From contig NKIM01000028.1 of the NCBI GenBank assembly GCA_002255955.1, positions 24,615-75,249 of the forward strand: DNA of 50,635 nucleotides, read 5' to 3'. Position numbers and translations under genes: made by a program. Positions 1-50,635 of the stretch are shown in pieces. Source of the stretch: Burkholderiales bacterium PBB2 (GTDB taxonomy: Bacteria; Pseudomonadota; Gammaproteobacteria; Burkholderiales; Burkholderiaceae_C). The notes under the pieces were generated by a model. It made no database searches. It was not told where the DNA came from and saw only the letters and a program-made list of their open reading frames with translations. Position 1 is the first letter of the stretch. Each line of letters opens with the position of its first letter.

Positions 1-669
<669 letters not shown>

Positions 670-678
670 GCGTTATTG

Positions 679-885
679 TCAGTTTTGACGCCAACAAATA
701 AAGTCCGTCGGAAGAAAAGAAAGTTCGTCGGACGCTTTTTGCATTGTGGGATCAATGCTTGCCAAGAGATCGGTTGCTGACCTCTGCAGAGAAGCTTTGG
801 CGCCAGCTAGGCTGAACTTCCGCCAGGTGAAGGTGCGGCACTAGTTTGCGCTGACTGCAACAGGCTGATTGCTGCCGCTCGGTCT
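679..885 (+). repeat. Long direct repeat, copy A (partner at 43508-43712)
   Basis: About 205 bases here match 43508-43712 in the same orientation at roughly 85-90% identity by eye. Shared landmarks in order are TTTGACGCCAACAAATAAAG, AAAGTTCGTCGGA, TTTTTGCATTGTGGGATCAA, GAGATCGGTTGCTGACC, AGCTAGGCTGAACTTCCGCC and TGCAACAGGCTG. Copy A begins about 10 bases after the glmS stop and lacks the left arm of the palindrome seen at copy B. It contains two tandem AAAGTYCGTCGGA motifs 20 bases apart (near 701 and 721). No gene is evident in it. The rest of 670-1070 shows only a short GC hairpin at 1039-1052 (GCCGG/CCGGC) just past the end of the minus-strand operon; it has no T-run, so I do not call it a terminator. 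Confidence 0.85.
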
Positions 886-1070
886 TGGGGTCCATAAGTC
901 TGCTATGTGCCCAAAGCCGACGCCGAGTCTATAAGTGGACTTTGGCACCGAAGCGGTCGTTGCCAGCCTCGGCCAATCCACTCTCCGGCTCATCAGACCG
1001 AGGTCGGAGCTTGATCACACCTGAAGTTGCCAATGCTCGCCGGTAGGCCGGCAGGCGCGTGCAGACTGGT

Positions 1071-3293
1071 TCAAAAGCCCAGCTCGCGCCACAGCAGCAC
1101 CAGGGCGGCGCGGGCATAGCGCAGCCCCGGCGCCTCCCACTCGCCCTCAATCAGCACTTGGCCGCGCCAACTGTGCGGGGCCATGTCTGGCGGCGGCGCC
1201 GATGCCTGCAGGACGACGCGATAGACTGCATGCTCAGGAATGTGCTGGCCTTGCTGGTTGCGCGTGGCAATCGAGCCTCCCAGGGTCAGACTCAGCTCGG
1301 CGCCCGGCAGTTGGCGGGTGGCATCACGGTCGATCGCCAGCACCTTTAGTGCGATGGCCGGGCCTTCGAGGCCATCGGCCCGGAAGCGTCCTTGATTACC
1401 GACCTCAATGCGGCGTACCGCCTCCTCGTCCAGCCAGGTCTCAACCTGCCAGGCTTGCGGATTGACCAGCAGTGCCAGGCGCTCGCGCCGGGCCACCCAG
1501 GTGCCAGTCTGCAGCTCCGGGTTGATGTCGCGCAGCACGCCGTTGAAGGGCGCCTGCGGTCGGTACTGGGCCAACTCCGCCTGCAGATTGGCCAGCTCGG
1601 CCCGGGCTGTGTCTTCCTCCTGCTGCAGCACGCCGAGATTGCGGCGCTGCTCCTGATCCACGCCGGCCAAGCTGGCCTGCCAACGCAGCCGTTCCAGCCG
1701 TGCCTTTGCTTTTAGTTGGCGCAGCTGCAGTTCGGGTGAGTCCAACTCCAGCAGCAGTTGGCCGGCCGTCACCGGCGCGCCCTCGGTCCAAGGCAGGTTT
1801 TGCAGCCGCGCCCCGGCCGGCGCATACAGGGCCATCACCTGGATCGGCTTGAGCAGGCCCGAACTCGTCTGTCGCTGCGGCCAAGGCAGGATCACGGCCA
1901 GCAGCAGCAGGCCCAGCAGAAGGAGCGGGCGGCGCCAGGCACTCGCCCATGCAGCCCAGGATGAGGCTTTGTCTGCAATGCCTGCCCGCTGGCGCAGCAG
2001 GGCCGGCCACAGCTTGATCTCGCGCCACATGGGCAGGGCGACGAACCAGAGCAGCTCCAGCACAAAGAGCAGCACCCCGACCGCTTTGATGAAGAAGCCG
2101 TAGACCAGCACGGCGATGCCGAGAAAGACCACCAGTCGGTACAACCAAGTGGCGTAGGCGAACAGGATCAGGCCGCGCCGGCGCTGCCGGCTGAAGGTCT
2201 CTGGCGGCGGCAGGCCCAGTTTGAACAGGTGCTCCCGCAGCTGCCAGCGCGCCAGCGCAAAAGCTCGGCCATGCAGATTGGGCATGTCGAGCGCGTCAGA
2301 CAGGAAAAAGTAGCCGTCGAAGCGCATGAAGGGGCTGCTGTTGATAGCCACCGTGGTCAGCCAGGTCGTTGTGGCCAACATGAAGGCGGCAGAGCGCAGC
2401 CCACCGTCCGGTAGCAGGCTCCAGGCCAGGGTGGCCCAGACGGCGATCAGCAACTCGGTGGCGATGCCGGCTCCGGCCACGGCCAGGCGTTGTCTGGCGT
2501 TGCGCAGCTTCCAGACTTCGTTGGTGTCCGTGTAGGCCATGGGCCAGAGCACCAGAAAGGCCAGGCCCATGGTCGGCACCCGGCAGCCATAGCGCTTGGC
2601 CGTGAAGGCATGGCCCAGCTCGTGCATCAGCTTGGCCCCGCTGAGGGCAAGGCCGTAGCCCAGCAGACCGCCCCAGGAAAAGGTGTCGACCAGGGTGGCC
2701 GAGAAGCGGCCCCAGTCGCGGTAGACCTCGACCAGGCCGATCAGCAGGGCCAGCAGGGTGAGCCGGGCAAAGCCGCGGCTGTACAGCGGCGCCACCCAGG
2801 GCAGGGCGCGGTCCAGCCAGCGGTCCGGTCGGGCCAGGGGGATGCGGAAGAACAGATAGTGGTGCAGCAGCCAGGTCCAGGCATTGCCGCGTGCGCGCTG
2901 CAGACGCGCCGCCAGCTGCTGGGCGCTGTCGGCGGCGCGTGGTTGCACCAGCTGGTTGTCGATCAGGAACTGGGCGAAGGCCTGCACATCGGCAGCTTGT
3001 GGGCGCAGCGTGGTGCAGGCCTGTACATCGTCGGCAATCCGCTGCAGGTCATCGAGCGCCCAGCGGCTGAGGATCTCGAAACTCAGCCAGTCGATGCGGA
3101 AGAACTGGTGACGCACTGGATCCTGCAAGGTCCAGCTGGGTTGGCCGTCGGCCAGATCGGGGCCGGGGTGCAGGGCCAGTTCCTCGCGCAGCAGCGGTAG
3201 CCGGGGCGCACCGCCCGGCCGGGGCGGATCGAGCCTCAGCGGCGCGGCCATCGAGTCCGACGTCGGCAGCAAGGCGGAGCTGTGGTTCAGCAT
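1071..3293 (-). CDS. Membrane M50 metalloprotease fused to HlyD-like adaptor domain
   Basis: This 740-residue protein is probably a membrane-embedded component of the export locus. Residues about 50-118 (WTLQDPV, FFRIDWLSFEILSRW) resemble a PqqD-like winged-helix domain. Residues about 165-440 are polytopic and carry the site-2 protease motifs HELGH at 224-228 and NSSPFMRFDG at 318-327, which supply zinc and active-site ligands in family M50. Residues about 465-730 form a lipoyl/barrel-sandwich plus coiled-coil module of the HlyD type (APAGARLQNLPWTEGAPV, then a long alpha-hairpin). The ATG lies 4 bases after the stop of the upstream HlyD gene, so the two are translationally linked. It is the last gene of the five-gene operon. 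All core protease residues are present, so proteolysis or substrate handling is possible; the actual role is inference. Confidence 0.85.
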   Translation of the reverse strand: MLNHSSALLPTSDSMAAPLRLDPPRPGGAPRLPLLREELALHPGPDLADGQPSWTLQDPVRHQFFRIDWLSFEILSRWALDDLQRIADDVQACTTLRPQAADVQAFAQFLIDNQLVQPRAADSAQQLAARLQRARGNAWTWLLHHYLFFRIPLARPDRWLDRALPWVAPLYSRGFARLTLLALLIGLVEVYRDWGRFSATLVDTFSWGGLLGYGLALSGAKLMHELGHAFTAKRYGCRVPTMGLAFLVLWPMAYTDTNEVWKLRNARQRLAVAGAGIATELLIAVWATLAWSLLPDGGLRSAAFMLATTTWLTTVAINSSPFMRFDGYFFLSDALDMPNLHGRAFALARWQLREHLFKLGLPPPETFSRQRRRGLILFAYATWLYRLVVFLGIAVLVYGFFIKAVGVLLFVLELLWFVALPMWREIKLWPALLRQRAGIADKASSWAAWASAWRRPLLLLGLLLLAVILPWPQRQTSSGLLKPIQVMALYAPAGARLQNLPWTEGAPVTAGQLLLELDSPELQLRQLKAKARLERLRWQASLAGVDQEQRRNLGVLQQEEDTARAELANLQAELAQYRPQAPFNGVLRDINPELQTGTWVARRERLALLVNPQAWQVETWLDEEAVRRIEVGNQGRFRADGLEGPAIALKVLAIDRDATRQLPGAELSLTLGGSIATRNQQGQHIPEHAVYRVVLQASAPPPDMAPHSWRGQVLIEGEWEAPGLRYARAALVLLWRELGF

Positions 3294-3297
3294 GCAC

Positions 3298-4677
3298 TCA
3301 CCAGCCCAGCACCTGGCGCAGCAGGGCCAGCGGGCGGCGCAGCACCCAGTAGATCAGCGGCACCCGCTCGCCGGAAAGCTTGGCCGTGCCCTTGAGGCCG
3401 ACCCGGTGCTCGGTAGCCTGGTCGAGCCGGGCGCGCACCCGGTAGGCATAGCGCCCGTCGGGCCGCTGCACCGCTTCGAAGGCCATGTAGCGCAGCTTGG
3501 CCTCAATGGCCTGCAGCGGGCTGGCGTTCAGGTAGAGGCGGACTTCGGCCTGCTCGGGCAGCGGGATGGCGTCGCCGAGGTCCAGCCAGGCTTCCAGCTC
3601 GACGTCGCCGGCCCGCGCCAGCCGCATGATGCGTTCGCCGGTCGAGACCGGCCGGCCTATCCATTCGCTGGGGTCGTCGAAGAGCACGATGCCGTCTTCC
3701 GGTGCCAGCACATGGGCGCGCTCCAGCTGCCCTTGCAGATACTCGGCCTCCGCCCGGCGCTCTTCCACCTTGCCCATCAGCGGCGCTAGCTGGGCCTTGT
3801 AGCGGGGGTCGGAGACGGCCAGCTGGGCTGCTTGGCGGTACTCGGCTTCGGAGCCGGCCAGCGATTGCCGGGCCACCTCCAGCCGAGCTTGCAGGGCCGC
3901 GTCGTCGAAGCGGAACAGCGGCTGGCCGGCTTTCACAGCCTCGTTCGGCTTGACCTGGAAGCTGCCCAGCACGCCCTCCAGCGGCGCACGGATGACGGCC
4001 GGCCGGGCCGGCACCAGCTCACCCGGGGCTAGCACGCTGAGCCGCACCGGCAGCAGTGCCACTCCGGCCGCCAGCAAGAGCCAGCGCAGCCGTGGGCGGC
4101 GCCACCAGGCGCTCGGCGCTTCGGCCGCGTCTTGATGCTTGCCGCCAGTCAGTCGGCGCCACCAGCCGCCCTCGGTACGCGGACCGGCTGCGCGCCAGGC
4201 ATGCGTCCAGATGGCCGCCCATTCCAGCAGACTGGCTTGTTCCTCGGCTGACCAGGCCGGTTCGCGCAGCAGTAGCAGACCGCCCCGGCCGTCCAGCAGC
4301 GGCAACCACAGGCCTTGGGCCGGCAGCCAGTCGGCCCACTCGCTGGCCAGCTCAGGCGGCAGTGACTCGGCGGTGACCGTGCTCGGCTCGTCACCGGTCT
4401 GTGCGGCCAGATGGCCGCACAGACGCGCCAGATAGTGCACATAGGGCGCGTTGGCCTCGACCTGCACGACCCCGGACAGGGCGCGCACGCCGCCCTCGGG
4501 CAGCCACAACGCGCTCTGCCGGTAGGGTGCCAGCTGCAGGCTGTCGTTGACGGCTAGAAAGCCCAGCACCGCGCGGCTGCCGGCCTGCCGGGCTCGGCGT
4601 GCCAACTCCAGCAGGCGATCCGCCGAGCTGGTACCCGACGCAGGTCCTCCCTCATCTGTCGTCATGCCGGAGTGCAT
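3298..4677 (-). CDS. HlyD-family adaptor with large cytoplasmic N-terminal domain
   Basis: This 459-residue protein has three parts. Residues 1 to about 190 lack a signal sequence and look like a soluble, perhaps GAF-like, cytoplasmic domain (ALWLPEGGVRAL, GLWLPLLDGRGGLLLLREP). One transmembrane helix follows near 205-222 (RWLLLAAGVALLPVRLSVL). Residues about 225-455 are a periplasmic HlyD module with the split lipoyl halves (RAPLEGVLGSFQVKPNEAV and LAPEDGIVLFDDPSEW) around a coiled coil. Ordinary HlyD adaptors have only a short cytoplasmic tail, so the long N-terminal domain is notable. The gene starts 37 bases after the giant repeat-protein gene and is coupled to the M50-HlyD gene behind it. 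ATG 4677 is used; an ATG at 4665 is an alternative, and neither has a strong ribosome-binding site. Confidence 0.8.
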   Translation of the reverse strand: MHSGMTTDEGGPASGTSSADRLLELARRARQAGSRAVLGFLAVNDSLQLAPYRQSALWLPEGGVRALSGVVQVEANAPYVHYLARLCGHLAAQTGDEPSTVTAESLPPELASEWADWLPAQGLWLPLLDGRGGLLLLREPAWSAEEQASLLEWAAIWTHAWRAAGPRTEGGWWRRLTGGKHQDAAEAPSAWWRRPRLRWLLLAAGVALLPVRLSVLAPGELVPARPAVIRAPLEGVLGSFQVKPNEAVKAGQPLFRFDDAALQARLEVARQSLAGSEAEYRQAAQLAVSDPRYKAQLAPLMGKVEERRAEAEYLQGQLERAHVLAPEDGIVLFDDPSEWIGRPVSTGERIMRLARAGDVELEAWLDLGDAIPLPEQAEVRLYLNASPLQAIEAKLRYMAFEAVQRPDGRYAYRVRARLDQATEHRVGLKGTAKLSGERVPLIYWVLRRPLALLRQVLGW

Positions 4678-4714
4678 GCGCCATCGGCGTCAGCCTGTTC
4701 AATGATGGGCGGCA

Positions 4715-7700
4715 TCAGGCAGCGCTCCGTGATGACGCGGCTACGGCCCGCTCCAGTGGCTGGCCGCGGCCGGCCATGCGGATCTGCTCGCTGAAGCTGG
4801 CCCGGCCGCTCGGCTTCAGCTGCGACAGCGGCTTCTGCTGGGCGTCGCGCTTGTGGGCGTCCGTTTGAGGTTCGCGCGGCTCGCTGCCGTCGAATTCGAA
4901 GCTCAGTTCGTCTGCCGGCAGCGCATCAGGCTCGGTCTGCAGATCGCCAGAGTTCAGGTCCGTCGCGGGCATGCTGCGGCCCGAGGTGGCCGCCCCGGTG
5001 CCGACGCTGACCGTGATGCGGAAGATAGCGACCACCTCGCGCCCGTCCTGGTCACGCGCCACCACCCGTACGCTGAGATCGCCGCGCAGCCCCTGCGGCG
5101 GTGTGCCGCTGAAGCTGCCATTGCTGGCATTGAAACTGAGCCAGGCCGGCAGCGGCTGACCATTGACCTGGCTGGCCGCAAGCTGCACGACGGCGCCTGC
5201 ATCGGTATGAGCAAATGCATCGGCCGGAATGGCGAAGCTGAGTCTGCCGCCGCTGGTGATAGCCTGGTCCGGCACGCCCTTGAACAGCACCAGGGCCGGC
5301 TGATCGGCCTGGGTGACTGCGATCTGGAAGGCGCCGACACCGCCGCCGCTGCTGGTCAGCACCGGGGCCGCGCTGTTCGGCGTGCCAGTGGCGACGGTGT
5401 CCCGGGCCGGCGCTGCGGTGACCGGGCCGCTCGGCTGTGGCGCGGTCGCTGGAGCGGCGAGCGGTGCCGGTGCAGGCACCGGGGCAAGCGCTGCAGGAGC
5501 CGGCGCTGGCGCCAGATCGACTGGCAGCGGCTGCACGGGCAGGAGAGGCTGCAAAGGCTGCAGCGGCGAGGGCAGGTTCGGCGCGCCGGGGCGAGTGTCC
5601 TGGGTCAGGCCGGTGTCCACGGCCGGTGGCAGGCTGGGGGCGGGCACCGGTGCTGGAGCCGGCACAGGTGCAGGCGGAGCCGGTGGCGGCGGGGCTGGCG
5701 GCGACTCGGGTACCGGCGGAGGCGGTGCCACCGCCGTGATCGCGATCTGGAATTCGCTGCTGGCGGTGGCGCCGCCACCGTCGCTGGCCGTCAGGCGCAG
5801 GCGCAGCAGGCCGCTGTCCGCCGTGCCCGGCGTGCCGCTGAGGCTGCGAGTGGCCGGGTCGAAGCGCAGCCAGGCGGGTAGCGGGCTGCCGTCAGCCAGG
5901 CTCAGGCTCAAGCTCAGCGGTGCTGTGCTGTCTGGGTCGCTGAAAGCATCGGCTGGCAGGGTCAGCGCCAGCGTCTGGTCCTGGCGGATCTCGACATTGG
6001 CCGGCAAGCTGCCAACGCGCGGGGCGTCATTGCTGCCCTCGGCGCGAATCAGCAACTGCTGGCTGCTGCGGTTCTGGCCATCGGACACGTTGATGCTGAA
6101 GCTCGCGCTGGCCAGCTCGGCCAAACCGTTGATCGCGTCTTCATTGGGCGTGAAGGAGTAGGCGCCGGTGCGGGTGTTCAGTACCAGGCTGCCCAGCGGG
6201 CCGCTCAGGCTGCTCAGCTCGCCTTGCACGGTGCCGCCATCCAAGCTGTAGGTCAGCGTCGCGCCTTCGGCGTCGCTTGCGACCAGATTTCCAGTCATGG
6301 AGCCGAAGCTGTCTCGGCCGGGGCCATCGACCAGGCGCAGGGCCGGCAGCGCCTGCAGCTGCGGCGCGTCGTTGCTGCCCTCGAGCCGCACGCGCAAGAC
6401 GGTGCTGCTGCTGTTGCTGCCATCGGAGACGATCAGCTCGAAGCTCTCCTCGGCCGCGCTGGCCAGGGCATTGATGGCCGCGCTGTCGGGAATGTAGCGG
6501 TAGCTGCCGTCGCTGCTGTTGAGCACCAGGCTGCCGAAACGGCCGCGCAGCGTGCTGAAGCCGCCGGCCGTCGTGCCGCCGACCAGGCCGTAGCTGAGGC
6601 TGCCTCCTTCTGCATCGTTGACCGCGATGCGGCCCTGGATGTCGCCGAAGCTGTCAGCCGCGGCGGTGTCGCTGAAGACCAGATCAGCCGGCGCGCTGAT
6701 CACCGGCGCGTTGTTGCTGGCACTGATACTCACGCTGAAGACGGCACTGCTCTGCGCGCTGCCATCCGTGACCTGCAGGCTGAAGCTCTCGCTGGCGTCG
6801 GCGCCCAGGCTGGTGATGGCCTGCGCATCCGGCGTGTAGACGTAGGCACCGGTGGCGGTGTTCAGGCTCAGGCTGCCGTAGCGGCCTTGCAGGCGGCTGA
6901 TGCCGTCCGTCGTGACGCCGCCGGCAATGCTGTAGCTCAGACTGCTGCCGGCATCGCCGTCACTGCCTTGCAAGTTGCCGCGGGTCGGCTGCAGCTCTTG
7001 CGGCGTCATGCGGTCGTTGTACTGGGCGGCCTGCGGGGTAGGCAGTTGGGGCGCGTCATTGCGGCCGCTGAGCTGCACGTCCAGGTTCACGCTGCTGTTG
7101 CCGCCATTGCCGTCGCTGACGCTGAGCACGAAGCGCTCGGAGGCGTCGCTGCGCAGGCCGTTGATGGCCGCGTCATTGGGGCTGTAGCTGTAGGCGCCGG
7201 TGCTGGTGTTCAGACGCAGCGTGCCGTAGCTGCCGACCAGGGTGCTGAAGCCGCCGGCCACCGTGCCGCCCTGCAGGCTGTAGCTCAGGCCACCGCCTTC
7301 TGCGTCGCCGGCGCTGAGGCTGCCGTTGCTGGCCGCGAAACTGTCGTTCGCTGCCGTGTCCTCGAAGCGCAGCGGCGCTGGTGCCTGCAGCTGCGGGGCA
7401 TCGTTGCCAGCCGTCACATTGACAGTGAAGCTGGCGCTGCTGCTGAGCTGCCCATCGGAGATGCTGATCGTGAAAGTCTCGCTCGTGTTGCCGGGCAGGG
7501 CGTTGATGGCTGCATTGTTGGGCGTGTAGCTGTAGGCGCCGGTCGCGGTGTTGACGCTGAGGCTGCCGTACAGGCCTTGCAGCACGCTGAAGCCGCCGCT
7601 GCTGCTGCCACCGTTGATCGCATAGCTGAGCGTGCTGCCAGCGTCTGGGTCGTTGCCGGCCAGGTTGCCGGTGCTGGCGCCGAAGACGTCGAGCCCGGCC

Positions 7701-10700
7701 GTGTCTACATAGCTGATGCTGACCGGGTTCAGCTGCGGCGTCCGGTTGGCTTTGACCAGATTGACCACATAGCTGGCCGTGCCGGTCGCGCTGCCGTCCG
7801 ACAGGGTCAGAGTGAAGGTCTCGCTGGTGCTGGCCCCCAGGGCGTTGATGGCCGCCGCATTGGGTGTGAACACATAGGCGCCGGTCGGGGTGTTGACTGC
7901 CAGTCTGCCGTGCCCGCCGACCAGTGTGCTAAAGCCGCCGGCCACCGTGCCACCGCTGACGCCGTAGCTCAGCGTGCTGCCGACTTCGCGGTCGCTGCCG
8001 GCCAGGTTGCCGCTGGCGCTGGCGAAGCTGTCGTTGGCCTCGGTATCGGTGTAGCTGACCGGGGTCGGCGCCGTCAGCACCGGGGTGTCGTTGGCGGCCG
8101 TCAGATTGACCGTGTAGCTGGTGTTGACGCTGCTGTTGCCATCCGACAGGCTGATGGTGAAGGTCTCGCTGGTGTTGGCGCCCAGGGCTTTGATGGCGGC
8201 GCTGTCGGGCGTGAACACGTAGGCGCCGGTGGCGGTATTGACTGACAGTGTGCCGTAGCTGCCGGCCTTGCTGCTGAAGCCGCCGGCCAGGGTGCCGCCG
8301 CTGATGGCGTAGCGGAGCGCGCCACCCTCGGCGTCGCTGCCGCCCAGACTACCGTTGACATTGGCGAAGCTGTCGTTGGCCGCGGTGTCGACCAGATTGG
8401 CCGCGGCCGGCGTGGGCAGCAGCGGCGCGTCATTGGCGCCGGTGAAGTTGACGGTGTAGCTGGCCGTGGCACTGCTGACGCCGTCAGACACGCTGACGGT
8501 GAAGTTCTCGCTGCCATTGGCCGTCAGGCCGTTGATGGCCGCCGCATTCGGCGTGTAGACGTAGGCGCCGGTGCTGGTGTTGACGCTCAGCGTGCCGTAG
8601 CTGCCGACCAGTGTGCTGAAGCCGCCGGCCACGGTGCCGCCGGTGATGCCGTAGACCAGGCTGGCGCCCGCGTCGACGTCGGCGCCGGCCAGGCTGCCGC
8701 TGTCATTGCTGAAGCTGTCGGCGGCGCTGGTGTCGACATAGCTGGCCGGGGTGACGGCGCCCAGGGTCGGCGCATCGTTGACGGCGCTGACCACGATGGA
8801 GGCGCTGCCGCTGGCGCTGGAGAAGGCGCTGCTGCCGCCATTGCTGGCGGTGCTGACCTTTTGTGCGCTGCCGAAAGTCGAGGCCGTGCCGCTGCTCTGG
8901 TCCCAGGCGCGGTAGGCGAGGGTGGCGGTCTCACCGTTCTGCCCGTCGGGCAGATAGCGCAGGCGGCTGCTGGCGCTGAGCAGCAGGGCGCTGTTGCCGG
9001 ACACGGCGCCGACGGCCGCCCAGTTCGTGCCATCGGTCGAGTACTGCCAGCTGCCGTTGCCGCTGCCGGCCGTCAGGGCCAGGCCGGCGAGGGCGCCGCT
9101 GTCCACATCGGCCCAGCCGCCGCTGGCCAGGATGTCGGACACCAGGGCACCGGCGCTGGCCGTGTCCTCGTCGGTGCCGGTGAAGACATGGTTGACCCCG
9201 CCCAGCGTCGGCGCGTCATTGACGGCGGTGACGGTGATCATCGAGTTGACCGTGCTGCCGGCCAGGCCGCCGTCGTTGTTGCTGCTGGAGCCGCGCACCG
9301 AGAAGCCGGCGCTGCCATTGAAATTGGCCGTGGGCCGGAAGTAGACCGAGGTGCTGATGCCGGCGCTGGCGATGAAGCTGCCCTCGGCGATGACGCTGGT
9401 GTAGCCCGCATCGCTGTACAGCGTGCCGCCGCTGATGGCGCTGAGCTTGTAGAAGGCATCGGTGCCGGAGATGGTGATGGCGCCAGAGTCGCTGTCTTCG
9501 TTGATGGTCGGGCTGGCCACGGCGATGCCGGTGGAAATGATGGCGTGCACCAGGGCGCCGCCGAGTCCGCCGTCGTTGTTGCTCAGCGAGGCCTGGGCGT
9601 CGAAGCTGCCGTCGCTGGCGCCGCTGGGCGTGAACTTCAGGCCGGCGTTGCCCTGGGCGAAGGTGATGAAGCTGCCCTCGCTGACGACGGTCGTGCCGTC
9701 GTTCAGATACAGCGTGCCGTTGCTGATGCCGGTGATCTTGAAGTGGCTGACCTCGGCGCCGTCGGCGGCATTGCGGCTGAACACCAGGCCGCTGCTGCTC
9801 TGCGTGGCCGGCGTTGTTGCTGCGCCGGTGACGCTGGGCGTGTCGGCCACGGCATTGAGGTTGAGGGTGACGGTGTCGCTGTCATTGAGCGTGCCCGCTC
9901 CGTTGTCGCTGCTGCTGATCGTCAGCGTGGCGTAGCCGGCGCCAAAGGCATTGGCCGTCGGTGTGTAGCTGACCGAGGCCAGGGCGGCCTGCACCTGGGC
10001 GGCCGTGCCGACGATCTGCACCGAGTTCGTGCCGTCGCCGCTGATGCTGGCGCCGCCGCCGAGCGTGACGCTGAGGCTGCCCTTGCCGGCGCCGACCGAG
10101 AGCACCGTGGTCAGGATGCTGCCGGCATCGACATCGCCGACCGAGAGCGCATTGCCATTGCCGACCGAGAAGACCCGCACGGTGTCTTCGTTGAAAGTCT
10201 GGGCGCCGGGCACGGTGTTCACCGGCGCTTCGTTGACATTGCTGAGATTGATGGTGATGGTGGCGGTGGAGTCGGCCGTGCTGTCGCCGTCCTCGTCGTC
10301 CACGGTCACGGTCAGGCTGAAGCTGGGGTTGCTCTCGTAGTCCAGGGCTGCCGCATTGGCCACGGTGATGGCGCCGGTCGCGGCATTGATGGCGAAGGCG
10401 CCCCCAGTGTTGCCGCCGGTGATGGCGTAGTTCAGGCCATTGGTGTCGCCGGTGGCGGTGACGGTGGTGACGGCCGTGCCATTGCCGCTGTTCTCGGCCA
10501 GGCCAGCGCTGGCGTTGCTGATCACCGGGTTGATGTCGGTGGTCGTCACCGTGATGGTGCGGGTGGCCGTGCCGCCATTGCCGTCGCTGACCTGCACGGT
10601 GAAGCTGTCGCTGCCCGAGTAACCGGCGGTCGGTGTGTAGGTGATGGTGCCGCCGGGGGTGATGTCGCCGCCGCCGGAGCTGGCCGTGGCTGCGCTGAAG

Positions 10701-13700
10701 CTCAGCGTGCCATGGCTGGGTGCAGCGCTTTGCGACCAGACCAGGGTCTGGCCGCTGTCGGCGTCGCTGGCATGCAGCAGGCTTTTGATGTCGGCCGCGC
10801 CGGAGTTCTCGTCCACCGTCAGGGTGGTGGTGGCGCCGACAAAGCTGGGCGCCAGATTGGGCGGGGTGGCGGCGCTGAGGTTGATGGTGTCCAGTGCCAA
10901 ACCCACGCCGCCGCCCGTGGTGGCGGTGAATCGCACCGTGTCGATATTGTTCCAGGCACTGCCAAAGCTCAAATTGCCACCGTTGTAGACGGCGGAGCCC
11001 TTGCTGTAGACGATCGCCGAATTGCCGGCCCCGTACGTGGCGCCCTGCGCGAAATTGAAGCCGGTCACCTGCGCCACCATCGTGCCGCCGGACCCGCCTT
11101 GATAGCCGGTGATGGTGAAGTTGCTCGGGAAGCCTCCTATGATGTCCCCCGCATTGGCGGCCAGCGAGATCAGCCGGAAGTCATCGGCGAGGCCCAGGGA
11201 GCTGAATTGAAAGTAGGTGATGCTCCCGCTGGCTGAGCCCGTATAGTCGTTGATGATGGCTTTGCCAGTGAAGTTGGTGAATGTCTCTGAATAAAAGCCA
11301 TTCACGTCGTCCAGGACGTCGACTTGGGCTGGGCCATTGCTGCTGAACACGAGGTTGCCGATGGTGCGGCTGGTGCTGGTATTGCCATTGTTGCCGCTGG
11401 ATTCGAAGTTCTGATCCGCCGGCTCGGCCAGATTGTTCAGATTGACCGTGACCGTTGCCGTCGCGTCGGCCGTGCTGCCGGCGTCCTCGTCGTCGACGGA
11501 GACCGTCAGCGTCAGGCTGCTGGCGGCCTCGTAGTCGAGGTCGGCGCCGGTCGCCACGCTGATGGCGCCGGTGCTGCTGTTGATCGTGAACAGGCCCTGG
11601 CCGCTGCCGCCGGTGATCGCATACGTGAGGCCGTTGGTATCTCCCGTCGCGCTGATCGTGCCCACGGCGCTGCCGCCGGCCACGTTCTCATTGACGCTCA
11701 TCGTCGCGTTGCCCAGCACCGGATCAACATCGTTGACGGTGACGGTGATGGTGCGGGTGACCGTGCCGCCGCTGCCATCGCTGACCTGCACGGTGAAGCT
11801 GTCGCCACCGGTGTAGCCAGCGGTCGGTGTGTAGGTGATGGTGCCGCCGGGCGTGATGTCGCCGCCGCCAGAGCTGGCGGTGGCGGCATTGAAGCTCAGC
11901 GTGCCATGGCTGGGCGCGGAACTCTGCGACCAGGTCAGCGTCTGGCCGTTGTCGCTGTCGCTGACGTGCAGCAGGTTCTTGATGTCGATGGCGCTGCTGT
12001 TCTCGTTGGCGCTCAAGGTGGTGGTGGCCCCGACGAACACCGGGGCTGCATTCGGGGGCAGCAGCACGCGGCCTTCCACGCCCTTGTTGTTGCTGCCGTC
12101 CGAGCTGTTGTCGGTCCAGACGGCGGCAAAGCGATCGCTGCCGACGCCGGTCAGTGCGACCGTGTTCTGGTGGCCGCGACGGTACTGGTTGATTTCGAAG
12201 TCACTGCCGTCCACGGCCACGCCAGTGGCCGAGAAACGGCGGCCGAACAGGCCCGACTCGTCGTAGTCGCCGGTGTCGGCCTGCCAGCCGATAACGAAGC
12301 CGCCGCCTGACAGGGCGGCAATCGTCGCTGCGTCCTTGTAGGTGCCGGCTGCGCTGCTGGTATTGGCTTGGGTGATGCTGCCCTGTGCCGCGCCGGCATT
12401 GTTGTAGCGCTGGAAATAGATGTCGCACTGCGCGTAGCCGGCGTCGTAGGCGCTCCAGGCGACGACGAAGCCGCCGCCGCTAAAGCCGACAACCTTTGCG
12501 GCCGGCAGGCCGCTGTTGGCCACGTCGGAAGAGGCCAGGCCGTCGCTGGTGACGTCGATGACGGTGGACGGCGCGCTGCTCACCACGGCCTTGATGTTGT
12601 AGCTGTTGCTGTCACCCCAGGCCAGCACGTAGCTGCCATCGCTGAGTGCGGCCAGGCTGGGACTGACATTGCCGCCGCTAGCGTCCAGGCTCAGCTCGCC
12701 GCCGTTTTTGCTGCCGTCGGTGGCATTGAATTTCTGGGCCTGGACGCCGGCGGCGGTGGTCCAGGCGATGACGAAGGAGCCATCGCTCAGCGTGGCCATC
12801 GTCGGCGCGGCCTGATCGCCGGCGTTGGCGGTGTTGGCGATCTGCTGGCTACCCACCGTGCCATTGGCTTCGACGATGCGGTAGCCGATGTCCCGGCCAG
12901 TGCCGGTCGTCGTGTACGCCACGGCGAAGCGGCCGCCGTTCAGCGCGGTGACCACCGGCGTGATCTCGTCCACGCCGTTGCCGGCGGTGGTGATGGCGAA
13001 CTCCGCGCTCAGCGGCGCGCCCATGGCGTCGTAGATGCGGGCATAGATGCCGTTCTGGCCAGCGGCCTCGCCGCCCTGGCCATCGCTCTGCCAGACCGAC
13101 ACGAAGTTGCCATTGCTGAGCGTGGTCACGCTGGCATTCGTCTGGTCGCGGGTGCTGGTGCTGCTGACATCCAGGTCGTCACCGAAGTTCAGGTCCTGCG
13201 AGGTGGCGGAGACCACGGTGTAGGTCAGGGTCTTGGCATAACCTTGACCATTGATTGGGTTGTTGCTGTTGTCTGTCTGATAGCGGTCGTAGTAGCGGGC
13301 GGTCACTGTGATTGTTTGTCCCACGGCTGGTAGCACGCCCGTGCCCATGCTGAGGGTGGCTGTGTTGCCATTGGCCACGGGAGCGATCGTGAACAGATTG
13401 CTGTCCGACTGGCTATCGATGACCCAGACGCCGCCCGTGGTGTAGCCGATGTCGGTGGGGGTCAGCGTGGCCACCACCATGCTCTGGCTGGCGTCCGACA
13501 AGACGTAGTTGCGGTTGCTGCCGATGTCGGTTGGTGCAGTGTCCGGGCCCACGAACATGCCTGACGTCGTGGTGGAATTGGGAACGCCCGAAGACTGGTA
13601 GCCGATGAAAAAGGAATTATTCGTCGTGGCATTGCCGGGCTGGCTGTCGACAAAGCGCCAGGTCGTCCCGGCCGCGGTGATGTAGGAGCTGAAGTTGCCG

Positions 13701-14710
13701 TCGTAGTTGTAGGTGGTCCAGGAGGCGCCGCCATTGCTGCTGTACTCGAAGCTGCCGCGGTTCAGCGTGCCGCCACCATATGCAATTGTGGTCGTGGGTT
13801 GGGTGCCCTGGCCTGGGATTTCGCAGGTTCCAAAGCTCCAGACGTCGCTGATGCCTCCGGGCCGAACATAGACCGAGGTGTTACCTGTGCCCGGATTCGC
13901 CACCCGCGGCGCAGGCAGGATGGCGTCGTAGGCAATGTTGCTGATCGGCTGAGTGTCGGCCACGTCACCGGACTTCGATTCGAGCACCCAGTTGCCTCCC
14001 AGTGCCGCCGCGCCCGTGGCGTCGACAGAGGCCGCCACGTCGGCCTGGGTGGCGCGCGCAATCGCGTCCACAAAGGCCTGACCTTCGGCGCCGGCGGCAA
14101 TATTGCAGCCATACAGCAGTACATCGCCCTGAGGAGCCAGGCTGGCACCGATGGCGGCCAATTTGTCGGCATGGGCGGGCATGTTCTCGCTGGTCAGGGT
14201 CACCGAGCCCAGGCCCAGCACGCCCTTGGCACCGTGGGAGAGGACGTGAAGGGCATCGATATCGCTGCGCCCGGCCAGCGCTGCTGCAATCTGCGCCAGT
14301 CCGTCCTGGGTGGAGTCCAGCACATGCACTTCGGTGCCCGGCTTGAGCCCGTCCAGCAAGGTCTTGTAATTCGCGACATTGCCCTCGACGAACACGATCT
14401 CGTTTCGTTGCCCGGCTGCCCCTTGGTCGACCGGCGCAGCCCGACCGGGCTCCGACAATGTCCTTGCCGCCTCGGCCGCCGACTCCGCCTGGTGCTCGGC
14501 TTCGACGACAGTGGCCATGCCCGCACCGTCGAACATTAGGCGCGCTTCCAGTGCCAGCATCTGCGGGCGTGCTTGTAGGATCTGCCGCGGCCCCTCGGCC
14601 GGGGCTTCACGCCGGCTGCTGCAGCGCTTGCCGCAGCCGCTCACATGCTCGCCGACCGCGACGAAGGCCTGAGTGACTTCGTTCCAGATGGAGTTGTAAA
14701 TGCGGTTCAT
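4715..14710 (-). CDS. Giant secreted repeat protein (ESPR, LEARLMFDGA, DUF4347, cadherin/VCBS repeats)
   Basis: This 3331-residue protein is probably a surface or secreted adhesin. ATG 14710 was chosen over earlier in-frame codons because GGAGAT lies 7 bases upstream and the N-terminus MNRIYNSIWNEVTQAFV matches the extended signal peptide region (ESPR) of type V substrates. LALEARLMFDGA (52-63) is a LEPR-like motif. Residues about 103-256 form a DUF4347 domain with LSHG and LLYGCN. A stretch with repeated 'GNFVSVWQSDG'-type motifs follows, then cadherin-like domains (ITYTPTAGY, DSFTVQVSDG), eight VCBS-like repeats, a CADG-type domain, a Pro/Ala-rich linker (near bases 5390-5730), a second CADG-type domain and a basic tail. 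No glycine-rich RTX nonapeptides or autotransporter beta-barrel are visible, so export should need the neighbouring adaptors. Confidence 0.88.
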   Translation of the reverse strand: MNRIYNSIWNEVTQAFVAVGEHVSGCGKRCSSRREAPAEGPRQILQARPQMLALEARLMFDGAGMATVVEAEHQAESAAEAARTLSEPGRAAPVDQGAAGQRNEIVFVEGNVANYKTLLDGLKPGTEVHVLDSTQDGLAQIAAALAGRSDIDALHVLSHGAKGVLGLGSVTLTSENMPAHADKLAAIGASLAPQGDVLLYGCNIAAGAEGQAFVDAIARATQADVAASVDATGAAALGGNWVLESKSGDVADTQPISNIAYDAILPAPRVANPGTGNTSVYVRPGGISDVWSFGTCEIPGQGTQPTTTIAYGGGTLNRGSFEYSSNGGASWTTYNYDGNFSSYITAAGTTWRFVDSQPGNATTNNSFFIGYQSSGVPNSTTTSGMFVGPDTAPTDIGSNRNYVLSDASQSMVVATLTPTDIGYTTGGVWVIDSQSDSNLFTIAPVANGNTATLSMGTGVLPAVGQTITVTARYYDRYQTDNSNNPINGQGYAKTLTYTVVSATSQDLNFGDDLDVSSTSTRDQTNASVTTLSNGNFVSVWQSDGQGGEAAGQNGIYARIYDAMGAPLSAEFAITTAGNGVDEITPVVTALNGGRFAVAYTTTGTGRDIGYRIVEANGTVGSQQIANTANAGDQAAPTMATLSDGSFVIAWTTAAGVQAQKFNATDGSKNGGELSLDASGGNVSPSLAALSDGSYVLAWGDSNSYNIKAVVSSAPSTVIDVTSDGLASSDVANSGLPAAKVVGFSGGGFVVAWSAYDAGYAQCDIYFQRYNNAGAAQGSITQANTSSAAGTYKDAATIAALSGGGFVIGWQADTGDYDESGLFGRRFSATGVAVDGSDFEINQYRRGHQNTVALTGVGSDRFAAVWTDNSSDGSNNKGVEGRVLLPPNAAPVFVGATTTLSANENSSAIDIKNLLHVSDSDNGQTLTWSQSSAPSHGTLSFNAATASSGGGDITPGGTITYTPTAGYTGGDSFTVQVSDGSGGTVTRTITVTVNDVDPVLGNATMSVNENVAGGSAVGTISATGDTNGLTYAITGGSGQGLFTINSSTGAISVATGADLDYEAASSLTLTVSVDDEDAGSTADATATVTVNLNNLAEPADQNFESSGNNGNTSTSRTIGNLVFSSNGPAQVDVLDDVNGFYSETFTNFTGKAIINDYTGSASGSITYFQFSSLGLADDFRLISLAANAGDIIGGFPSNFTITGYQGGSGGTMVAQVTGFNFAQGATYGAGNSAIVYSKGSAVYNGGNLSFGSAWNNIDTVRFTATTGGGVGLALDTINLSAATPPNLAPSFVGATTTLTVDENSGAADIKSLLHASDADSGQTLVWSQSAAPSHGTLSFSAATASSGGGDITPGGTITYTPTAGYSGSDSFTVQVSDGNGGTATRTITVTTTDINPVISNASAGLAENSGNGTAVTTVTATGDTNGLNYAITGGNTGGAFAINAATGAITVANAAALDYESNPSFSLTVTVDDEDGDSTADSTATITINLSNVNEAPVNTVPGAQTFNEDTVRVFSVGNGNALSVGDVDAGSILTTVLSVGAGKGSLSVTLGGGASISGDGTNSVQIVGTAAQVQAALASVSYTPTANAFGAGYATLTISSSDNGAGTLNDSDTVTLNLNAVADTPSVTGAATTPATQSSSGLVFSRNAADGAEVSHFKITGISNGTLYLNDGTTVVSEGSFITFAQGNAGLKFTPSGASDGSFDAQASLSNNDGGLGGALVHAIISTGIAVASPTINEDSDSGAITISGTDAFYKLSAISGGTLYSDAGYTSVIAEGSFIASAGISTSVYFRPTANFNGSAGFSVRGSSSNNDGGLAGSTVNSMITVTAVNDAPTLGGVNHVFTGTDEDTASAGALVSDILASGGWADVDSGALAGLALTAGSGNGSWQYSTDGTNWAAVGAVSGNSALLLSASSRLRYLPDGQNGETATLAYRAWDQSSGTASTFGSAQKVSTASNGGSSAFSSASGSASIVVSAVNDAPTLGAVTPASYVDTSAADSFSNDSGSLAGADVDAGASLVYGITGGTVAGGFSTLVGSYGTLSVNTSTGAYVYTPNAAAINGLTANGSENFTVSVSDGVSSATASYTVNFTGANDAPLLPTPAAANLVDTAANDSFANVNGSLGGSDAEGGALRYAISGGTLAGGFSSKAGSYGTLSVNTATGAYVFTPDSAAIKALGANTSETFTISLSDGNSSVNTSYTVNLTAANDTPVLTAPTPVSYTDTEANDSFASASGNLAGSDREVGSTLSYGVSGGTVAGGFSTLVGGHGRLAVNTPTGAYVFTPNAAAINALGASTSETFTLTLSDGSATGTASYVVNLVKANRTPQLNPVSISYVDTAGLDVFGASTGNLAGNDPDAGSTLSYAINGGSSSGGFSVLQGLYGSLSVNTATGAYSYTPNNAAINALPGNTSETFTISISDGQLSSSASFTVNVTAGNDAPQLQAPAPLRFEDTAANDSFAASNGSLSAGDAEGGGLSYSLQGGTVAGGFSTLVGSYGTLRLNTSTGAYSYSPNDAAINGLRSDASERFVLSVSDGNGGNSSVNLDVQLSGRNDAPQLPTPQAAQYNDRMTPQELQPTRGNLQGSDGDAGSSLSYSIAGGVTTDGISRLQGRYGSLSLNTATGAYVYTPDAQAITSLGADASESFSLQVTDGSAQSSAVFSVSISASNNAPVISAPADLVFSDTAAADSFGDIQGRIAVNDAEGGSLSYGLVGGTTAGGFSTLRGRFGSLVLNSSDGSYRYIPDSAAINALASAAEESFELIVSDGSNSSSTVLRVRLEGSNDAPQLQALPALRLVDGPGRDSFGSMTGNLVASDAEGATLTYSLDGGTVQGELSSLSGPLGSLVLNTRTGAYSFTPNEDAINGLAELASASFSINVSDGQNRSSQQLLIRAEGSNDAPRVGSLPANVEIRQDQTLALTLPADAFSDPDSTAPLSLSLSLADGSPLPAWLRFDPATRSLSGTPGTADSGLLRLRLTASDGGGATASSEFQIAITAVAPPPPVPESPPAPPPPAPPAPVPAPAPVPAPSLPPAVDTGLTQDTRPGAPNLPSPLQPLQPLLPVQPLPVDLAPAPAPAALAPVPAPAPLAAPATAPQPSGPVTAAPARDTVATGTPNSAAPVLTSSGGGVGAFQIAVTQADQPALVLFKGVPDQAITSGGRLSFAIPADAFAHTDAGAVVQLAASQVNGQPLPAWLSFNASNGSFSGTPPQGLRGDLSVRVVARDQDGREVVAIFRITVSVGTGAATSGRSMPATDLNSGDLQTEPDALPADELSFEFDGSEPREPQTDAHKRDAQQKPLSQLKPSGRASFSEQIRMAGRGQPLERAVAASSRSAA
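6033..8779 (-). repeat. Tandem array of eight VCBS-like repeats inside the giant gene
   Basis: Eight units of about 340-345 bases (about 114 residues) follow one another. Each starts near an NDAP-like motif, continues with a 'DTAANDSF'-type segment, then 'SYGTLSVNTATGAYVYTP' and 'SETFTISLSDG'-like motifs, and ends at the next NDAP. Unit six diverges most at its beginning (DRMTPQEL) and units seven and eight are more divergent overall. The array probably forms an extended rod of beta-sandwich domains. High similarity between neighbouring units makes the copy number prone to change by recombination and to assembly error. Confidence 0.85.
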
Positions 14711-14805
14711 GCTGAAATCTCCGGCAAATGGACAAGGACCGCTGGGTGCGCTGCGGGGCTTGCGTGAGGCTTGCTTGGTCCCTGTGTTGGAGCGTGCGCG
14801 CCGCC

Positions 14806-15627
14806 TTACTGGCCGCCCGGCGCGACGATGCTGACCCGGCCGCTCATGCCGGCGATCAGCTCCGGATAGCGGCCGCTGATGGTCGCCACCAAACGTACCG
14901 ACTGGCTGACCGGATCGACCCGCGCCGCGATGCGCTGCACTTTGGCCGGGTAGCTCTTGCGGGTCTCGTCGATGCCAACCTGGAAGACATGGCCGACCTT
15001 CATCCAGGCCAACCATTTGCTGGGCACCAGGAATTCCAGTTCCAGCACGCTGTCATCGATGATGTCCAGAATGGCCTGGCCCGGCTGGATGTACTGCTGC
15101 TCGCGGGCCTTCTGCTCTGCCACCCGGCCCGAGAAGGGCGCGGTGATGCTGCACTTGGCCATCATGGTGCTCATGGCGGCGAGCTCGGCTTGGTTCTTCT
15201 GCACCTCGGCCTCGGACAGGTCCAGCTCGACCCGGCCCACCGAGTTCAGCTCGGCCAGGCGCTTGTTGGCGGCCCAGTTTTTTTCGGCGCCTACCAGGGC
15301 AGCACGTGCCTTGTTCAGCTGCGCCTGCTGCAGCGAGCAGTCGAAGCTGATCAGCACCTGGCCGGCACGGAAGCTGCCGCCGTCCTGCACCGGCAGGCGC
15401 TGGATCTTGGCGCCGATCTCGGCTGCCAGCGTGGTGTAGCGATGCGGAGCCAGCTGGGCGCGGATCTCTCGCTGTTCCAGGCTGGGCTTGGGTGCGGTCG
15501 TCGCGGAGGCAGCCGACGTCGGCGCGGGCGCTTGCGCAAGCGCAGGCATCGGAGCCACGAGCAGGACGGCGGCCAGGGCACCCCAGGATCTCAGGCCCCG
15601 GCCGAAGTAGCAAGAAAAAACATTCAT
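14806..15627 (-). CDS. HlyD-type periplasmic adaptor (membrane fusion) protein
   Basis: This 273-residue protein starts with a cleavable signal peptide (hydrophobic core GALAAVLLVAPMPALA, cleavage probably after ALA-Q near residue 32). It has the half-lipoyl motifs IGAKIQRLPVQDGGSFRAG and ITAPFSGRVAEQKAREQQY around a short alpha-hairpin, then a beta-barrel segment ending in GMSGRVSIVAPGG. This is the short RND/efflux type of adaptor, soluble or loosely anchored in the periplasm, rather than a full inner-membrane HlyD. It lies 25 bases after the tolC-like gene and 95 bases before the giant protein gene, so it should bridge inner-membrane parts to the outer-membrane channel of this export locus. 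Family assignment is firm; the partner assignment is inferred from position. Confidence 0.88.
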   Translation of the reverse strand: MNVFSCYFGRGLRSWGALAAVLLVAPMPALAQAPAPTSAASATTAPKPSLEQREIRAQLAPHRYTTLAAEIGAKIQRLPVQDGGSFRAGQVLISFDCSLQQAQLNKARAALVGAEKNWAANKRLAELNSVGRVELDLSEAEVQKNQAELAAMSTMMAKCSITAPFSGRVAEQKAREQQYIQPGQAILDIIDDSVLELEFLVPSKWLAWMKVGHVFQVGIDETRKSYPAKVQRIAARVDPVSQSVRLVATISGRYPELIAGMSGRVSIVAPGGQ

Positions 15628-15652
15628 CCGGGCGGCCTGCTTGGTGATCGTC

Positions 15653-17302
15653 TTAACTGGCCGAGGCCGGAGCGGCGACCTCGCTGTGGCTGGGCAGATC
15701 GCCGGCCTCCCAGCGCTGGATCGCAGCCGCGATGGCCGCCATCAGCTCGGCCAGACTGGCCTCGTGCACGCTGCCCAGCTGCGGCTCCATGCCCAGGGTG
15801 GCCTGCAGTCGGCTGGCCGCGGCATGGGCTTGCGCCAGCGACTGGTAGCGGCGCAGCTGGCTCAGGATGGCGGTGGTGTGATTGGCCACCGTTTCCAGCT
15901 TGCTGGACGCCTGGGCCTGTTCACGGTTGCTCATATGGGTCTTGATGCGGTCGTCGACGACCCAGATCGCGTCCGAGCGCTGGTACTGCTGCAGTGCGTT
16001 GGCGTACTGCAGGCGGGCGATGTGGACCTGGGCCAGCAAGGCCATCTGCGCCGCCACCCGGCGCTGCTCAGCCAGGGTGACCCCGGCCTCGGCCAGCTTC
16101 CGCTGCGAGGGCATGGAGAACAGATTCAGCAGATTGAAGGACAGCTGGGCACCGGCGGCATTCCAGTTGTCGTGTACCAGGTACTTGTCGTTGTCGTACT
16201 TCAGACCCAGATTCAGATTCAGATTGGGGAAGAGGCGCAGCAGCACCTTGCGCGCCTCATCGCTGGCCAGGCGGGTGTTGTAGAACTGCTCGCGCAGATC
16301 GGCATTGCCTGCGATGGCCGCGGCTTCCATCGCTTCCATCGGCAAGTCCAGCATTCGCCGGTTTAGCGCGCCGTTCGACTCCTGCACCTGCAGCTCCGTG
16401 CCGGAAGGTGCATTGACCAGATGGGCCAGCTCGATGCGCGCGGTGGCCAGTTCCTGGTCGATCGATTCCAGCAGGCGAAGGTTCTCCAGCAGCTGGCGCT
16501 GGTAACGCAGCGAATCCAGCGGCGAGCGCAGGCGCTCGTCCTCCGCCTTGCGGGCGTCAGTCAAGGCGTCCTCAGCCAGGCTGATGGCCGACTTGACCTC
16601 GCCGCGCAGCTTCTGCGCGCTGGCAGTGCGCCAGAACACGCTGCGAACGTCCTGAATCAGCAGATGCATGGCCTTGCGGCGGCGCTCGACGGCGATCAGC
16701 GCGCGGTCCGCGTTTTGCTTGGCGCCGTAGTAGGACAGGCCGAAATCCAGCAGGCTCCAGGTCAGGCCAAGATCGCTGGCCGTGTGGCTCTTGTCGCTGG
16801 AGATGAAGGGGTTGGCCAACGAGGGTTGACCGGTCACCGAGTCGACCGCCCTGCTGGTCGCGAACTCGCTGCGTGTGCTGTAGCCGGCCGATGCGACCAG
16901 CTTGGGAAGCATGTCGTAGCGGCTGGCGTCCAACTGGTTGAAGGCGATGGCTTCTTCCATCAGCCGTGTGCGTCGGTCCAGATTGAACTTCAGTGCCCGC
17001 GCGATCGCTTCCTCAAGGCTCAGCGGCCCCGTGATCGGATCGACGTTGTGCCGCGACTGAGTGCGATCCAGTGCGGCCTGTGATTGGATCTCGCCAACTT
17101 TCAGCGGCTCTGGTTGCACGCTGGCGCATGCCGCCATCAGAGCGGCCATGCCGAGCACACTGGCGAACTGCAAGGGCGCGCGACGCTGTGCTTTGCCCTT
17201 CGCTGCTGCTGCCGATCGAATCCGCCACGGATCGTGGCCCTCAGATTCAGTGTTCTTCTGTCGAGCAACGGATGAATTGCTGCAGGCAACAAAACTGACC
17301 AT
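15653..17302 (-). CDS. TolC-family outer-membrane channel, lipoprotein type
   Basis: This is a 549-residue outer-membrane efflux protein. ATG 17302 is preceded by GGAG at 7-base spacing and is preferred over a GTG 42 bases upstream. A signal segment (FASVLGMAALMAAC) ends in a lipobox, so the mature protein should be a lipoprotein; the region before it is long and basic (about 45 residues). The two TolC repeats are visible: LSLEEAIARAL opens the first, and paired long helices with ALIAVERRRKAMHLLIQDV and ARIELAHLVNAPSG follow; the second repeat has ARKVLLRLFPNLNLNLGLKY. It is the first gene of the five-gene minus-strand export operon and would form the outer-membrane exit duct. Confidence 0.88.
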   Translation of the reverse strand: MVSFVACSNSSVARQKNTESEGHDPWRIRSAAAAKGKAQRRAPLQFASVLGMAALMAACASVQPEPLKVGEIQSQAALDRTQSRHNVDPITGPLSLEEAIARALKFNLDRRTRLMEEAIAFNQLDASRYDMLPKLVASAGYSTRSEFATSRAVDSVTGQPSLANPFISSDKSHTASDLGLTWSLLDFGLSYYGAKQNADRALIAVERRRKAMHLLIQDVRSVFWRTASAQKLRGEVKSAISLAEDALTDARKAEDERLRSPLDSLRYQRQLLENLRLLESIDQELATARIELAHLVNAPSGTELQVQESNGALNRRMLDLPMEAMEAAAIAGNADLREQFYNTRLASDEARKVLLRLFPNLNLNLGLKYDNDKYLVHDNWNAAGAQLSFNLLNLFSMPSQRKLAEAGVTLAEQRRVAAQMALLAQVHIARLQYANALQQYQRSDAIWVVDDRIKTHMSNREQAQASSKLETVANHTTAILSQLRRYQSLAQAHAAASRLQATLGMEPQLGSVHEASLAELMAAIAAAIQRWEAGDLPSHSEVAAPASAS

Positions 17303-18020
17303 GGCGAGGCTCCGCGTATAGAGGTCGAGGTTGCAGCCTAGCACGCGGATAAACGTGCACCTGGTGAAAATAAACGCCCGAGTTGGGTCAGTTTGACAGC
17401 CAAGGCATGGCGGTCGTTTTTGCTTCTTGACGGTGGATGCAGTCCGGTGTACGTCAGCTTGAGTTGGCGGTCAGTTTGGCGACAGGGAAGCGGCTCATCA
17501 GGAGGAGCCTCGACTTTGTCAGCGCCACCGCTCGGCAAGAACCGCCTCCCATTGGGCACACTCCGAGTCTTGCACCATCAGGCCGGGAAGTCGTTCTTTG
17601 CCGGGCGGCGCAATCTTCGCGGGCGGACAACCGCCGAGCAGGCCGTGATATGGCGCTGTCAGGTACTTGGGTATCAGAACGAACTGGCTGTCGCCGGTGG
17701 TTTCGCAGTCACAGTTCTGATGTGAGGGCATGCCAGCTGCTTGGCATGGACGGGATGCAGGCAGCATCGCTTGCGCGCGACCAGACGCCACTTCACGCGG
17801 ATGGGGCATCAATTTCTTGGGGCGTTCGCCCGCAGCGCTTCCTGCCGATCGGGGTGATGCGATTGTGTAGCGGCGCCAACTTGTTGATCTAGGTTCAGCC
17901 AGCCGTCCGAAGCATGGGAGCAATGACCACGCCGCAATCCGAGTGCGCACTTTCATAGATGACCGAAAAATTTGAAGCTCTGTTCAGGTGCTCCAGAACG
18001 GGAACACGAAAGGGCCGAAC
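17303..18020. other. Intergenic region upstream of the export operon, no convincing gene
   Basis: This 718-base stretch separates the tolC-like start from the IS element. It must hold the promoter of the minus-strand export operon, but I see no clear sigma-70 pair. A direct repeat at 17381-17480 is listed separately. A 145-codon minus-strand frame (17519-17956) is open, and its last 55 codons have a protein-like composition, but it matches no family I recognise and lacks a good ribosome-binding site. It may be a decayed gene fragment. Confidence 0.5.
17381..17480. promoter_or_regulatory. Direct repeat upstream of tolC-like gene, candidate regulator sites
   Basis: AGTTGGGTCAGTTTGAC (17381-17397) recurs as AGTTGGCGGTCAGTTTGGC (17462-17480), 81 bases apart and differing by a 2-base insertion and one substitution. 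A weaker GTCAGCTTG lies at 17453-17461. The sites are 80-180 bases upstream of the tolC-like start, a position suited to activator binding. The factor is unknown; this is a candidate only. Confidence 0.35.
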
Positions 18021-18068
18021 TGAATCGCCCCGGGTTTCGAGGAGGCTCCAACTCTGGAGAATGGAGCC

Positions 18069-18388
18069 ATGAAGAAGTCCCCGAAGTTTTCGCCCGAGGT
18101 GCGTGAGCGTGCTGTGCGCATGGTGCTGGAGCACCGAGCAGAACACCCGTCGCAGTGGGCGGCCATCGAATCCATCGCCGACAAGATCGGCTGCGTGCCG
18201 CAGACCTTGCACACTTGGGTGAAACAGCACGAGGTCGATGCCGGCCAGCGAGACGGTGTCTCGACTGCGGAGGCTCAGCGCATCAAGGAACTGGAACGAG
18301 AGGTGCGCGAGCTGCGCAAGGCCAACGAGATTCTGAAGCTGGCCAGCGCGTTTTTCGCCCAGGCGGAGCTCGACCGCCGCATCAAGTC

Positions 18389-18392
<4 letters not shown>
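18069..18392 (+). CDS. IS3-family transposase OrfA
   Basis: This 107-residue protein is the DNA-binding subunit of the IS3-type transposase. It has an N-terminal helix-turn-helix ([34 protein letters not shown]) and a C-terminal leucine-zipper-like helix ([18 protein letters not shown]) ending in the family-typical [15 protein letters not shown] lies shortly upstream of the ATG. The stop codon overlaps the beginning of the orfB frame (TTGA at 18389-18392), as expected for elements that make OrfAB by -1 frameshifting; a TTTTTC run near 18350 is a possible slippage site. Confidence 0.92.
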
Positions 18393-19288
<896 letters not shown>

Positions 19289-19456
19289 CTTAAACCAACA
19301 GGCCTCCTCGGAACCCGGGGCGATTCAGTTATGCCTTCAGGGGATCGGGCGATTCATGCACTTGTCTGTCTGAAAAAATGCAGGGGACCTGGCTCGATAC
19401 GCGGCTTGTTGGGGCGTACGTTCGATTGGCCTCGGTCTTTTCCCTGTGGTTCAACA

Positions 19457-20542
19457 TCAAGCGGGCTGCTGCTGTGTCGTGCAGTGAATGCCGCCGCCGC
19501 CGGCTGCGATCGCATCAATGTTCAGCTGCACGATCTGACGGCCAGGGAACTGCTCGCGCAGCACTGCTTTGCAGTTCGCATCGGCCTTGGCGTCGCCAAA
19601 CTGCGGGGCAATCACGGCGCCATTGCAAACGTAGAAGTTGATATAGCCCGCGGCGAACTCCGGTGACTCCAATTCCTGGCGCACCTGCGCGGGTCCATGG
19701 AGCACCACCACACGCAAGCGGCGGCCACGCGCATCGCTGGCCTGGCGCAAGATGTCCAAGTGTCTCCGAGTGACTGCATGGTCGTAGGACTTCGGATCGT
19801 CGTCGAAGCCGGCCACGACCACGCCCGGCGTGGTGAATCGAGCGTAGAAGTCGGTGTGGCCGTCGGTGATGTCCTTGCCAGCAATGCCGGGCAGCCAGAT
19901 GATCTTCTGCAGACCCAGTAGACGCTTGAGTTCGGCTTCGCATGCCACCTTGCTCAGGCCCGGGTTGCGGTTGGCATTGAGGACGCAGCTTTCGGTGATG
20001 ATGGCTGTGCCTTGGCCGTCGACCTCGATACCGCCGCCCTCCAGCACCAAGTCTGTCTCCAGCCTTCGCACGGCAGTTTGTTCGCACACAAACTCGGCGA
20101 CTTGCGCATCGCGGCCATGCTCTTGCTTGCCGCCCCAGCCATTGAAATTGAAGTCCACACCGGCGCGTTCGCCGACACTGTTCTTCACGAACACAGGCCC
20201 CGTATCACGCATCCACAGATCATCGACCCCCTGCACGTGCAAGGTGACCTTGGCGCCACAAAGGCGGGCGGCAATGTCCTGGTCTTCCTCGCGAACCAGC
20301 ATATGGACCGGCTCAAAGGCAGCGATGGTTCGCGCAATGTTGGCGAGGTTCTCTCGTGCGGGACGTAGCAGGCGGCGACCCCATACGTCCTCGCTTGGGC
20401 CGAAGGACATCCAAGTTGCCGCGTGCGGCTCGCCCTCGTCGGGCATATGCCAAGCTTCTCCCGCCCATGCGGGTGGCAAGACACCCAGCGGACTGAGGCT
20501 CATGGCCTGCAACAGGCGGCGACGTGCGATCAAGCGGTTCAT
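19457..20542 (-). CDS. Exported agmatine deiminase / peptidylarginine deiminase family enzyme (paralogue 1)
   Basis: This 361-residue protein belongs to the PAD_porph/agmatine deiminase family, which hydrolyses guanidino groups to ureido groups with release of ammonia. The N-terminus has a Tat-like motif (ARRRLLQ) and a hydrophobic stretch ending PAWAGE, so export of a folded enzyme is likely. Predicted catalytic residues are all present: D113 (WMRDTGP), E168 (LEGGGIEVDG), H229 and D231 (TDGHTD), and C354 (GGGGIHCTTQQ). The protein ends seven residues after the catalytic cysteine. It lies 27 bases downstream of a close paralogue, so the pair is likely co-transcribed. The substrate is not certain: agmatine fits the neighbourhood, but another small or peptidyl guanidine is possible. 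Confidence 0.85.
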   Translation of the reverse strand: MNRLIARRRLLQAMSLSPLGVLPPAWAGEAWHMPDEGEPHAATWMSFGPSEDVWGRRLLRPARENLANIARTIAAFEPVHMLVREEDQDIAARLCGAKVTLHVQGVDDLWMRDTGPVFVKNSVGERAGVDFNFNGWGGKQEHGRDAQVAEFVCEQTAVRRLETDLVLEGGGIEVDGQGTAIITESCVLNANRNPGLSKVACEAELKRLLGLQKIIWLPGIAGKDITDGHTDFYARFTTPGVVVAGFDDDPKSYDHAVTRRHLDILRQASDARGRRLRVVVLHGPAQVRQELESPEFAAGYINFYVCNGAVIAPQFGDAKADANCKAVLREQFPGRQIVQLNIDAIAAGGGGIHCTTQQQPA

Positions 20543-20569
20543 GGGTTGACTCCGAGTGACAGTTTCAGT

Positions 20570-21724
20570 TTAAGCCGGCTCTTGTTGAGTCGTGCAATGA
20601 ATGCCTCCGCCGCCCGCAGCGATGGCGTCGATGTCGAGCTGCACGATCTGATGTTTGGGCAGATGGGCGGCCAAGGCCATGCGAGCGGCTCGGTCGGCAC
20701 CGACGTCGCCGAACTCAGGCAAGAAGAGGGCTTTGTCGGTGAGTAGAAAGTTCACATAGCCGGCGGCGAAGTCTTTTCCTGCATAGGTCGGGCGCACTTG
20801 GCTGGGCGTTTCCAGCGTCACGATCTGCAGTGCACGGCCTTGCGCGTCGGTGGCGCTGCGCAAGATCTCCAGGTGGCGGCGCGTCACGGAGTAGTCGAAA
20901 GAAGCACTGTCGCGTTCCAAGGCGGCAGCTACCACGCCCGGTTTCAAGAAGCGAGCGTAGAAATCGGTGTGGCCGTCGGTGATGTCCTTGCCGGGAATTC
21001 CAGGCAGCCAGATGATCTTGTCCAGTCCGAGCATTCGTTTGAGCTCGTCCTCGGCTTGCGTCTTGGTGACGCCCGGGTTGCGATTGGCATTGAGCACACA
21101 GCTTTCGGTGATGATCGCCGTGCCTTGGCCGTTGACCTCGATGCCGCCCCCTTCCAGCACCAAGGTGCTGCTCAGCAGCGGCACTCCGGCGATGGCCGCC
21201 ATGCGGGCCGCGACCGTGGCGTCGCGAGCATGGCTCTGCTTCTTGCCCCAACCATTGAAGTTGAAGTTCACCGCCGCCCGTTCGCCTCGACTGTTCTTCA
21301 CGAAGACGCAACCCGTGTCACGTATCCACAGGTCATCGATCTCGTGCTCGATCAATTGCACGCCCGGTCCGCAGAGGGTTCGTGCAGTGGCCATATCGTC
21401 GGCGCTGACCAGCATCTTCACCGGTTCAAACGCGCTGATGGCATTGGCAATCCGTGCCAGCGCTTGCTGAGCTGGACGGCTTAGTTTTGCTCCCCAGACT
21501 GACTCGCGTGCTGCGAATGCCATCCACAGGGCGCGATGAGTTTCGCCCTCGTCGGGCATGCGCCATGCGTCTGGACTGGGCGCAGGGCTGGGGGAAGGAG
21601 TTGGAGACGGAGACGGAGACGGAGACGGAACGCTGTCACCTTCTGCGCCGCCGCCACATGCGGTCAGCCAACTGCTCATCAGTCCGAGGCTGCCAAGGCC
21701 CAGGAGGGCTCGTCTTGCATTCAT
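20570..21724 (-). CDS. Exported lipoprotein of the agmatine deiminase family (paralogue 2)
   Basis: This 384-residue protein is a close tandem paralogue of the gene downstream of it. It begins with a twin arginine (NARRALLG) and a lipobox (SWLTAC, Cys23), then a Ser-Pro repeat linker (residues about 33-51) and the enzyme domain. Catalytic residues are conserved: D136 (WIRDTG), E191 (LEGGGIEVNG), H252 and D254 (TDGHTD), C377 (GGGGIHCTTQQ). The features suggest a Tat-exported enzyme tethered to a membrane by lipid and held off it by a flexible linker. The chain ends just after the cysteine motif, as in paralogue 1. The gene may share a transcript with the LysR gene 102 bases upstream. Family membership is firm; substrate is inferred. 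Confidence 0.85.
   Translation of the reverse strand: MNARRALLGLGSLGLMSSWLTACGGGAEGDSVPSPSPSPSPTPSPSPAPSPDAWRMPDEGETHRALWMAFAARESVWGAKLSRPAQQALARIANAISAFEPVKMLVSADDMATARTLCGPGVQLIEHEIDDLWIRDTGCVFVKNSRGERAAVNFNFNGWGKKQSHARDATVAARMAAIAGVPLLSSTLVLEGGGIEVNGQGTAIITESCVLNANRNPGVTKTQAEDELKRMLGLDKIIWLPGIPGKDITDGHTDFYARFLKPGVVAAALERDSASFDYSVTRRHLEILRSATDAQGRALQIVTLETPSQVRPTYAGKDFAAGYVNFLLTDKALFLPEFGDVGADRAARMALAAHLPKHQIVQLDIDAIAAGGGGIHCTTQQEPA
21603..21629 (-). repeat. GGAGAC hexanucleotide tandem repeat coding a Ser-Pro linker
   Basis: Four perfect copies of GGAGAC plus a partial fifth on the plus strand encode part of the Ser-Pro linker of the lipoprotein deiminase. Gain or loss of a unit would lengthen or shorten the linker by two residues and keep the frame. 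Confidence 0.8.
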
Positions 21725-21826
21725 GCGATTCAGGGTAATTACCAGGGTGTTGCATTCTTGCGCTGCACTGCCTTTTGAAAAACTGATGTTTATTGCGTGT
21801 ACTGATCGATTCCGCTCATATGGCCT

Positions 21827-22717
21827 TCAGCCCTCCTGCGAAAAACGCAGCAAGCTGTCGAACACGCCTCGAACCAAGGGGTGGCGTGCCTCTCCTTCGG
21901 TGCGCGAAATCCACACCGTTCGCAGAGGCAAGCTGGGGTAGGCGTCCAGGCGCTTCAAGCGGCCACTGCGCAGGCCATCGTCGGCGAGCAGGCTGGAAAC
22001 AAGCGCCAGGCCGCGTCCGCGCAAGGCCGCATCGAGCACCAAGCGTGCATCGTCGTAAATGGCAACGCGGCGCAGGGCGCTGAAATGCTCGCGAATGTGT
22101 GGGCCGATACGCTCGCTGGTGAGGTCACCCTCCAGGCACAGCAAACCGACGATCTGCGCGTGCTGTTCCTGCGGTACTGCTGCCAGCCGACGCGCCAGCT
22201 CTGAGGTACAGACCGGCACCAGTTCGTCGCTCAGCAACGGGACTTCAAACACGCCTTGCTGTTTGAGTGGCTCATGGGTGATGGCGATGTCCACGTCCAT
22301 CTCATCGATATAGCGGGCGGTTTCATCGATGGAAATGATGGGGCACAGCAGCGGGTGCTCCTTTTGCAGTTGCTCCACTCGAGGTTGCAGCCAGCCCAGC
22401 GCAATCGGCGCCGGGCATACCAAGGTGACCAGGTTCTCGTCCAAGTAGGTCTCGATGCGGGCGAGGCCACCGCGCAACTGTTCCAAGGACTTGCTGACGC
22501 TGTCCAGCAGCAGGCGGCCTGCCACGGTCAGTTCGACCCCCCGACCTTTGCGGCGAAACAGCGGCTGCCCAACCTGTTCTTCCAACTGCGAAATTTGATG
22601 GCTGATGGCCGACTGAGACACACACAACTCATCGGCGGCACGCGAGTAGTTGCCGAGTCGAGCGGCCGCCTCAAAGCCGAGCAGGAACTTGAAGGAGGGG
22701 AGTCTGGCGTTTGACAT
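21827..22717 (-). CDS. LysR-family transcriptional regulator next to aguA
   Basis: This 296-residue DNA-binding protein has the LysR winged helix-turn-helix near residues 12-65 (FLLGFEAAARLGNYSRAADEL, SQSAISHQISQLEEQ, QPLFRRKGRGVEL), close to the GcvA type, and an effector-binding domain from about residue 85 (LVCPAPIALGWLQPRV, YIDEMDVDIAI). ATG 22717 is chosen over an in-frame TTG 18 bases upstream because family members normally start just before the F-x-x-L motif. It is divergent from aguA with 93 bases between the starts, the classic arrangement for a LysR regulator and its target, so it probably controls the agmatine/putrescine operon and perhaps the deiminase pair downstream. Its effector is unknown; agmatine or N-carbamoylputrescine would be natural candidates. 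Confidence 0.88.
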   Translation of the reverse strand: MSNARLPSFKFLLGFEAAARLGNYSRAADELCVSQSAISHQISQLEEQVGQPLFRRKGRGVELTVAGRLLLDSVSKSLEQLRGGLARIETYLDENLVTLVCPAPIALGWLQPRVEQLQKEHPLLCPIISIDETARYIDEMDVDIAITHEPLKQQGVFEVPLLSDELVPVCTSELARRLAAVPQEQHAQIVGLLCLEGDLTSERIGPHIREHFSALRRVAIYDDARLVLDAALRGRGLALVSSLLADDGLRSGRLKRLDAYPSLPLRTVWISRTEGEARHPLVRGVFDSLLRFSQEG

Positions 22718-22810
22718 ATGAGTCCAGTAGATCAATCAACCGAATAAATGTCGCTTTTCCATTCATGAAATTCAAATCACAGTAACCCTCATTCCAAAAC
22801 GCCAACTTTC
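22718..22810. promoter_or_regulatory. Divergent LysR / aguA promoter region
   Basis: These 93 AT-richer bases separate the two divergent genes and must hold both promoters. A perfect TTCATGAA palindrome lies at 22762-22769, and a partial TTCATGA recurs at the aguA start (22808-22814). The palindrome is a candidate regulator half-site. I cannot place -10 and -35 boxes with confidence. Confidence 0.5.
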
Positions 22811-23896
22811 ATGAGGCACAACTTGAACTCGACTGACTTTGATTGCCGCCGTGCTGGGCTGCGTATGCCTGCAGAGTGGGAACCCATGGCAGCCACTTGG
22901 CTGGGCTGGCCGGTACTGGCCAACCGTGAGGAGCTCTGGGGTGAGCACTACGACGCCGTGTGCCGCGCTTTCGGCTTGTTGGCGCGCACGATTGCGGGCT
23001 ATCAGCGCTGCATCGTGGCTGCGCACGCCCCCTTGGCGGCCAAGGCACGGGAGATGTGCGGCCCCCAGGTCACCGTGGTGCCGATGGCGGTGGAGGACAA
23101 CTGGTTGCGCGACTGCGGACCGATCTTCTTGGTGGACGAAAACCAGGTCACGCAGAAGGCGGCTGCCTTCCGATTCAATGCCTGGGGTGGCAAGTACAGC
23201 CCCTATGAGGGTTGCCAGCGCTCCGCCGGCGACATCGCCGCCCTGGCGCAGGTCCCCTTGGTGCAGTCGGACATGGTGCTGGAAGGGGGCTCTTTCTACG
23301 TCGACGGGCAGGGCACTTTGCTCACGACCGAAAGCTGCCTGCTGCATCCCAATCGCAACCCCGGCATGACACGAGCCGAGATTGAAGTCGAGTTGCGCCG
23401 CATGTTGGGCGTGGAGAAGATCATCTGGCTGCCGGGCAACCCGGCCGAAGTCGAAACCGATGGGCATGTGGACGGTATCGCTTCATTCATCGCTCCCGCG
23501 CGAATCTTGTTCAACGCGGCGGACCCTGATCAGGGGGACTACTACCGGGCCATGCAAGAGAACCGTCGCGCTCTGGAACTCGCCACCGATGCGCGCGGAC
23601 GTAGTTTCGAAATTCTTGATTTGCCGGTGCCTCGCGGTGCCCACAACTACGGCAGCGCCCGCTTCTGCGACATCTACTCCAACTATGTGTTGGTCAACGG
23701 GGCGGTGATCTCGACGGCCTTCAACGTGCCGCAGGATGAGCTGGCGCGCCAGGTGTTCGCTCGCGCCTTCCCGGACCGCCGTGTGGAACTGCTGCCTATT
23801 GCTGCGATTTCGCTCGGTGGCGGCGCCACCCACTGCTCGACACAACAACAGCCCATGTTGGGCAATCGCCTGGCGGTTTGCCGCTTCCCAGGTTGA
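22811..23896 (+). CDS. aguA: Agmatine deiminase, cytoplasmic
   Basis: This 361-residue enzyme converts agmatine to N-carbamoylputrescine and ammonia. It has no signal sequence and begins with the family-typical RMPAEWEPMAATWLGWP segment. Predicted catalytic residues are D101 (NWLRDCGP), E158 (VLEGGSFYVDG), H219 and D221 (TDGHVD) and C342 (GGGATHCSTQQQP). The sequence before the cysteine (GAT instead of the commoner GNI) is slightly unusual but keeps the nucleophile. Seventeen bases separate it from aguB, which uses its product, so the function is well supported by context. It heads a long plus-strand operon, divergent from a LysR gene. Of the four family members in this window it is the only one predicted to stay in the cytoplasm. 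Confidence 0.9.
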   Translation: MRHNLNSTDFDCRRAGLRMPAEWEPMAATWLGWPVLANREELWGEHYDAVCRAFGLLARTIAGYQRCIVAAHAPLAAKAREMCGPQVTVVPMAVEDNWLRDCGPIFLVDENQVTQKAAAFRFNAWGGKYSPYEGCQRSAGDIAALAQVPLVQSDMVLEGGSFYVDGQGTLLTTESCLLHPNRNPGMTRAEIEVELRRMLGVEKIIWLPGNPAEVETDGHVDGIASFIAPARILFNAADPDQGDYYRAMQENRRALELATDARGRSFEILDLPVPRGAHNYGSARFCDIYSNYVLVNGAVISTAFNVPQDELARQVFARAFPDRRVELLPIAAISLGGGATHCSTQQQPMLGNRLAVCRFPG

Positions 23897-23913
23897 ACAC
23901 AAGGAGACCCTCG

Positions 23914-24843
23914 ATGAGTTCAAGAAAGATCACGGTGGCGGCTGTCCAGATGGCCTCAGGCGATTGGGACTTCCAGCGCAATATGGATCGCGCCGAAAGC
24001 TTGATTCGACAAGCCGCTGCGCAAGGTGCCAATCTGGTGCTGTGCCCAGAGTTGTTCATGATGCCCTACTTCTGTCTGGACCAGAACTGGCGCCATCTGG
24101 ACCTGGCCGAGCCCTTTGAGGGCAATGCCCGAATTGCACATTTCGCCAAGCTTGCCGGTGAGTTGGGGATCGTTCTGCCGATCGGGTTCTTCGAGCGCGC
24201 TGGCAATGCCGCGTACAACTCGATCGCCGTGGCTGATGCAGACGGCAGCGTGCTGGGCGTCTACCGCAAGACCCATATTCCCGACGGGCCGGGCTACACC
24301 GAGAAGTTCTATTTCACTCCGGGCGATACCGGCTTCAAGGTGTGGGACACCCGTTTCGGTCGCATCGGTATCGCCATCTGCTGGGACCAGTGGTACCCCG
24401 AAACTGCACGCAGCATGGCCTTGATGGGGGCTGAAGTGCTGTGCTTCCCGACCATCATTGGTTCCGAACCGCACAGCGCTGAGATGGACACCGCGGGCCA
24501 TTGGCAGCGCACCATGCAGGGACATGCCGCCGCAAACATGGTGCCGGTGGTGGCCGCCAATCGCATTGGCAGCGAGACCGGCCTCGGCAACGGCAATGAC
24601 AAGCAACAGGGCCTGACGGGCACCTTCTACGGCAGCAGCTTCATTGCCGACCACACCGGCGCCAAGCTGGCCGAGGCCAACCGGACGGACGAGGCCATTC
24701 TGCTGCAGAGCTTCGATCTGGAGTTGATCCGCCAGGAACGTCAGAGTTTTGGCTTCTTCCGCGATCGCCGACCCGATATGTACAAGACCTTGCTCAGCAG
24801 CGACGGCCAGCGCATCCGTCCTGATCTGCGCCCCGCTCGCTGA
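23914..24843 (+). CDS. aguB: N-carbamoylputrescine amidase
   Basis: This 309-residue nitrilase-family enzyme hydrolyses N-carbamoylputrescine to putrescine, CO2 and ammonia. The catalytic triad is visible: E46 (LVLCPELFMM), K119 (VYRKTHIPDGPGYTEKFYF) and C156 (GIAICWDQWYPE). The GPGYTEKFYFTPGD and FPTIIGSEPH segments are typical of the AguB branch rather than of general nitrilases. ATG 23914 is preceded by AAGGAG at 8-base spacing, which settles the start against an open upstream frame. It follows aguA in the operon, and together they supply putrescine to the Puu genes downstream. Confidence 0.95.
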   Translation: MSSRKITVAAVQMASGDWDFQRNMDRAESLIRQAAAQGANLVLCPELFMMPYFCLDQNWRHLDLAEPFEGNARIAHFAKLAGELGIVLPIGFFERAGNAAYNSIAVADADGSVLGVYRKTHIPDGPGYTEKFYFTPGDTGFKVWDTRFGRIGIAICWDQWYPETARSMALMGAEVLCFPTIIGSEPHSAEMDTAGHWQRTMQGHAAANMVPVVAANRIGSETGLGNGNDKQQGLTGTFYGSSFIADHTGAKLAEANRTDEAILLQSFDLELIRQERQSFGFFRDRRPDMYKTLLSSDGQRIRPDLRPAR

Positions 24844-24862
24844 ATTCCATCACTGCGCTGAA

Positions 24863-24879
24863 GGCTCCGGCTTGGAGCC
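24863..24879 (+). promoter_or_regulatory. Intercistronic hairpin between aguB and the binding-protein gene
   Basis: GGCTCC (24863-24868) pairs with GGAGCC (24874-24879) around a GGCTT loop. It lies 20 bases after the aguB stop. No U-run follows directly, so it is more likely an mRNA-stability element or partial attenuator than a full terminator. Confidence 0.45.
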
Positions 24880-24916
24880 AAGTTCCATATCCAAAAAAAG
24901 CACGACAGGAGACAAG

Positions 24917-26023
24917 ATGAAACCCACCGTCCACAGCATGCTGCGCGCGACCCTACTGAGCCTTGCCGCGCTTTCGCTCGGGGCCCAGGCCCAGGAGAAG
25001 GTGCTCAATTTTTACAACTGGTCGTCGTACATCGCCGACGACACCATCGCCAACTTCGAGAAGGAAACCGGCATCAAGGTGCGTTACGACACCTTTGACA
25101 GCAGCGAGATCTTGCACACCAAGCTGGTGGCCGGACGCACCGGGTATGACATCGTCATGTCTTCCACCGGCTGGGCCAAGATGCAGGCGGACGGTGGCTT
25201 GCTGCAGCCGCTGGACAAGGGCTTGTTGCCCAATCTCAAGAATCTGGACCCAACGCTGCAGGCCCAGGTGGCCAAGCTGGATCCTGGCAATCAGTACATG
25301 GTCACCTGGCTTTGGGGCTACACCACGGTGGGCTACAACGTCGACAAGGTGAAGGCTGCGCTCAAGGACCTGCCCATGCCCGAGAACACATGGGACCTGC
25401 TGTTCAAGCCCGAGTATGTGTCGCGGCTGAAGAACTGCGGCGTCTCCTACTTGGACTCGGCCTCCGAGGTGCTGCCGGCTGTCTTCCACTATCTGGGCAA
25501 GCCCTTGAACACCACCAAGCCGAGTGACTATGCCGCGGCAACCGAACTGCTTCACGGGGTGCGGCCACACATCACCTTGTTCAGCTCCTCGGGCTATCTG
25601 AATGACTTGGTGTCGGGCTCGGTCTGCGTGGCCATGGGCTGGTCGGGGGATTTGAACAACGCCCGCCATCGCGCCCTGGAGTCCAAGAGTGGTCAGCGCA
25701 TCGAGGCGCCGATGCCCAAGTCGGGCGGCATCCTGTTCTTCGACACCATGGTGATTCCTGCCGACGCGCCAAACGCGGCCAATGCGCACAAGTTCATCAA
25801 CTACATCTTGCGCCCCGAGGTTCACGCGTCACTGAGCAACAAGCTCTTTTACGCGAACCCGAATCGCGAGGCGCTCAAGTTCGTGCGACCCGAGATCGCC
25901 AACAACGCCTCGGTGTTCCCCAGTGACGCCGAAATTGCACGCATGGGTGTGCAGGGCGGTGTCAACAACGAGCTGCGCCGCATGATGTCGCGCGCCTACA
26001 CCAGCTTCAAGTCGGGCCTCTAA
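24917..26023 (+). CDS. potF: Periplasmic polyamine-binding protein of the ABC importer
   Basis: This 368-residue protein is the periplasmic substrate-binding component of a putrescine/spermidine-type importer. It has a signal peptide (LRATLLSLAALSLGAQAQ) and the family-typical mature start KVLNFYNWSSYIADDTIANF, followed by GIKVRYDTFDSSEIL, TGYDIVMSS, YMVTWLWGYTTVGYN and a late NAANAHKFINYILRPE segment. ATG 24917 has AGGAGA 6 bases upstream. The length matches PotF. It sits in the same operon as its probable ATPase and permeases, though separated from them by porin, puuD and puuA. Binding of putrescine is likely from context; agmatine or spermidine cannot be excluded. Confidence 0.92.
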   Translation: MKPTVHSMLRATLLSLAALSLGAQAQEKVLNFYNWSSYIADDTIANFEKETGIKVRYDTFDSSEILHTKLVAGRTGYDIVMSSTGWAKMQADGGLLQPLDKGLLPNLKNLDPTLQAQVAKLDPGNQYMVTWLWGYTTVGYNVDKVKAALKDLPMPENTWDLLFKPEYVSRLKNCGVSYLDSASEVLPAVFHYLGKPLNTTKPSDYAAATELLHGVRPHITLFSSSGYLNDLVSGSVCVAMGWSGDLNNARHRALESKSGQRIEAPMPKSGGILFFDTMVIPADAPNAANAHKFINYILRPEVHASLSNKLFYANPNREALKFVRPEIANNASVFPSDAEIARMGVQGGVNNELRRMMSRAYTSFKSGL

Positions 26024-26046
26024 GCCCTCCGCTCTCCATTGCAGCT

Positions 26047-26080
26047 CCCTCCCCGCAAGGCCTTGTGCCAGCGGGTAGGG
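26047..26080 (+). promoter_or_regulatory. Strong intercistronic hairpin after the binding-protein gene
   Basis: CCCTCCCCGC (26047-26056) pairs with GCGGGTAGGG (26071-26080) with one mismatch around a 14-base loop that holds an AAGGCCTT palindrome. It follows the binding-protein stop by 23 bases. Such hairpins often protect the upstream message of abundant binding proteins from 3' decay; that role is inferred. Confidence 0.55.
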
Positions 26081-26119
26081 CGCAGCCTTGCCCAACGAAC
26101 CCATTGAAGAGGCATTGCC

Positions 26120-27508
26120 ATGATGAATATGACGAAGTTCGCGCTGACCCCGGTGTTGGCCCTGATGCTCTCGGCCAACACGGCCCAGGCTCAGAGTGCG
26201 GCTGAACTGGCCGCCAAGTTGAAAGCCATGCAGGAGGCCATGACGGCCATGCAGGCGCAGTTGCAAGAGCTGCAGGCCAAGCCGACTGAAGCGGCTGGCC
26301 TGACGCCCGAGCAAGCGCGCCAGCTCAATCGCACCACGGTGCGCAGCGAGGCCTTGGAGGAAGCCCAGGAAACCATGGGTTTCAAAGGCTTGAAGATCAG
26401 CGGCCTGATCGACCCAAGCCTGATCTACAGCCAGGGGCAGAACCGCAGCGGCTTCCAGTTCCTGAACTCATCGCAAAACGGTGAGTTTGCCTTCGACAAC
26501 GGCGCCTTCGGCATGGCCATGCTGGACTTCCAGAAGGAGTTTGAGGGCGGCAGCAAGATGCGCCTGACGCTGGCCCCCAATCGTGGCGGTGGCGGCGTGG
26601 CCATCGACGGTCAGTCGATTGTTCATGAGGCCAGCTTCTCGGTCCCCTTGGGTGACCTGCAAACGCGGCTGATCGGCGGGCAAGTGCCTGACTGGTCGGG
26701 TCACGAAATCATGCAGGCCAACCAGAACCGATTCGTCACCCACAACCTGCTGTTTGACTTCACTCTCCCCGCCGTTTACACCGGAGCGGGTCTTGAGTTG
26801 CAGCGCAGCCCTTGGCTGGTCAAGGCCATGCTGGCCAATGTGAACAGCTCGCGCAAGAACAACGGTCAGAAGGCTCCGGCCCTGGTCTACCGCGTGGACT
26901 TCTATGACTACAAGCGTGAGTTCAATGGCTGGGGCTTTGCCGGCATGCATGGCAAGCTGGCCAACTGGCGCGCCACGGATCCGGCCGGCAACCCAGTGAC
27001 GGGCCAGTCCTATGCCGCAGACGACACCCAAGTGCACAGCTTCGAGGTGGATGGCTTCTTCAGCCGCGGCAACTGGACGCTGTCAGGCCAAGCCAGCATT
27101 GGCATGCAACGCAAGGCAGCGATCAGTGCCGATCCCGTGAGCGGAGAGCTCCGTGACAGCCATTGGTGGGGTTTGTCGGGCATGGCGGCTTACAAGCTGT
27201 CCCAGCGCCTGGAGCTGATGGCGCGCTTGGACTACTTGAACAGCCGCCGGAACGGCGGCGGTACCCTGGGCTATAGCTTTGCTGACGCGCGCAATGGCCT
27301 CGGTCCTGATCCCTCGGGCGATGCCGAGCGCGGCGCCATTCGCAGCGCTTTGTCGCTGGGCGCACGCTACCAACTGAATGCGTACACGCAACTGAAGCTG
27401 GAGTACCGCATGGATCGCGCCGATCTGCCGGTGTTCCTGCACCAAGGCAGCCAGCAGTTCAAGCGCCAGAACCAACTGCTGGGTAGCTCGGTGGTCATGA
27501 GCTTCTGA
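26120..27508 (+). CDS. Outer-membrane porin-like protein, DUF3138 type
   Basis: This 462-residue protein has a signal peptide (LTPVLALMLSANTAQAQ), then a short coiled coil (AAKLKAMQEAMTAMQAQL, residues about 30-55), then many amphipathic beta strands ending in a C-terminal phenylalanine (SSVVMSF), as outer-membrane barrels do. The arrangement fits the DUF3138 porin-like family of betaproteobacteria. GAAGAGG lies upstream of the ATG. It is embedded in the polyamine operon between the binding protein and puuD, so it probably provides an outer-membrane path for putrescine, agmatine or their derivatives. The family call rests on recognition of overall architecture; the substrate is inferred from position. 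Confidence 0.8.
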   Translation: MMNMTKFALTPVLALMLSANTAQAQSAAELAAKLKAMQEAMTAMQAQLQELQAKPTEAAGLTPEQARQLNRTTVRSEALEEAQETMGFKGLKISGLIDPSLIYSQGQNRSGFQFLNSSQNGEFAFDNGAFGMAMLDFQKEFEGGSKMRLTLAPNRGGGGVAIDGQSIVHEASFSVPLGDLQTRLIGGQVPDWSGHEIMQANQNRFVTHNLLFDFTLPAVYTGAGLELQRSPWLVKAMLANVNSSRKNNGQKAPALVYRVDFYDYKREFNGWGFAGMHGKLANWRATDPAGNPVTGQSYAADDTQVHSFEVDGFFSRGNWTLSGQASIGMQRKAAISADPVSGELRDSHWWGLSGMAAYKLSQRLELMARLDYLNSRRNGGGTLGYSFADARNGLGPDPSGDAERGAIRSALSLGARYQLNAYTQLKLEYRMDRADLPVFLHQGSQQFKRQNQLLGSSVVMSF

Positions 27509-27515
27509 GTGCACC

Positions 27516-28295
27516 ATGGATCTGCAAATACGTGAGCGTGGGCGCCCTCTGGTTCTGCTGCCCAGTTGCACTCGCGAGTGGGGCGCGCACAGCTACCAGG
27601 TGGTGCGAGAGCCCTATCTTGATGCGCTGCGACAGGCGGGTTGCACGCCTTTGGTTGTACCGGCCGGCAGCCCGAAAGAGTGGCTGGCCTTGTTGGACAT
27701 CGCCGCGGGCGTGCTGCTGACGGGCTCGCCCTCGAATGTGCATCCGGAGTATTTCGGCCAAAGGGTGCGAGACACCAGCCTGCCGCTGGATGCACGGCGC
27801 GATGCCGCCACATTGCCCCTGATTCCGGCCCTGCTGGCGCGCGGCATTCCCATGCTGGCCATCTGTCGCGGCCTGCAGGAGGTCAATGTGGCCTTGGGCG
27901 GCACTCTCCATCAAGCGGTGCATGAGCAAGATGGTTTGAGCGATCACCGCGGTTCGGATGCAGAGGGGGCGGCGGCCATGTTTGCCCCCGCCCATGCGGT
28001 GAGCTTGGTCAAGGGTGGTCTGCTGCAAACCCTGCTGGGGCGCGAAGAGCTGCGGGTCAACTCGGTCCATGGCCAGGGGGTCAAGACGCTGGCCCCGGGC
28101 CTGCGGGCCGAGGCCCTGGCGCCCGATGGGCTGATCGAAGCTTTCCGCAAGCCCGACGCCCCTGGCTTCAATCTGTGCGTGCAGTGGCACCCCGAATGGC
28201 AGGCGGATCGTGAGCCTGCCTCGCGGGCGGTTTTCAAGGCCTTTGCCCATGCCTGCGAGGAATATCAGAGCCAGGTGCAGGAGGCCTGGTACTGA
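27516..28295 (+). CDS. puuD: Gamma-glutamyl-GABA hydrolase
   Basis: This 259-residue class I glutamine-amidotransferase-like enzyme releases GABA and glutamate from gamma-glutamyl-GABA, the last step of the Puu putrescine pathway. The nucleophile C117 lies in MLAICRGLQEVNVALGGTL, and H225 with E227 lie in VQWHPEW; VLLTGSPSNVHP and VNSVHGQGV are also family-typical. The gene begins 7 bases after the porin stop, so it is co-transcribed with it. The presence of puuA, puuB and puuC downstream makes the assignment secure. Confidence 0.93.
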   Translation: MDLQIRERGRPLVLLPSCTREWGAHSYQVVREPYLDALRQAGCTPLVVPAGSPKEWLALLDIAAGVLLTGSPSNVHPEYFGQRVRDTSLPLDARRDAATLPLIPALLARGIPMLAICRGLQEVNVALGGTLHQAVHEQDGLSDHRGSDAEGAAAMFAPAHAVSLVKGGLLQTLLGREELRVNSVHGQGVKTLAPGLRAEALAPDGLIEAFRKPDAPGFNLCVQWHPEWQADREPASRAVFKAFAHACEEYQSQVQEAWY

Positions 28296-28302
28296 GATGG
28301 CG

Positions 28303-28319
28303 GCCCCGAGCTTCGGGGC
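28303..28319 (+). promoter_or_regulatory. Intercistronic hairpin between puuD and puuA
   Basis: GCCCCGA (28303-28309) pairs perfectly with TCGGGGC (28313-28319) around a GCT loop, 8 bases after the puuD stop and 35 bases before the puuA start. No U-run follows. It is the third such hairpin at a gene junction of this operon. Confidence 0.5.
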
Positions 28320-28354
28320 GAGACAAGAAATTTCGACAAGACAACAGGTGACCT

Positions 28355-29722
28355 ATGGTGGAAAAAGACAACCAGAGCTTCAGCGAGCTCGAGCAGTGGT
28401 TCAAGGACAAACGCGTCACCGAGGTGGAGTGTCTGGTGCCGGACCTGACCGGCGTGGCGCGCGGCAAGATCCTGCCGCGCGAGAAGTTCACCGAAGACCG
28501 AGGCATGCGGCTGCCCGAAGTGGTGGTGGCCATGGGGGTGACGGGAGAGTGCCCGGAACAAGGGCCCTATCACGATGTGATCAGCCCGACCGATCACGAT
28601 ATGCATCTGCGCCCTGACCCCAGCACGGCCCGCATCGTGCCTTGGGCCACCGACCCGACCGCGCAAATCATCCACGACTGCTTTGATCGCGATGGGCGCC
28701 TGGTTCCGTTTGCGCCGCGCTCGGTGCTACGACGAGTCTGCGAGCTGTATGAGGCCGAGGCTTGGGACCCGGTGGTGGCGCCTGAGCTGGAGTTCTACCT
28801 GGTGGCGCGCAACACCGACCCGGACATTCCACTCAAGCCGCCAGTCGGGCGCAGTGGACGCACAGAGACCTCCAGACAAGCCTACTCCATCGATGCGGTC
28901 AACGAGTTCGATCCGCTGTTCGAGGACGTTTACGCCTACTGCGAGCAGATGGAGCTCAACGTCGACACCCTGATCCATGAGATCGGGGCGGGGCAGATGG
29001 AGATCAATTTCTTCCATGCCCATCCCCTGGGCTTGGCGGATGAAGTGTTTCTGTTCAAGCGTACGGTGCGCGAGGCGGCATTGCGCCACGATATGTATGC
29101 CACCTTCATGGCCAAGCCCATCGCTGGCGAGCCTGGCAGTGCCATGCACGTGCACCAAAGCGTCATCAACAAAAAGACCGGTCGCAACCTCTTCAGCAAC
29201 GCGGATGGCAGCCCCAGCCAGGAGTTCTTCTGGTACATCGGCGGCCTGCAGAAGTACATCCCCTCGGCCATGGCCTTGTTCGCCCCCTATGTGAACAGCT
29301 ACCGCCGTCTGGTGCGCTCGACCGCGGCGCCCATCAACATCCAGTGGGGCACGGACAACCGCACCGTGGGCATCCGCTCACCGGTGGCCTCCGCGGCGGC
29401 GCGTCGGGTGGAGAACCGCGTGATCGGTGCTGACGCCAACCCCTATGTGGCTCTCGCGGCGACCTTGGCCTGTGGCTATCTGGGTATCAAGAACCGCATT
29501 GAGCCCAGCCCGGAGTGCACGGGTGACGCCTATCTCGGCGACTACCAGCTGCCGCGCAGCTTGGGCGAGGCACTCGACCTGCTGCGTGCGGATAAGGAAC
29601 TGGCCGAAGTTCTGGGCAAGGACTTTGTGACGGTCTACACCGAAGTCAAAGAGGTCGAGGTCGAGGAGTTCATGAAGGTCATCTCGCCCTGGGAACGCGA
29701 GCACCTGCTGCTGCACGTCTGA
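28355..29722 (+). CDS. puuA: Gamma-glutamylputrescine synthetase (glutamine-synthetase family)
   Basis: This 455-residue enzyme ligates glutamate to putrescine with ATP, the committed step of the Puu pathway. It has the glutamine-synthetase fold: beta-grasp start (VECLVPDLTGVARGKILPRE), catalytic segments APELEFYL, GAGQMEINFFHAHPL, MAKPIAGEPGSAMHVHQS and the C-terminal NRVIGADANPYVALAATLA. The ELEFYL and GxxQxEIN motifs and the length match the PuuA branch rather than GlnA. AGGTG lies 4 bases before the ATG. It lies 59 bases after puuD and 16 bases before the ABC ATPase gene. In the cell it would act on putrescine imported by the Pot genes or made by AguA/AguB. Confidence 0.93.
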   Translation: MVEKDNQSFSELEQWFKDKRVTEVECLVPDLTGVARGKILPREKFTEDRGMRLPEVVVAMGVTGECPEQGPYHDVISPTDHDMHLRPDPSTARIVPWATDPTAQIIHDCFDRDGRLVPFAPRSVLRRVCELYEAEAWDPVVAPELEFYLVARNTDPDIPLKPPVGRSGRTETSRQAYSIDAVNEFDPLFEDVYAYCEQMELNVDTLIHEIGAGQMEINFFHAHPLGLADEVFLFKRTVREAALRHDMYATFMAKPIAGEPGSAMHVHQSVINKKTGRNLFSNADGSPSQEFFWYIGGLQKYIPSAMALFAPYVNSYRRLVRSTAAPINIQWGTDNRTVGIRSPVASAAARRVENRVIGADANPYVALAATLACGYLGIKNRIEPSPECTGDAYLGDYQLPRSLGEALDLLRADKELAEVLGKDFVTVYTEVKEVEVEEFMKVISPWEREHLLLHV

Positions 29723-29738
29723 GTCAGGAGTTCGGTGC

Positions 29739-30869
29739 ATGAAACCCTCTCACTATCAAGCGCCGCTGATGACGGCAAAGGGGCGCAGCGAACCCTTCCT
29801 GCGCATCGATGCCGTGGTCAAGGACTTTGGCGAGGCCAGGGCGGTAGACCAGGTCAGTCTGGACATCGCGCGCGGCGAGATCTTCGCTCTGCTGGGCGCT
29901 TCCGGTTGCGGCAAGACCACCTTGCTGCGCATGCTGGCGGGCTTCGAGACGCCGAGTGCCGGACGCATCGTGCTGAACGGGCAAGACCTCAGCGGCTTGC
30001 CGCCCTATGCCCGCCCCATCAACATGATGTTCCAGTCCTATGCCCTGTTTCCGCATCTGACCGTGTGGGACAACATCGCCTTCGGCTTGCGTCGCGATGG
30101 CCTGCCCAAGGCCCAGGTGAGCGAGCGGGTGGAGGCCATGCTCAAGCTGGTGCAGTTGCAGGGTTTCGCCAAGCGCCGGCCGCACCAGCTCTCCGGCGGC
30201 CAGCAGCAGCGCGTGGCTTTGGCGCGCAGCCTGGCCAAGCGGCCACAGCTGCTCTTGCTGGACGAGCCCTTGGGCGCCTTGGACAAGAAGCTGCGCGAGC
30301 AGACGCAGTCGGAACTGCTGGCCATCATTGGCGAGGTGGGCGTGACCTGCGTGATGGTCACCCATGACCAAGAAGAAGCCATGACCATGGCCACGCGCAT
30401 CGCCGTGATGGGGCAAGGGCGGGTGTTGCAAGTCGGTGCGCCGCAGGACATCTACGAGACCCCGGGCAGTCGCTATGTGGCCGACTTCATCGGCCATGTG
30501 AACCTGATGGAAGGCCATGTGGCCGAGGACGCGCCCGACCATGTCATCGTTCAATGCCAAGACTGCACACACCGGGTGGGTCATGGCATCACCGGGACCT
30601 TGGGTATGCCGGTCAGCGTTGCCTTGAGGCCCGAGAAAATCATGCTCTCGCACAGGCCCTCCGAGGCGCAAGTCAATGCGCTGCAAGGCGTCTTGGAGTC
30701 GCAGGCCTATTTCGGCAGCTACACCGTTTGCCTGCTCAAACTGGCCAGTGGTGCGCGCCTCAAGGTCAGCTTGAGCAACACGCGTCGCCATGCCGAAGAA
30801 CCATTTCGCAAGGGCCAGACCGTCTGGGCCCATTGGGCCGATGACGCACAAGTGGTGCTGACCCAATGA
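29739..30869 (+). CDS. potG: Polyamine ABC importer ATPase
   Basis: This 376-residue protein is the cytoplasmic ATPase of the polyamine importer. Walker A is GASGCGKT (53-60), the Q-loop lies in MMFQSYALFPHLTV, the signature LSGGQ is at 151-155, Walker B LLLLDEP at 171-177, and the H-loop in VMVTHDQEEAM. A C-terminal TOBE-like domain follows (VSVALRPEKIML, GVLESQAYFGSYTVCLL), as in PotA/PotG. The stop overlaps the start of the first permease gene (ATGA), which indicates translational coupling. Confidence 0.94.
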   Translation: MKPSHYQAPLMTAKGRSEPFLRIDAVVKDFGEARAVDQVSLDIARGEIFALLGASGCGKTTLLRMLAGFETPSAGRIVLNGQDLSGLPPYARPINMMFQSYALFPHLTVWDNIAFGLRRDGLPKAQVSERVEAMLKLVQLQGFAKRRPHQLSGGQQQRVALARSLAKRPQLLLLDEPLGALDKKLREQTQSELLAIIGEVGVTCVMVTHDQEEAMTMATRIAVMGQGRVLQVGAPQDIYETPGSRYVADFIGHVNLMEGHVAEDAPDHVIVQCQDCTHRVGHGITGTLGMPVSVALRPEKIMLSHRPSEAQVNALQGVLESQAYFGSYTVCLLKLASGARLKVSLSNTRRHAEEPFRKGQTVWAHWADDAQVVLTQ

Positions 30870-31804
30870 AGCCCGGCAGCATCACATCTTTGGTCGCTCG
30901 CTGGTGGCCCTGGCGGGGGCGCCACCTGGTGATCGGTCTTCCCTATGCCTGGCTGCTGCTGTTCTTCCTGGCACCGTTTGGCGTGGTCTTGAGTTTCAGC
31001 CTCTCCCAGATGGGCTCCATACGCCCCGACAGCCTGATCCGCTATGTCGACGGGGCGTTGCAGCTGACCTTGCGTGGCAGCAATTTCAGCAATCTCTTGA
31101 GCGACGGCTTGTACCTGAATGCCTATGCCTCCAGCCTTCGACTGGCCTTCATCACCACGATGGGCTGTCTGCTGCTTGGCTATCCCTTCGCCTACTTCAT
31201 GGCTCGGGCCAAGCCAGTCCATCAGCCCATCTTGCTGATGCTGGTGATGGCGCCGTTCTGGACCTCCTTCTTGCTGCGCGTCTATGCCTGGAAGCTGCTG
31301 CTCGGAGAGGGGGGCTGGCTGGGGGCGCTGTTGCAAGGGGCGGGCTTGGACGCACCGCTGCTCTGGCTGGGCTTGATCGAAGCGCCGGGCAAGTACATGC
31401 ACACCCCTTTCTCTTTGATGCTGGGCATGCTCTACAGCTATCTGCCCTTCATGATCTTGCCGCTCTATGCCGCCTTGTCCAAGATGGACTTGCGCCTGAT
31501 CGAGGCTGCCTATGACCTGGGCGCAACGCCCTGGCAGACCTTTTGGCGCATCACCGTGCCGCTGTCTCGGGGCGGCATTGCGGCCGGCTGCATGCTCGTG
31601 TTCATCCCGGCGGTTGGCGAGTTTGTGATCCCCGAGCTTCTGGGTGGACCCCGCACCTTGATGATTGGCAAAGTGTTGTGGGAGGAATTCTTCAGCAACA
31701 ACGACTGGCCCATGGCTTGCGCGGTGGCGGTGCTGCTTCTGGCCATCATCATGCTGCCCTTGGCTTGGTTCAATCGCGTGCAAGATCGAGAGGCCAGCGC
31801 ATGA
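30866..31804 (+). CDS. potH: Polyamine ABC importer permease 1
   Basis: This 312-residue inner-membrane protein is a PotB/PotH-type permease with about six hydrophobic helices, beginning with LPYAWLLLFFLAPFGVVLSF. The cytoplasmic EAA loop that contacts the ATPase is EAAYDLGATPWQTFWRITVP (near residues 213-232). It overlaps both neighbours by 4 bases (ATGA junctions), so the ATPase and two permeases are made in step. A late ELLGGPRTLMIGKVLWEEF segment is typical of the PotH branch. Confidence 0.94.
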   Translation: MKPGSITSLVARWWPWRGRHLVIGLPYAWLLLFFLAPFGVVLSFSLSQMGSIRPDSLIRYVDGALQLTLRGSNFSNLLSDGLYLNAYASSLRLAFITTMGCLLLGYPFAYFMARAKPVHQPILLMLVMAPFWTSFLLRVYAWKLLLGEGGWLGALLQGAGLDAPLLWLGLIEAPGKYMHTPFSLMLGMLYSYLPFMILPLYAALSKMDLRLIEAAYDLGATPWQTFWRITVPLSRGGIAAGCMLVFIPAVGEFVIPELLGGPRTLMIGKVLWEEFFSNNDWPMACAVAVLLLAIIMLPLAWFNRVQDREASA

Positions 31805-32670
31805 ACAAGTTTCTGAGGCCCCATCACTGGATGCAGGTCTGTGGCCGGCAATTGGCCCATGCTTGGTTGTTCGGCGGCTACCTCTTCCTGTACCTGCCAA
31901 TCGGCGCCTTGGTGCTGTTCTCATTCAATGACTCGCCGGTGCCCAGCCTGTGGCGTGGGATCACCCTGCGCTGGTACAGCAAGCTGATGGCGGATGGCGA
32001 AATGCTGGCAGCCCTGGGCTTGTCGCTGAAGCTGGCCGCCATGTCGGCAACGACCAGCGTCTTGCTGGCCTTGTTGGCGGCGTATGCCTTGGTCAAGATT
32101 CCCCGTTTTCGCGGTCGAGGCTTGTTCGCCGGCATGGTCAATGCGCCGCTGGTCATGCCTGAGGTGATCGTGGGCCTGGCCTTGCTGCTGCTCCTGGTGG
32201 GCATGCAAGGTGCACTGGGCTTTCCCTCTCGGGGATTGGGCACCTTGCTGATCGGCCACGCTCTGTTGGGCATGGCCTATGCCACGGTGGTCCTGCAAGC
32301 GCGCCTGCGTGAATTGCCGGCGGCCCTGGAAGAGGCAGCATTGGATTTGGGTGCCCGGCCGGCGCAGGTGTTTCGCCTGGTCACCCTGCCGATGATTCTT
32401 CAGTCTTTGGGTTCGGCCTGGTTGCTGACCTTCAGCCTGTCTTTGGACGATGTGGTCATGTCGGCCTTTTTGTCGGGCCCTGGCTCAACGACCTTGCCCT
32501 TGGTGATCTTCTCGCGGGCGCGCATGGGGGTTGATCCCAGCGTCAACGCCATGGCGACGCTGATCATCGTGATCGTGGCGGGCGTGATCACTGCCGCGGC
32601 CCTGTACGCCGTGTACGCGGAGCGGCGTCGCCATCGGGAAATCAGTGCGGCCTGGCGCCCTCAATCTTGA
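31801..32670 (+). CDS. potI: Polyamine ABC importer permease 2
   Basis: This 289-residue inner-membrane protein is the PotC/PotI-type permease. ATG 31801 overlaps the potH stop, which fixes the start against a longer open frame. Hydrophobic helices are evident (LFGGYLFLYLPIGALVLFSF, VIVGLALLLLLVGM), and the EAA loop is EEAALDLGARPAQVFRLVTLP. The LSLDDVVMSAFLSGPGSTTLP segment is highly typical of this subunit. With PotG, PotH and the binding protein it completes the importer. Confidence 0.94.
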   Translation: MNKFLRPHHWMQVCGRQLAHAWLFGGYLFLYLPIGALVLFSFNDSPVPSLWRGITLRWYSKLMADGEMLAALGLSLKLAAMSATTSVLLALLAAYALVKIPRFRGRGLFAGMVNAPLVMPEVIVGLALLLLLVGMQGALGFPSRGLGTLLIGHALLGMAYATVVLQARLRELPAALEEAALDLGARPAQVFRLVTLPMILQSLGSAWLLTFSLSLDDVVMSAFLSGPGSTTLPLVIFSRARMGVDPSVNAMATLIIVIVAGVITAAALYAVYAERRRHREISAAWRPQS

Positions 32671-32691
32671 AGTGACTTTCAAACCGAGCTT

Positions 32692-34188
32692 ATGACAAAG
32701 CAATACGCTGAAATGGACTGGCATGCGCAGGCCAGAGCGCTGCAGCCCGATGGGCGCGCCTACGTGGACGGCGCTCGCCAGCCCTTGAAGATGCACTTCA
32801 CCAAGCATTCGCCCCTGGACGGGCGTCTGCTCGGCGAGGTGTCGCGCGGCGGCGCGGCCGAGATCGATCAAGCGGTTTGCAGCGCGCGTCGCGCTTTTGA
32901 GGATGGACGTTGGTCGCGGCAGGCGCCGACGCAGCGCAAGCGTGTGCTGCAGCGTTTTGCCGAGCTGTTGCTGGAGGCTCGCGAAGAACTGGCGCTGCTC
33001 GAGAGCCTGGACATGGGCAAGCCGCTGCGCAATGCGCTGCAGGTGGACCTGCCGGCCAGCGCGCGTTGCCTGGCCTGGTATGGCGAGGCCATCGACAAGG
33101 TCTACGGTGAAGTGGCGCCCACTGCCGCGCATGCGCTGGCCTTGATCACCCGCGAGCCCATGGGGGTGATCGGCTGTGTGGTGCCTTGGAACTATCCCCT
33201 CATCATGGCTTGCTGGAAGCTCGGGCCTGCGCTGGCCACAGGCAACTCGGTGGTGCTCAAGCCCAGCGAGAAGTCTTCTTACACCGCGCTTCGTCTGGCG
33301 GAGCTGGCCGTTGAGGCAGGGCTGCCACCGGGCGTCTTGAATGTAGTGCCCGGCTTAGGCCATGAAGCCGGCGAGGCACTGGCTCTGCACCCCGATGTCG
33401 ACGCCATCGGATTCACCGGCTCCACCCGTGTGGGCCGCTGCATGCTGGAGTACGCCGCGCGCTCCAACCTCAAGCGGGTTTACAACGAGTTGGGCGGCAA
33501 GTCGGCCTTTCTTGTGTTTGACGACCATGCCGACCCTGCCGCCGCAGCGCGAACCGCGGCTGCCAGTCTGTTCTTCAACCAGGGGGAGTCTTGCAATGCG
33601 CCCTCGCGTGTGATGGTGCAGGCCAGCATTGCCGATGCCTTCACCGAACAACTGGTGGAGTCCGCGCGCGGCTTCCGCGCCGAACATGGTCTGGACTGGA
33701 GCGCGCCAATGGGCGCCTTGGTCGACGAAGCACAGCTGCGCAGTGTCGAGGGCTATATCGCCGCCGGTGCGCATGAAGGCGCCCGACTGCTTCTGGGAGG
33801 TCAGCGCTGTCAGCAAGGCAGTGGCGGCAGCTATATGCAAGCAACCGTCTTCGACCAGGTGCACAACCACATGCGCATCGCCCGAGAGGAGATCTTCGGC
33901 CCTGTCATCTCGGTGCTGAGATTTGAAACCGAAGCCGAGGCGGTCGCGATGGCCAATGACAGCCCCTACGGCTTGCAGGCAGCGGTCTGGAGCCATGACA
34001 TCAATCGCGCGCACCGTGTTTCACGCGCCCTGCGCGCCGGGACCGTGCATGTCAATCAGTACGACGAAGACGACATCACCGTGCCCTTTGGCGGTGTGAA
34101 ACAGTCCGGCAATGGGCGCGACAAGTCGCTGCATGCATTGGACAAGTACACCGAGTTGAAAACCACCTGGATACAGATCGATGACTGA
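32692..34188 (+). CDS. puuC: Gamma-glutamyl-gamma-aminobutyraldehyde dehydrogenase
   Basis: This 498-residue NAD(P)-dependent aldehyde dehydrogenase oxidises gamma-glutamyl-gamma-aminobutyraldehyde to gamma-glutamyl-GABA. Visible are the cofactor motif VVPWNYPLIMACWKLGPALA, the general base E266 (NELGGKS), the nucleophile C301 (NQGESCNAPSR) and the late EEIFGPVISV and VPFGGVKQSGNGRDKS. The motif around the cysteine (GESCNAPSR) departs somewhat from the usual GQVCIAGTR. ATG 32692 is used; ATG 32713 is possible. It is followed by puuB with an 8-base overlap, which together with the pathway context supports PuuC over other aldehyde dehydrogenases. Confidence 0.9.
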   Translation: MTKQYAEMDWHAQARALQPDGRAYVDGARQPLKMHFTKHSPLDGRLLGEVSRGGAAEIDQAVCSARRAFEDGRWSRQAPTQRKRVLQRFAELLLEAREELALLESLDMGKPLRNALQVDLPASARCLAWYGEAIDKVYGEVAPTAAHALALITREPMGVIGCVVPWNYPLIMACWKLGPALATGNSVVLKPSEKSSYTALRLAELAVEAGLPPGVLNVVPGLGHEAGEALALHPDVDAIGFTGSTRVGRCMLEYAARSNLKRVYNELGGKSAFLVFDDHADPAAAARTAAASLFFNQGESCNAPSRVMVQASIADAFTEQLVESARGFRAEHGLDWSAPMGALVDEAQLRSVEGYIAAGAHEGARLLLGGQRCQQGSGGSYMQATVFDQVHNHMRIAREEIFGPVISVLRFETEAEAVAMANDSPYGLQAAVWSHDINRAHRVSRALRAGTVHVNQYDEDDITVPFGGVKQSGNGRDKSLHALDKYTELKTTWIQIDD

Positions 34189-35506
34189 GATGAGCAGAAC
34201 AGCCGTTATGGGCCAAAGCGCCGCACATGACGCCACCCGCCATGCGCCTTCCTACTACGCGGCCAGTGGCTTGCCGCAGCCACCGCGTCCGGCCCTGCGT
34301 GGCACGGTGCGCGCCGATGTCTGCGTCATTGGCGCCGGCTATACCGGCCTATCCACCGCCTTGCATCTGGCCGAGGCAGGGTTCAAGGTGGTGGTGCTGG
34401 AAGCCGCCAAAGTGGGGTGGGGCGCGTCGGGTCGAAACGGTGGCCAGATCGTCAACAGCTATTCCCGAGACCTCGACGTGATCGAGGCGCGGCATGGCAC
34501 CGACACCGCGAGGGCCCTGGGACAGATGGCCTTTGAAGGCGGACGTGTCATTCGCGATTTCGTGTCGCGCTATCAGATCGATTGCGACCTGAAGGATGGC
34601 GGACTCTTTGCGGCCCTGACGACCAAGCAGGCACGCCACCTAGAGGCCCAGAAGGCACTGTGGGAACGTCATGGTCATCGTGGCTTGAGCATCTTGGAAG
34701 GCTCGGAGCTCCAGTCGGCCGTGAAAGCCACGCGCTATTGCTCGGCCTTGCTGGATCGCAGCGGCGGCCACATTCATCCGCTCAAGTTGGCGCAGGGTGA
34801 AGCGGCCGCCTTGGAGTCCTTGGGCGGCGTGATCCATGAGCACTCATCTGTCGTGAAGATTGAGCGTGGCGCTACGGCGCGGGTGCGAACCGCTGAAGGT
34901 GAGGTCCAGGCCGGCACCGTCGTGGTGGCGTGCAATGCCTATATCGGGGGCATGGAGCCGCGCTTGGCCGCGCGCTCCATGCCTTGCGGCACACAGGTGG
35001 TCGCGACCGAGCCCTTGGGTGAACGCTGGCGTGAGCTGATCCCATCTGACTACTGCGTCGAAGACTGCAACTACCTGCTGGACTACTTCCGCTTCTCAGC
35101 GGACAAGCGCCTGTTGTACGGCGGTGGCGTGATCTATGGCGCGCGCGATCCCGCCCATGTGGAAGCCATCATTCGACCCAAGCTGCTCAAGACTTTTCCG
35201 CAGTTGCAAGGCGTGAAGCTGGACTACGCCTGGACTGGCAACTTCCTCTTGACGCTGTCGCGCCTGCCCGAGGTGGGCCGCTTGGATCGCAACATCTATT
35301 TCTCGCAAGGTTGCTCGGGCCATGGCGTGACGTACACGCATCTGATCGGTCGGGTCTTGGGTGAAGCCATCCGTGGCCAGACGGAGCGCTTCGATGTGTT
35401 CGCTGGCCTGCCGCACTACCCCTTCCCAGGCGGGCGCCTGTTCCGGGTGCCGTTCACCGCCCTGGGGGCCTGGTACTACAGTTTGCGAGACCAATTGGGC
35501 GTCTGA
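34181..35506 (+). CDS. puuB: Gamma-glutamylputrescine oxidase
   Basis: This 441-residue FAD enzyme of the DAO family oxidises gamma-glutamylputrescine to the aldehyde, with hydrogen peroxide and ammonia as by-products. The FAD-binding motif is CVIGAGYTGLSTALHLAEAG (near residues 48-67), followed by GWGASGRNGGQI and a C-terminal LPEVGRLDRNIYFSQGCSGHG segment typical of PuuB. The ATG overlaps the end of puuC by 8 bases; ATG 34190 is a close alternative. It is the last gene of the polyamine operon. Its order after puuC is reversed relative to the pathway, which has no functional meaning by itself. Confidence 0.92.
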   Translation: MTEMSRTAVMGQSAAHDATRHAPSYYAASGLPQPPRPALRGTVRADVCVIGAGYTGLSTALHLAEAGFKVVVLEAAKVGWGASGRNGGQIVNSYSRDLDVIEARHGTDTARALGQMAFEGGRVIRDFVSRYQIDCDLKDGGLFAALTTKQARHLEAQKALWERHGHRGLSILEGSELQSAVKATRYCSALLDRSGGHIHPLKLAQGEAAALESLGGVIHEHSSVVKIERGATARVRTAEGEVQAGTVVVACNAYIGGMEPRLAARSMPCGTQVVATEPLGERWRELIPSDYCVEDCNYLLDYFRFSADKRLLYGGGVIYGARDPAHVEAIIRPKLLKTFPQLQGVKLDYAWTGNFLLTLSRLPEVGRLDRNIYFSQGCSGHGVTYTHLIGRVLGEAIRGQTERFDVFAGLPHYPFPGGRLFRVPFTALGAWYYSLRDQLGV

Positions 35507-35562
35507 AGGGCCGGGAGCCTTGCATTAGAGTCTGGGCTTCTGCGGTTGATTCAGGAGCTGGT

Positions 35563-36321
35563 ATGCGACTGTTTGGGGCCCTCGGGGTCGCGCTGGCGAT
35601 GGCTTGCTCTTCAGTTTCGGCGACGGAGGTCGTGACGCTTGCCTATCCCGAGTTCCCTGGCTATCTGGATGCGCAAGGTCGTGGTTTCTATGGCGACCTG
35701 ATGCGCGCTGTTTTCCCTGCGCCTCAGTACGAGTTGCGGGTGGAGATCGTTCCGTTTGCCCGAGCACTGACCATGCTGGCTCATTCTGGCCAGGTGGTGA
35801 TACCCGGAACCAATGATCCCGGCGCGAATGCCGTGCTCTCTCGTCAGGTGAGCGATCTGGATGTGGTCAGTGCCGCCGTGCGGCGCTCGAGCTTTCCCGC
35901 CTGGCAGGGCGAGTCCTCTTTGCGCGATCAGCGGGTCAGCGCTCAACTGGGCTACGGCTATCAGCGCTACACCCAAGTGCGCATGCGCTATGAGGAGAAG
36001 CATGACCTGAGCGCCATGCTGCGCATGCTGGTGCGTTCGCGCACTGACGCTGTGCTGGACTATGGGCCTCGCATCAGCGAAGCACTCAAGAAGCTGCCGC
36101 CTGAGGAAGCGATGGCCATTGAGATCAAGCCCTCGGTCCTGCAACAGCCCTTGTACTTCGCCTTTCGAGCCAATCGAGAAGGCGAAGCTCTGCGAGATCG
36201 CTTCGATGCAGAGTTTCAGCGAATGGCGCGAACTGGCGAACTGCGCGCACTGCTTCAACGCCATCCAGCGGTTCAGGAGGCGGCATACCCGCCGGTGCTG
36301 CGCAACTCGGCGGGCCGCTAG
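35563..36321 (+). CDS. Periplasmic substrate-binding-like protein, orphan
   Basis: This 252-residue protein has a signal peptide (FGALGVALAMACSSVSA) and the size and layout of a type 3 (amino-acid type) periplasmic binding protein: an opening strand (VVTLAYPEFPGYLDAQGRG), FYGDLMRAVF, ARALTMLAHSGQVVIPG and a late LRDRFDAEFQRMARTGELRAL. No permease or ATPase of that family lies beside it. It starts 56 bases after puuB and may be read with that operon or from its own promoter. It could scavenge a ligand for another transporter, act as a sensor partner, or have lost its function. Family call is moderate; ligand is unknown. Confidence 0.72.
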   Translation: MRLFGALGVALAMACSSVSATEVVTLAYPEFPGYLDAQGRGFYGDLMRAVFPAPQYELRVEIVPFARALTMLAHSGQVVIPGTNDPGANAVLSRQVSDLDVVSAAVRRSSFPAWQGESSLRDQRVSAQLGYGYQRYTQVRMRYEEKHDLSAMLRMLVRSRTDAVLDYGPRISEALKKLPPEEAMAIEIKPSVLQQPLYFAFRANREGEALRDRFDAEFQRMARTGELRALLQRHPAVQEAAYPPVLRNSAGR

Positions 36322-36333
36322 CGAGCTTGGCGT

Positions 36334-37473
36334 TTACACCACGGGCTGCTGCTGCGTGACGCAGTGGATGCCGCCACCACCGGTGTAGAGGCTGTCCATA
36401 TTGATCATCTCCACGGTTCGGCCTGGATAAAGCGCTGACAGTTTGGCAAAGGTGTCGGAGTCGGTGATGGTGTCGCCGAAGTTCACCGTGATCACCGCTT
36501 GGTTCACCACCAAATAGTTGATGTAGGTGAGCAAGGCATCAGGCCCGCTGAGCCGACCACGTGTGGGTTGATTCAGCAGCGTGATGTTGAACCTTCGGCC
36601 GCGCGCATCGGTGGCGGCACTCAGAATGCTGCGCACCTTGCGTGCATCCTGTGCCCAGATGCCGGTGTCGTTGGCGGGAGGGTTGTGGATGACCAGCCGG
36701 CCCGGTCCGACGAATTGCGCCGTGGCATCGATGTGGTCATCGGTGATGTCCTGGCCCTTGATGCCCGGGCACCAGATCATCTTGCTGGCGCCGTAGAGGT
36801 GCAAGAGTTCGGCCTCGATGTCGGCGCGGGTGACGCCAGGATTGCGGTTGCCGTTGACCCAGCAACTTTCATTGGCGATCAAGGTGCCGTCGCCGTCATA
36901 GATCACGCCGCCGCCTTCACCGACGATGTCGGCATGGGTGATCTGCAGCCCGAGCTGGGCCGCAATACGCTCCGCCACATAGCCGTCGCGTCGCCAGGTT
37001 TGCTGATTGCCCCAACCATTGAAGTTCAGGCCGATGCAATCGAGTCCTCCCGCCCCATTGACACGAAACACCGGTCCGGTGTCGCGCAACCAGCAGTCAT
37101 CTACAGGGATGTTGCTGAGGATGGTGACGGGATAGTTGGTGGCGCCGATACGGGTGCGCGCCGCATTGGCGTTGGTGGTGCCAGAGGCCAGCAGGGTCAC
37201 GGGCTCGTACTTGGCGATGGTTCGTGCCAGACGTGCGATGTCGTCTTGCACTTTCCTGAGCAAGCTACTGCCCCAGATGCCTGCGCTGGCGGGCCATCCC
37301 ATCCAAACGCGGGTCTGCGGTCGGGCTTCGTCGGGTACTGCAAAGGTGGGCGCAGCTGCCGCAAGCACGGGCAGGCCCGCCAGCAGTCCGGCCCCGAGGC
37401 CTGCTGCGCTCGCTTGCAGGAGTTGGCGGCGTGTGTTGCCCTGGCTGGAGTCGAGGGTTTTGTCTTGAGTCAT
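36334..37473 (-). CDS. Exported agmatine deiminase family enzyme (paralogue 3)
   Basis: This 379-residue protein has a clear Tat signal (TRRQLLQASAAGLGAGLL, ending near residue 42 in a run of alanines). The deiminase domain keeps D131 (WLRDTGP), E186 (GEGGGVIYDGDG), H247 and D249 (TDDHID) and C371 (GGGGIHCVTQQQP), and the chain ends shortly after the cysteine. It is more divergent than the two paralogues at 19.4-21.7 kb: DDHID replaces DGHTD, and the stretch between the histidine and the C-terminal motif differs widely. It is convergent with the orphan binding-protein gene, with 12 bases between the stops. Its location at the far end of the polyamine operon suggests a related role; substrate is inferred. 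Confidence 0.84.
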   Translation of the reverse strand: MTQDKTLDSSQGNTRRQLLQASAAGLGAGLLAGLPVLAAAAPTFAVPDEARPQTRVWMGWPASAGIWGSSLLRKVQDDIARLARTIAKYEPVTLLASGTTNANAARTRIGATNYPVTILSNIPVDDCWLRDTGPVFRVNGAGGLDCIGLNFNGWGNQQTWRRDGYVAERIAAQLGLQITHADIVGEGGGVIYDGDGTLIANESCWVNGNRNPGVTRADIEAELLHLYGASKMIWCPGIKGQDITDDHIDATAQFVGPGRLVIHNPPANDTGIWAQDARKVRSILSAATDARGRRFNITLLNQPTRGRLSGPDALLTYINYLVVNQAVITVNFGDTITDSDTFAKLSALYPGRTVEMINMDSLYTGGGGIHCVTQQQPVV

Positions 37474-37609
37474 GGGGATTCCGTGTGAATCGTCAGGGTG
37501 GACAACACCATGTCGCCCACCCTGACATTCAAATTCAACGGAGCCTTTGCGACTACTGACATGTTCTGTACTCTTTCATCAGTCCGGCTCATGGCTGTAA
37601 CAAGCCGAT

Positions 37610-38926
37610 TCAATGGAGCTTGATGCGTGGCCGATTCCAGCGTGTGAGGGCCTGGGCCAGCCACTCGATGGCGGCGCGCCATGGGCCATGCAGTGCCATT
37701 TGGTGGCTTTGGTAGAGGCCCCGGTACATAAGCCATGCCAGGCCGCCACTGAGCCAGAGCTTGCCTCCGCCGAGGCTTCCCATCAGTTGCCCCACCGTGC
37801 TGCTGCGACCCAGAGACACCAAGGAGCCGAAGTCCCGGTAGCGCCAAGGCAGCAAGGCTTGGCCCTGCAGCCGACGTCGCAAGTTCACGACCAGATGCTG
37901 TGCCTGTTGATGCGCAGCCTGGGCGCGTGGAGGCACCCATTCCATGGGGCCGCCCAACCAAGGGCAGGCGGCGCAATCTCCCAGCGCAAACACATGAGGA
38001 TCGTCCAGGGCGTGCAGCTCGGGCTTGATGAGCAGTTGTTGCTGGCGGTTCAGGCTCAGGCCATCCAGGCCCTGCACAAAGTAGTCCGGGCCTTTGATCC
38101 CTGCGGCCCAGACCACCAGCTCAGCTGGGATGAGGCGGCCGTCGGCCAGGCGCACACCCTGCGGCAGCACCTCCGCCACACGTGAATGGGTGTGAACCTC
38201 GACACGCAAGGCCCGCAGGCGGGCCAGGGCTGCGGCCGAGAAGCGCTCAGGCAGGCCGGGCAGCACCCGCGCCGCGGCCTCCACCAGATGAATGCCCAGG
38301 GTTTGCTCATGGTCCAGACATTCCAGCCCGTAGCGCGCCAGGTCGCGGCTGGTGTGTCTCAGCTCGGCCGCCAGCTCCACGCCGGTGGCTCCGGCGCCGA
38401 TGATGACCACTTGCAAGTGATGCGCGCCGCGTGCATCCGGATTGGCCTGGGCGCGGATGCACGCGTTCACCAAACGGCGGTGGAAGCGCTCGGCATCGTC
38501 CAAGGACTCCAGCGCGATGGCATGCTCGCGCGCACCTGGCGTGCCAAAGTCGTGTGTGACGCTTCCTACGGCCAACACCAGGCTGTCGTAGGGAATTTCG
38601 CGTTGCGGCGTCACCGGCCGACCTTGTTCGTCGCGATGGGGCGCCAGGTGCACCACCCGCTGCTGACGGTCCAGCCCCGTCATCTCGCCGATACGGTCAT
38701 GAAAACCATGCCGGTGCGCCTGGGCCATATAGCTGATGGCATGACGGTCCAGGTCCATGCTGCCTGCTGCGATTTCGTGCAGATGCGGCTTCCAGAAGTG
38801 GCGGCGCTGGCGGTCGATCAAGGTGATGTGGGCCAGGCCGCGGCGGCCGAGACTGCGCCCCAACTGCGTGGCCAGCGGCAGGCCGCCGGCGCCGCCGCCG
38901 ACGATGACGATGCGATGCGGGTCCAT
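37610..38926 (-). CDS. Type II NADH dehydrogenase-like flavoprotein
   Basis: This 438-residue protein is an NDH-2-type FAD enzyme that passes electrons from NADH to quinone without pumping protons. It has an N-terminal FAD motif (IVIVGGGAGGLPLATQLG, near residues 6-23), a second dinucleotide motif (VVIIGAGATGVELAAEL) and VFALGDCAACPW for the flavin. The C-terminus (about residues 380-438) is hydrophobic and amphipathic, suitable for membrane attachment. It is the third gene of the gabT-gabD operon, 23 bases after gabD, so it may recycle NADH formed by GABA oxidation. A separate role in respiration is possible. Confidence 0.88.
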   Translation of the reverse strand: MDPHRIVIVGGGAGGLPLATQLGRSLGRRGLAHITLIDRQRRHFWKPHLHEIAAGSMDLDRHAISYMAQAHRHGFHDRIGEMTGLDRQQRVVHLAPHRDEQGRPVTPQREIPYDSLVLAVGSVTHDFGTPGAREHAIALESLDDAERFHRRLVNACIRAQANPDARGAHHLQVVIIGAGATGVELAAELRHTSRDLARYGLECLDHEQTLGIHLVEAAARVLPGLPERFSAAALARLRALRVEVHTHSRVAEVLPQGVRLADGRLIPAELVVWAAGIKGPDYFVQGLDGLSLNRQQQLLIKPELHALDDPHVFALGDCAACPWLGGPMEWVPPRAQAAHQQAQHLVVNLRRRLQGQALLPWRYRDFGSLVSLGRSSTVGQLMGSLGGGKLWLSGGLAWLMYRGLYQSHQMALHGPWRAAIEWLAQALTRWNRPRIKLH

Positions 38927-38949
38927 GGCGTCTGAGGTGGATCGAGCGC

Positions 38950-40398
38950 TCAGAGCCCGGCCATGGCCAGGTACTTGGTGACGACGTAGTCCTCGATGCC
39001 TTGGCGCGCGCCTTCGCGTCCGAGTCCGCTTTGTTTGACGCCACCGAAGGGTGCCACCTCGTTGGAAATCAGGCCGGTGTTGATGCCCACCATGCCGTAT
39101 TCCAGCGCCTCGGCCACACGCCAGATGCGGCTGATGTCGCGGCTGTAGAAATAGCTGGCCAGGCCGAACTCGGTGTCATTGGCTTGCCGGATCACCTCGT
39201 CATCACTGCTGAATCGGAACAGCGGCGCCAGGGGCCCGAAGGTCTCTTCGCGCGCCACCGCCATGGTGGCTGTGACGTCGGCCAGCACGGTGGGCTGAAA
39301 GAAGTTCCCGCCCAAAGCATGGCCTTGGCCGCCGACCAGCACGCGCGCGCCCTGACTGACAGCATCGGCGATATGAGACCGCACCTTGGCCACCGCGGCT
39401 GCGTTGATCAATGGGCCTTGCTGCACACCTGCTTCCAGGCCATTGCCGACCACCAGACGGCTGACCGCTGCGGCCAGCTTGTCGGCAAAGGCCTCGTAGA
39501 CGCGCTCGTGCACATAGATGCGATTGGCGCAGACACAGGTCTGGCCCGCATTGCGGAACTTGGACAGCATGGCGCCTTCCACGGCGGCATCCAGATCCGC
39601 ATCCTCAAAGACGATGAACGGGGCGTTGCCGCCCAGTTCCAGTGAAAGCTTCTTGATCGTTGGGGCAGACTGGGCATAGAGCAGCCGACCGACGGCGGTG
39701 GAGCCGGTGAAGCTGAGCTTGCGAACCGTGGGGTTGCGGGTCAGCTCGCCGCCGATGGCCTTGGGGTCGCCCGTCAGCACCTGCAGTAATCCCGCCGGCA
39801 CGCCGGCTTGCTCGGCCAGCACGGCCAGAGCCAGCGCGCTGAAGGGTGTGGCCTCGGCGGGCTTCACGATGATGGGGTTGCCCGCCGCCAGTGCGGGCGC
39901 CACCTTGCGCGTGATCATGGCCAGCGGAAAGTTCCAGGGCGTGATGGCAGCACAGACTCCGATCGGCTCGCGCAGCACCAAAAGGCGCCGGTCGGCCAAG
40001 GGGCTGGGAATGGTCTCGCCGTAAAGACGCTTGCCTTCCTCAGCAAACCACTCGATGAAGGATGCTGCATAGGCGACCTCGCCGCGGGCCTCTGCCAGCG
40101 GCTTGCCCTGTTCCTGCGTCATCAGGGCGGCCAGTTCCTCGGTGTGCGCAAGCACCAGCTCATGCCAGCGCAACAGCACCTTGGCGCGCTCCTTGGCGGT
40201 GCGTTTCTTCCAAAGCGGCCAGGCGCGCTCGGCCGCAGCGATGGCTCGCGCGGTTTCGGCCGCGCCCATCAAGGGCACTTGCCCCAGCTGTTCACCGGTG
40301 GCCGGGTTGCAAACGTCAAGGGTGCGGCCATCGTCGGCTGCAACCCAGCGTCCATCGAGCAAGGCGCGGTCGCGTTGCAGTGTCAGTCGGGTGTTCAT
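38950..40398 (-). CDS. gabD: Succinate-semialdehyde dehydrogenase
   Basis: This 482-residue aldehyde dehydrogenase oxidises succinate semialdehyde to succinate and feeds the TCA cycle. Motifs are ITPWNFPLAMITRKVAPALA (cofactor and oxyanion region), E254 (LELGGNAP), C288 with neighbouring C290 (NAGQTCVCANR), EETFGPLAPLF and VAPFGGVKQSGLGREG. The TCVCANR motif is typical of GabD and allows a C288-C290 disulphide, which is a known redox switch in E. coli GabD. The ATG lies 4 bases after gabT. The two steps together turn GABA into succinate. Confidence 0.94.
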   Translation of the reverse strand: MNTRLTLQRDRALLDGRWVAADDGRTLDVCNPATGEQLGQVPLMGAAETARAIAAAERAWPLWKKRTAKERAKVLLRWHELVLAHTEELAALMTQEQGKPLAEARGEVAYAASFIEWFAEEGKRLYGETIPSPLADRRLLVLREPIGVCAAITPWNFPLAMITRKVAPALAAGNPIIVKPAEATPFSALALAVLAEQAGVPAGLLQVLTGDPKAIGGELTRNPTVRKLSFTGSTAVGRLLYAQSAPTIKKLSLELGGNAPFIVFEDADLDAAVEGAMLSKFRNAGQTCVCANRIYVHERVYEAFADKLAAAVSRLVVGNGLEAGVQQGPLINAAAVAKVRSHIADAVSQGARVLVGGQGHALGGNFFQPTVLADVTATMAVAREETFGPLAPLFRFSSDDEVIRQANDTEFGLASYFYSRDISRIWRVAEALEYGMVGINTGLISNEVAPFGGVKQSGLGREGARQGIEDYVVTKYLAMAGL

Positions 40399-40402
40399 GG
40401 GC

Positions 40403-41707
40403 TCAGGCTTTCAGCAGGGCATTGGCGAGGATGGCCAGCGCTTCGTCAAAGATGGCGTCGGGTGTGGTCAGCGGATGCAGGAAACGGATCACGTTGCCGT
40501 AGCTGCCGCAGCTCAAGAGAATCAGGCCTTGATCGAGCGCCGCGGCTTGAACGCGTTTGGTGAACTCGGCATCGGGCGCACCGCTGACGGGGTCGCAGAA
40601 CTCCGCGGCCAGCATGCTGCCAAGACCGCGAACTTCGGCCAGTTGCGGCACCTGCGCTCGCATTCGATTCAGGCATTGGCGCAGGCCTTGTCCGAGTCGT
40701 TCCGCGCGCTCGCAAAGCTTTTCCTCCTCGATCACATCCATCACCGCGTGCGCTGCGGCCACGGCCAAAGGATTGCCTGCATAGGTGCCGCCCAGACCGC
40801 CGGGCAAGGGGGCGTCCATCAACTCGGCACGGCCGCACACGCCCGACAGGGGCAGACCGCCTGCGAGGCTCTTGGCAAAGGTGATGAGGTCGATGGGGAC
40901 CTGGTAGTGTTGCGAGGCAAACAGCCGACCGGTGCGCGCAAAGCCGGTCTGGATCTCGTCGGCAATCAGCAGAATGCCGTGTTCATCGGCAATGCGGCGC
41001 AGCCCGGCGACGAAGGCCGGAGGTGCCGGGATGAATCCACCTTCGCCTTGCACCGGCTCGAAGATGAAGGCTGCCACGCGCTTGGGGTCGATGTCGGACT
41101 TGAAGAGCCGTTGCACGCCAGCCAGTGCGTCTTCGACGCTGACGCCGTGCAGCTCATTGGGGAAGGGGGCATGGTAGGTCTCGGCCGGGAAGGGGCCGAA
41201 GCCGGTCTTGTAGGGCACGACCTTGCCGGTCAGGGCCATGCCCATCATCGTGCGGCCGTGAAATGCGCCGTCAAACGCAATCACGCCGCTGCGTCCGGTG
41301 GCGGCACGGGCGATCTTGATGGCGTTCTCCACTGCTTCCGCGCCGGTGGTGAAGAAGGCCGTCTTCTTGGCCCAGTCCCCGGGCATTGCGGCGTTGATGC
41401 GTTCGGCCAGCGTCACATAGCTGGCGTAGGGCACGATTTGATAGGCGGTGTGATGGAAGGCGTCGAGCTGCGCAGCAATGGCGGCTTGTACGCGAGGGTG
41501 GCGATGGCCGGTGTTGAGTACGGCGATGCCGCTGGCAAAGTCAATGAATCGGCGCCCCTCCACATCCCACAGCTCGGCATTGAGCGCGCGTTCGGCATAG
41601 AAGTTCTGCAGAACGGCGACACCGCGCGGCGTGGCGGCCAAGCGCCGCGCTTGCCAGTCGAGGTTTTGCGCTGAGTGGTCTTTGTGGGCTTGTTCGAGCG
41701 TGGACAT
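40403..41707 (-). CDS. gabT: 4-aminobutyrate aminotransferase
   Basis: This 434-residue class III PLP aminotransferase converts GABA and 2-oxoglutarate to succinate semialdehyde and glutamate. The PLP lysine is K279 (ITFAKSLAGGLPLSGV), D250 (LIADEIQTGFARTG) contacts the pyridine nitrogen, and FFTTGAEAVENAIKIAR and GAFHGRTMMGMALTGK are the usual phosphate-binding and substrate segments. It starts the gabT-gabD-NDH-2 operon, divergent from a MocR-type regulator. It takes over the GABA released by PuuD, so the route from putrescine runs to completion within this window. Confidence 0.95.
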   Translation of the reverse strand: MSTLEQAHKDHSAQNLDWQARRLAATPRGVAVLQNFYAERALNAELWDVEGRRFIDFASGIAVLNTGHRHPRVQAAIAAQLDAFHHTAYQIVPYASYVTLAERINAAMPGDWAKKTAFFTTGAEAVENAIKIARAATGRSGVIAFDGAFHGRTMMGMALTGKVVPYKTGFGPFPAETYHAPFPNELHGVSVEDALAGVQRLFKSDIDPKRVAAFIFEPVQGEGGFIPAPPAFVAGLRRIADEHGILLIADEIQTGFARTGRLFASQHYQVPIDLITFAKSLAGGLPLSGVCGRAELMDAPLPGGLGGTYAGNPLAVAAAHAVMDVIEEEKLCERAERLGQGLRQCLNRMRAQVPQLAEVRGLGSMLAAEFCDPVSGAPDAEFTKRVQAAALDQGLILLSCGSYGNVIRFLHPLTTPDAIFDEALAILANALLKA

Positions 41708-41830
41708 TGGCGGTTCCTATGAAAGTGGTTGCCCATGGGGCAAGGACGCCAATGTGCTTTGCAGTGGATTTATCTGGAAGTGCCAGTTTGTGATTTCTAA
41801 TAGAACCACTTTTTCTATCCCTTGCCGCTG
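41708..41830. promoter_or_regulatory. Divergent gabT / MocR regulator control region
   Basis: This 123-base region holds the promoters of both genes. AAAGTGGTT (41722-41730) and its exact reverse complement AACCACTTT (41804-41812) lie near the two ends, 73 bases apart. MocR/GabR-type dimers commonly bind spaced sites in such divergent regions, so the pair is a good operator candidate. The spacing and orientation do not prove binding. Confidence 0.55.
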
Positions 41831-43300
41831 ATGAACCCGACCAATCTTGCTGACTGGCTGCTGCAACGCCTGCATGGCGACGGGGCGATGAATCGGCAGT
41901 TGCACGACTTGCTGCTGCAAGCGGTGTTGCAAGGGCAACTGGTCGCAGGGAGCAAATTGCCGTCCTCGCGCTGGCTTGCTCAAGAGCTGGGCGTAGCCCG
42001 CAACACCGTGATTGACGCCTACGACAATTTGCTCGCTCAGGGCTGCCTGCTGACCCGAGCGGGCAGTGGCACCTATGTGGCCGAGCTGGATCGAGACGCG
42101 CCACAAGGCACAGGTCGGAGCGTGGCGACGAAGGCGCAGGCGGCGCCGACGCTGTCCAAACGTGGCCAAGCTCTGTTTGCGCATGCTGGGGTGGCCGCGC
42201 GCCAGTGGGGGGCCTTTATGCCTGGGGTACCGGATGTCACCGAGTTTCCGGTGCGGACCTGGCTACGTTTGCACAACCGGCGCTGGCATGAGGCGCGCCC
42301 GGAGCGCCTCAGCTACGCCCCAGGCGGCGGCTTGCCCGAACTGCGAGAGGCCTTGGCCGAACATCTGCGGGTGGCCCGTTCGGTGCAATGCACGGCCGAG
42401 CAGATCATCATCACCAGCGGCAGCCATCAGGCGGTGGATCTCGCAGCGCGTCTGTTGACCGACCCGGGCGACACCGTGTGGCTGGAAGAGCCTTGCTATT
42501 GGGGCCTGCGCAGCACCTTGCAATCGCTGAGCCTGCGCGTACAGGCTCAGCCCGTCGATGCAGAAGGTTTGCGTTGGCCCGCCAAGCTCAAGGGTGCGGC
42601 ACCGCGCTTGCTGCTGGCCACGCCCTCGCACCAGTATCCACTGGGCATGGTGATGAGCCTCGCCCGGCGCCAGCAGTTGCTGGAGCATTGTCGACAGCAT
42701 GGCAGCTGGATCGTGGAGGACGACTACGACAGCGAGTTCCGGTTTGGGACTCGCCCGATTGCCTGCTTGCAGGGGCTGGACGGGGGCGATCGGGTGCTCT
42801 ATGTGGGCAGCTTCAGCAAGACCTTGTTTCCGGGCCTGCGCCTGGGCTACTTGGTCGTGCCCAAGGTCCTGGCTGCGCCCTTTGCCAAGGCCTCCGCCGA
42901 GCTCTACCGCGAGGGCCAGTTGCAACAGCAGGCGACGCTGGCCGACTTCATTCGCGAAGGCCATCTCGGCAACCATGTACGGCGCATGCGCGTGGTCTAT
43001 GGCAAGCGGCGCGAGTGCCTTTTGGCCGCCGTGCAATCAAGTTTTGGCGATCAGTTGCCCGTGCTCGGGGACAACGCCGGCCTGCACCTGGTACTGCAGT
43101 TGCCCGAAGGCACTGATGATCGCCGCATAGAGGCGAACGCAGCAGCAGCCGGCATTGCAGTGCGAGCACTCAGCAACTACTACAGCGAGCAATCCCGGGC
43201 TGGCACCGGTCTGCTCCTGGGCTATGCCTGCGTGCCCGAGTCTCAGATCGCGCCAGCGTTTCGAACCCTGGCCGGAGTCTTGCGCAAAGAGCTGTCCTAA
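41831..43300 (+). CDS. MocR/GabR-family regulator (GntR domain plus aminotransferase-like domain)
   Basis: This 489-residue protein joins an N-terminal GntR-type winged helix (LPSSRWLAQELGVARNTVIDAY, near residues 40-62) to a type I aminotransferase-like domain from about residue 120. The PLP lysine is in YVGSFSKTLFPGLRLGY, and DDYDSEFRFG is the usual DDYD motif of this family. Members bind PLP and, in GabR, GABA, and activate gabT-gabD. Divergence from gabT with 123 bases between starts supports a GabR-like role here. ATG 41831 is chosen; TTG 41822 is an in-frame alternative. Related proteins such as PdxR and TauR share the layout, so the effector is inferred from position. Confidence 0.88.
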   Translation: MNPTNLADWLLQRLHGDGAMNRQLHDLLLQAVLQGQLVAGSKLPSSRWLAQELGVARNTVIDAYDNLLAQGCLLTRAGSGTYVAELDRDAPQGTGRSVATKAQAAPTLSKRGQALFAHAGVAARQWGAFMPGVPDVTEFPVRTWLRLHNRRWHEARPERLSYAPGGGLPELREALAEHLRVARSVQCTAEQIIITSGSHQAVDLAARLLTDPGDTVWLEEPCYWGLRSTLQSLSLRVQAQPVDAEGLRWPAKLKGAAPRLLLATPSHQYPLGMVMSLARRQQLLEHCRQHGSWIVEDDYDSEFRFGTRPIACLQGLDGGDRVLYVGSFSKTLFPGLRLGYLVVPKVLAAPFAKASAELYREGQLQQQATLADFIREGHLGNHVRRMRVVYGKRRECLLAAVQSSFGDQLPVLGDNAGLHLVLQLPEGTDDRRIEANAAAAGIAVRALSNYYSEQSRAGTGLLLGYACVPESQIAPAFRTLAGVLRKELS

Positions 43301-43374
43301 GGTTGTTTTGAATCGTCCCAGCCATTGCTTAGGCCCATCGGGCCAAGTCAGGCGGCTTCGGCGTAGCCCGACCT

Positions 43375-43561
43375 CGACGGACTTTGTTTGTAGCTCCTTG
43401 CTGAAGGTGGCCGCTGTCTGGATTTCCGACGGACTTTGCAGTTCAGCAGCAAGCCAGATGAATCAAGGAGTTACGAACGCCAGTCTCGACGGACTTTGTT
43501 TGTTGGAGTCAAGTTTGACGCCAACAAATAAAGTCCGTCGGATAAAAAGAAAGTTCGTCGG
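43375..43561. repeat. CGACGGACTTTG motif array with a 54-base near-perfect palindrome
   Basis: Three direct copies of CGACGGACTTTG start at 43375, 43427 and 43487. The third is the left arm of a palindrome: CGACGGACTTTGTTTGTTGG (43487-43506) pairs with CCAACAAATAAAGTCCGTCG (43521-43540) with one mismatch, and the 14-base centre holds GTCAA/TTGAC. A further inverted copy AAGTTCGTCG lies at 43551-43560. Arrays of short direct and inverted motifs of this sort are typical of recombinase binding sites or element ends, but no recombinase gene is in the window. Copy A near glmS has only the right-hand motifs. Confidence 0.75.
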
Positions 43562-43712
43562 ATGTTTTTTGCATTGTGGGATCAATGCCGGCCAGGAGAT
43601 CGGTTGCTGACCTTTGAAGAGAAGCTTTGGCGTCAGCTAGGCTGAACTTCCGCCATGTGAAGGTGCGGCATTTGTTTGCATTGGCTGCAACAGGCTGGGT
43701 GCTGCCGTTCAG
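43508..43712 (+). repeat. Long direct repeat, copy B (partner at 679-885)
   Basis: This is the second copy of the ~205-base repeat, in the same orientation as copy A and about 42.8 kb away. The match begins at the centre of the palindrome and fades after TGCAACAGGCTG and GTGCTGCCG. Differences are scattered substitutions, so the copies are not recent duplicates. Confidence 0.85.
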
Positions 43713-44102
43713 GCTCGGCGCTTGAGCAGCAGCTCTCGCCGCAAGCAGTCTTTCGCGGTTCTGCGCCTCCAATGACTGCTGAGCGCTCTTGACCGGCCAG
43801 TCGACCGGCGCGTGCGACGCGGAGGCGACCGAACGACCGCTCTCGCACGCTGCGAATTGGTGCTACCGACCCATGGCGGCCGTAGGCCCAAGCATCGCAG
43901 GCGTCAGAAATGTGGCCAAAGCCGAAATTGACCGACCGTCAGCAGTAGGCTGAATTGAGCTATTTGCATTCGTACGCCTCAGTGGCTGCGGCGACGAAAA
44001 CCGGTTACTGATCTGAATCGAATGCCGACAAATGGGTGAAAGCTGGCGCCGGCGACGTAGAGAAGAACCCCTTGAATTCCGCTGACCTGTGCGGTCGCAC
44101 GG

Positions 44103-45473
44103 TCACGGCTGGCCGTCGGCGTTTCGGCCGTGTTGGATGGCCCGCAGGAAACCCGGCCATTGATAGCCTGCGTACTTGGCACCGATGTCGTCGGAACTGC
44201 CGTTGAGTGCGAGATACAGCAAGTAGGTCTGGTAGTCCAGCGCGCCGTTGCTGCTCGATGCCGCTTGCAGCGTGGCTTCGGCACGCACGATCGCTTGCTG
44301 AAGCTGCTGATGGATGGCGCTCGACACCCATGCGGCTTTCGGAGCCACATCGCTGCCGTCAACGCTGGGGACGGCCGTAGCGAGCGACCCGCGTGCCTGC
44401 GCGATCGCCTGAGCGAGAAAGGCTCGTGCCTCGACACCACTGGTCATCGCCACGGGCGCGCCCTGGGACATGGGATCGGTCGTCGGCACCAGCCACAAGC
44501 TCACTCTCCGACCCTCGGCGTTGTTGTTCAGTCCGAAGAACTTCTGCGCGTTCACAAACTCCCCGGGCCGGTTGGCGATGATGAGGTTGTCGCGCGAAAA
44601 GCGCATGGCATCGGCATAGCTGTGGCCGTCGATCGTGTAAGTTTTGTGGTCTTGGCCGCCGACGAATACGCCATGCACTTCGCGGGCGCGACGCATGGCC
44701 CAGCCCTGCGGCCCCCACCAGAACAGGGCCACGTCGCCCGGTCGGATCGTCGGATCAAAGAGCTGGGCCGAGATGCGTTCGTCCGAAGTGGCCGTGAAGC
44801 GTTCAGCGTCGAAGCGCCTGCCTTCGCCGGCGGTGCGCTGTGTCCCATCGATGGCGCCACGGCGCACGCTGAGCGTGCCGTCGGCGTTGTGCGTGATCGT
44901 CTGCACCTGCACGCCTTCCTGGTAGTCGGCTTCAATGGCGTCGACGTAGCGGTCCCCATCGCTGTCGTAGAGGCGCACTTCCAGCCCCGCCACGATGCCG
45001 GTGGCCACGGCCAACGCTGCGGCGTCGTACGAAGTGGCCTGTCCCTGGCCGCGGTAGCCGCCTTTCCAGGTGCCCGCCACGGCATCGTGGGCGAGCCAAG
45101 TCACCTGGTTGACGGTGTAACCCTGCGGGGTGAGGCGTCGGAAGTCGGCTTCACTGGCCGGAATCGGCAGGCCGTTGATGCGGAACCGGCCGGCCGCGAT
45201 GACGCCAGCCACGCCGGCCGCGGCCGACCCCTGCTTAAAGTACCGGTCGTAGCGTGGGTCGGTGATGCGGGGCGCATCGCTGCCCATGTTGAGCCCCACG
45301 GCGCGCAGCATTGTGCCGAGCTCCGGCGCCGCGGATGCAGGGGCCGGGCCGACGGACAAGACCACCGCAGCGAGGGTGGATGCTATGGCGCGGCTGGCCG
45401 GCAAGGCCGTGCTGCGCTCGTCGCAGGGACCAGGCCCCGCCATGGAACATTTCAAAGTGGAAGGACGGACCAC
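44103..45473 (-). CDS. Predicted secreted protein of unknown function
   Basis: I do not recognise this protein. It is 456 residues from GTG 45473, which has AAGGG about 9 bases upstream; ATG 45443 would give 446 residues and a more usual signal peptide. A hydrophobic segment (ASTLAAVVLSVGPAPASAAP) predicts export. DSDGDRYVDAIE matches the 12-residue EF-hand calcium-loop pattern (acidic residues at loop positions 1, 3, 5 and 12). A GDVALFWWGPQGWAMRR and VHGVFVGGQDHKTYTIDGHS region resembles, only loosely, the fold signals of NlpC/P60-like amidases. It starts 13 bases after the tannase-like gene and is the last gene of that operon. Confidence 0.7.
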   Translation of the reverse strand: MVRPSTLKCSMAGPGPCDERSTALPASRAIASTLAAVVLSVGPAPASAAPELGTMLRAVGLNMGSDAPRITDPRYDRYFKQGSAAAGVAGVIAAGRFRINGLPIPASEADFRRLTPQGYTVNQVTWLAHDAVAGTWKGGYRGQGQATSYDAAALAVATGIVAGLEVRLYDSDGDRYVDAIEADYQEGVQVQTITHNADGTLSVRRGAIDGTQRTAGEGRRFDAERFTATSDERISAQLFDPTIRPGDVALFWWGPQGWAMRRAREVHGVFVGGQDHKTYTIDGHSYADAMRFSRDNLIIANRPGEFVNAQKFFGLNNNAEGRRVSLWLVPTTDPMSQGAPVAMTSGVEARAFLAQAIAQARGSLATAVPSVDGSDVAPKAAWVSSAIHQQLQQAIVRAEATLQAASSSNGALDYQTYLLYLALNGSSDDIGAKYAGYQWPGFLRAIQHGRNADGQP

Positions 45474-45486
45474 AGATCAGGACCCT

Positions 45487-46995
45487 TTACGCGCCGGCGC
45501 TGGACATCGTCCAGGCGAACAGTTCATCGAGGTCGTAATCGCCGCTGTGCGGGCGCGCCCAAGGCAGCGCCAGGTCGACGCTGCCACCACGACGGCGTGC
45601 CGCAGCCGCCAGCAGCGCAGGCACCGCCAGCGAGGTGTCGCGGTCCACTGCGCCGTGTCGGATGCGCCAGTGTGGGGCGACCGTTGAGCGCGGATCCATC
45701 AACTGCTGCATCGCATCGATGGCCTTCACCGTGGCGGCGTCGGCCACCGTGGCACCCGGCACCTGGCTGTGGCGTGAAGACCAGGCCGTGAAGTGGCGCT
45801 TGTCGGTGGTGCTGTCGCCGAACAACTGGTTCTCGCCCGTCTCCAGTGCAAAGCCATCGAAAGCCGGCTGGCCCTTCATGCGGCCCACCGCACGCGCATA
45901 GGCGCTGAAATCCACCGCGATGACCTGGCCGCCTTGCATCTGAAGCCAGGGCGTTGCCGCCACATCCTGGCCTGCCGCCAAGGCGCGCCGGGCCGAGGCG
46001 AGCAGCAGCGCGGCGACATGGTCCCGCAGGCTGCCGCGGCCATCGGCTTGCAGCATCAGCGGCGTACCGTCTACGGCCTGCAGCTTCAGGCTGTTGACGT
46101 AGGCCGCGAAGTTGGCGCGCATCTCGGCCGACAGTGCCAGTTGGGCATCGTTGAGTTGGGCGACGACCTCCTGGCGCTGCACACGGAAGTCCAGCATGGA
46201 GATGGAGACATTCCGGTACTCGCGCAGGCCATCGAACTGCCATTCGTAGGCCTCGTCGGCATGGGCCAGGTTGGTGATGGGGCAATAGGCCGACACGGCA
46301 TGGATGTCGTCTCTGCCTGGCGCAGCGCCCAGGGCACGCAGATCGGCCTCGTAGTCGGGGTGGTTGCCGCTGGCGCCCAAGAGCGCCGACAGCGCCCCGC
46401 CCGCACTCGTGCCATTGGAGATGATGCGCTCGACGTTGCCCGGCAGGCGGTCGGCGTTGTGGCGCAACCAGCGCACGGCAGCCTTCAGGTCGACGATGGC
46501 GGCCGGGGCCTTGCCGGTCCAGCGTCCATCGGGTGCCTGCAGGGTGCGTCCGCGGGCGCCGGGTGCGGCCACCACGTAGCCTTGCGAGAGCGCCACGGCG
46601 CTGGCGCTGACCCGGTGGGTCTGCTCCGCAGGACCGGACATGGACTTGGTCAGGGTACCCGGCCTGGCCGGCATGTAGCCGCCCACCGCGTTGGGCAGGA
46701 AGATGGGCGCCGTACGGGCATCGAAGCGGCCGATGCGTCCGCCTGTGAAGTAAGCCTCGGGCACGTACAGGTTCAGCGCTTGGTACTCCGGCTCCACGGG
46801 CCTGGCGACCACGGGCAGGTTCTCGAAGGCACGCACGTTCAAGGTCTGGCCGTTCACCTCCACGGTCTGGGGGGTGTAGCGGGAAGGGTCGAACAACAAC
46901 GGGTCAGGGCGTCGTGTCAGCTGGGCGCTGGTGCAGCCCGTGGCGGCTGCTGCGGCGCTGGCCAGCACAGCACTGGAGAAGTGGCGTCGGTTCAT
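45487..46995 (-). CDS. Exported alpha/beta hydrolase, tannase-like
   Basis: This 502-residue protein is a probable lipoprotein (RRHFSSAVLASAAAAATGC, lipobox ending at Cys21; the RR may indicate Tat export). The nucleophile elbow is GTSAGG (ISNGTSAGGALSALLGASGN). The C-terminal HWRIRHGAVDRDTS segment holds the expected acid and histidine, and resembles bacterial subtype B tannases/feruloyl esterases, which cleave gallate or related esters. It follows the DUF3861 gene by 3 bases. The enzyme class is well supported; tannase activity itself is inferred from motif resemblance and should be read as provisional. Confidence 0.78.
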   Translation of the reverse strand: MNRRHFSSAVLASAAAAATGCTSAQLTRRPDPLLFDPSRYTPQTVEVNGQTLNVRAFENLPVVARPVEPEYQALNLYVPEAYFTGGRIGRFDARTAPIFLPNAVGGYMPARPGTLTKSMSGPAEQTHRVSASAVALSQGYVVAAPGARGRTLQAPDGRWTGKAPAAIVDLKAAVRWLRHNADRLPGNVERIISNGTSAGGALSALLGASGNHPDYEADLRALGAAPGRDDIHAVSAYCPITNLAHADEAYEWQFDGLREYRNVSISMLDFRVQRQEVVAQLNDAQLALSAEMRANFAAYVNSLKLQAVDGTPLMLQADGRGSLRDHVAALLLASARRALAAGQDVAATPWLQMQGGQVIAVDFSAYARAVGRMKGQPAFDGFALETGENQLFGDSTTDKRHFTAWSSRHSQVPGATVADAATVKAIDAMQQLMDPRSTVAPHWRIRHGAVDRDTSLAVPALLAAAARRRGGSVDLALPWARPHSGDYDLDELFAWTMSSAGA

Positions 46996-46998
46996 GAT

Positions 46999-47307
46999 TC
47001 AGTTTCCTTCTGTGGTTCGCGGGCCTTGTTTGAGTTGCTGCATGAAGGCCTTGAAGTGCGGGGCGAAGTCGGCGAACAGCGGCAGCCCACGGTTTTGCAA
47101 CATCACTTCGCTGAACAGCTTCAGGCCCACAGCCAGCGCCGTAGCGTCAGCCTCTGGGAGGTCCCCGCGGCCGCGCATGCGCTCGACGATGGCGAGGATG
47201 TCATCGTGGTTGCCGGCCTCGAACTGCAGGCTGCGCGGCGGCGTCAGCGCGCTGCCATCGGGCAGGGCCAGGTGATCCACGGTCAGGCGGTAGCGGTGCT
47301 GTTTCAT
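46999..47307 (-). CDS. DUF3861-family small protein
   Basis: This 102-residue cytoplasmic protein begins MKQHRYRLTVDHLALPDG and has the helical second half (ALAVGLKLFSEVMLQNRGLP and FADFAPHFKAFMQQLKQ) of the DUF3861 family. No function is established that I know of. It starts 2 bases after the PadR gene and ends 3 bases before the tannase-like gene, so it is a member of that four-gene operon. Confidence 0.85.
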   Translation of the reverse strand: MKQHRYRLTVDHLALPDGSALTPPRSLQFEAGNHDDILAIVERMRGRGDLPEADATALAVGLKLFSEVMLQNRGLPLFADFAPHFKAFMQQLKQGPRTTEGN

Positions 47308-47309
47308 GA

Positions 47310-47960
47310 TCAGTTCTCCAGGCGCTGGATGGCGAGCGCGGCCTCGTCGATCAGGGCGGCCACCCGGCGGGCGCGTGCGCCATCGTCATCGACACCCGAC
47401 AAGCGTGTGTGCAGCACCGCCTTCAGGTTGCCCATGGCCCGCTCCACCTCGGGCGAGCGGCGCGACTGGGCCCCCGTCCGCACGACCTGCAAACGCTCGG
47501 TCAAGGCTGTGAGCTCGGCGCGCTGTCGTTCCAATTGCTCCAGGCCGGCGGCCGTGACCGTGTACTGCTTACGGCCAGCATCGGCCTCGGACACGGTGGC
47601 CCAGCCCATGTCGACCAGGTAGGTCAAGGTCGGGTAGATGACGCCTGGGCTGGGGCTGTATTCGCCGCCGACCAGGCCTTCGATGTGCTTGATGAGTTCG
47701 TAGCCGTAGCACGGGCGTTCGGCCACGAGGCTGAGGGCCAACAACTTGATCGCGCCATGTTCGAACATGCGACCGCCGCGTCCACGGCCATGGCCATGTC
47801 CGCCACCGTCCCGGCTGCCGCCGTGGCCCATGTGTCCGTGCCCCCCTCGACCGCCAGAGGGCACGCCTGCCATGGCGTGGTATCGATAAAGGCCGCGCAC
47901 GCGGCCGCTTCGGTGCTCCAGACGGGCGAGGTGGTGTGAGGGTTCGGTGATGGGGCGCAT
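47310..47960 (-). CDS. PadR-family regulator with His/Gly-rich N-terminus (YqjI-like)
   Basis: This 216-residue regulator has a PadR winged helix near residues 66-140 (AIKLLALSLVAERPCYGYELI, SPGVIYPTLTYLVDMGW, KQYTVTAAGLEQL). The preceding segment, residues about 36-64, is rich in Gly and His (GGHGHMGHGG, GGGHGHGRGRGG). E. coli YqjI has a comparable His-rich extension that binds nickel, so metal sensing is a reasonable inference here. It heads the four-gene minus-strand operon and is divergent from the SRPBCC gene. ATG 47960 is used; Met30 is an alternative that would still include the His-rich part. A palindrome upstream (47975-48006) suggests autoregulation. Confidence 0.87.
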   Translation of the reverse strand: MRPITEPSHHLARLEHRSGRVRGLYRYHAMAGVPSGGRGGHGHMGHGGSRDGGGHGHGRGRGGRMFEHGAIKLLALSLVAERPCYGYELIKHIEGLVGGEYSPSPGVIYPTLTYLVDMGWATVSEADAGRKQYTVTAAGLEQLERQRAELTALTERLQVVRTGAQSRRSPEVERAMGNLKAVLHTRLSGVDDDGARARRVAALIDEAALAIQRLEN

Positions 47961-47974
47961 GTGATTCTCATTGA

Positions 47975-48006
47975 GTATTAAGATGGATCTAAGATATATC
48001 TAATAC
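47975..48006. promoter_or_regulatory. Candidate PadR operator palindrome
   Basis: GTATTA (47975-47980) and TAATAC (48001-48006) frame an AT-rich imperfect palindrome with GATGGATCT and AGATATATC inside. It starts 14 bases upstream of the PadR ATG, in the divergent region with the SRPBCC gene, and it stands out from the GC-rich surroundings. PadR proteins bind AT-rich dyads of this kind. AATGAGAATCA between it and the ATG is reminiscent of half a Fur box but may just be the ribosome-binding site. Confidence 0.55.
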
Positions 48007-48189
48007 ATGCTGCTAGTCCAGTGCAGTTTTCGGGCTTTGCACAAGTTCACACCATCCGATCTGCGCACGGCACAAGAAATCAACTCGGGTGATGGGACGC
48101 ATAAGAAATGATGAGTTCCCTTATGAGGGCCGGCCACGCACCATGGCGGCACTGGCACTTCGCCGCCCTTGACATCAAAGGAACTGAAC

Positions 48190-48708
48190 ATGAGCGACAT
48201 CCTCTGGCCCGCGGGCTACGTCCCCGGCTACACCGACAACTTCTGCTCCAACGAGGTCATCGTCACCGGCCTGACCGTGGAAGACGTGTGGCCCTTCCTG
48301 AACATCCCCAGCCGCTGGCCCACCTACTACGCCAATTCGACCGACGTCCGCTTCTACGACGGCAAGGGTCCTGCGCTGGAAGATGGCGTGCGCTTCTACT
48401 TCTCGACCTTCGGCTTCCCTGTCGAAGCCCAGGTGGTTGAACATGTTGCCCCGGTCCAGGGCCAGCCCGCGCGTGTGGCGTGGCACGGCTGGGCCGGTGA
48501 AGAAGGTACGGATGGCCGCCTGGACGTGCACCATGCCTGGTTGCTGGAAGACCTGTCGGGTGGCCGACTGCGCATCCTGACCCAGGAGACTCAAGTCGGT
48601 AAGCCGGCCGTTGAACTGGCCAAGGCTCAGCCTAACCCGATGATCAATGGACACCAGGACTGGTTAAACGGCCTGGTGGACGCCGCTCGAAAGGCCAAGC
48701 GGTCATGA
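48190..48708 (+). CDS. SRPBCC (START-like) domain protein
   Basis: This 172-residue cytoplasmic protein has the helix-grip pattern of polyketide-cyclase/SRPBCC proteins: NEVIVTGLTVEDVWPFLNIP, WPTYYANSTDVRFYDGKGP, VRFYFSTFGFPVEAQVVEHV and a C-terminal helix with HQDWLNGLVDAARKA. Such proteins hold a hydrophobic ligand in a cavity; the ligand here is unknown. AAAGGA lies 7-8 bases before the ATG. The stop overlaps the start of the dehydrogenase gene, so they are coupled. Control by the divergent PadR regulator is likely from position. Confidence 0.83.
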   Translation: MSDILWPAGYVPGYTDNFCSNEVIVTGLTVEDVWPFLNIPSRWPTYYANSTDVRFYDGKGPALEDGVRFYFSTFGFPVEAQVVEHVAPVQGQPARVAWHGWAGEEGTDGRLDVHHAWLLEDLSGGRLRILTQETQVGKPAVELAKAQPNPMINGHQDWLNGLVDAARKAKRS

Positions 48709-49586
48709 GCGCACGGATTGCCTTCCTCGGACTTGGCGCCATGGGCAGCCGCATGGCAGCCCGGCTGCTGCAAGCGGGGCACGAGGTGACGGTGTGGAAC
48801 CGCAGTCCTGCGCCAGTGCAGGCTCTGCTGGCCGCCGGGGCAAAGGCAGCAGCCAACCCGCGGCAAGCCGCGCAGGGTGCTGATTTCGTCATCGCCATGG
48901 TGCGGGACGACGAGGCCGCGCGGCATGTGTGGTGCCACCCCGAAACGGGCGCACTGGCGGGCATGCGTGCTGGGGCAGTGGCGATTGAGAGCTCGACGCT
49001 GTCTTTGGCCACCGTTCGGCAGTTGGATTCCGCCGCAGGGGCGGTGGGAGTGACGCTGCTGGATGCGCCCGTGTCAGGCTCGCGCCCGGCGGCCCAGGCT
49101 GGACAACTGGTCTATTTGGTCGGCGGTGATGCGCAGGCCTTCGCCCGTGCCGAGCCAGTCCTGTTGGCCATGGGGGCGACTGCTCACCACGTCGGTTCGG
49201 TCGGGCATGGTGCGCTCGCTAAGCTGGTGACCAACACGCTGCTGGGCGTGCATGTGGCTGCGTTGGCTGAGCTGATCGGTCTGCTCCGCCACCAGGGCGT
49301 GGAACCCGCCAACCTGCTGCGCGCCGTCGCAGGTACACCGGTATGGGCACCCGTGGATCACTACCTCTCTGGCTCGATGCTGGGTGGTGACTTCTCGCCG
49401 CAGTTTCCGGTCGAGTTGATCGCCAAGGACTTCGGTTATGCGGTCGAGGCGGCTGGCAGCAGAACGAGCCTGCCCATGGCTGCGGCCGCACAGGACGTGT
49501 TCCAACGGGCCTCGTCTCAGTCGCTGGGCAGCCAAAACATGACTGCTGTGGTCCAGCTTTACCCTCCGCGCTCGTCGGGTGGCTGA
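48705..49586 (+). CDS. NAD(P)-dependent beta-hydroxyacid dehydrogenase-like oxidoreductase
   Basis: This 293-residue protein belongs to the 3-hydroxyisobutyrate dehydrogenase / 6-phosphogluconate-like family. It opens with the Rossmann motif IAFLGLGAMGSRMAARLLQ and VTVWNRSP, followed by the substrate motif DAPVSGSRPAAQAGQLVYLVGG. The catalytic lysine is in GALAKLVTNTLLGVHVAALAE, and ELIAKDFGYAVE is also typical. It is coupled to the SRPBCC gene (ATGA overlap) and runs 28 bases into the convergent LysR gene. Specific substrate is unknown; GarR, GlxR or imine-reductase-like roles are possible. Confidence 0.86.
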   Translation: MSARIAFLGLGAMGSRMAARLLQAGHEVTVWNRSPAPVQALLAAGAKAAANPRQAAQGADFVIAMVRDDEAARHVWCHPETGALAGMRAGAVAIESSTLSLATVRQLDSAAGAVGVTLLDAPVSGSRPAAQAGQLVYLVGGDAQAFARAEPVLLAMGATAHHVGSVGHGALAKLVTNTLLGVHVAALAELIGLLRHQGVEPANLLRAVAGTPVWAPVDHYLSGSMLGGDFSPQFPVELIAKDFGYAVEAAGSRTSLPMAAAAQDVFQRASSQSLGSQNMTAVVQLYPPRSSGG

Positions 49587-50500
49587 CCCGTTTGCACGGT
49601 GATGTGCGAGACGCAGGTTTGCACCAGCTGCTCGCGCAACCAGCGCTGTCGCGGGTCAGCGTGGGTACGTGCATGCCAAGCGAGCACCTTGGTGAAGCCC
49701 GGCACCGCCAGGGGCGGTGCACGGACAGCCAGACCGTCAGCGCCCAACAGAAGTCGCTCCGGTACCAGCGCTACCAGCTCGGTGCTGCGCACCATGTCCA
49801 GCAGCATGCCGAAGCTAGGCACCGACACGCACACCCGACGCTGGCGACCCAACGTAGCCAGGGCCGCATCCGTGGCGCCCACAAAGCCACCACCTTGCAG
49901 TGACACGATGCCGTGGTCGAGCGCGCAGAACGCATCGAGCGTGAGCGCGGCGTCGGCAGCGGCTGGATGGCCCTCACGGAGCACACACACGTAGCGTTCA
50001 TCGAACAACGTTCGACTGTGCAGGTCTGGGGGTGACATCTGCGGCGTGATCAACGCCAGATCGAGCTCGCCGCGCTCCATCTGTTCCAGCAACTCGGGGC
50101 CGTGAGCTGGCAAGACCGCCACCCGAACTCTCGGGGCCAGTTGGCGAAGTCGAGCCACAAAGGGCACGACCACGGCGCGCAGTGCGTAGTCTGTGGCCGA
50201 CACCTTTACCGTGAGTTCCGCCGTTGCAGGATCGAAGTCCGTTGGGCGAATCACGGCCTCGATATCGAACAGGATCCGCTTGATGGGCGCGCTGAGTTCC
50301 ATCGCCCGCGCCGTGGGCGTGATACCTCGCTGTGATCTGACGAATAGCGGGTCGCCCAGTGCATCGCGCAGTCGCGTGAGGGTGGCGCTGACAGCAGGCT
50401 GCGTCACCGCCAGCCGTTCCGCGGCGCGCGTCACGCTGCGCTCGTCCATCAAGGCATCGAAAGCCTTGAGCAAGTTGAGGTCGAGGTTGCGCAGTTGCAT
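49559..50500 (-). CDS. LysR-family transcriptional regulator
   Basis: This 313-residue regulator starts with the NodD/SyrM-like LysR N-terminus LRNLDLNLLKAFDALMDERS, with the recognition helix in AERLAVTQPAVSATLTRLRD. The effector domain has SATDYALRAVVVPFVARLRQ and GELDLALI. It overlaps the convergent dehydrogenase gene at its 3' end by 28 bases and begins 6 bases after the gene at the window edge, with which it may be co-transcribed. Its targets are not evident from the window. Confidence 0.88.
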   Translation of the reverse strand: MQLRNLDLNLLKAFDALMDERSVTRAAERLAVTQPAVSATLTRLRDALGDPLFVRSQRGITPTARAMELSAPIKRILFDIEAVIRPTDFDPATAELTVKVSATDYALRAVVVPFVARLRQLAPRVRVAVLPAHGPELLEQMERGELDLALITPQMSPPDLHSRTLFDERYVCVLREGHPAAADAALTLDAFCALDHGIVSLQGGGFVGATDAALATLGRQRRVCVSVPSFGMLLDMVRSTELVALVPERLLLGADGLAVRAPPLAVPGFTKVLAWHARTHADPRQRWLREQLVQTCVSHITVQTGQPPDERGG

Positions 50501-50506
50501 GGCGAT

Positions 50507-50635
50507 TCAGCCGGCTGACCGTGCCTGTATCAACGCCGCTTCCAGGCGACTGCTGACCTGACCCATCTGTGCCTGAAGACCTTGCAGCTCGGCAGGTGCG
50601 AATCCCGACGTCATCAGCGCGACCACCTCGGTCTG
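50507..50635 (-). CDS. C-terminal end of a gene cut by the window edge
   Basis: The frame is open from the edge and ends in TGA at 50507-50509, giving 42 residues (starting QTEVVALMTSGFAPAEL, ending EAALIQARSAG). The helical, charged tail would fit the end of a MarR-type regulator or another helical protein. The 6-base gap to the LysR start supports a real gene end, but identity cannot be decided from this fragment. Confidence 0.55.
   Translation of the reverse strand, partial: QTEVVALMTSGFAPAELQGLQAQMGQVSSRLEAALIQARSAG

Follow-up and report, generated by a model that had tools for sequence, protein, structure and literature searches.

An M50 protease-HlyD fusion operon and its proposed role in exporting and processing LEPR-tagged giant proteins

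How would a giant repeat protein leave the cell when its operon encodes a TolC-like channel and HlyD-type adaptors but, instead of an ABC exporter, a fusion between an M50 protease and an HlyD module? The question is raised by a locus of Burkholderiales bacterium PBB2, located within a stretch of 50,635 nucleotides (the window, to which all coordinates refer). In our main reading, to which we attach a probability of roughly 0.6, the operon encodes machinery devoted to exporting and processing those giants that carry an N-terminal LEPR-type leader. We assign the machine to this tag because operon and tag are nearly always found in the same genomes, and it is this co-occurrence of the N-terminal LEPR-type signal of the giant with the M50-HlyD operon that is new here.

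The operon consists of five genes, all encoded on the minus strand and separated by gaps of 4-95 bp. Pfam matches over cut-off bear out the gene types that a preliminary description of this DNA had assigned, i.e. a TolC-like outer membrane channel (15653..17344; OEP, PF02321, 98.3 bits), a soluble periplasmic HlyD adaptor (14806..15627; HlyD_3, 73.4 bits), the giant (4715..14710), a membrane HlyD adaptor (3298..4677; HlyD_3, 61.9 bits) and the fusion of an M50 site-2-type protease with an HlyD adaptor (1071..3293, 740 aa; PF02163, 31.5 bits, and PF13437, 46.4 bits). The reading frame of the channel opens with GTG and its real start probably lies further inside; close to its N-terminus a lipobox-like LMAAC can be seen by eye. 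The soluble adaptor matches TIGR01730 (125.5 bits, cut-off 94.9) and thereby belongs to the RND-type membrane fusion family; its N-terminus resembles, again by eye, a signal peptide. None of the three adaptors reaches the cut-off of the type 1 HlyD family TIGR01843 (19.2, 25 and 30.2 bits against 208.65).

The operon recurs as a unit in Pseudomonadota, plasmids included. In the case of the M50-HlyD protein 595 relatives were found, of which 80 named ones were kept for a comparison of the loci. The membrane adaptor gene lies directly upstream of the M50 gene in 70 of the 72 that have at least 1450 bp of upstream sequence, a count in which the adaptor criterion overlooked one locus where the adaptor is present (L057), and this makes it clear that the arrangement is not due to chance. 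Among the environmental bacteria with the operon is Cupriavidus metallidurans CH34. Five plasmid copies of the operon were compared, with plasmid hosts that include E. coli and Citrobacter; on one plasmid, pMSR-1, the substrate gene is annotated with 492 aa and lacks the LEPR motif. The earlier proposal that the genes form one machine holds in so far as they behave as one conserved unit, whereas movement of the substrate across the inner membrane by the fusion stays conjectural.

The two features by which an M50 (site-2) protease is recognized, an HExxH motif and a distal Asp ligand, are both present in the M50-HlyD protein. The three residues H224, E225 and H228 of its zinc/catalytic motif HELGH (residues 224-228; 2610..2624) are invariant in 23/23 aligned orthologues and are the same in 7/7 members of a distant clade. 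Asp326 in PFMRFDGY (2316..2318), which we take to be the third zinc ligand of M50 proteases, is likewise invariant in 23/23 orthologues. The N-terminal domain (residues 33-118; 2940..3197) is homologous to the PqqD-like domain of the distant M50-HlyD clade, the profiles of the close and the distant clade aligning over almost their full length (E 5.5e-75). PF05402 (PqqD-like, RiPP recognition element) was found over cut-off at the N-terminus of nine distant proteins and, among the matches listed, at no close-clade N-terminus. In RiPP pathways, leader peptides are bound by PqqD-like domains. Among named families, the M50 part comes closest to leader-processing M50 proteases of RiPPs, namely daptide_HExxH (NF041824, E 5.4e-42) and YydH/LiaK (NF058609, E 4.3e-5), although both matches remain below the curated cut-offs. 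The PqqD-like domain of the distant M50-HlyD clade is a further point of resemblance to these RiPP systems; the M50 protease of the operon differs from them in being fused to HlyD and in being linked to giants rather than to peptides. The accompanying membrane adaptor starts with a domain of ~190 residues, presumably cytosolic, followed by one transmembrane segment (199-217) and the HlyD barrel. A resemblance of this domain to GAF was found in 2/28 relatives with a best E-value of 0.079, so that the GAF assignment is not established.

The giant contains DUF4347 (13934..14398; PF14252, 179 bits), Big_9, cadherin-like and VCBS domains. A frame of 3433 aa overlaps the adaptor gene, and translation probably starts from the ATG at 14710, which gives 3331 aa. 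From this ATG onwards the protein shows an ESPR motif (14600..14710; PF13018, 53.2 bits) that is not followed by a hydrophobic signal core. Residues 54-63 read LEARLMFDGA (14522..14551), a LEPR-type motif and the proposed export leader, which is matched by our profile A3 with an E-value of 1.2e-12, a self-including score as the sequence of the window is itself one row of that profile. The N-terminal consensus is LExRxMFDGA, of which the Glu and Arg of the core are invariant. At the other end, GRASFSEQIR (4778..4807) belongs to a motif family GRxSLSEQLR; the strict C-terminal pattern occurs in 39 of the 66 proteins encoded upstream of a membrane adaptor, several of which are frames that are plainly not giants, and in 0 of 1047 other frames. 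There is no GGxGxD repeat in the giant and no match to an RTX or DUF4214 domain, and with this different C-terminus the possibility that it is a standard RTX substrate was rejected. It appears to be devoid of a known type 1 tail, though sequence cannot prove the absence of every C-terminal type 1 signal.

The association between motif and operon was evaluated in two draws of genomes. Counted with a profile in which 7 of the 30 rows carry one to three wrong letters each, and which was built largely from genomes having M50-HlyD so that the first-draw co-occurrence is partly circular, the N-terminal motif was found in 32 of 300 genomes of the host's order, i.e. in 30/30 with a close M50-HlyD gene and in 2/270 others. 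One of the two exceptions, G193, has operon fragments on the same contig; in the other, G104, channel and soluble adaptor are encoded on a contig that ends inside the giant. Motif and M50 gene are at most 30 kb apart in 22/30 genomes. Within the 16 families in which both states occur, motif and gene agree with a product probability of 2.1e-14, a test that used those 92 of the 300 genomes that were listed with family codes. In a second, wider draw of 329 genomes, mostly new, the M50-HlyD gene was present in 68/69 motif genomes and the motif in 68/74 genomes with the gene, six having no motif match. A profile made from 23 literal rows matches 30/30 second-draw loci examined (at least 33 bits) and 0/18 control loci. 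A fusion that occurs mostly without a giant gene, the pattern named beforehand as speaking against a common function, was thus observed in neither draw.

The preliminary description had singled out co-occurrence with DUF4347 giants, and the substrate link stands, but it runs via the LEPR motif. Judged by a motif pattern that was written after the sequences had been inspected, and leaving out the one of 77 loci without a match (L213, genome G038), DUF4347 proteins carry the motif in 27/27 genomes with a close M50-HlyD gene and in 10/11 that have a distant-clade gene or no more than a fragment (overall 37/38 with gene or fragment), against 0/9 genomes without M50-HlyD. Conversely, the LEPR giant that accompanies the operon in genome G093 lacks DUF4347. 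As a defining substrate trait DUF4347 was therefore rejected: it is the LEPR motif, not DUF4347, that defines the substrate. Where DUF4347 proteins lack LEPR, they are associated with type 1 systems of the PrtD type, and the tails of those from genomes without M50-HlyD hold DUF4214 or RTX in 10/10 tested.

How the giant would cross the inner membrane can be explained in other ways. The most serious alternative, which we nevertheless consider unlikely, is that Sec moves the giant across, with the operon taking care of outer-membrane passage and clipping, LEPR acting as an unusual Sec signal and the M50 protease replacing signal peptidase. It would account for a unit without an energy-coupling protein and for the ESPR motif of the giant, a motif that elsewhere precedes Sec signals, and by eye many N-termini show basic residues before a moderately hydrophobic LEPR stretch. 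Hydropathy, however, reveals no Sec-like hydrophobic segment in the giant, and a mean of at least 1.6 over 19 residues is reached in 0/28 N-termini, each taken from 45 residues ahead of the motif to 25 beyond it (median 1.01). The invariant Glu and Arg in the motif core are unlike a signal core, and we know of no protein this large that leaves the periplasm by way of a TolC channel, which also counts against a Sec route. From type 5 secretion the giant has the ESPR signal without the corresponding partner: there is no Pfam match to a beta-barrel translocator or TpsB partner in the giant, and its partner in the operon is an OEP channel.

A further alternative, to which we give rather less credence, is that the giant is exported by a conventional type 1 ATPase whose gene lies outside the operon (LssB/LapB, HlyB or PrtD) and that the operon contributes adaptors, channel and a maturation protease. 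The sole ABC signature found in the window lies near 30189, in agreement with the earlier claim that operon and window are without an HlyB-type ABC ATPase. The genome contains 10 ABC_membrane matches, all on other contigs, and an ABC exporter elsewhere on this contig was accordingly rejected as the pump of the operon. The survey of fusion homologues for a neighbouring HlyB-like ATPase, as had been suggested, yielded a type-1-like ABC exporter within 10 kb in 1 of the 32 relatives whose contigs extend at least 10 kb to either side, a count that took only ABC matches aligned over more than 330 residues and thereby overlooked a MacB-type ABC protein within 10 kb of the unit at another fully flanked locus (L104). 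At the one positive locus (L079) an HlyB-type ABC gene follows 33 bp after the M50 gene and is itself followed by RTX proteins, and in genome G104 an LssB-HlyD-OEP set directly precedes the channel gene; both cases favour a borrowed ATPase. Importer-size ABC matches are seen in the loci of several relatives. In the five plasmid copies there is no ABC match within 13 kb of the M50 gene, which argues against borrowing.

On another contig the host encodes a type 1 ATPase that belongs to the LssB/LapB class (780.5 bits, cut-off 693.1), but this gene has HlyD and OEP genes of its own next to it. Genomes with M50-HlyD are enriched in LssB (E 1e-180 or better; 17/30 versus 54/270 others), and some type 1 class ABC, weaker and truncated matches counted, is present in 27/30. 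No single class is common to all, and neither LssB/LapB nor HlyB nor PrtD was found in the M50-HlyD genomes G297, G120 and G093, the 4/4 exporter-type ABC proteins found in G297 being MsbA- or SmdAB-like; as the other 27 of the 30 do have a type 1 class ABC, prevalence argues against borrowing through these three genomes only. The preliminary description regarded a co-conserved type 1 ATPase in the genome as incompatible with its proposal; such an ATPase is present, but it is not strictly co-conserved with the locus. In addition, the C-terminus of the LEPR giants differs from the DUF4214/RTX tails described above. A third possibility, that M50-HlyD regulates surface display, would have the giant held in the channel by its N-terminus until the protease frees it, much as LapG does with LapA, in response to a signal that the membrane adaptor perceives through its N-terminal domain. 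This would fit the N-terminal motif, the conserved protease residues and the extra adaptor domain, but given the weak GAF assignment we hold it to be improbable other than as a last step of our main reading, with which it is compatible.

A comparison with known systems sharpens the distinction. Type 1 systems (HlyBD-TolC, LapBCE) share with the operon an adaptor and a TolC-type channel in one operon and a giant repeat substrate; here, however, there is no ABC exporter in the unit and M50-HlyD is placed at the inner membrane, while the giant has an N-terminal substrate motif, another C-terminal motif and no RTX. The ABC exporter is not part of the operon unit, and we conclude that the operon is not a type 1 system. 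Tripartite RND and MacAB pumps likewise combine an RND-type adaptor with an OEP channel, but none of the five genes encodes an RND, MFS or MacB pump. The PEP-CTERM/exosortase system resembles the present case in its short sorting motif, found through a phylogenetic profile common with protein families according to the part of the source considered (PMC1569441), and differs from it in that the motif here is N-terminal, the protease is of the M50 type and a channel spans the envelope.

LEPR-XLL (NF012209) and the Planctomycete extracellular motif (PF07595; RRLxxExLExRxLLA) describe N-terminal motifs of this kind, likewise in proteins of great length. The N-terminus of the window giant matches neither. 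In two relatives, NF012209 gives 15 bits (cut-off 17) for the one of the close clade and 23.5 bits for the one of the distant clade, and PF07595 gives 16.4 bits (cut-off 25.5) for the latter and no match for the former. The consulted text of PMC8567305 mentions a planctomycete or LEPR-type motif in 8/10 of the longest proteins of Tuwongella immobilis. A Vibrio LEPR-XLL giant is reported, in the portion considered of PMC10868602, to have C-terminal RTX domains, which speaks against a dedicated ABC-less machine. Among the titles and abstract openings listed from the literature there was no description of a system like the present one, and LEPR-XLL was mentioned incidentally in two cases.

In the mechanism that we envisage for the main reading, the PqqD-like domain at the N-terminus of M50-HlyD would bind the LEPR leader, by analogy with its counterparts in RiPP pathways, and M50-HlyD and the membrane HlyD adaptor would together form the inner-membrane base. 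The giant may cross the inner membrane either via this base or with the help of Sec, and the soluble adaptor and the TolC-like channel would complete the path to the outside. Cleavage by the intramembrane protease, in the LEPR motif or close to it, may then free or commit the giant, and the C-terminal GRxSLSEQLR could act as an additional signal that perhaps serves retention or a late step of release.

A conserved N-terminal motif of planctomycete cell-surface proteins has been interpreted as a new type of export signal (Studholme et al. 2004, cited in PMC8567305), for which the examined text of PMC8567305 names no exporter. A proteobacterial motif of this kind is now tied to a defined five-gene operon, and the reader of the signal thereby becomes directly testable. 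Furthermore, LExRxMFDGA and GRxSLSEQLR provide a two-ended signature for the prediction of substrates. As a tentative generalization, in which we place clearly less confidence, M50-HlyD machines may fill the place of the missing exporter for LEPR-leader proteins in bacteria at large, including planctomycetes: ABC-less machines in which a leader-reading fusion of intramembrane protease and adaptor would serve as receptor and gate, and which would bring proteins of several thousand residues from the cytosol to the outside. If the main reading is right, the operon would already constitute a route for giant proteins without the pump that defines type 1 systems, one that is also plasmid-borne in E. 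coli and Citrobacter.

The preliminary description had recognised five same-strand genes, and rightly so: all five were found on the minus strand. Coding order runs from an OEP channel (15653-17344) through a soluble adaptor (14806-15627), the giant (from 4715 to about 14710) and a membrane adaptor (3298-4677) to a fusion of an M50 protease with an HlyD adaptor (M50-HlyD, 1071-3293). The start of the giant was taken as the ATG at 14710, because the listed frame overlaps the adaptor gene. An ESPR motif begins at this ATG and spans 14600-14710, ahead of the LEPR motif described below, and no hydrophobic core is seen behind it; in the type 5 proteins from which ESPR motifs are known, such a core normally comes next. 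Judged by eye, a few relatives begin in a similar way (loci L054, L097 and L100). At the hydropathy cut used, the membrane adaptor has one membrane segment and the M50 protein four, the HlyD part forming the C-terminal end of the latter. The M50 protein carries HELGH and PFMRFDGY. None of the 23 aligned orthologues departs from it at H224, E225, H228 or D326, and 7 of 7 members of a distant clade of remoter M50-HlyD relatives have the same residues. Inspection of the surroundings by eye shows an apparent 3' part of glmS (34-669), ending some 400 bp from the operon end (1071), an apparent IS3-type transposase pair just upstream of the channel gene (18069-19288), and four frames resembling paralogous agmatine-deiminase-type proteins (19457-20542, 20570-21724, 22811-23896 and 36334-37473). 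The glmS neighbourhood is where Tn7-type elements insert.

The unit is conserved. Searched with an M50 profile, named genomes gave at least 595 relatives among 597 candidate stretches, and in the best 80 of these, on which the neighbourhood counts rest, the membrane adaptor lies directly upstream of M50 in 70 of the 72 cases with enough upstream sequence. The order channel, soluble adaptor, giant, membrane adaptor, M50 recurs in many long-flanked loci; another arrangement, with the substrate gene ahead of the channel gene, is found in several alphaproteobacteria, in P. cichorii and on the plasmids of enterobacteria. Within a plasmid collection the M50 protein was matched in 72 of 72,556 records (E 1e-8), 50 of which cover at least 80%. 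When the genes of an E. coli plasmid copy, all four except the giant, were compared with 5426 complete E. coli genomes, 24 genomes matched (22 with at least 80% covered), and the E. coli operon sits mostly on plasmids (21 of 25 places). Five plasmid neighbourhoods were examined, and in four of them the substrate has a LEPR start; the annotated substrate of pMSR-1 is 492 aa long and has the C-terminal motif only. The operon of locus L162 (NZ_CP060066.1) has lac genes, fec genes and insertion sequences as neighbours, and on a Citrobacter plasmid (L163, NZ_CP142906.1, 18565-19909) the annotation divides the membrane adaptor between two overlapping frames.

The giants share a motif at each end. 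Their N-termini share LExRx(M/L)FD(G/A)A (the LEPR motif, a proposed export leader), and none of 28 N-termini holds a 19-residue segment at a mean hydropathy of 1.6 (median 1.01) in a stretch covering the motif, the 45 residues ahead of it and the 25 behind it. The NCBIfam LEPR-XLL model places one distant-clade relative above its cut-off and one close-clade relative just below, and does not match the giant of the window. The C-termini share GRxSLSEQLR, which in its strict form occurs in 39 of the 66 proteins encoded upstream of the adaptor versus 0 of 1047 other frames, and in a loose form in 53 of 66 versus 7 of 1047.

The N-terminal motif follows the machine from genome to genome. In a first draw of 300 genomes of the order, 30 contain a close M50-HlyD orthologue (>400 bits; next match 184) and 32 match a 30-residue motif profile at E <=1e-5 (next matches from 0.0057), namely all 30 of the former plus G193 and G104, an agreement that is partly circular since the profile was built largely from those genomes. 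The G104 contig, which ends inside the giant, has a channel gene and a soluble adaptor gene that are 58-59% identical, and that of G193 carries fragments of the channel and M50 genes, as if machine and motif had been lost together. In this decayed operon (L258, contig C37, 7000-8600) a LEPR start, channel and M50 pieces and an apparent adaptor tail are seen in one short stretch. The motif is no more than 30 kb away from the M50 gene in 22 of the 30 genomes; in the remaining eight the two are on separate contigs. Compared with the DNA, 23 of the 30 profile rows are literal and seven have one to three wrong letters, and the genome-wide searches used all 30. The counts were kept because a profile of the 23 literal rows still found 30 of 30 second-draw loci examined (lowest 33.4 bits), three of them from first-draw genomes, and matched none of 18 DUF4347 loci whose genomes lack M50-HlyD, where no score exceeded 5.3 bits.

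The second draw took 329 genomes from the phylum. Of these, 69 match the motif profile (E <=0.01) and 86 the M50 profile, 74 of the latter being close (E <=1e-150); 68 genomes have both motif and close M50. Only G482, which is 57% complete, has the motif without a close M50, and six have a close M50 without the motif (G303, G355, G357, G424, G432 and G494), three of these being 75-82% complete and the match in G303 partial. None of 12 genomes with the distant clade only carries the LExRx(M/L)FD(G/A)A form. The positives shared with the first draw are only G000 (the genome of the window), G093 and G015, and of the few profile rows from named records one may come from a second-draw genome. Fisher's test, which ignores descent, gives 3.1e-60 without the three shared genomes; within families, the product probability for the agreement between motif and gene is 2.1e-14 (16 families with both states among the listed genomes, 92 genomes). 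Multiple matches in G324, G339 and G398, six to the motif and three to M50-HlyD with only three candidates scored per genome, suggest paired paralogous systems.

DUF4347, a domain of the giant that is present in 48 of the 300 first-draw genomes, provides a natural control (76 of 77 loci classified). By protein, a LEPR pattern precedes it in 34 of 39 cases in close-M50 genomes, in 13 of 16 in genomes with the distant clade or fragments, and in none of 21 in genomes without M50-HlyD; by genome the counts are 27/27, 10/11 and 0/9, the exception, G159, having just an M50 fragment on one contig of a highly fragmented assembly. Conversely, the single-contig genome G093 has the operon and no DUF4347 match, and the adjacent 4385-aa frame opens with LALEPRLLFDGAAM. 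The motif therefore tracks the machine and not the domain, and the co-occurrence with DUF4347 that had been proposed as a check holds for the motif but not for DUF4347, which we reject as the defining trait of the substrate. A PrtD-type ABC exceeds its cut-off in all nine DUF4347 genomes that lack M50-HlyD, versus 9 of the 30 close-M50 genomes. The C-terminal motif is absent from 14 of 14 readable DUF4347 proteins in seven genomes without M50-HlyD, and from two LEPR-less DUF4347 proteins of M50 genomes. Tails of the former hold DUF4214 (8/10) or RTX repeats (4/10) in all ten scanned. Since these proteins start near the domain itself and have type-1-like tails (L138, L139, L158, L167, L168, L171, L174, L177, L180, L182 and others), DUF4347 seems to be common to two export routes.

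The question arises whether the giant is exported with the help of a borrowed ABC exporter. Some type 1 class ABC is present in 27 of the 30 M50-HlyD genomes, weaker or truncated matches counted, whereas on the same count none was found in G093, G120 and G297. LssB-class ATPases (E <=1e-180) occur in 17 of the 30 versus 54 of 270 others, and the HlyB and PrtD classes exceed their cut-offs in eight and nine, respectively. The four exporter-type ABCs found in G297 (E 1e-10) were all classified: one is an MsbA above its cut-off, and the other three, below theirs, resemble MsbA, SmdA and SmdB; three of six were classified in G093, none over a type 1 cut-off, and none of nine in G120. In the genome of the window (5.48 Mb, 90 contigs) the LssB is accompanied by HlyD and OEP genes of its own, and no giant or large substrate lies beside this set in the 20 kb examined (L128, contig C42); glycosyltransferase-looking frames surround it. 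Some loci point instead towards a borrowed exporter: at L079 an HlyB-type ABC (597 bits, cut-off 725.55) begins 33 bp after M50 and is followed by RTX proteins, L104 has a MacB-type ABC within 10 kb, and in G104 LssB, HlyD and OEP genes lie directly ahead of the channel gene; in G180 an LssB-like ABC is about 12 kb off, with other frames in between. The gene tables of the plasmid collection are incomplete, with none for CH34, and therefore the plasmid DNA itself was searched with three ABC exporter queries; the sole match in the five neighbourhoods was the annotated fecE of L162, more than 13 kb from M50.

In the partial text of a study on T. immobilis, the motif occurs in 52 genes and in 8 of the 10 longest proteins, and is described, following Studholme et al. 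2004, as a putative new signal for export (PMC8567305). For a Vibrio giant, again in partial text, LEPR-XLL is reported at one terminus and RTX domains at the opposite one (PMC10868602), and the two ends can therefore be combined otherwise than in the giants studied here. No account of an M50-HlyD export system was found in the literature covered, from which subscription journals were mostly absent.

In nine cases the distant clade shows a PqqD domain over cut-off at the N-terminus, and the close and distant clades align across almost their whole length, the N-terminal domain included; the named families that come closest to the M50 part are proteases of peptide-modification pathways. PqqD-like domains bind leader peptides in such pathways. 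In the simplest reading, the M50-HlyD protein would read the LEPR leader, hold or insert it and cut it within the membrane, and the link to the channel would be made by its HlyD part together with the two remaining adaptors; the C-terminal motif may act as a second signal. Of the type 1-like export locus initially proposed, the conserved unit stands, but the unit fails the test that defines a type 1 system, that of the ABC exporter. It is best seen as a putative secretion system in its own right, which machine and leader define jointly.
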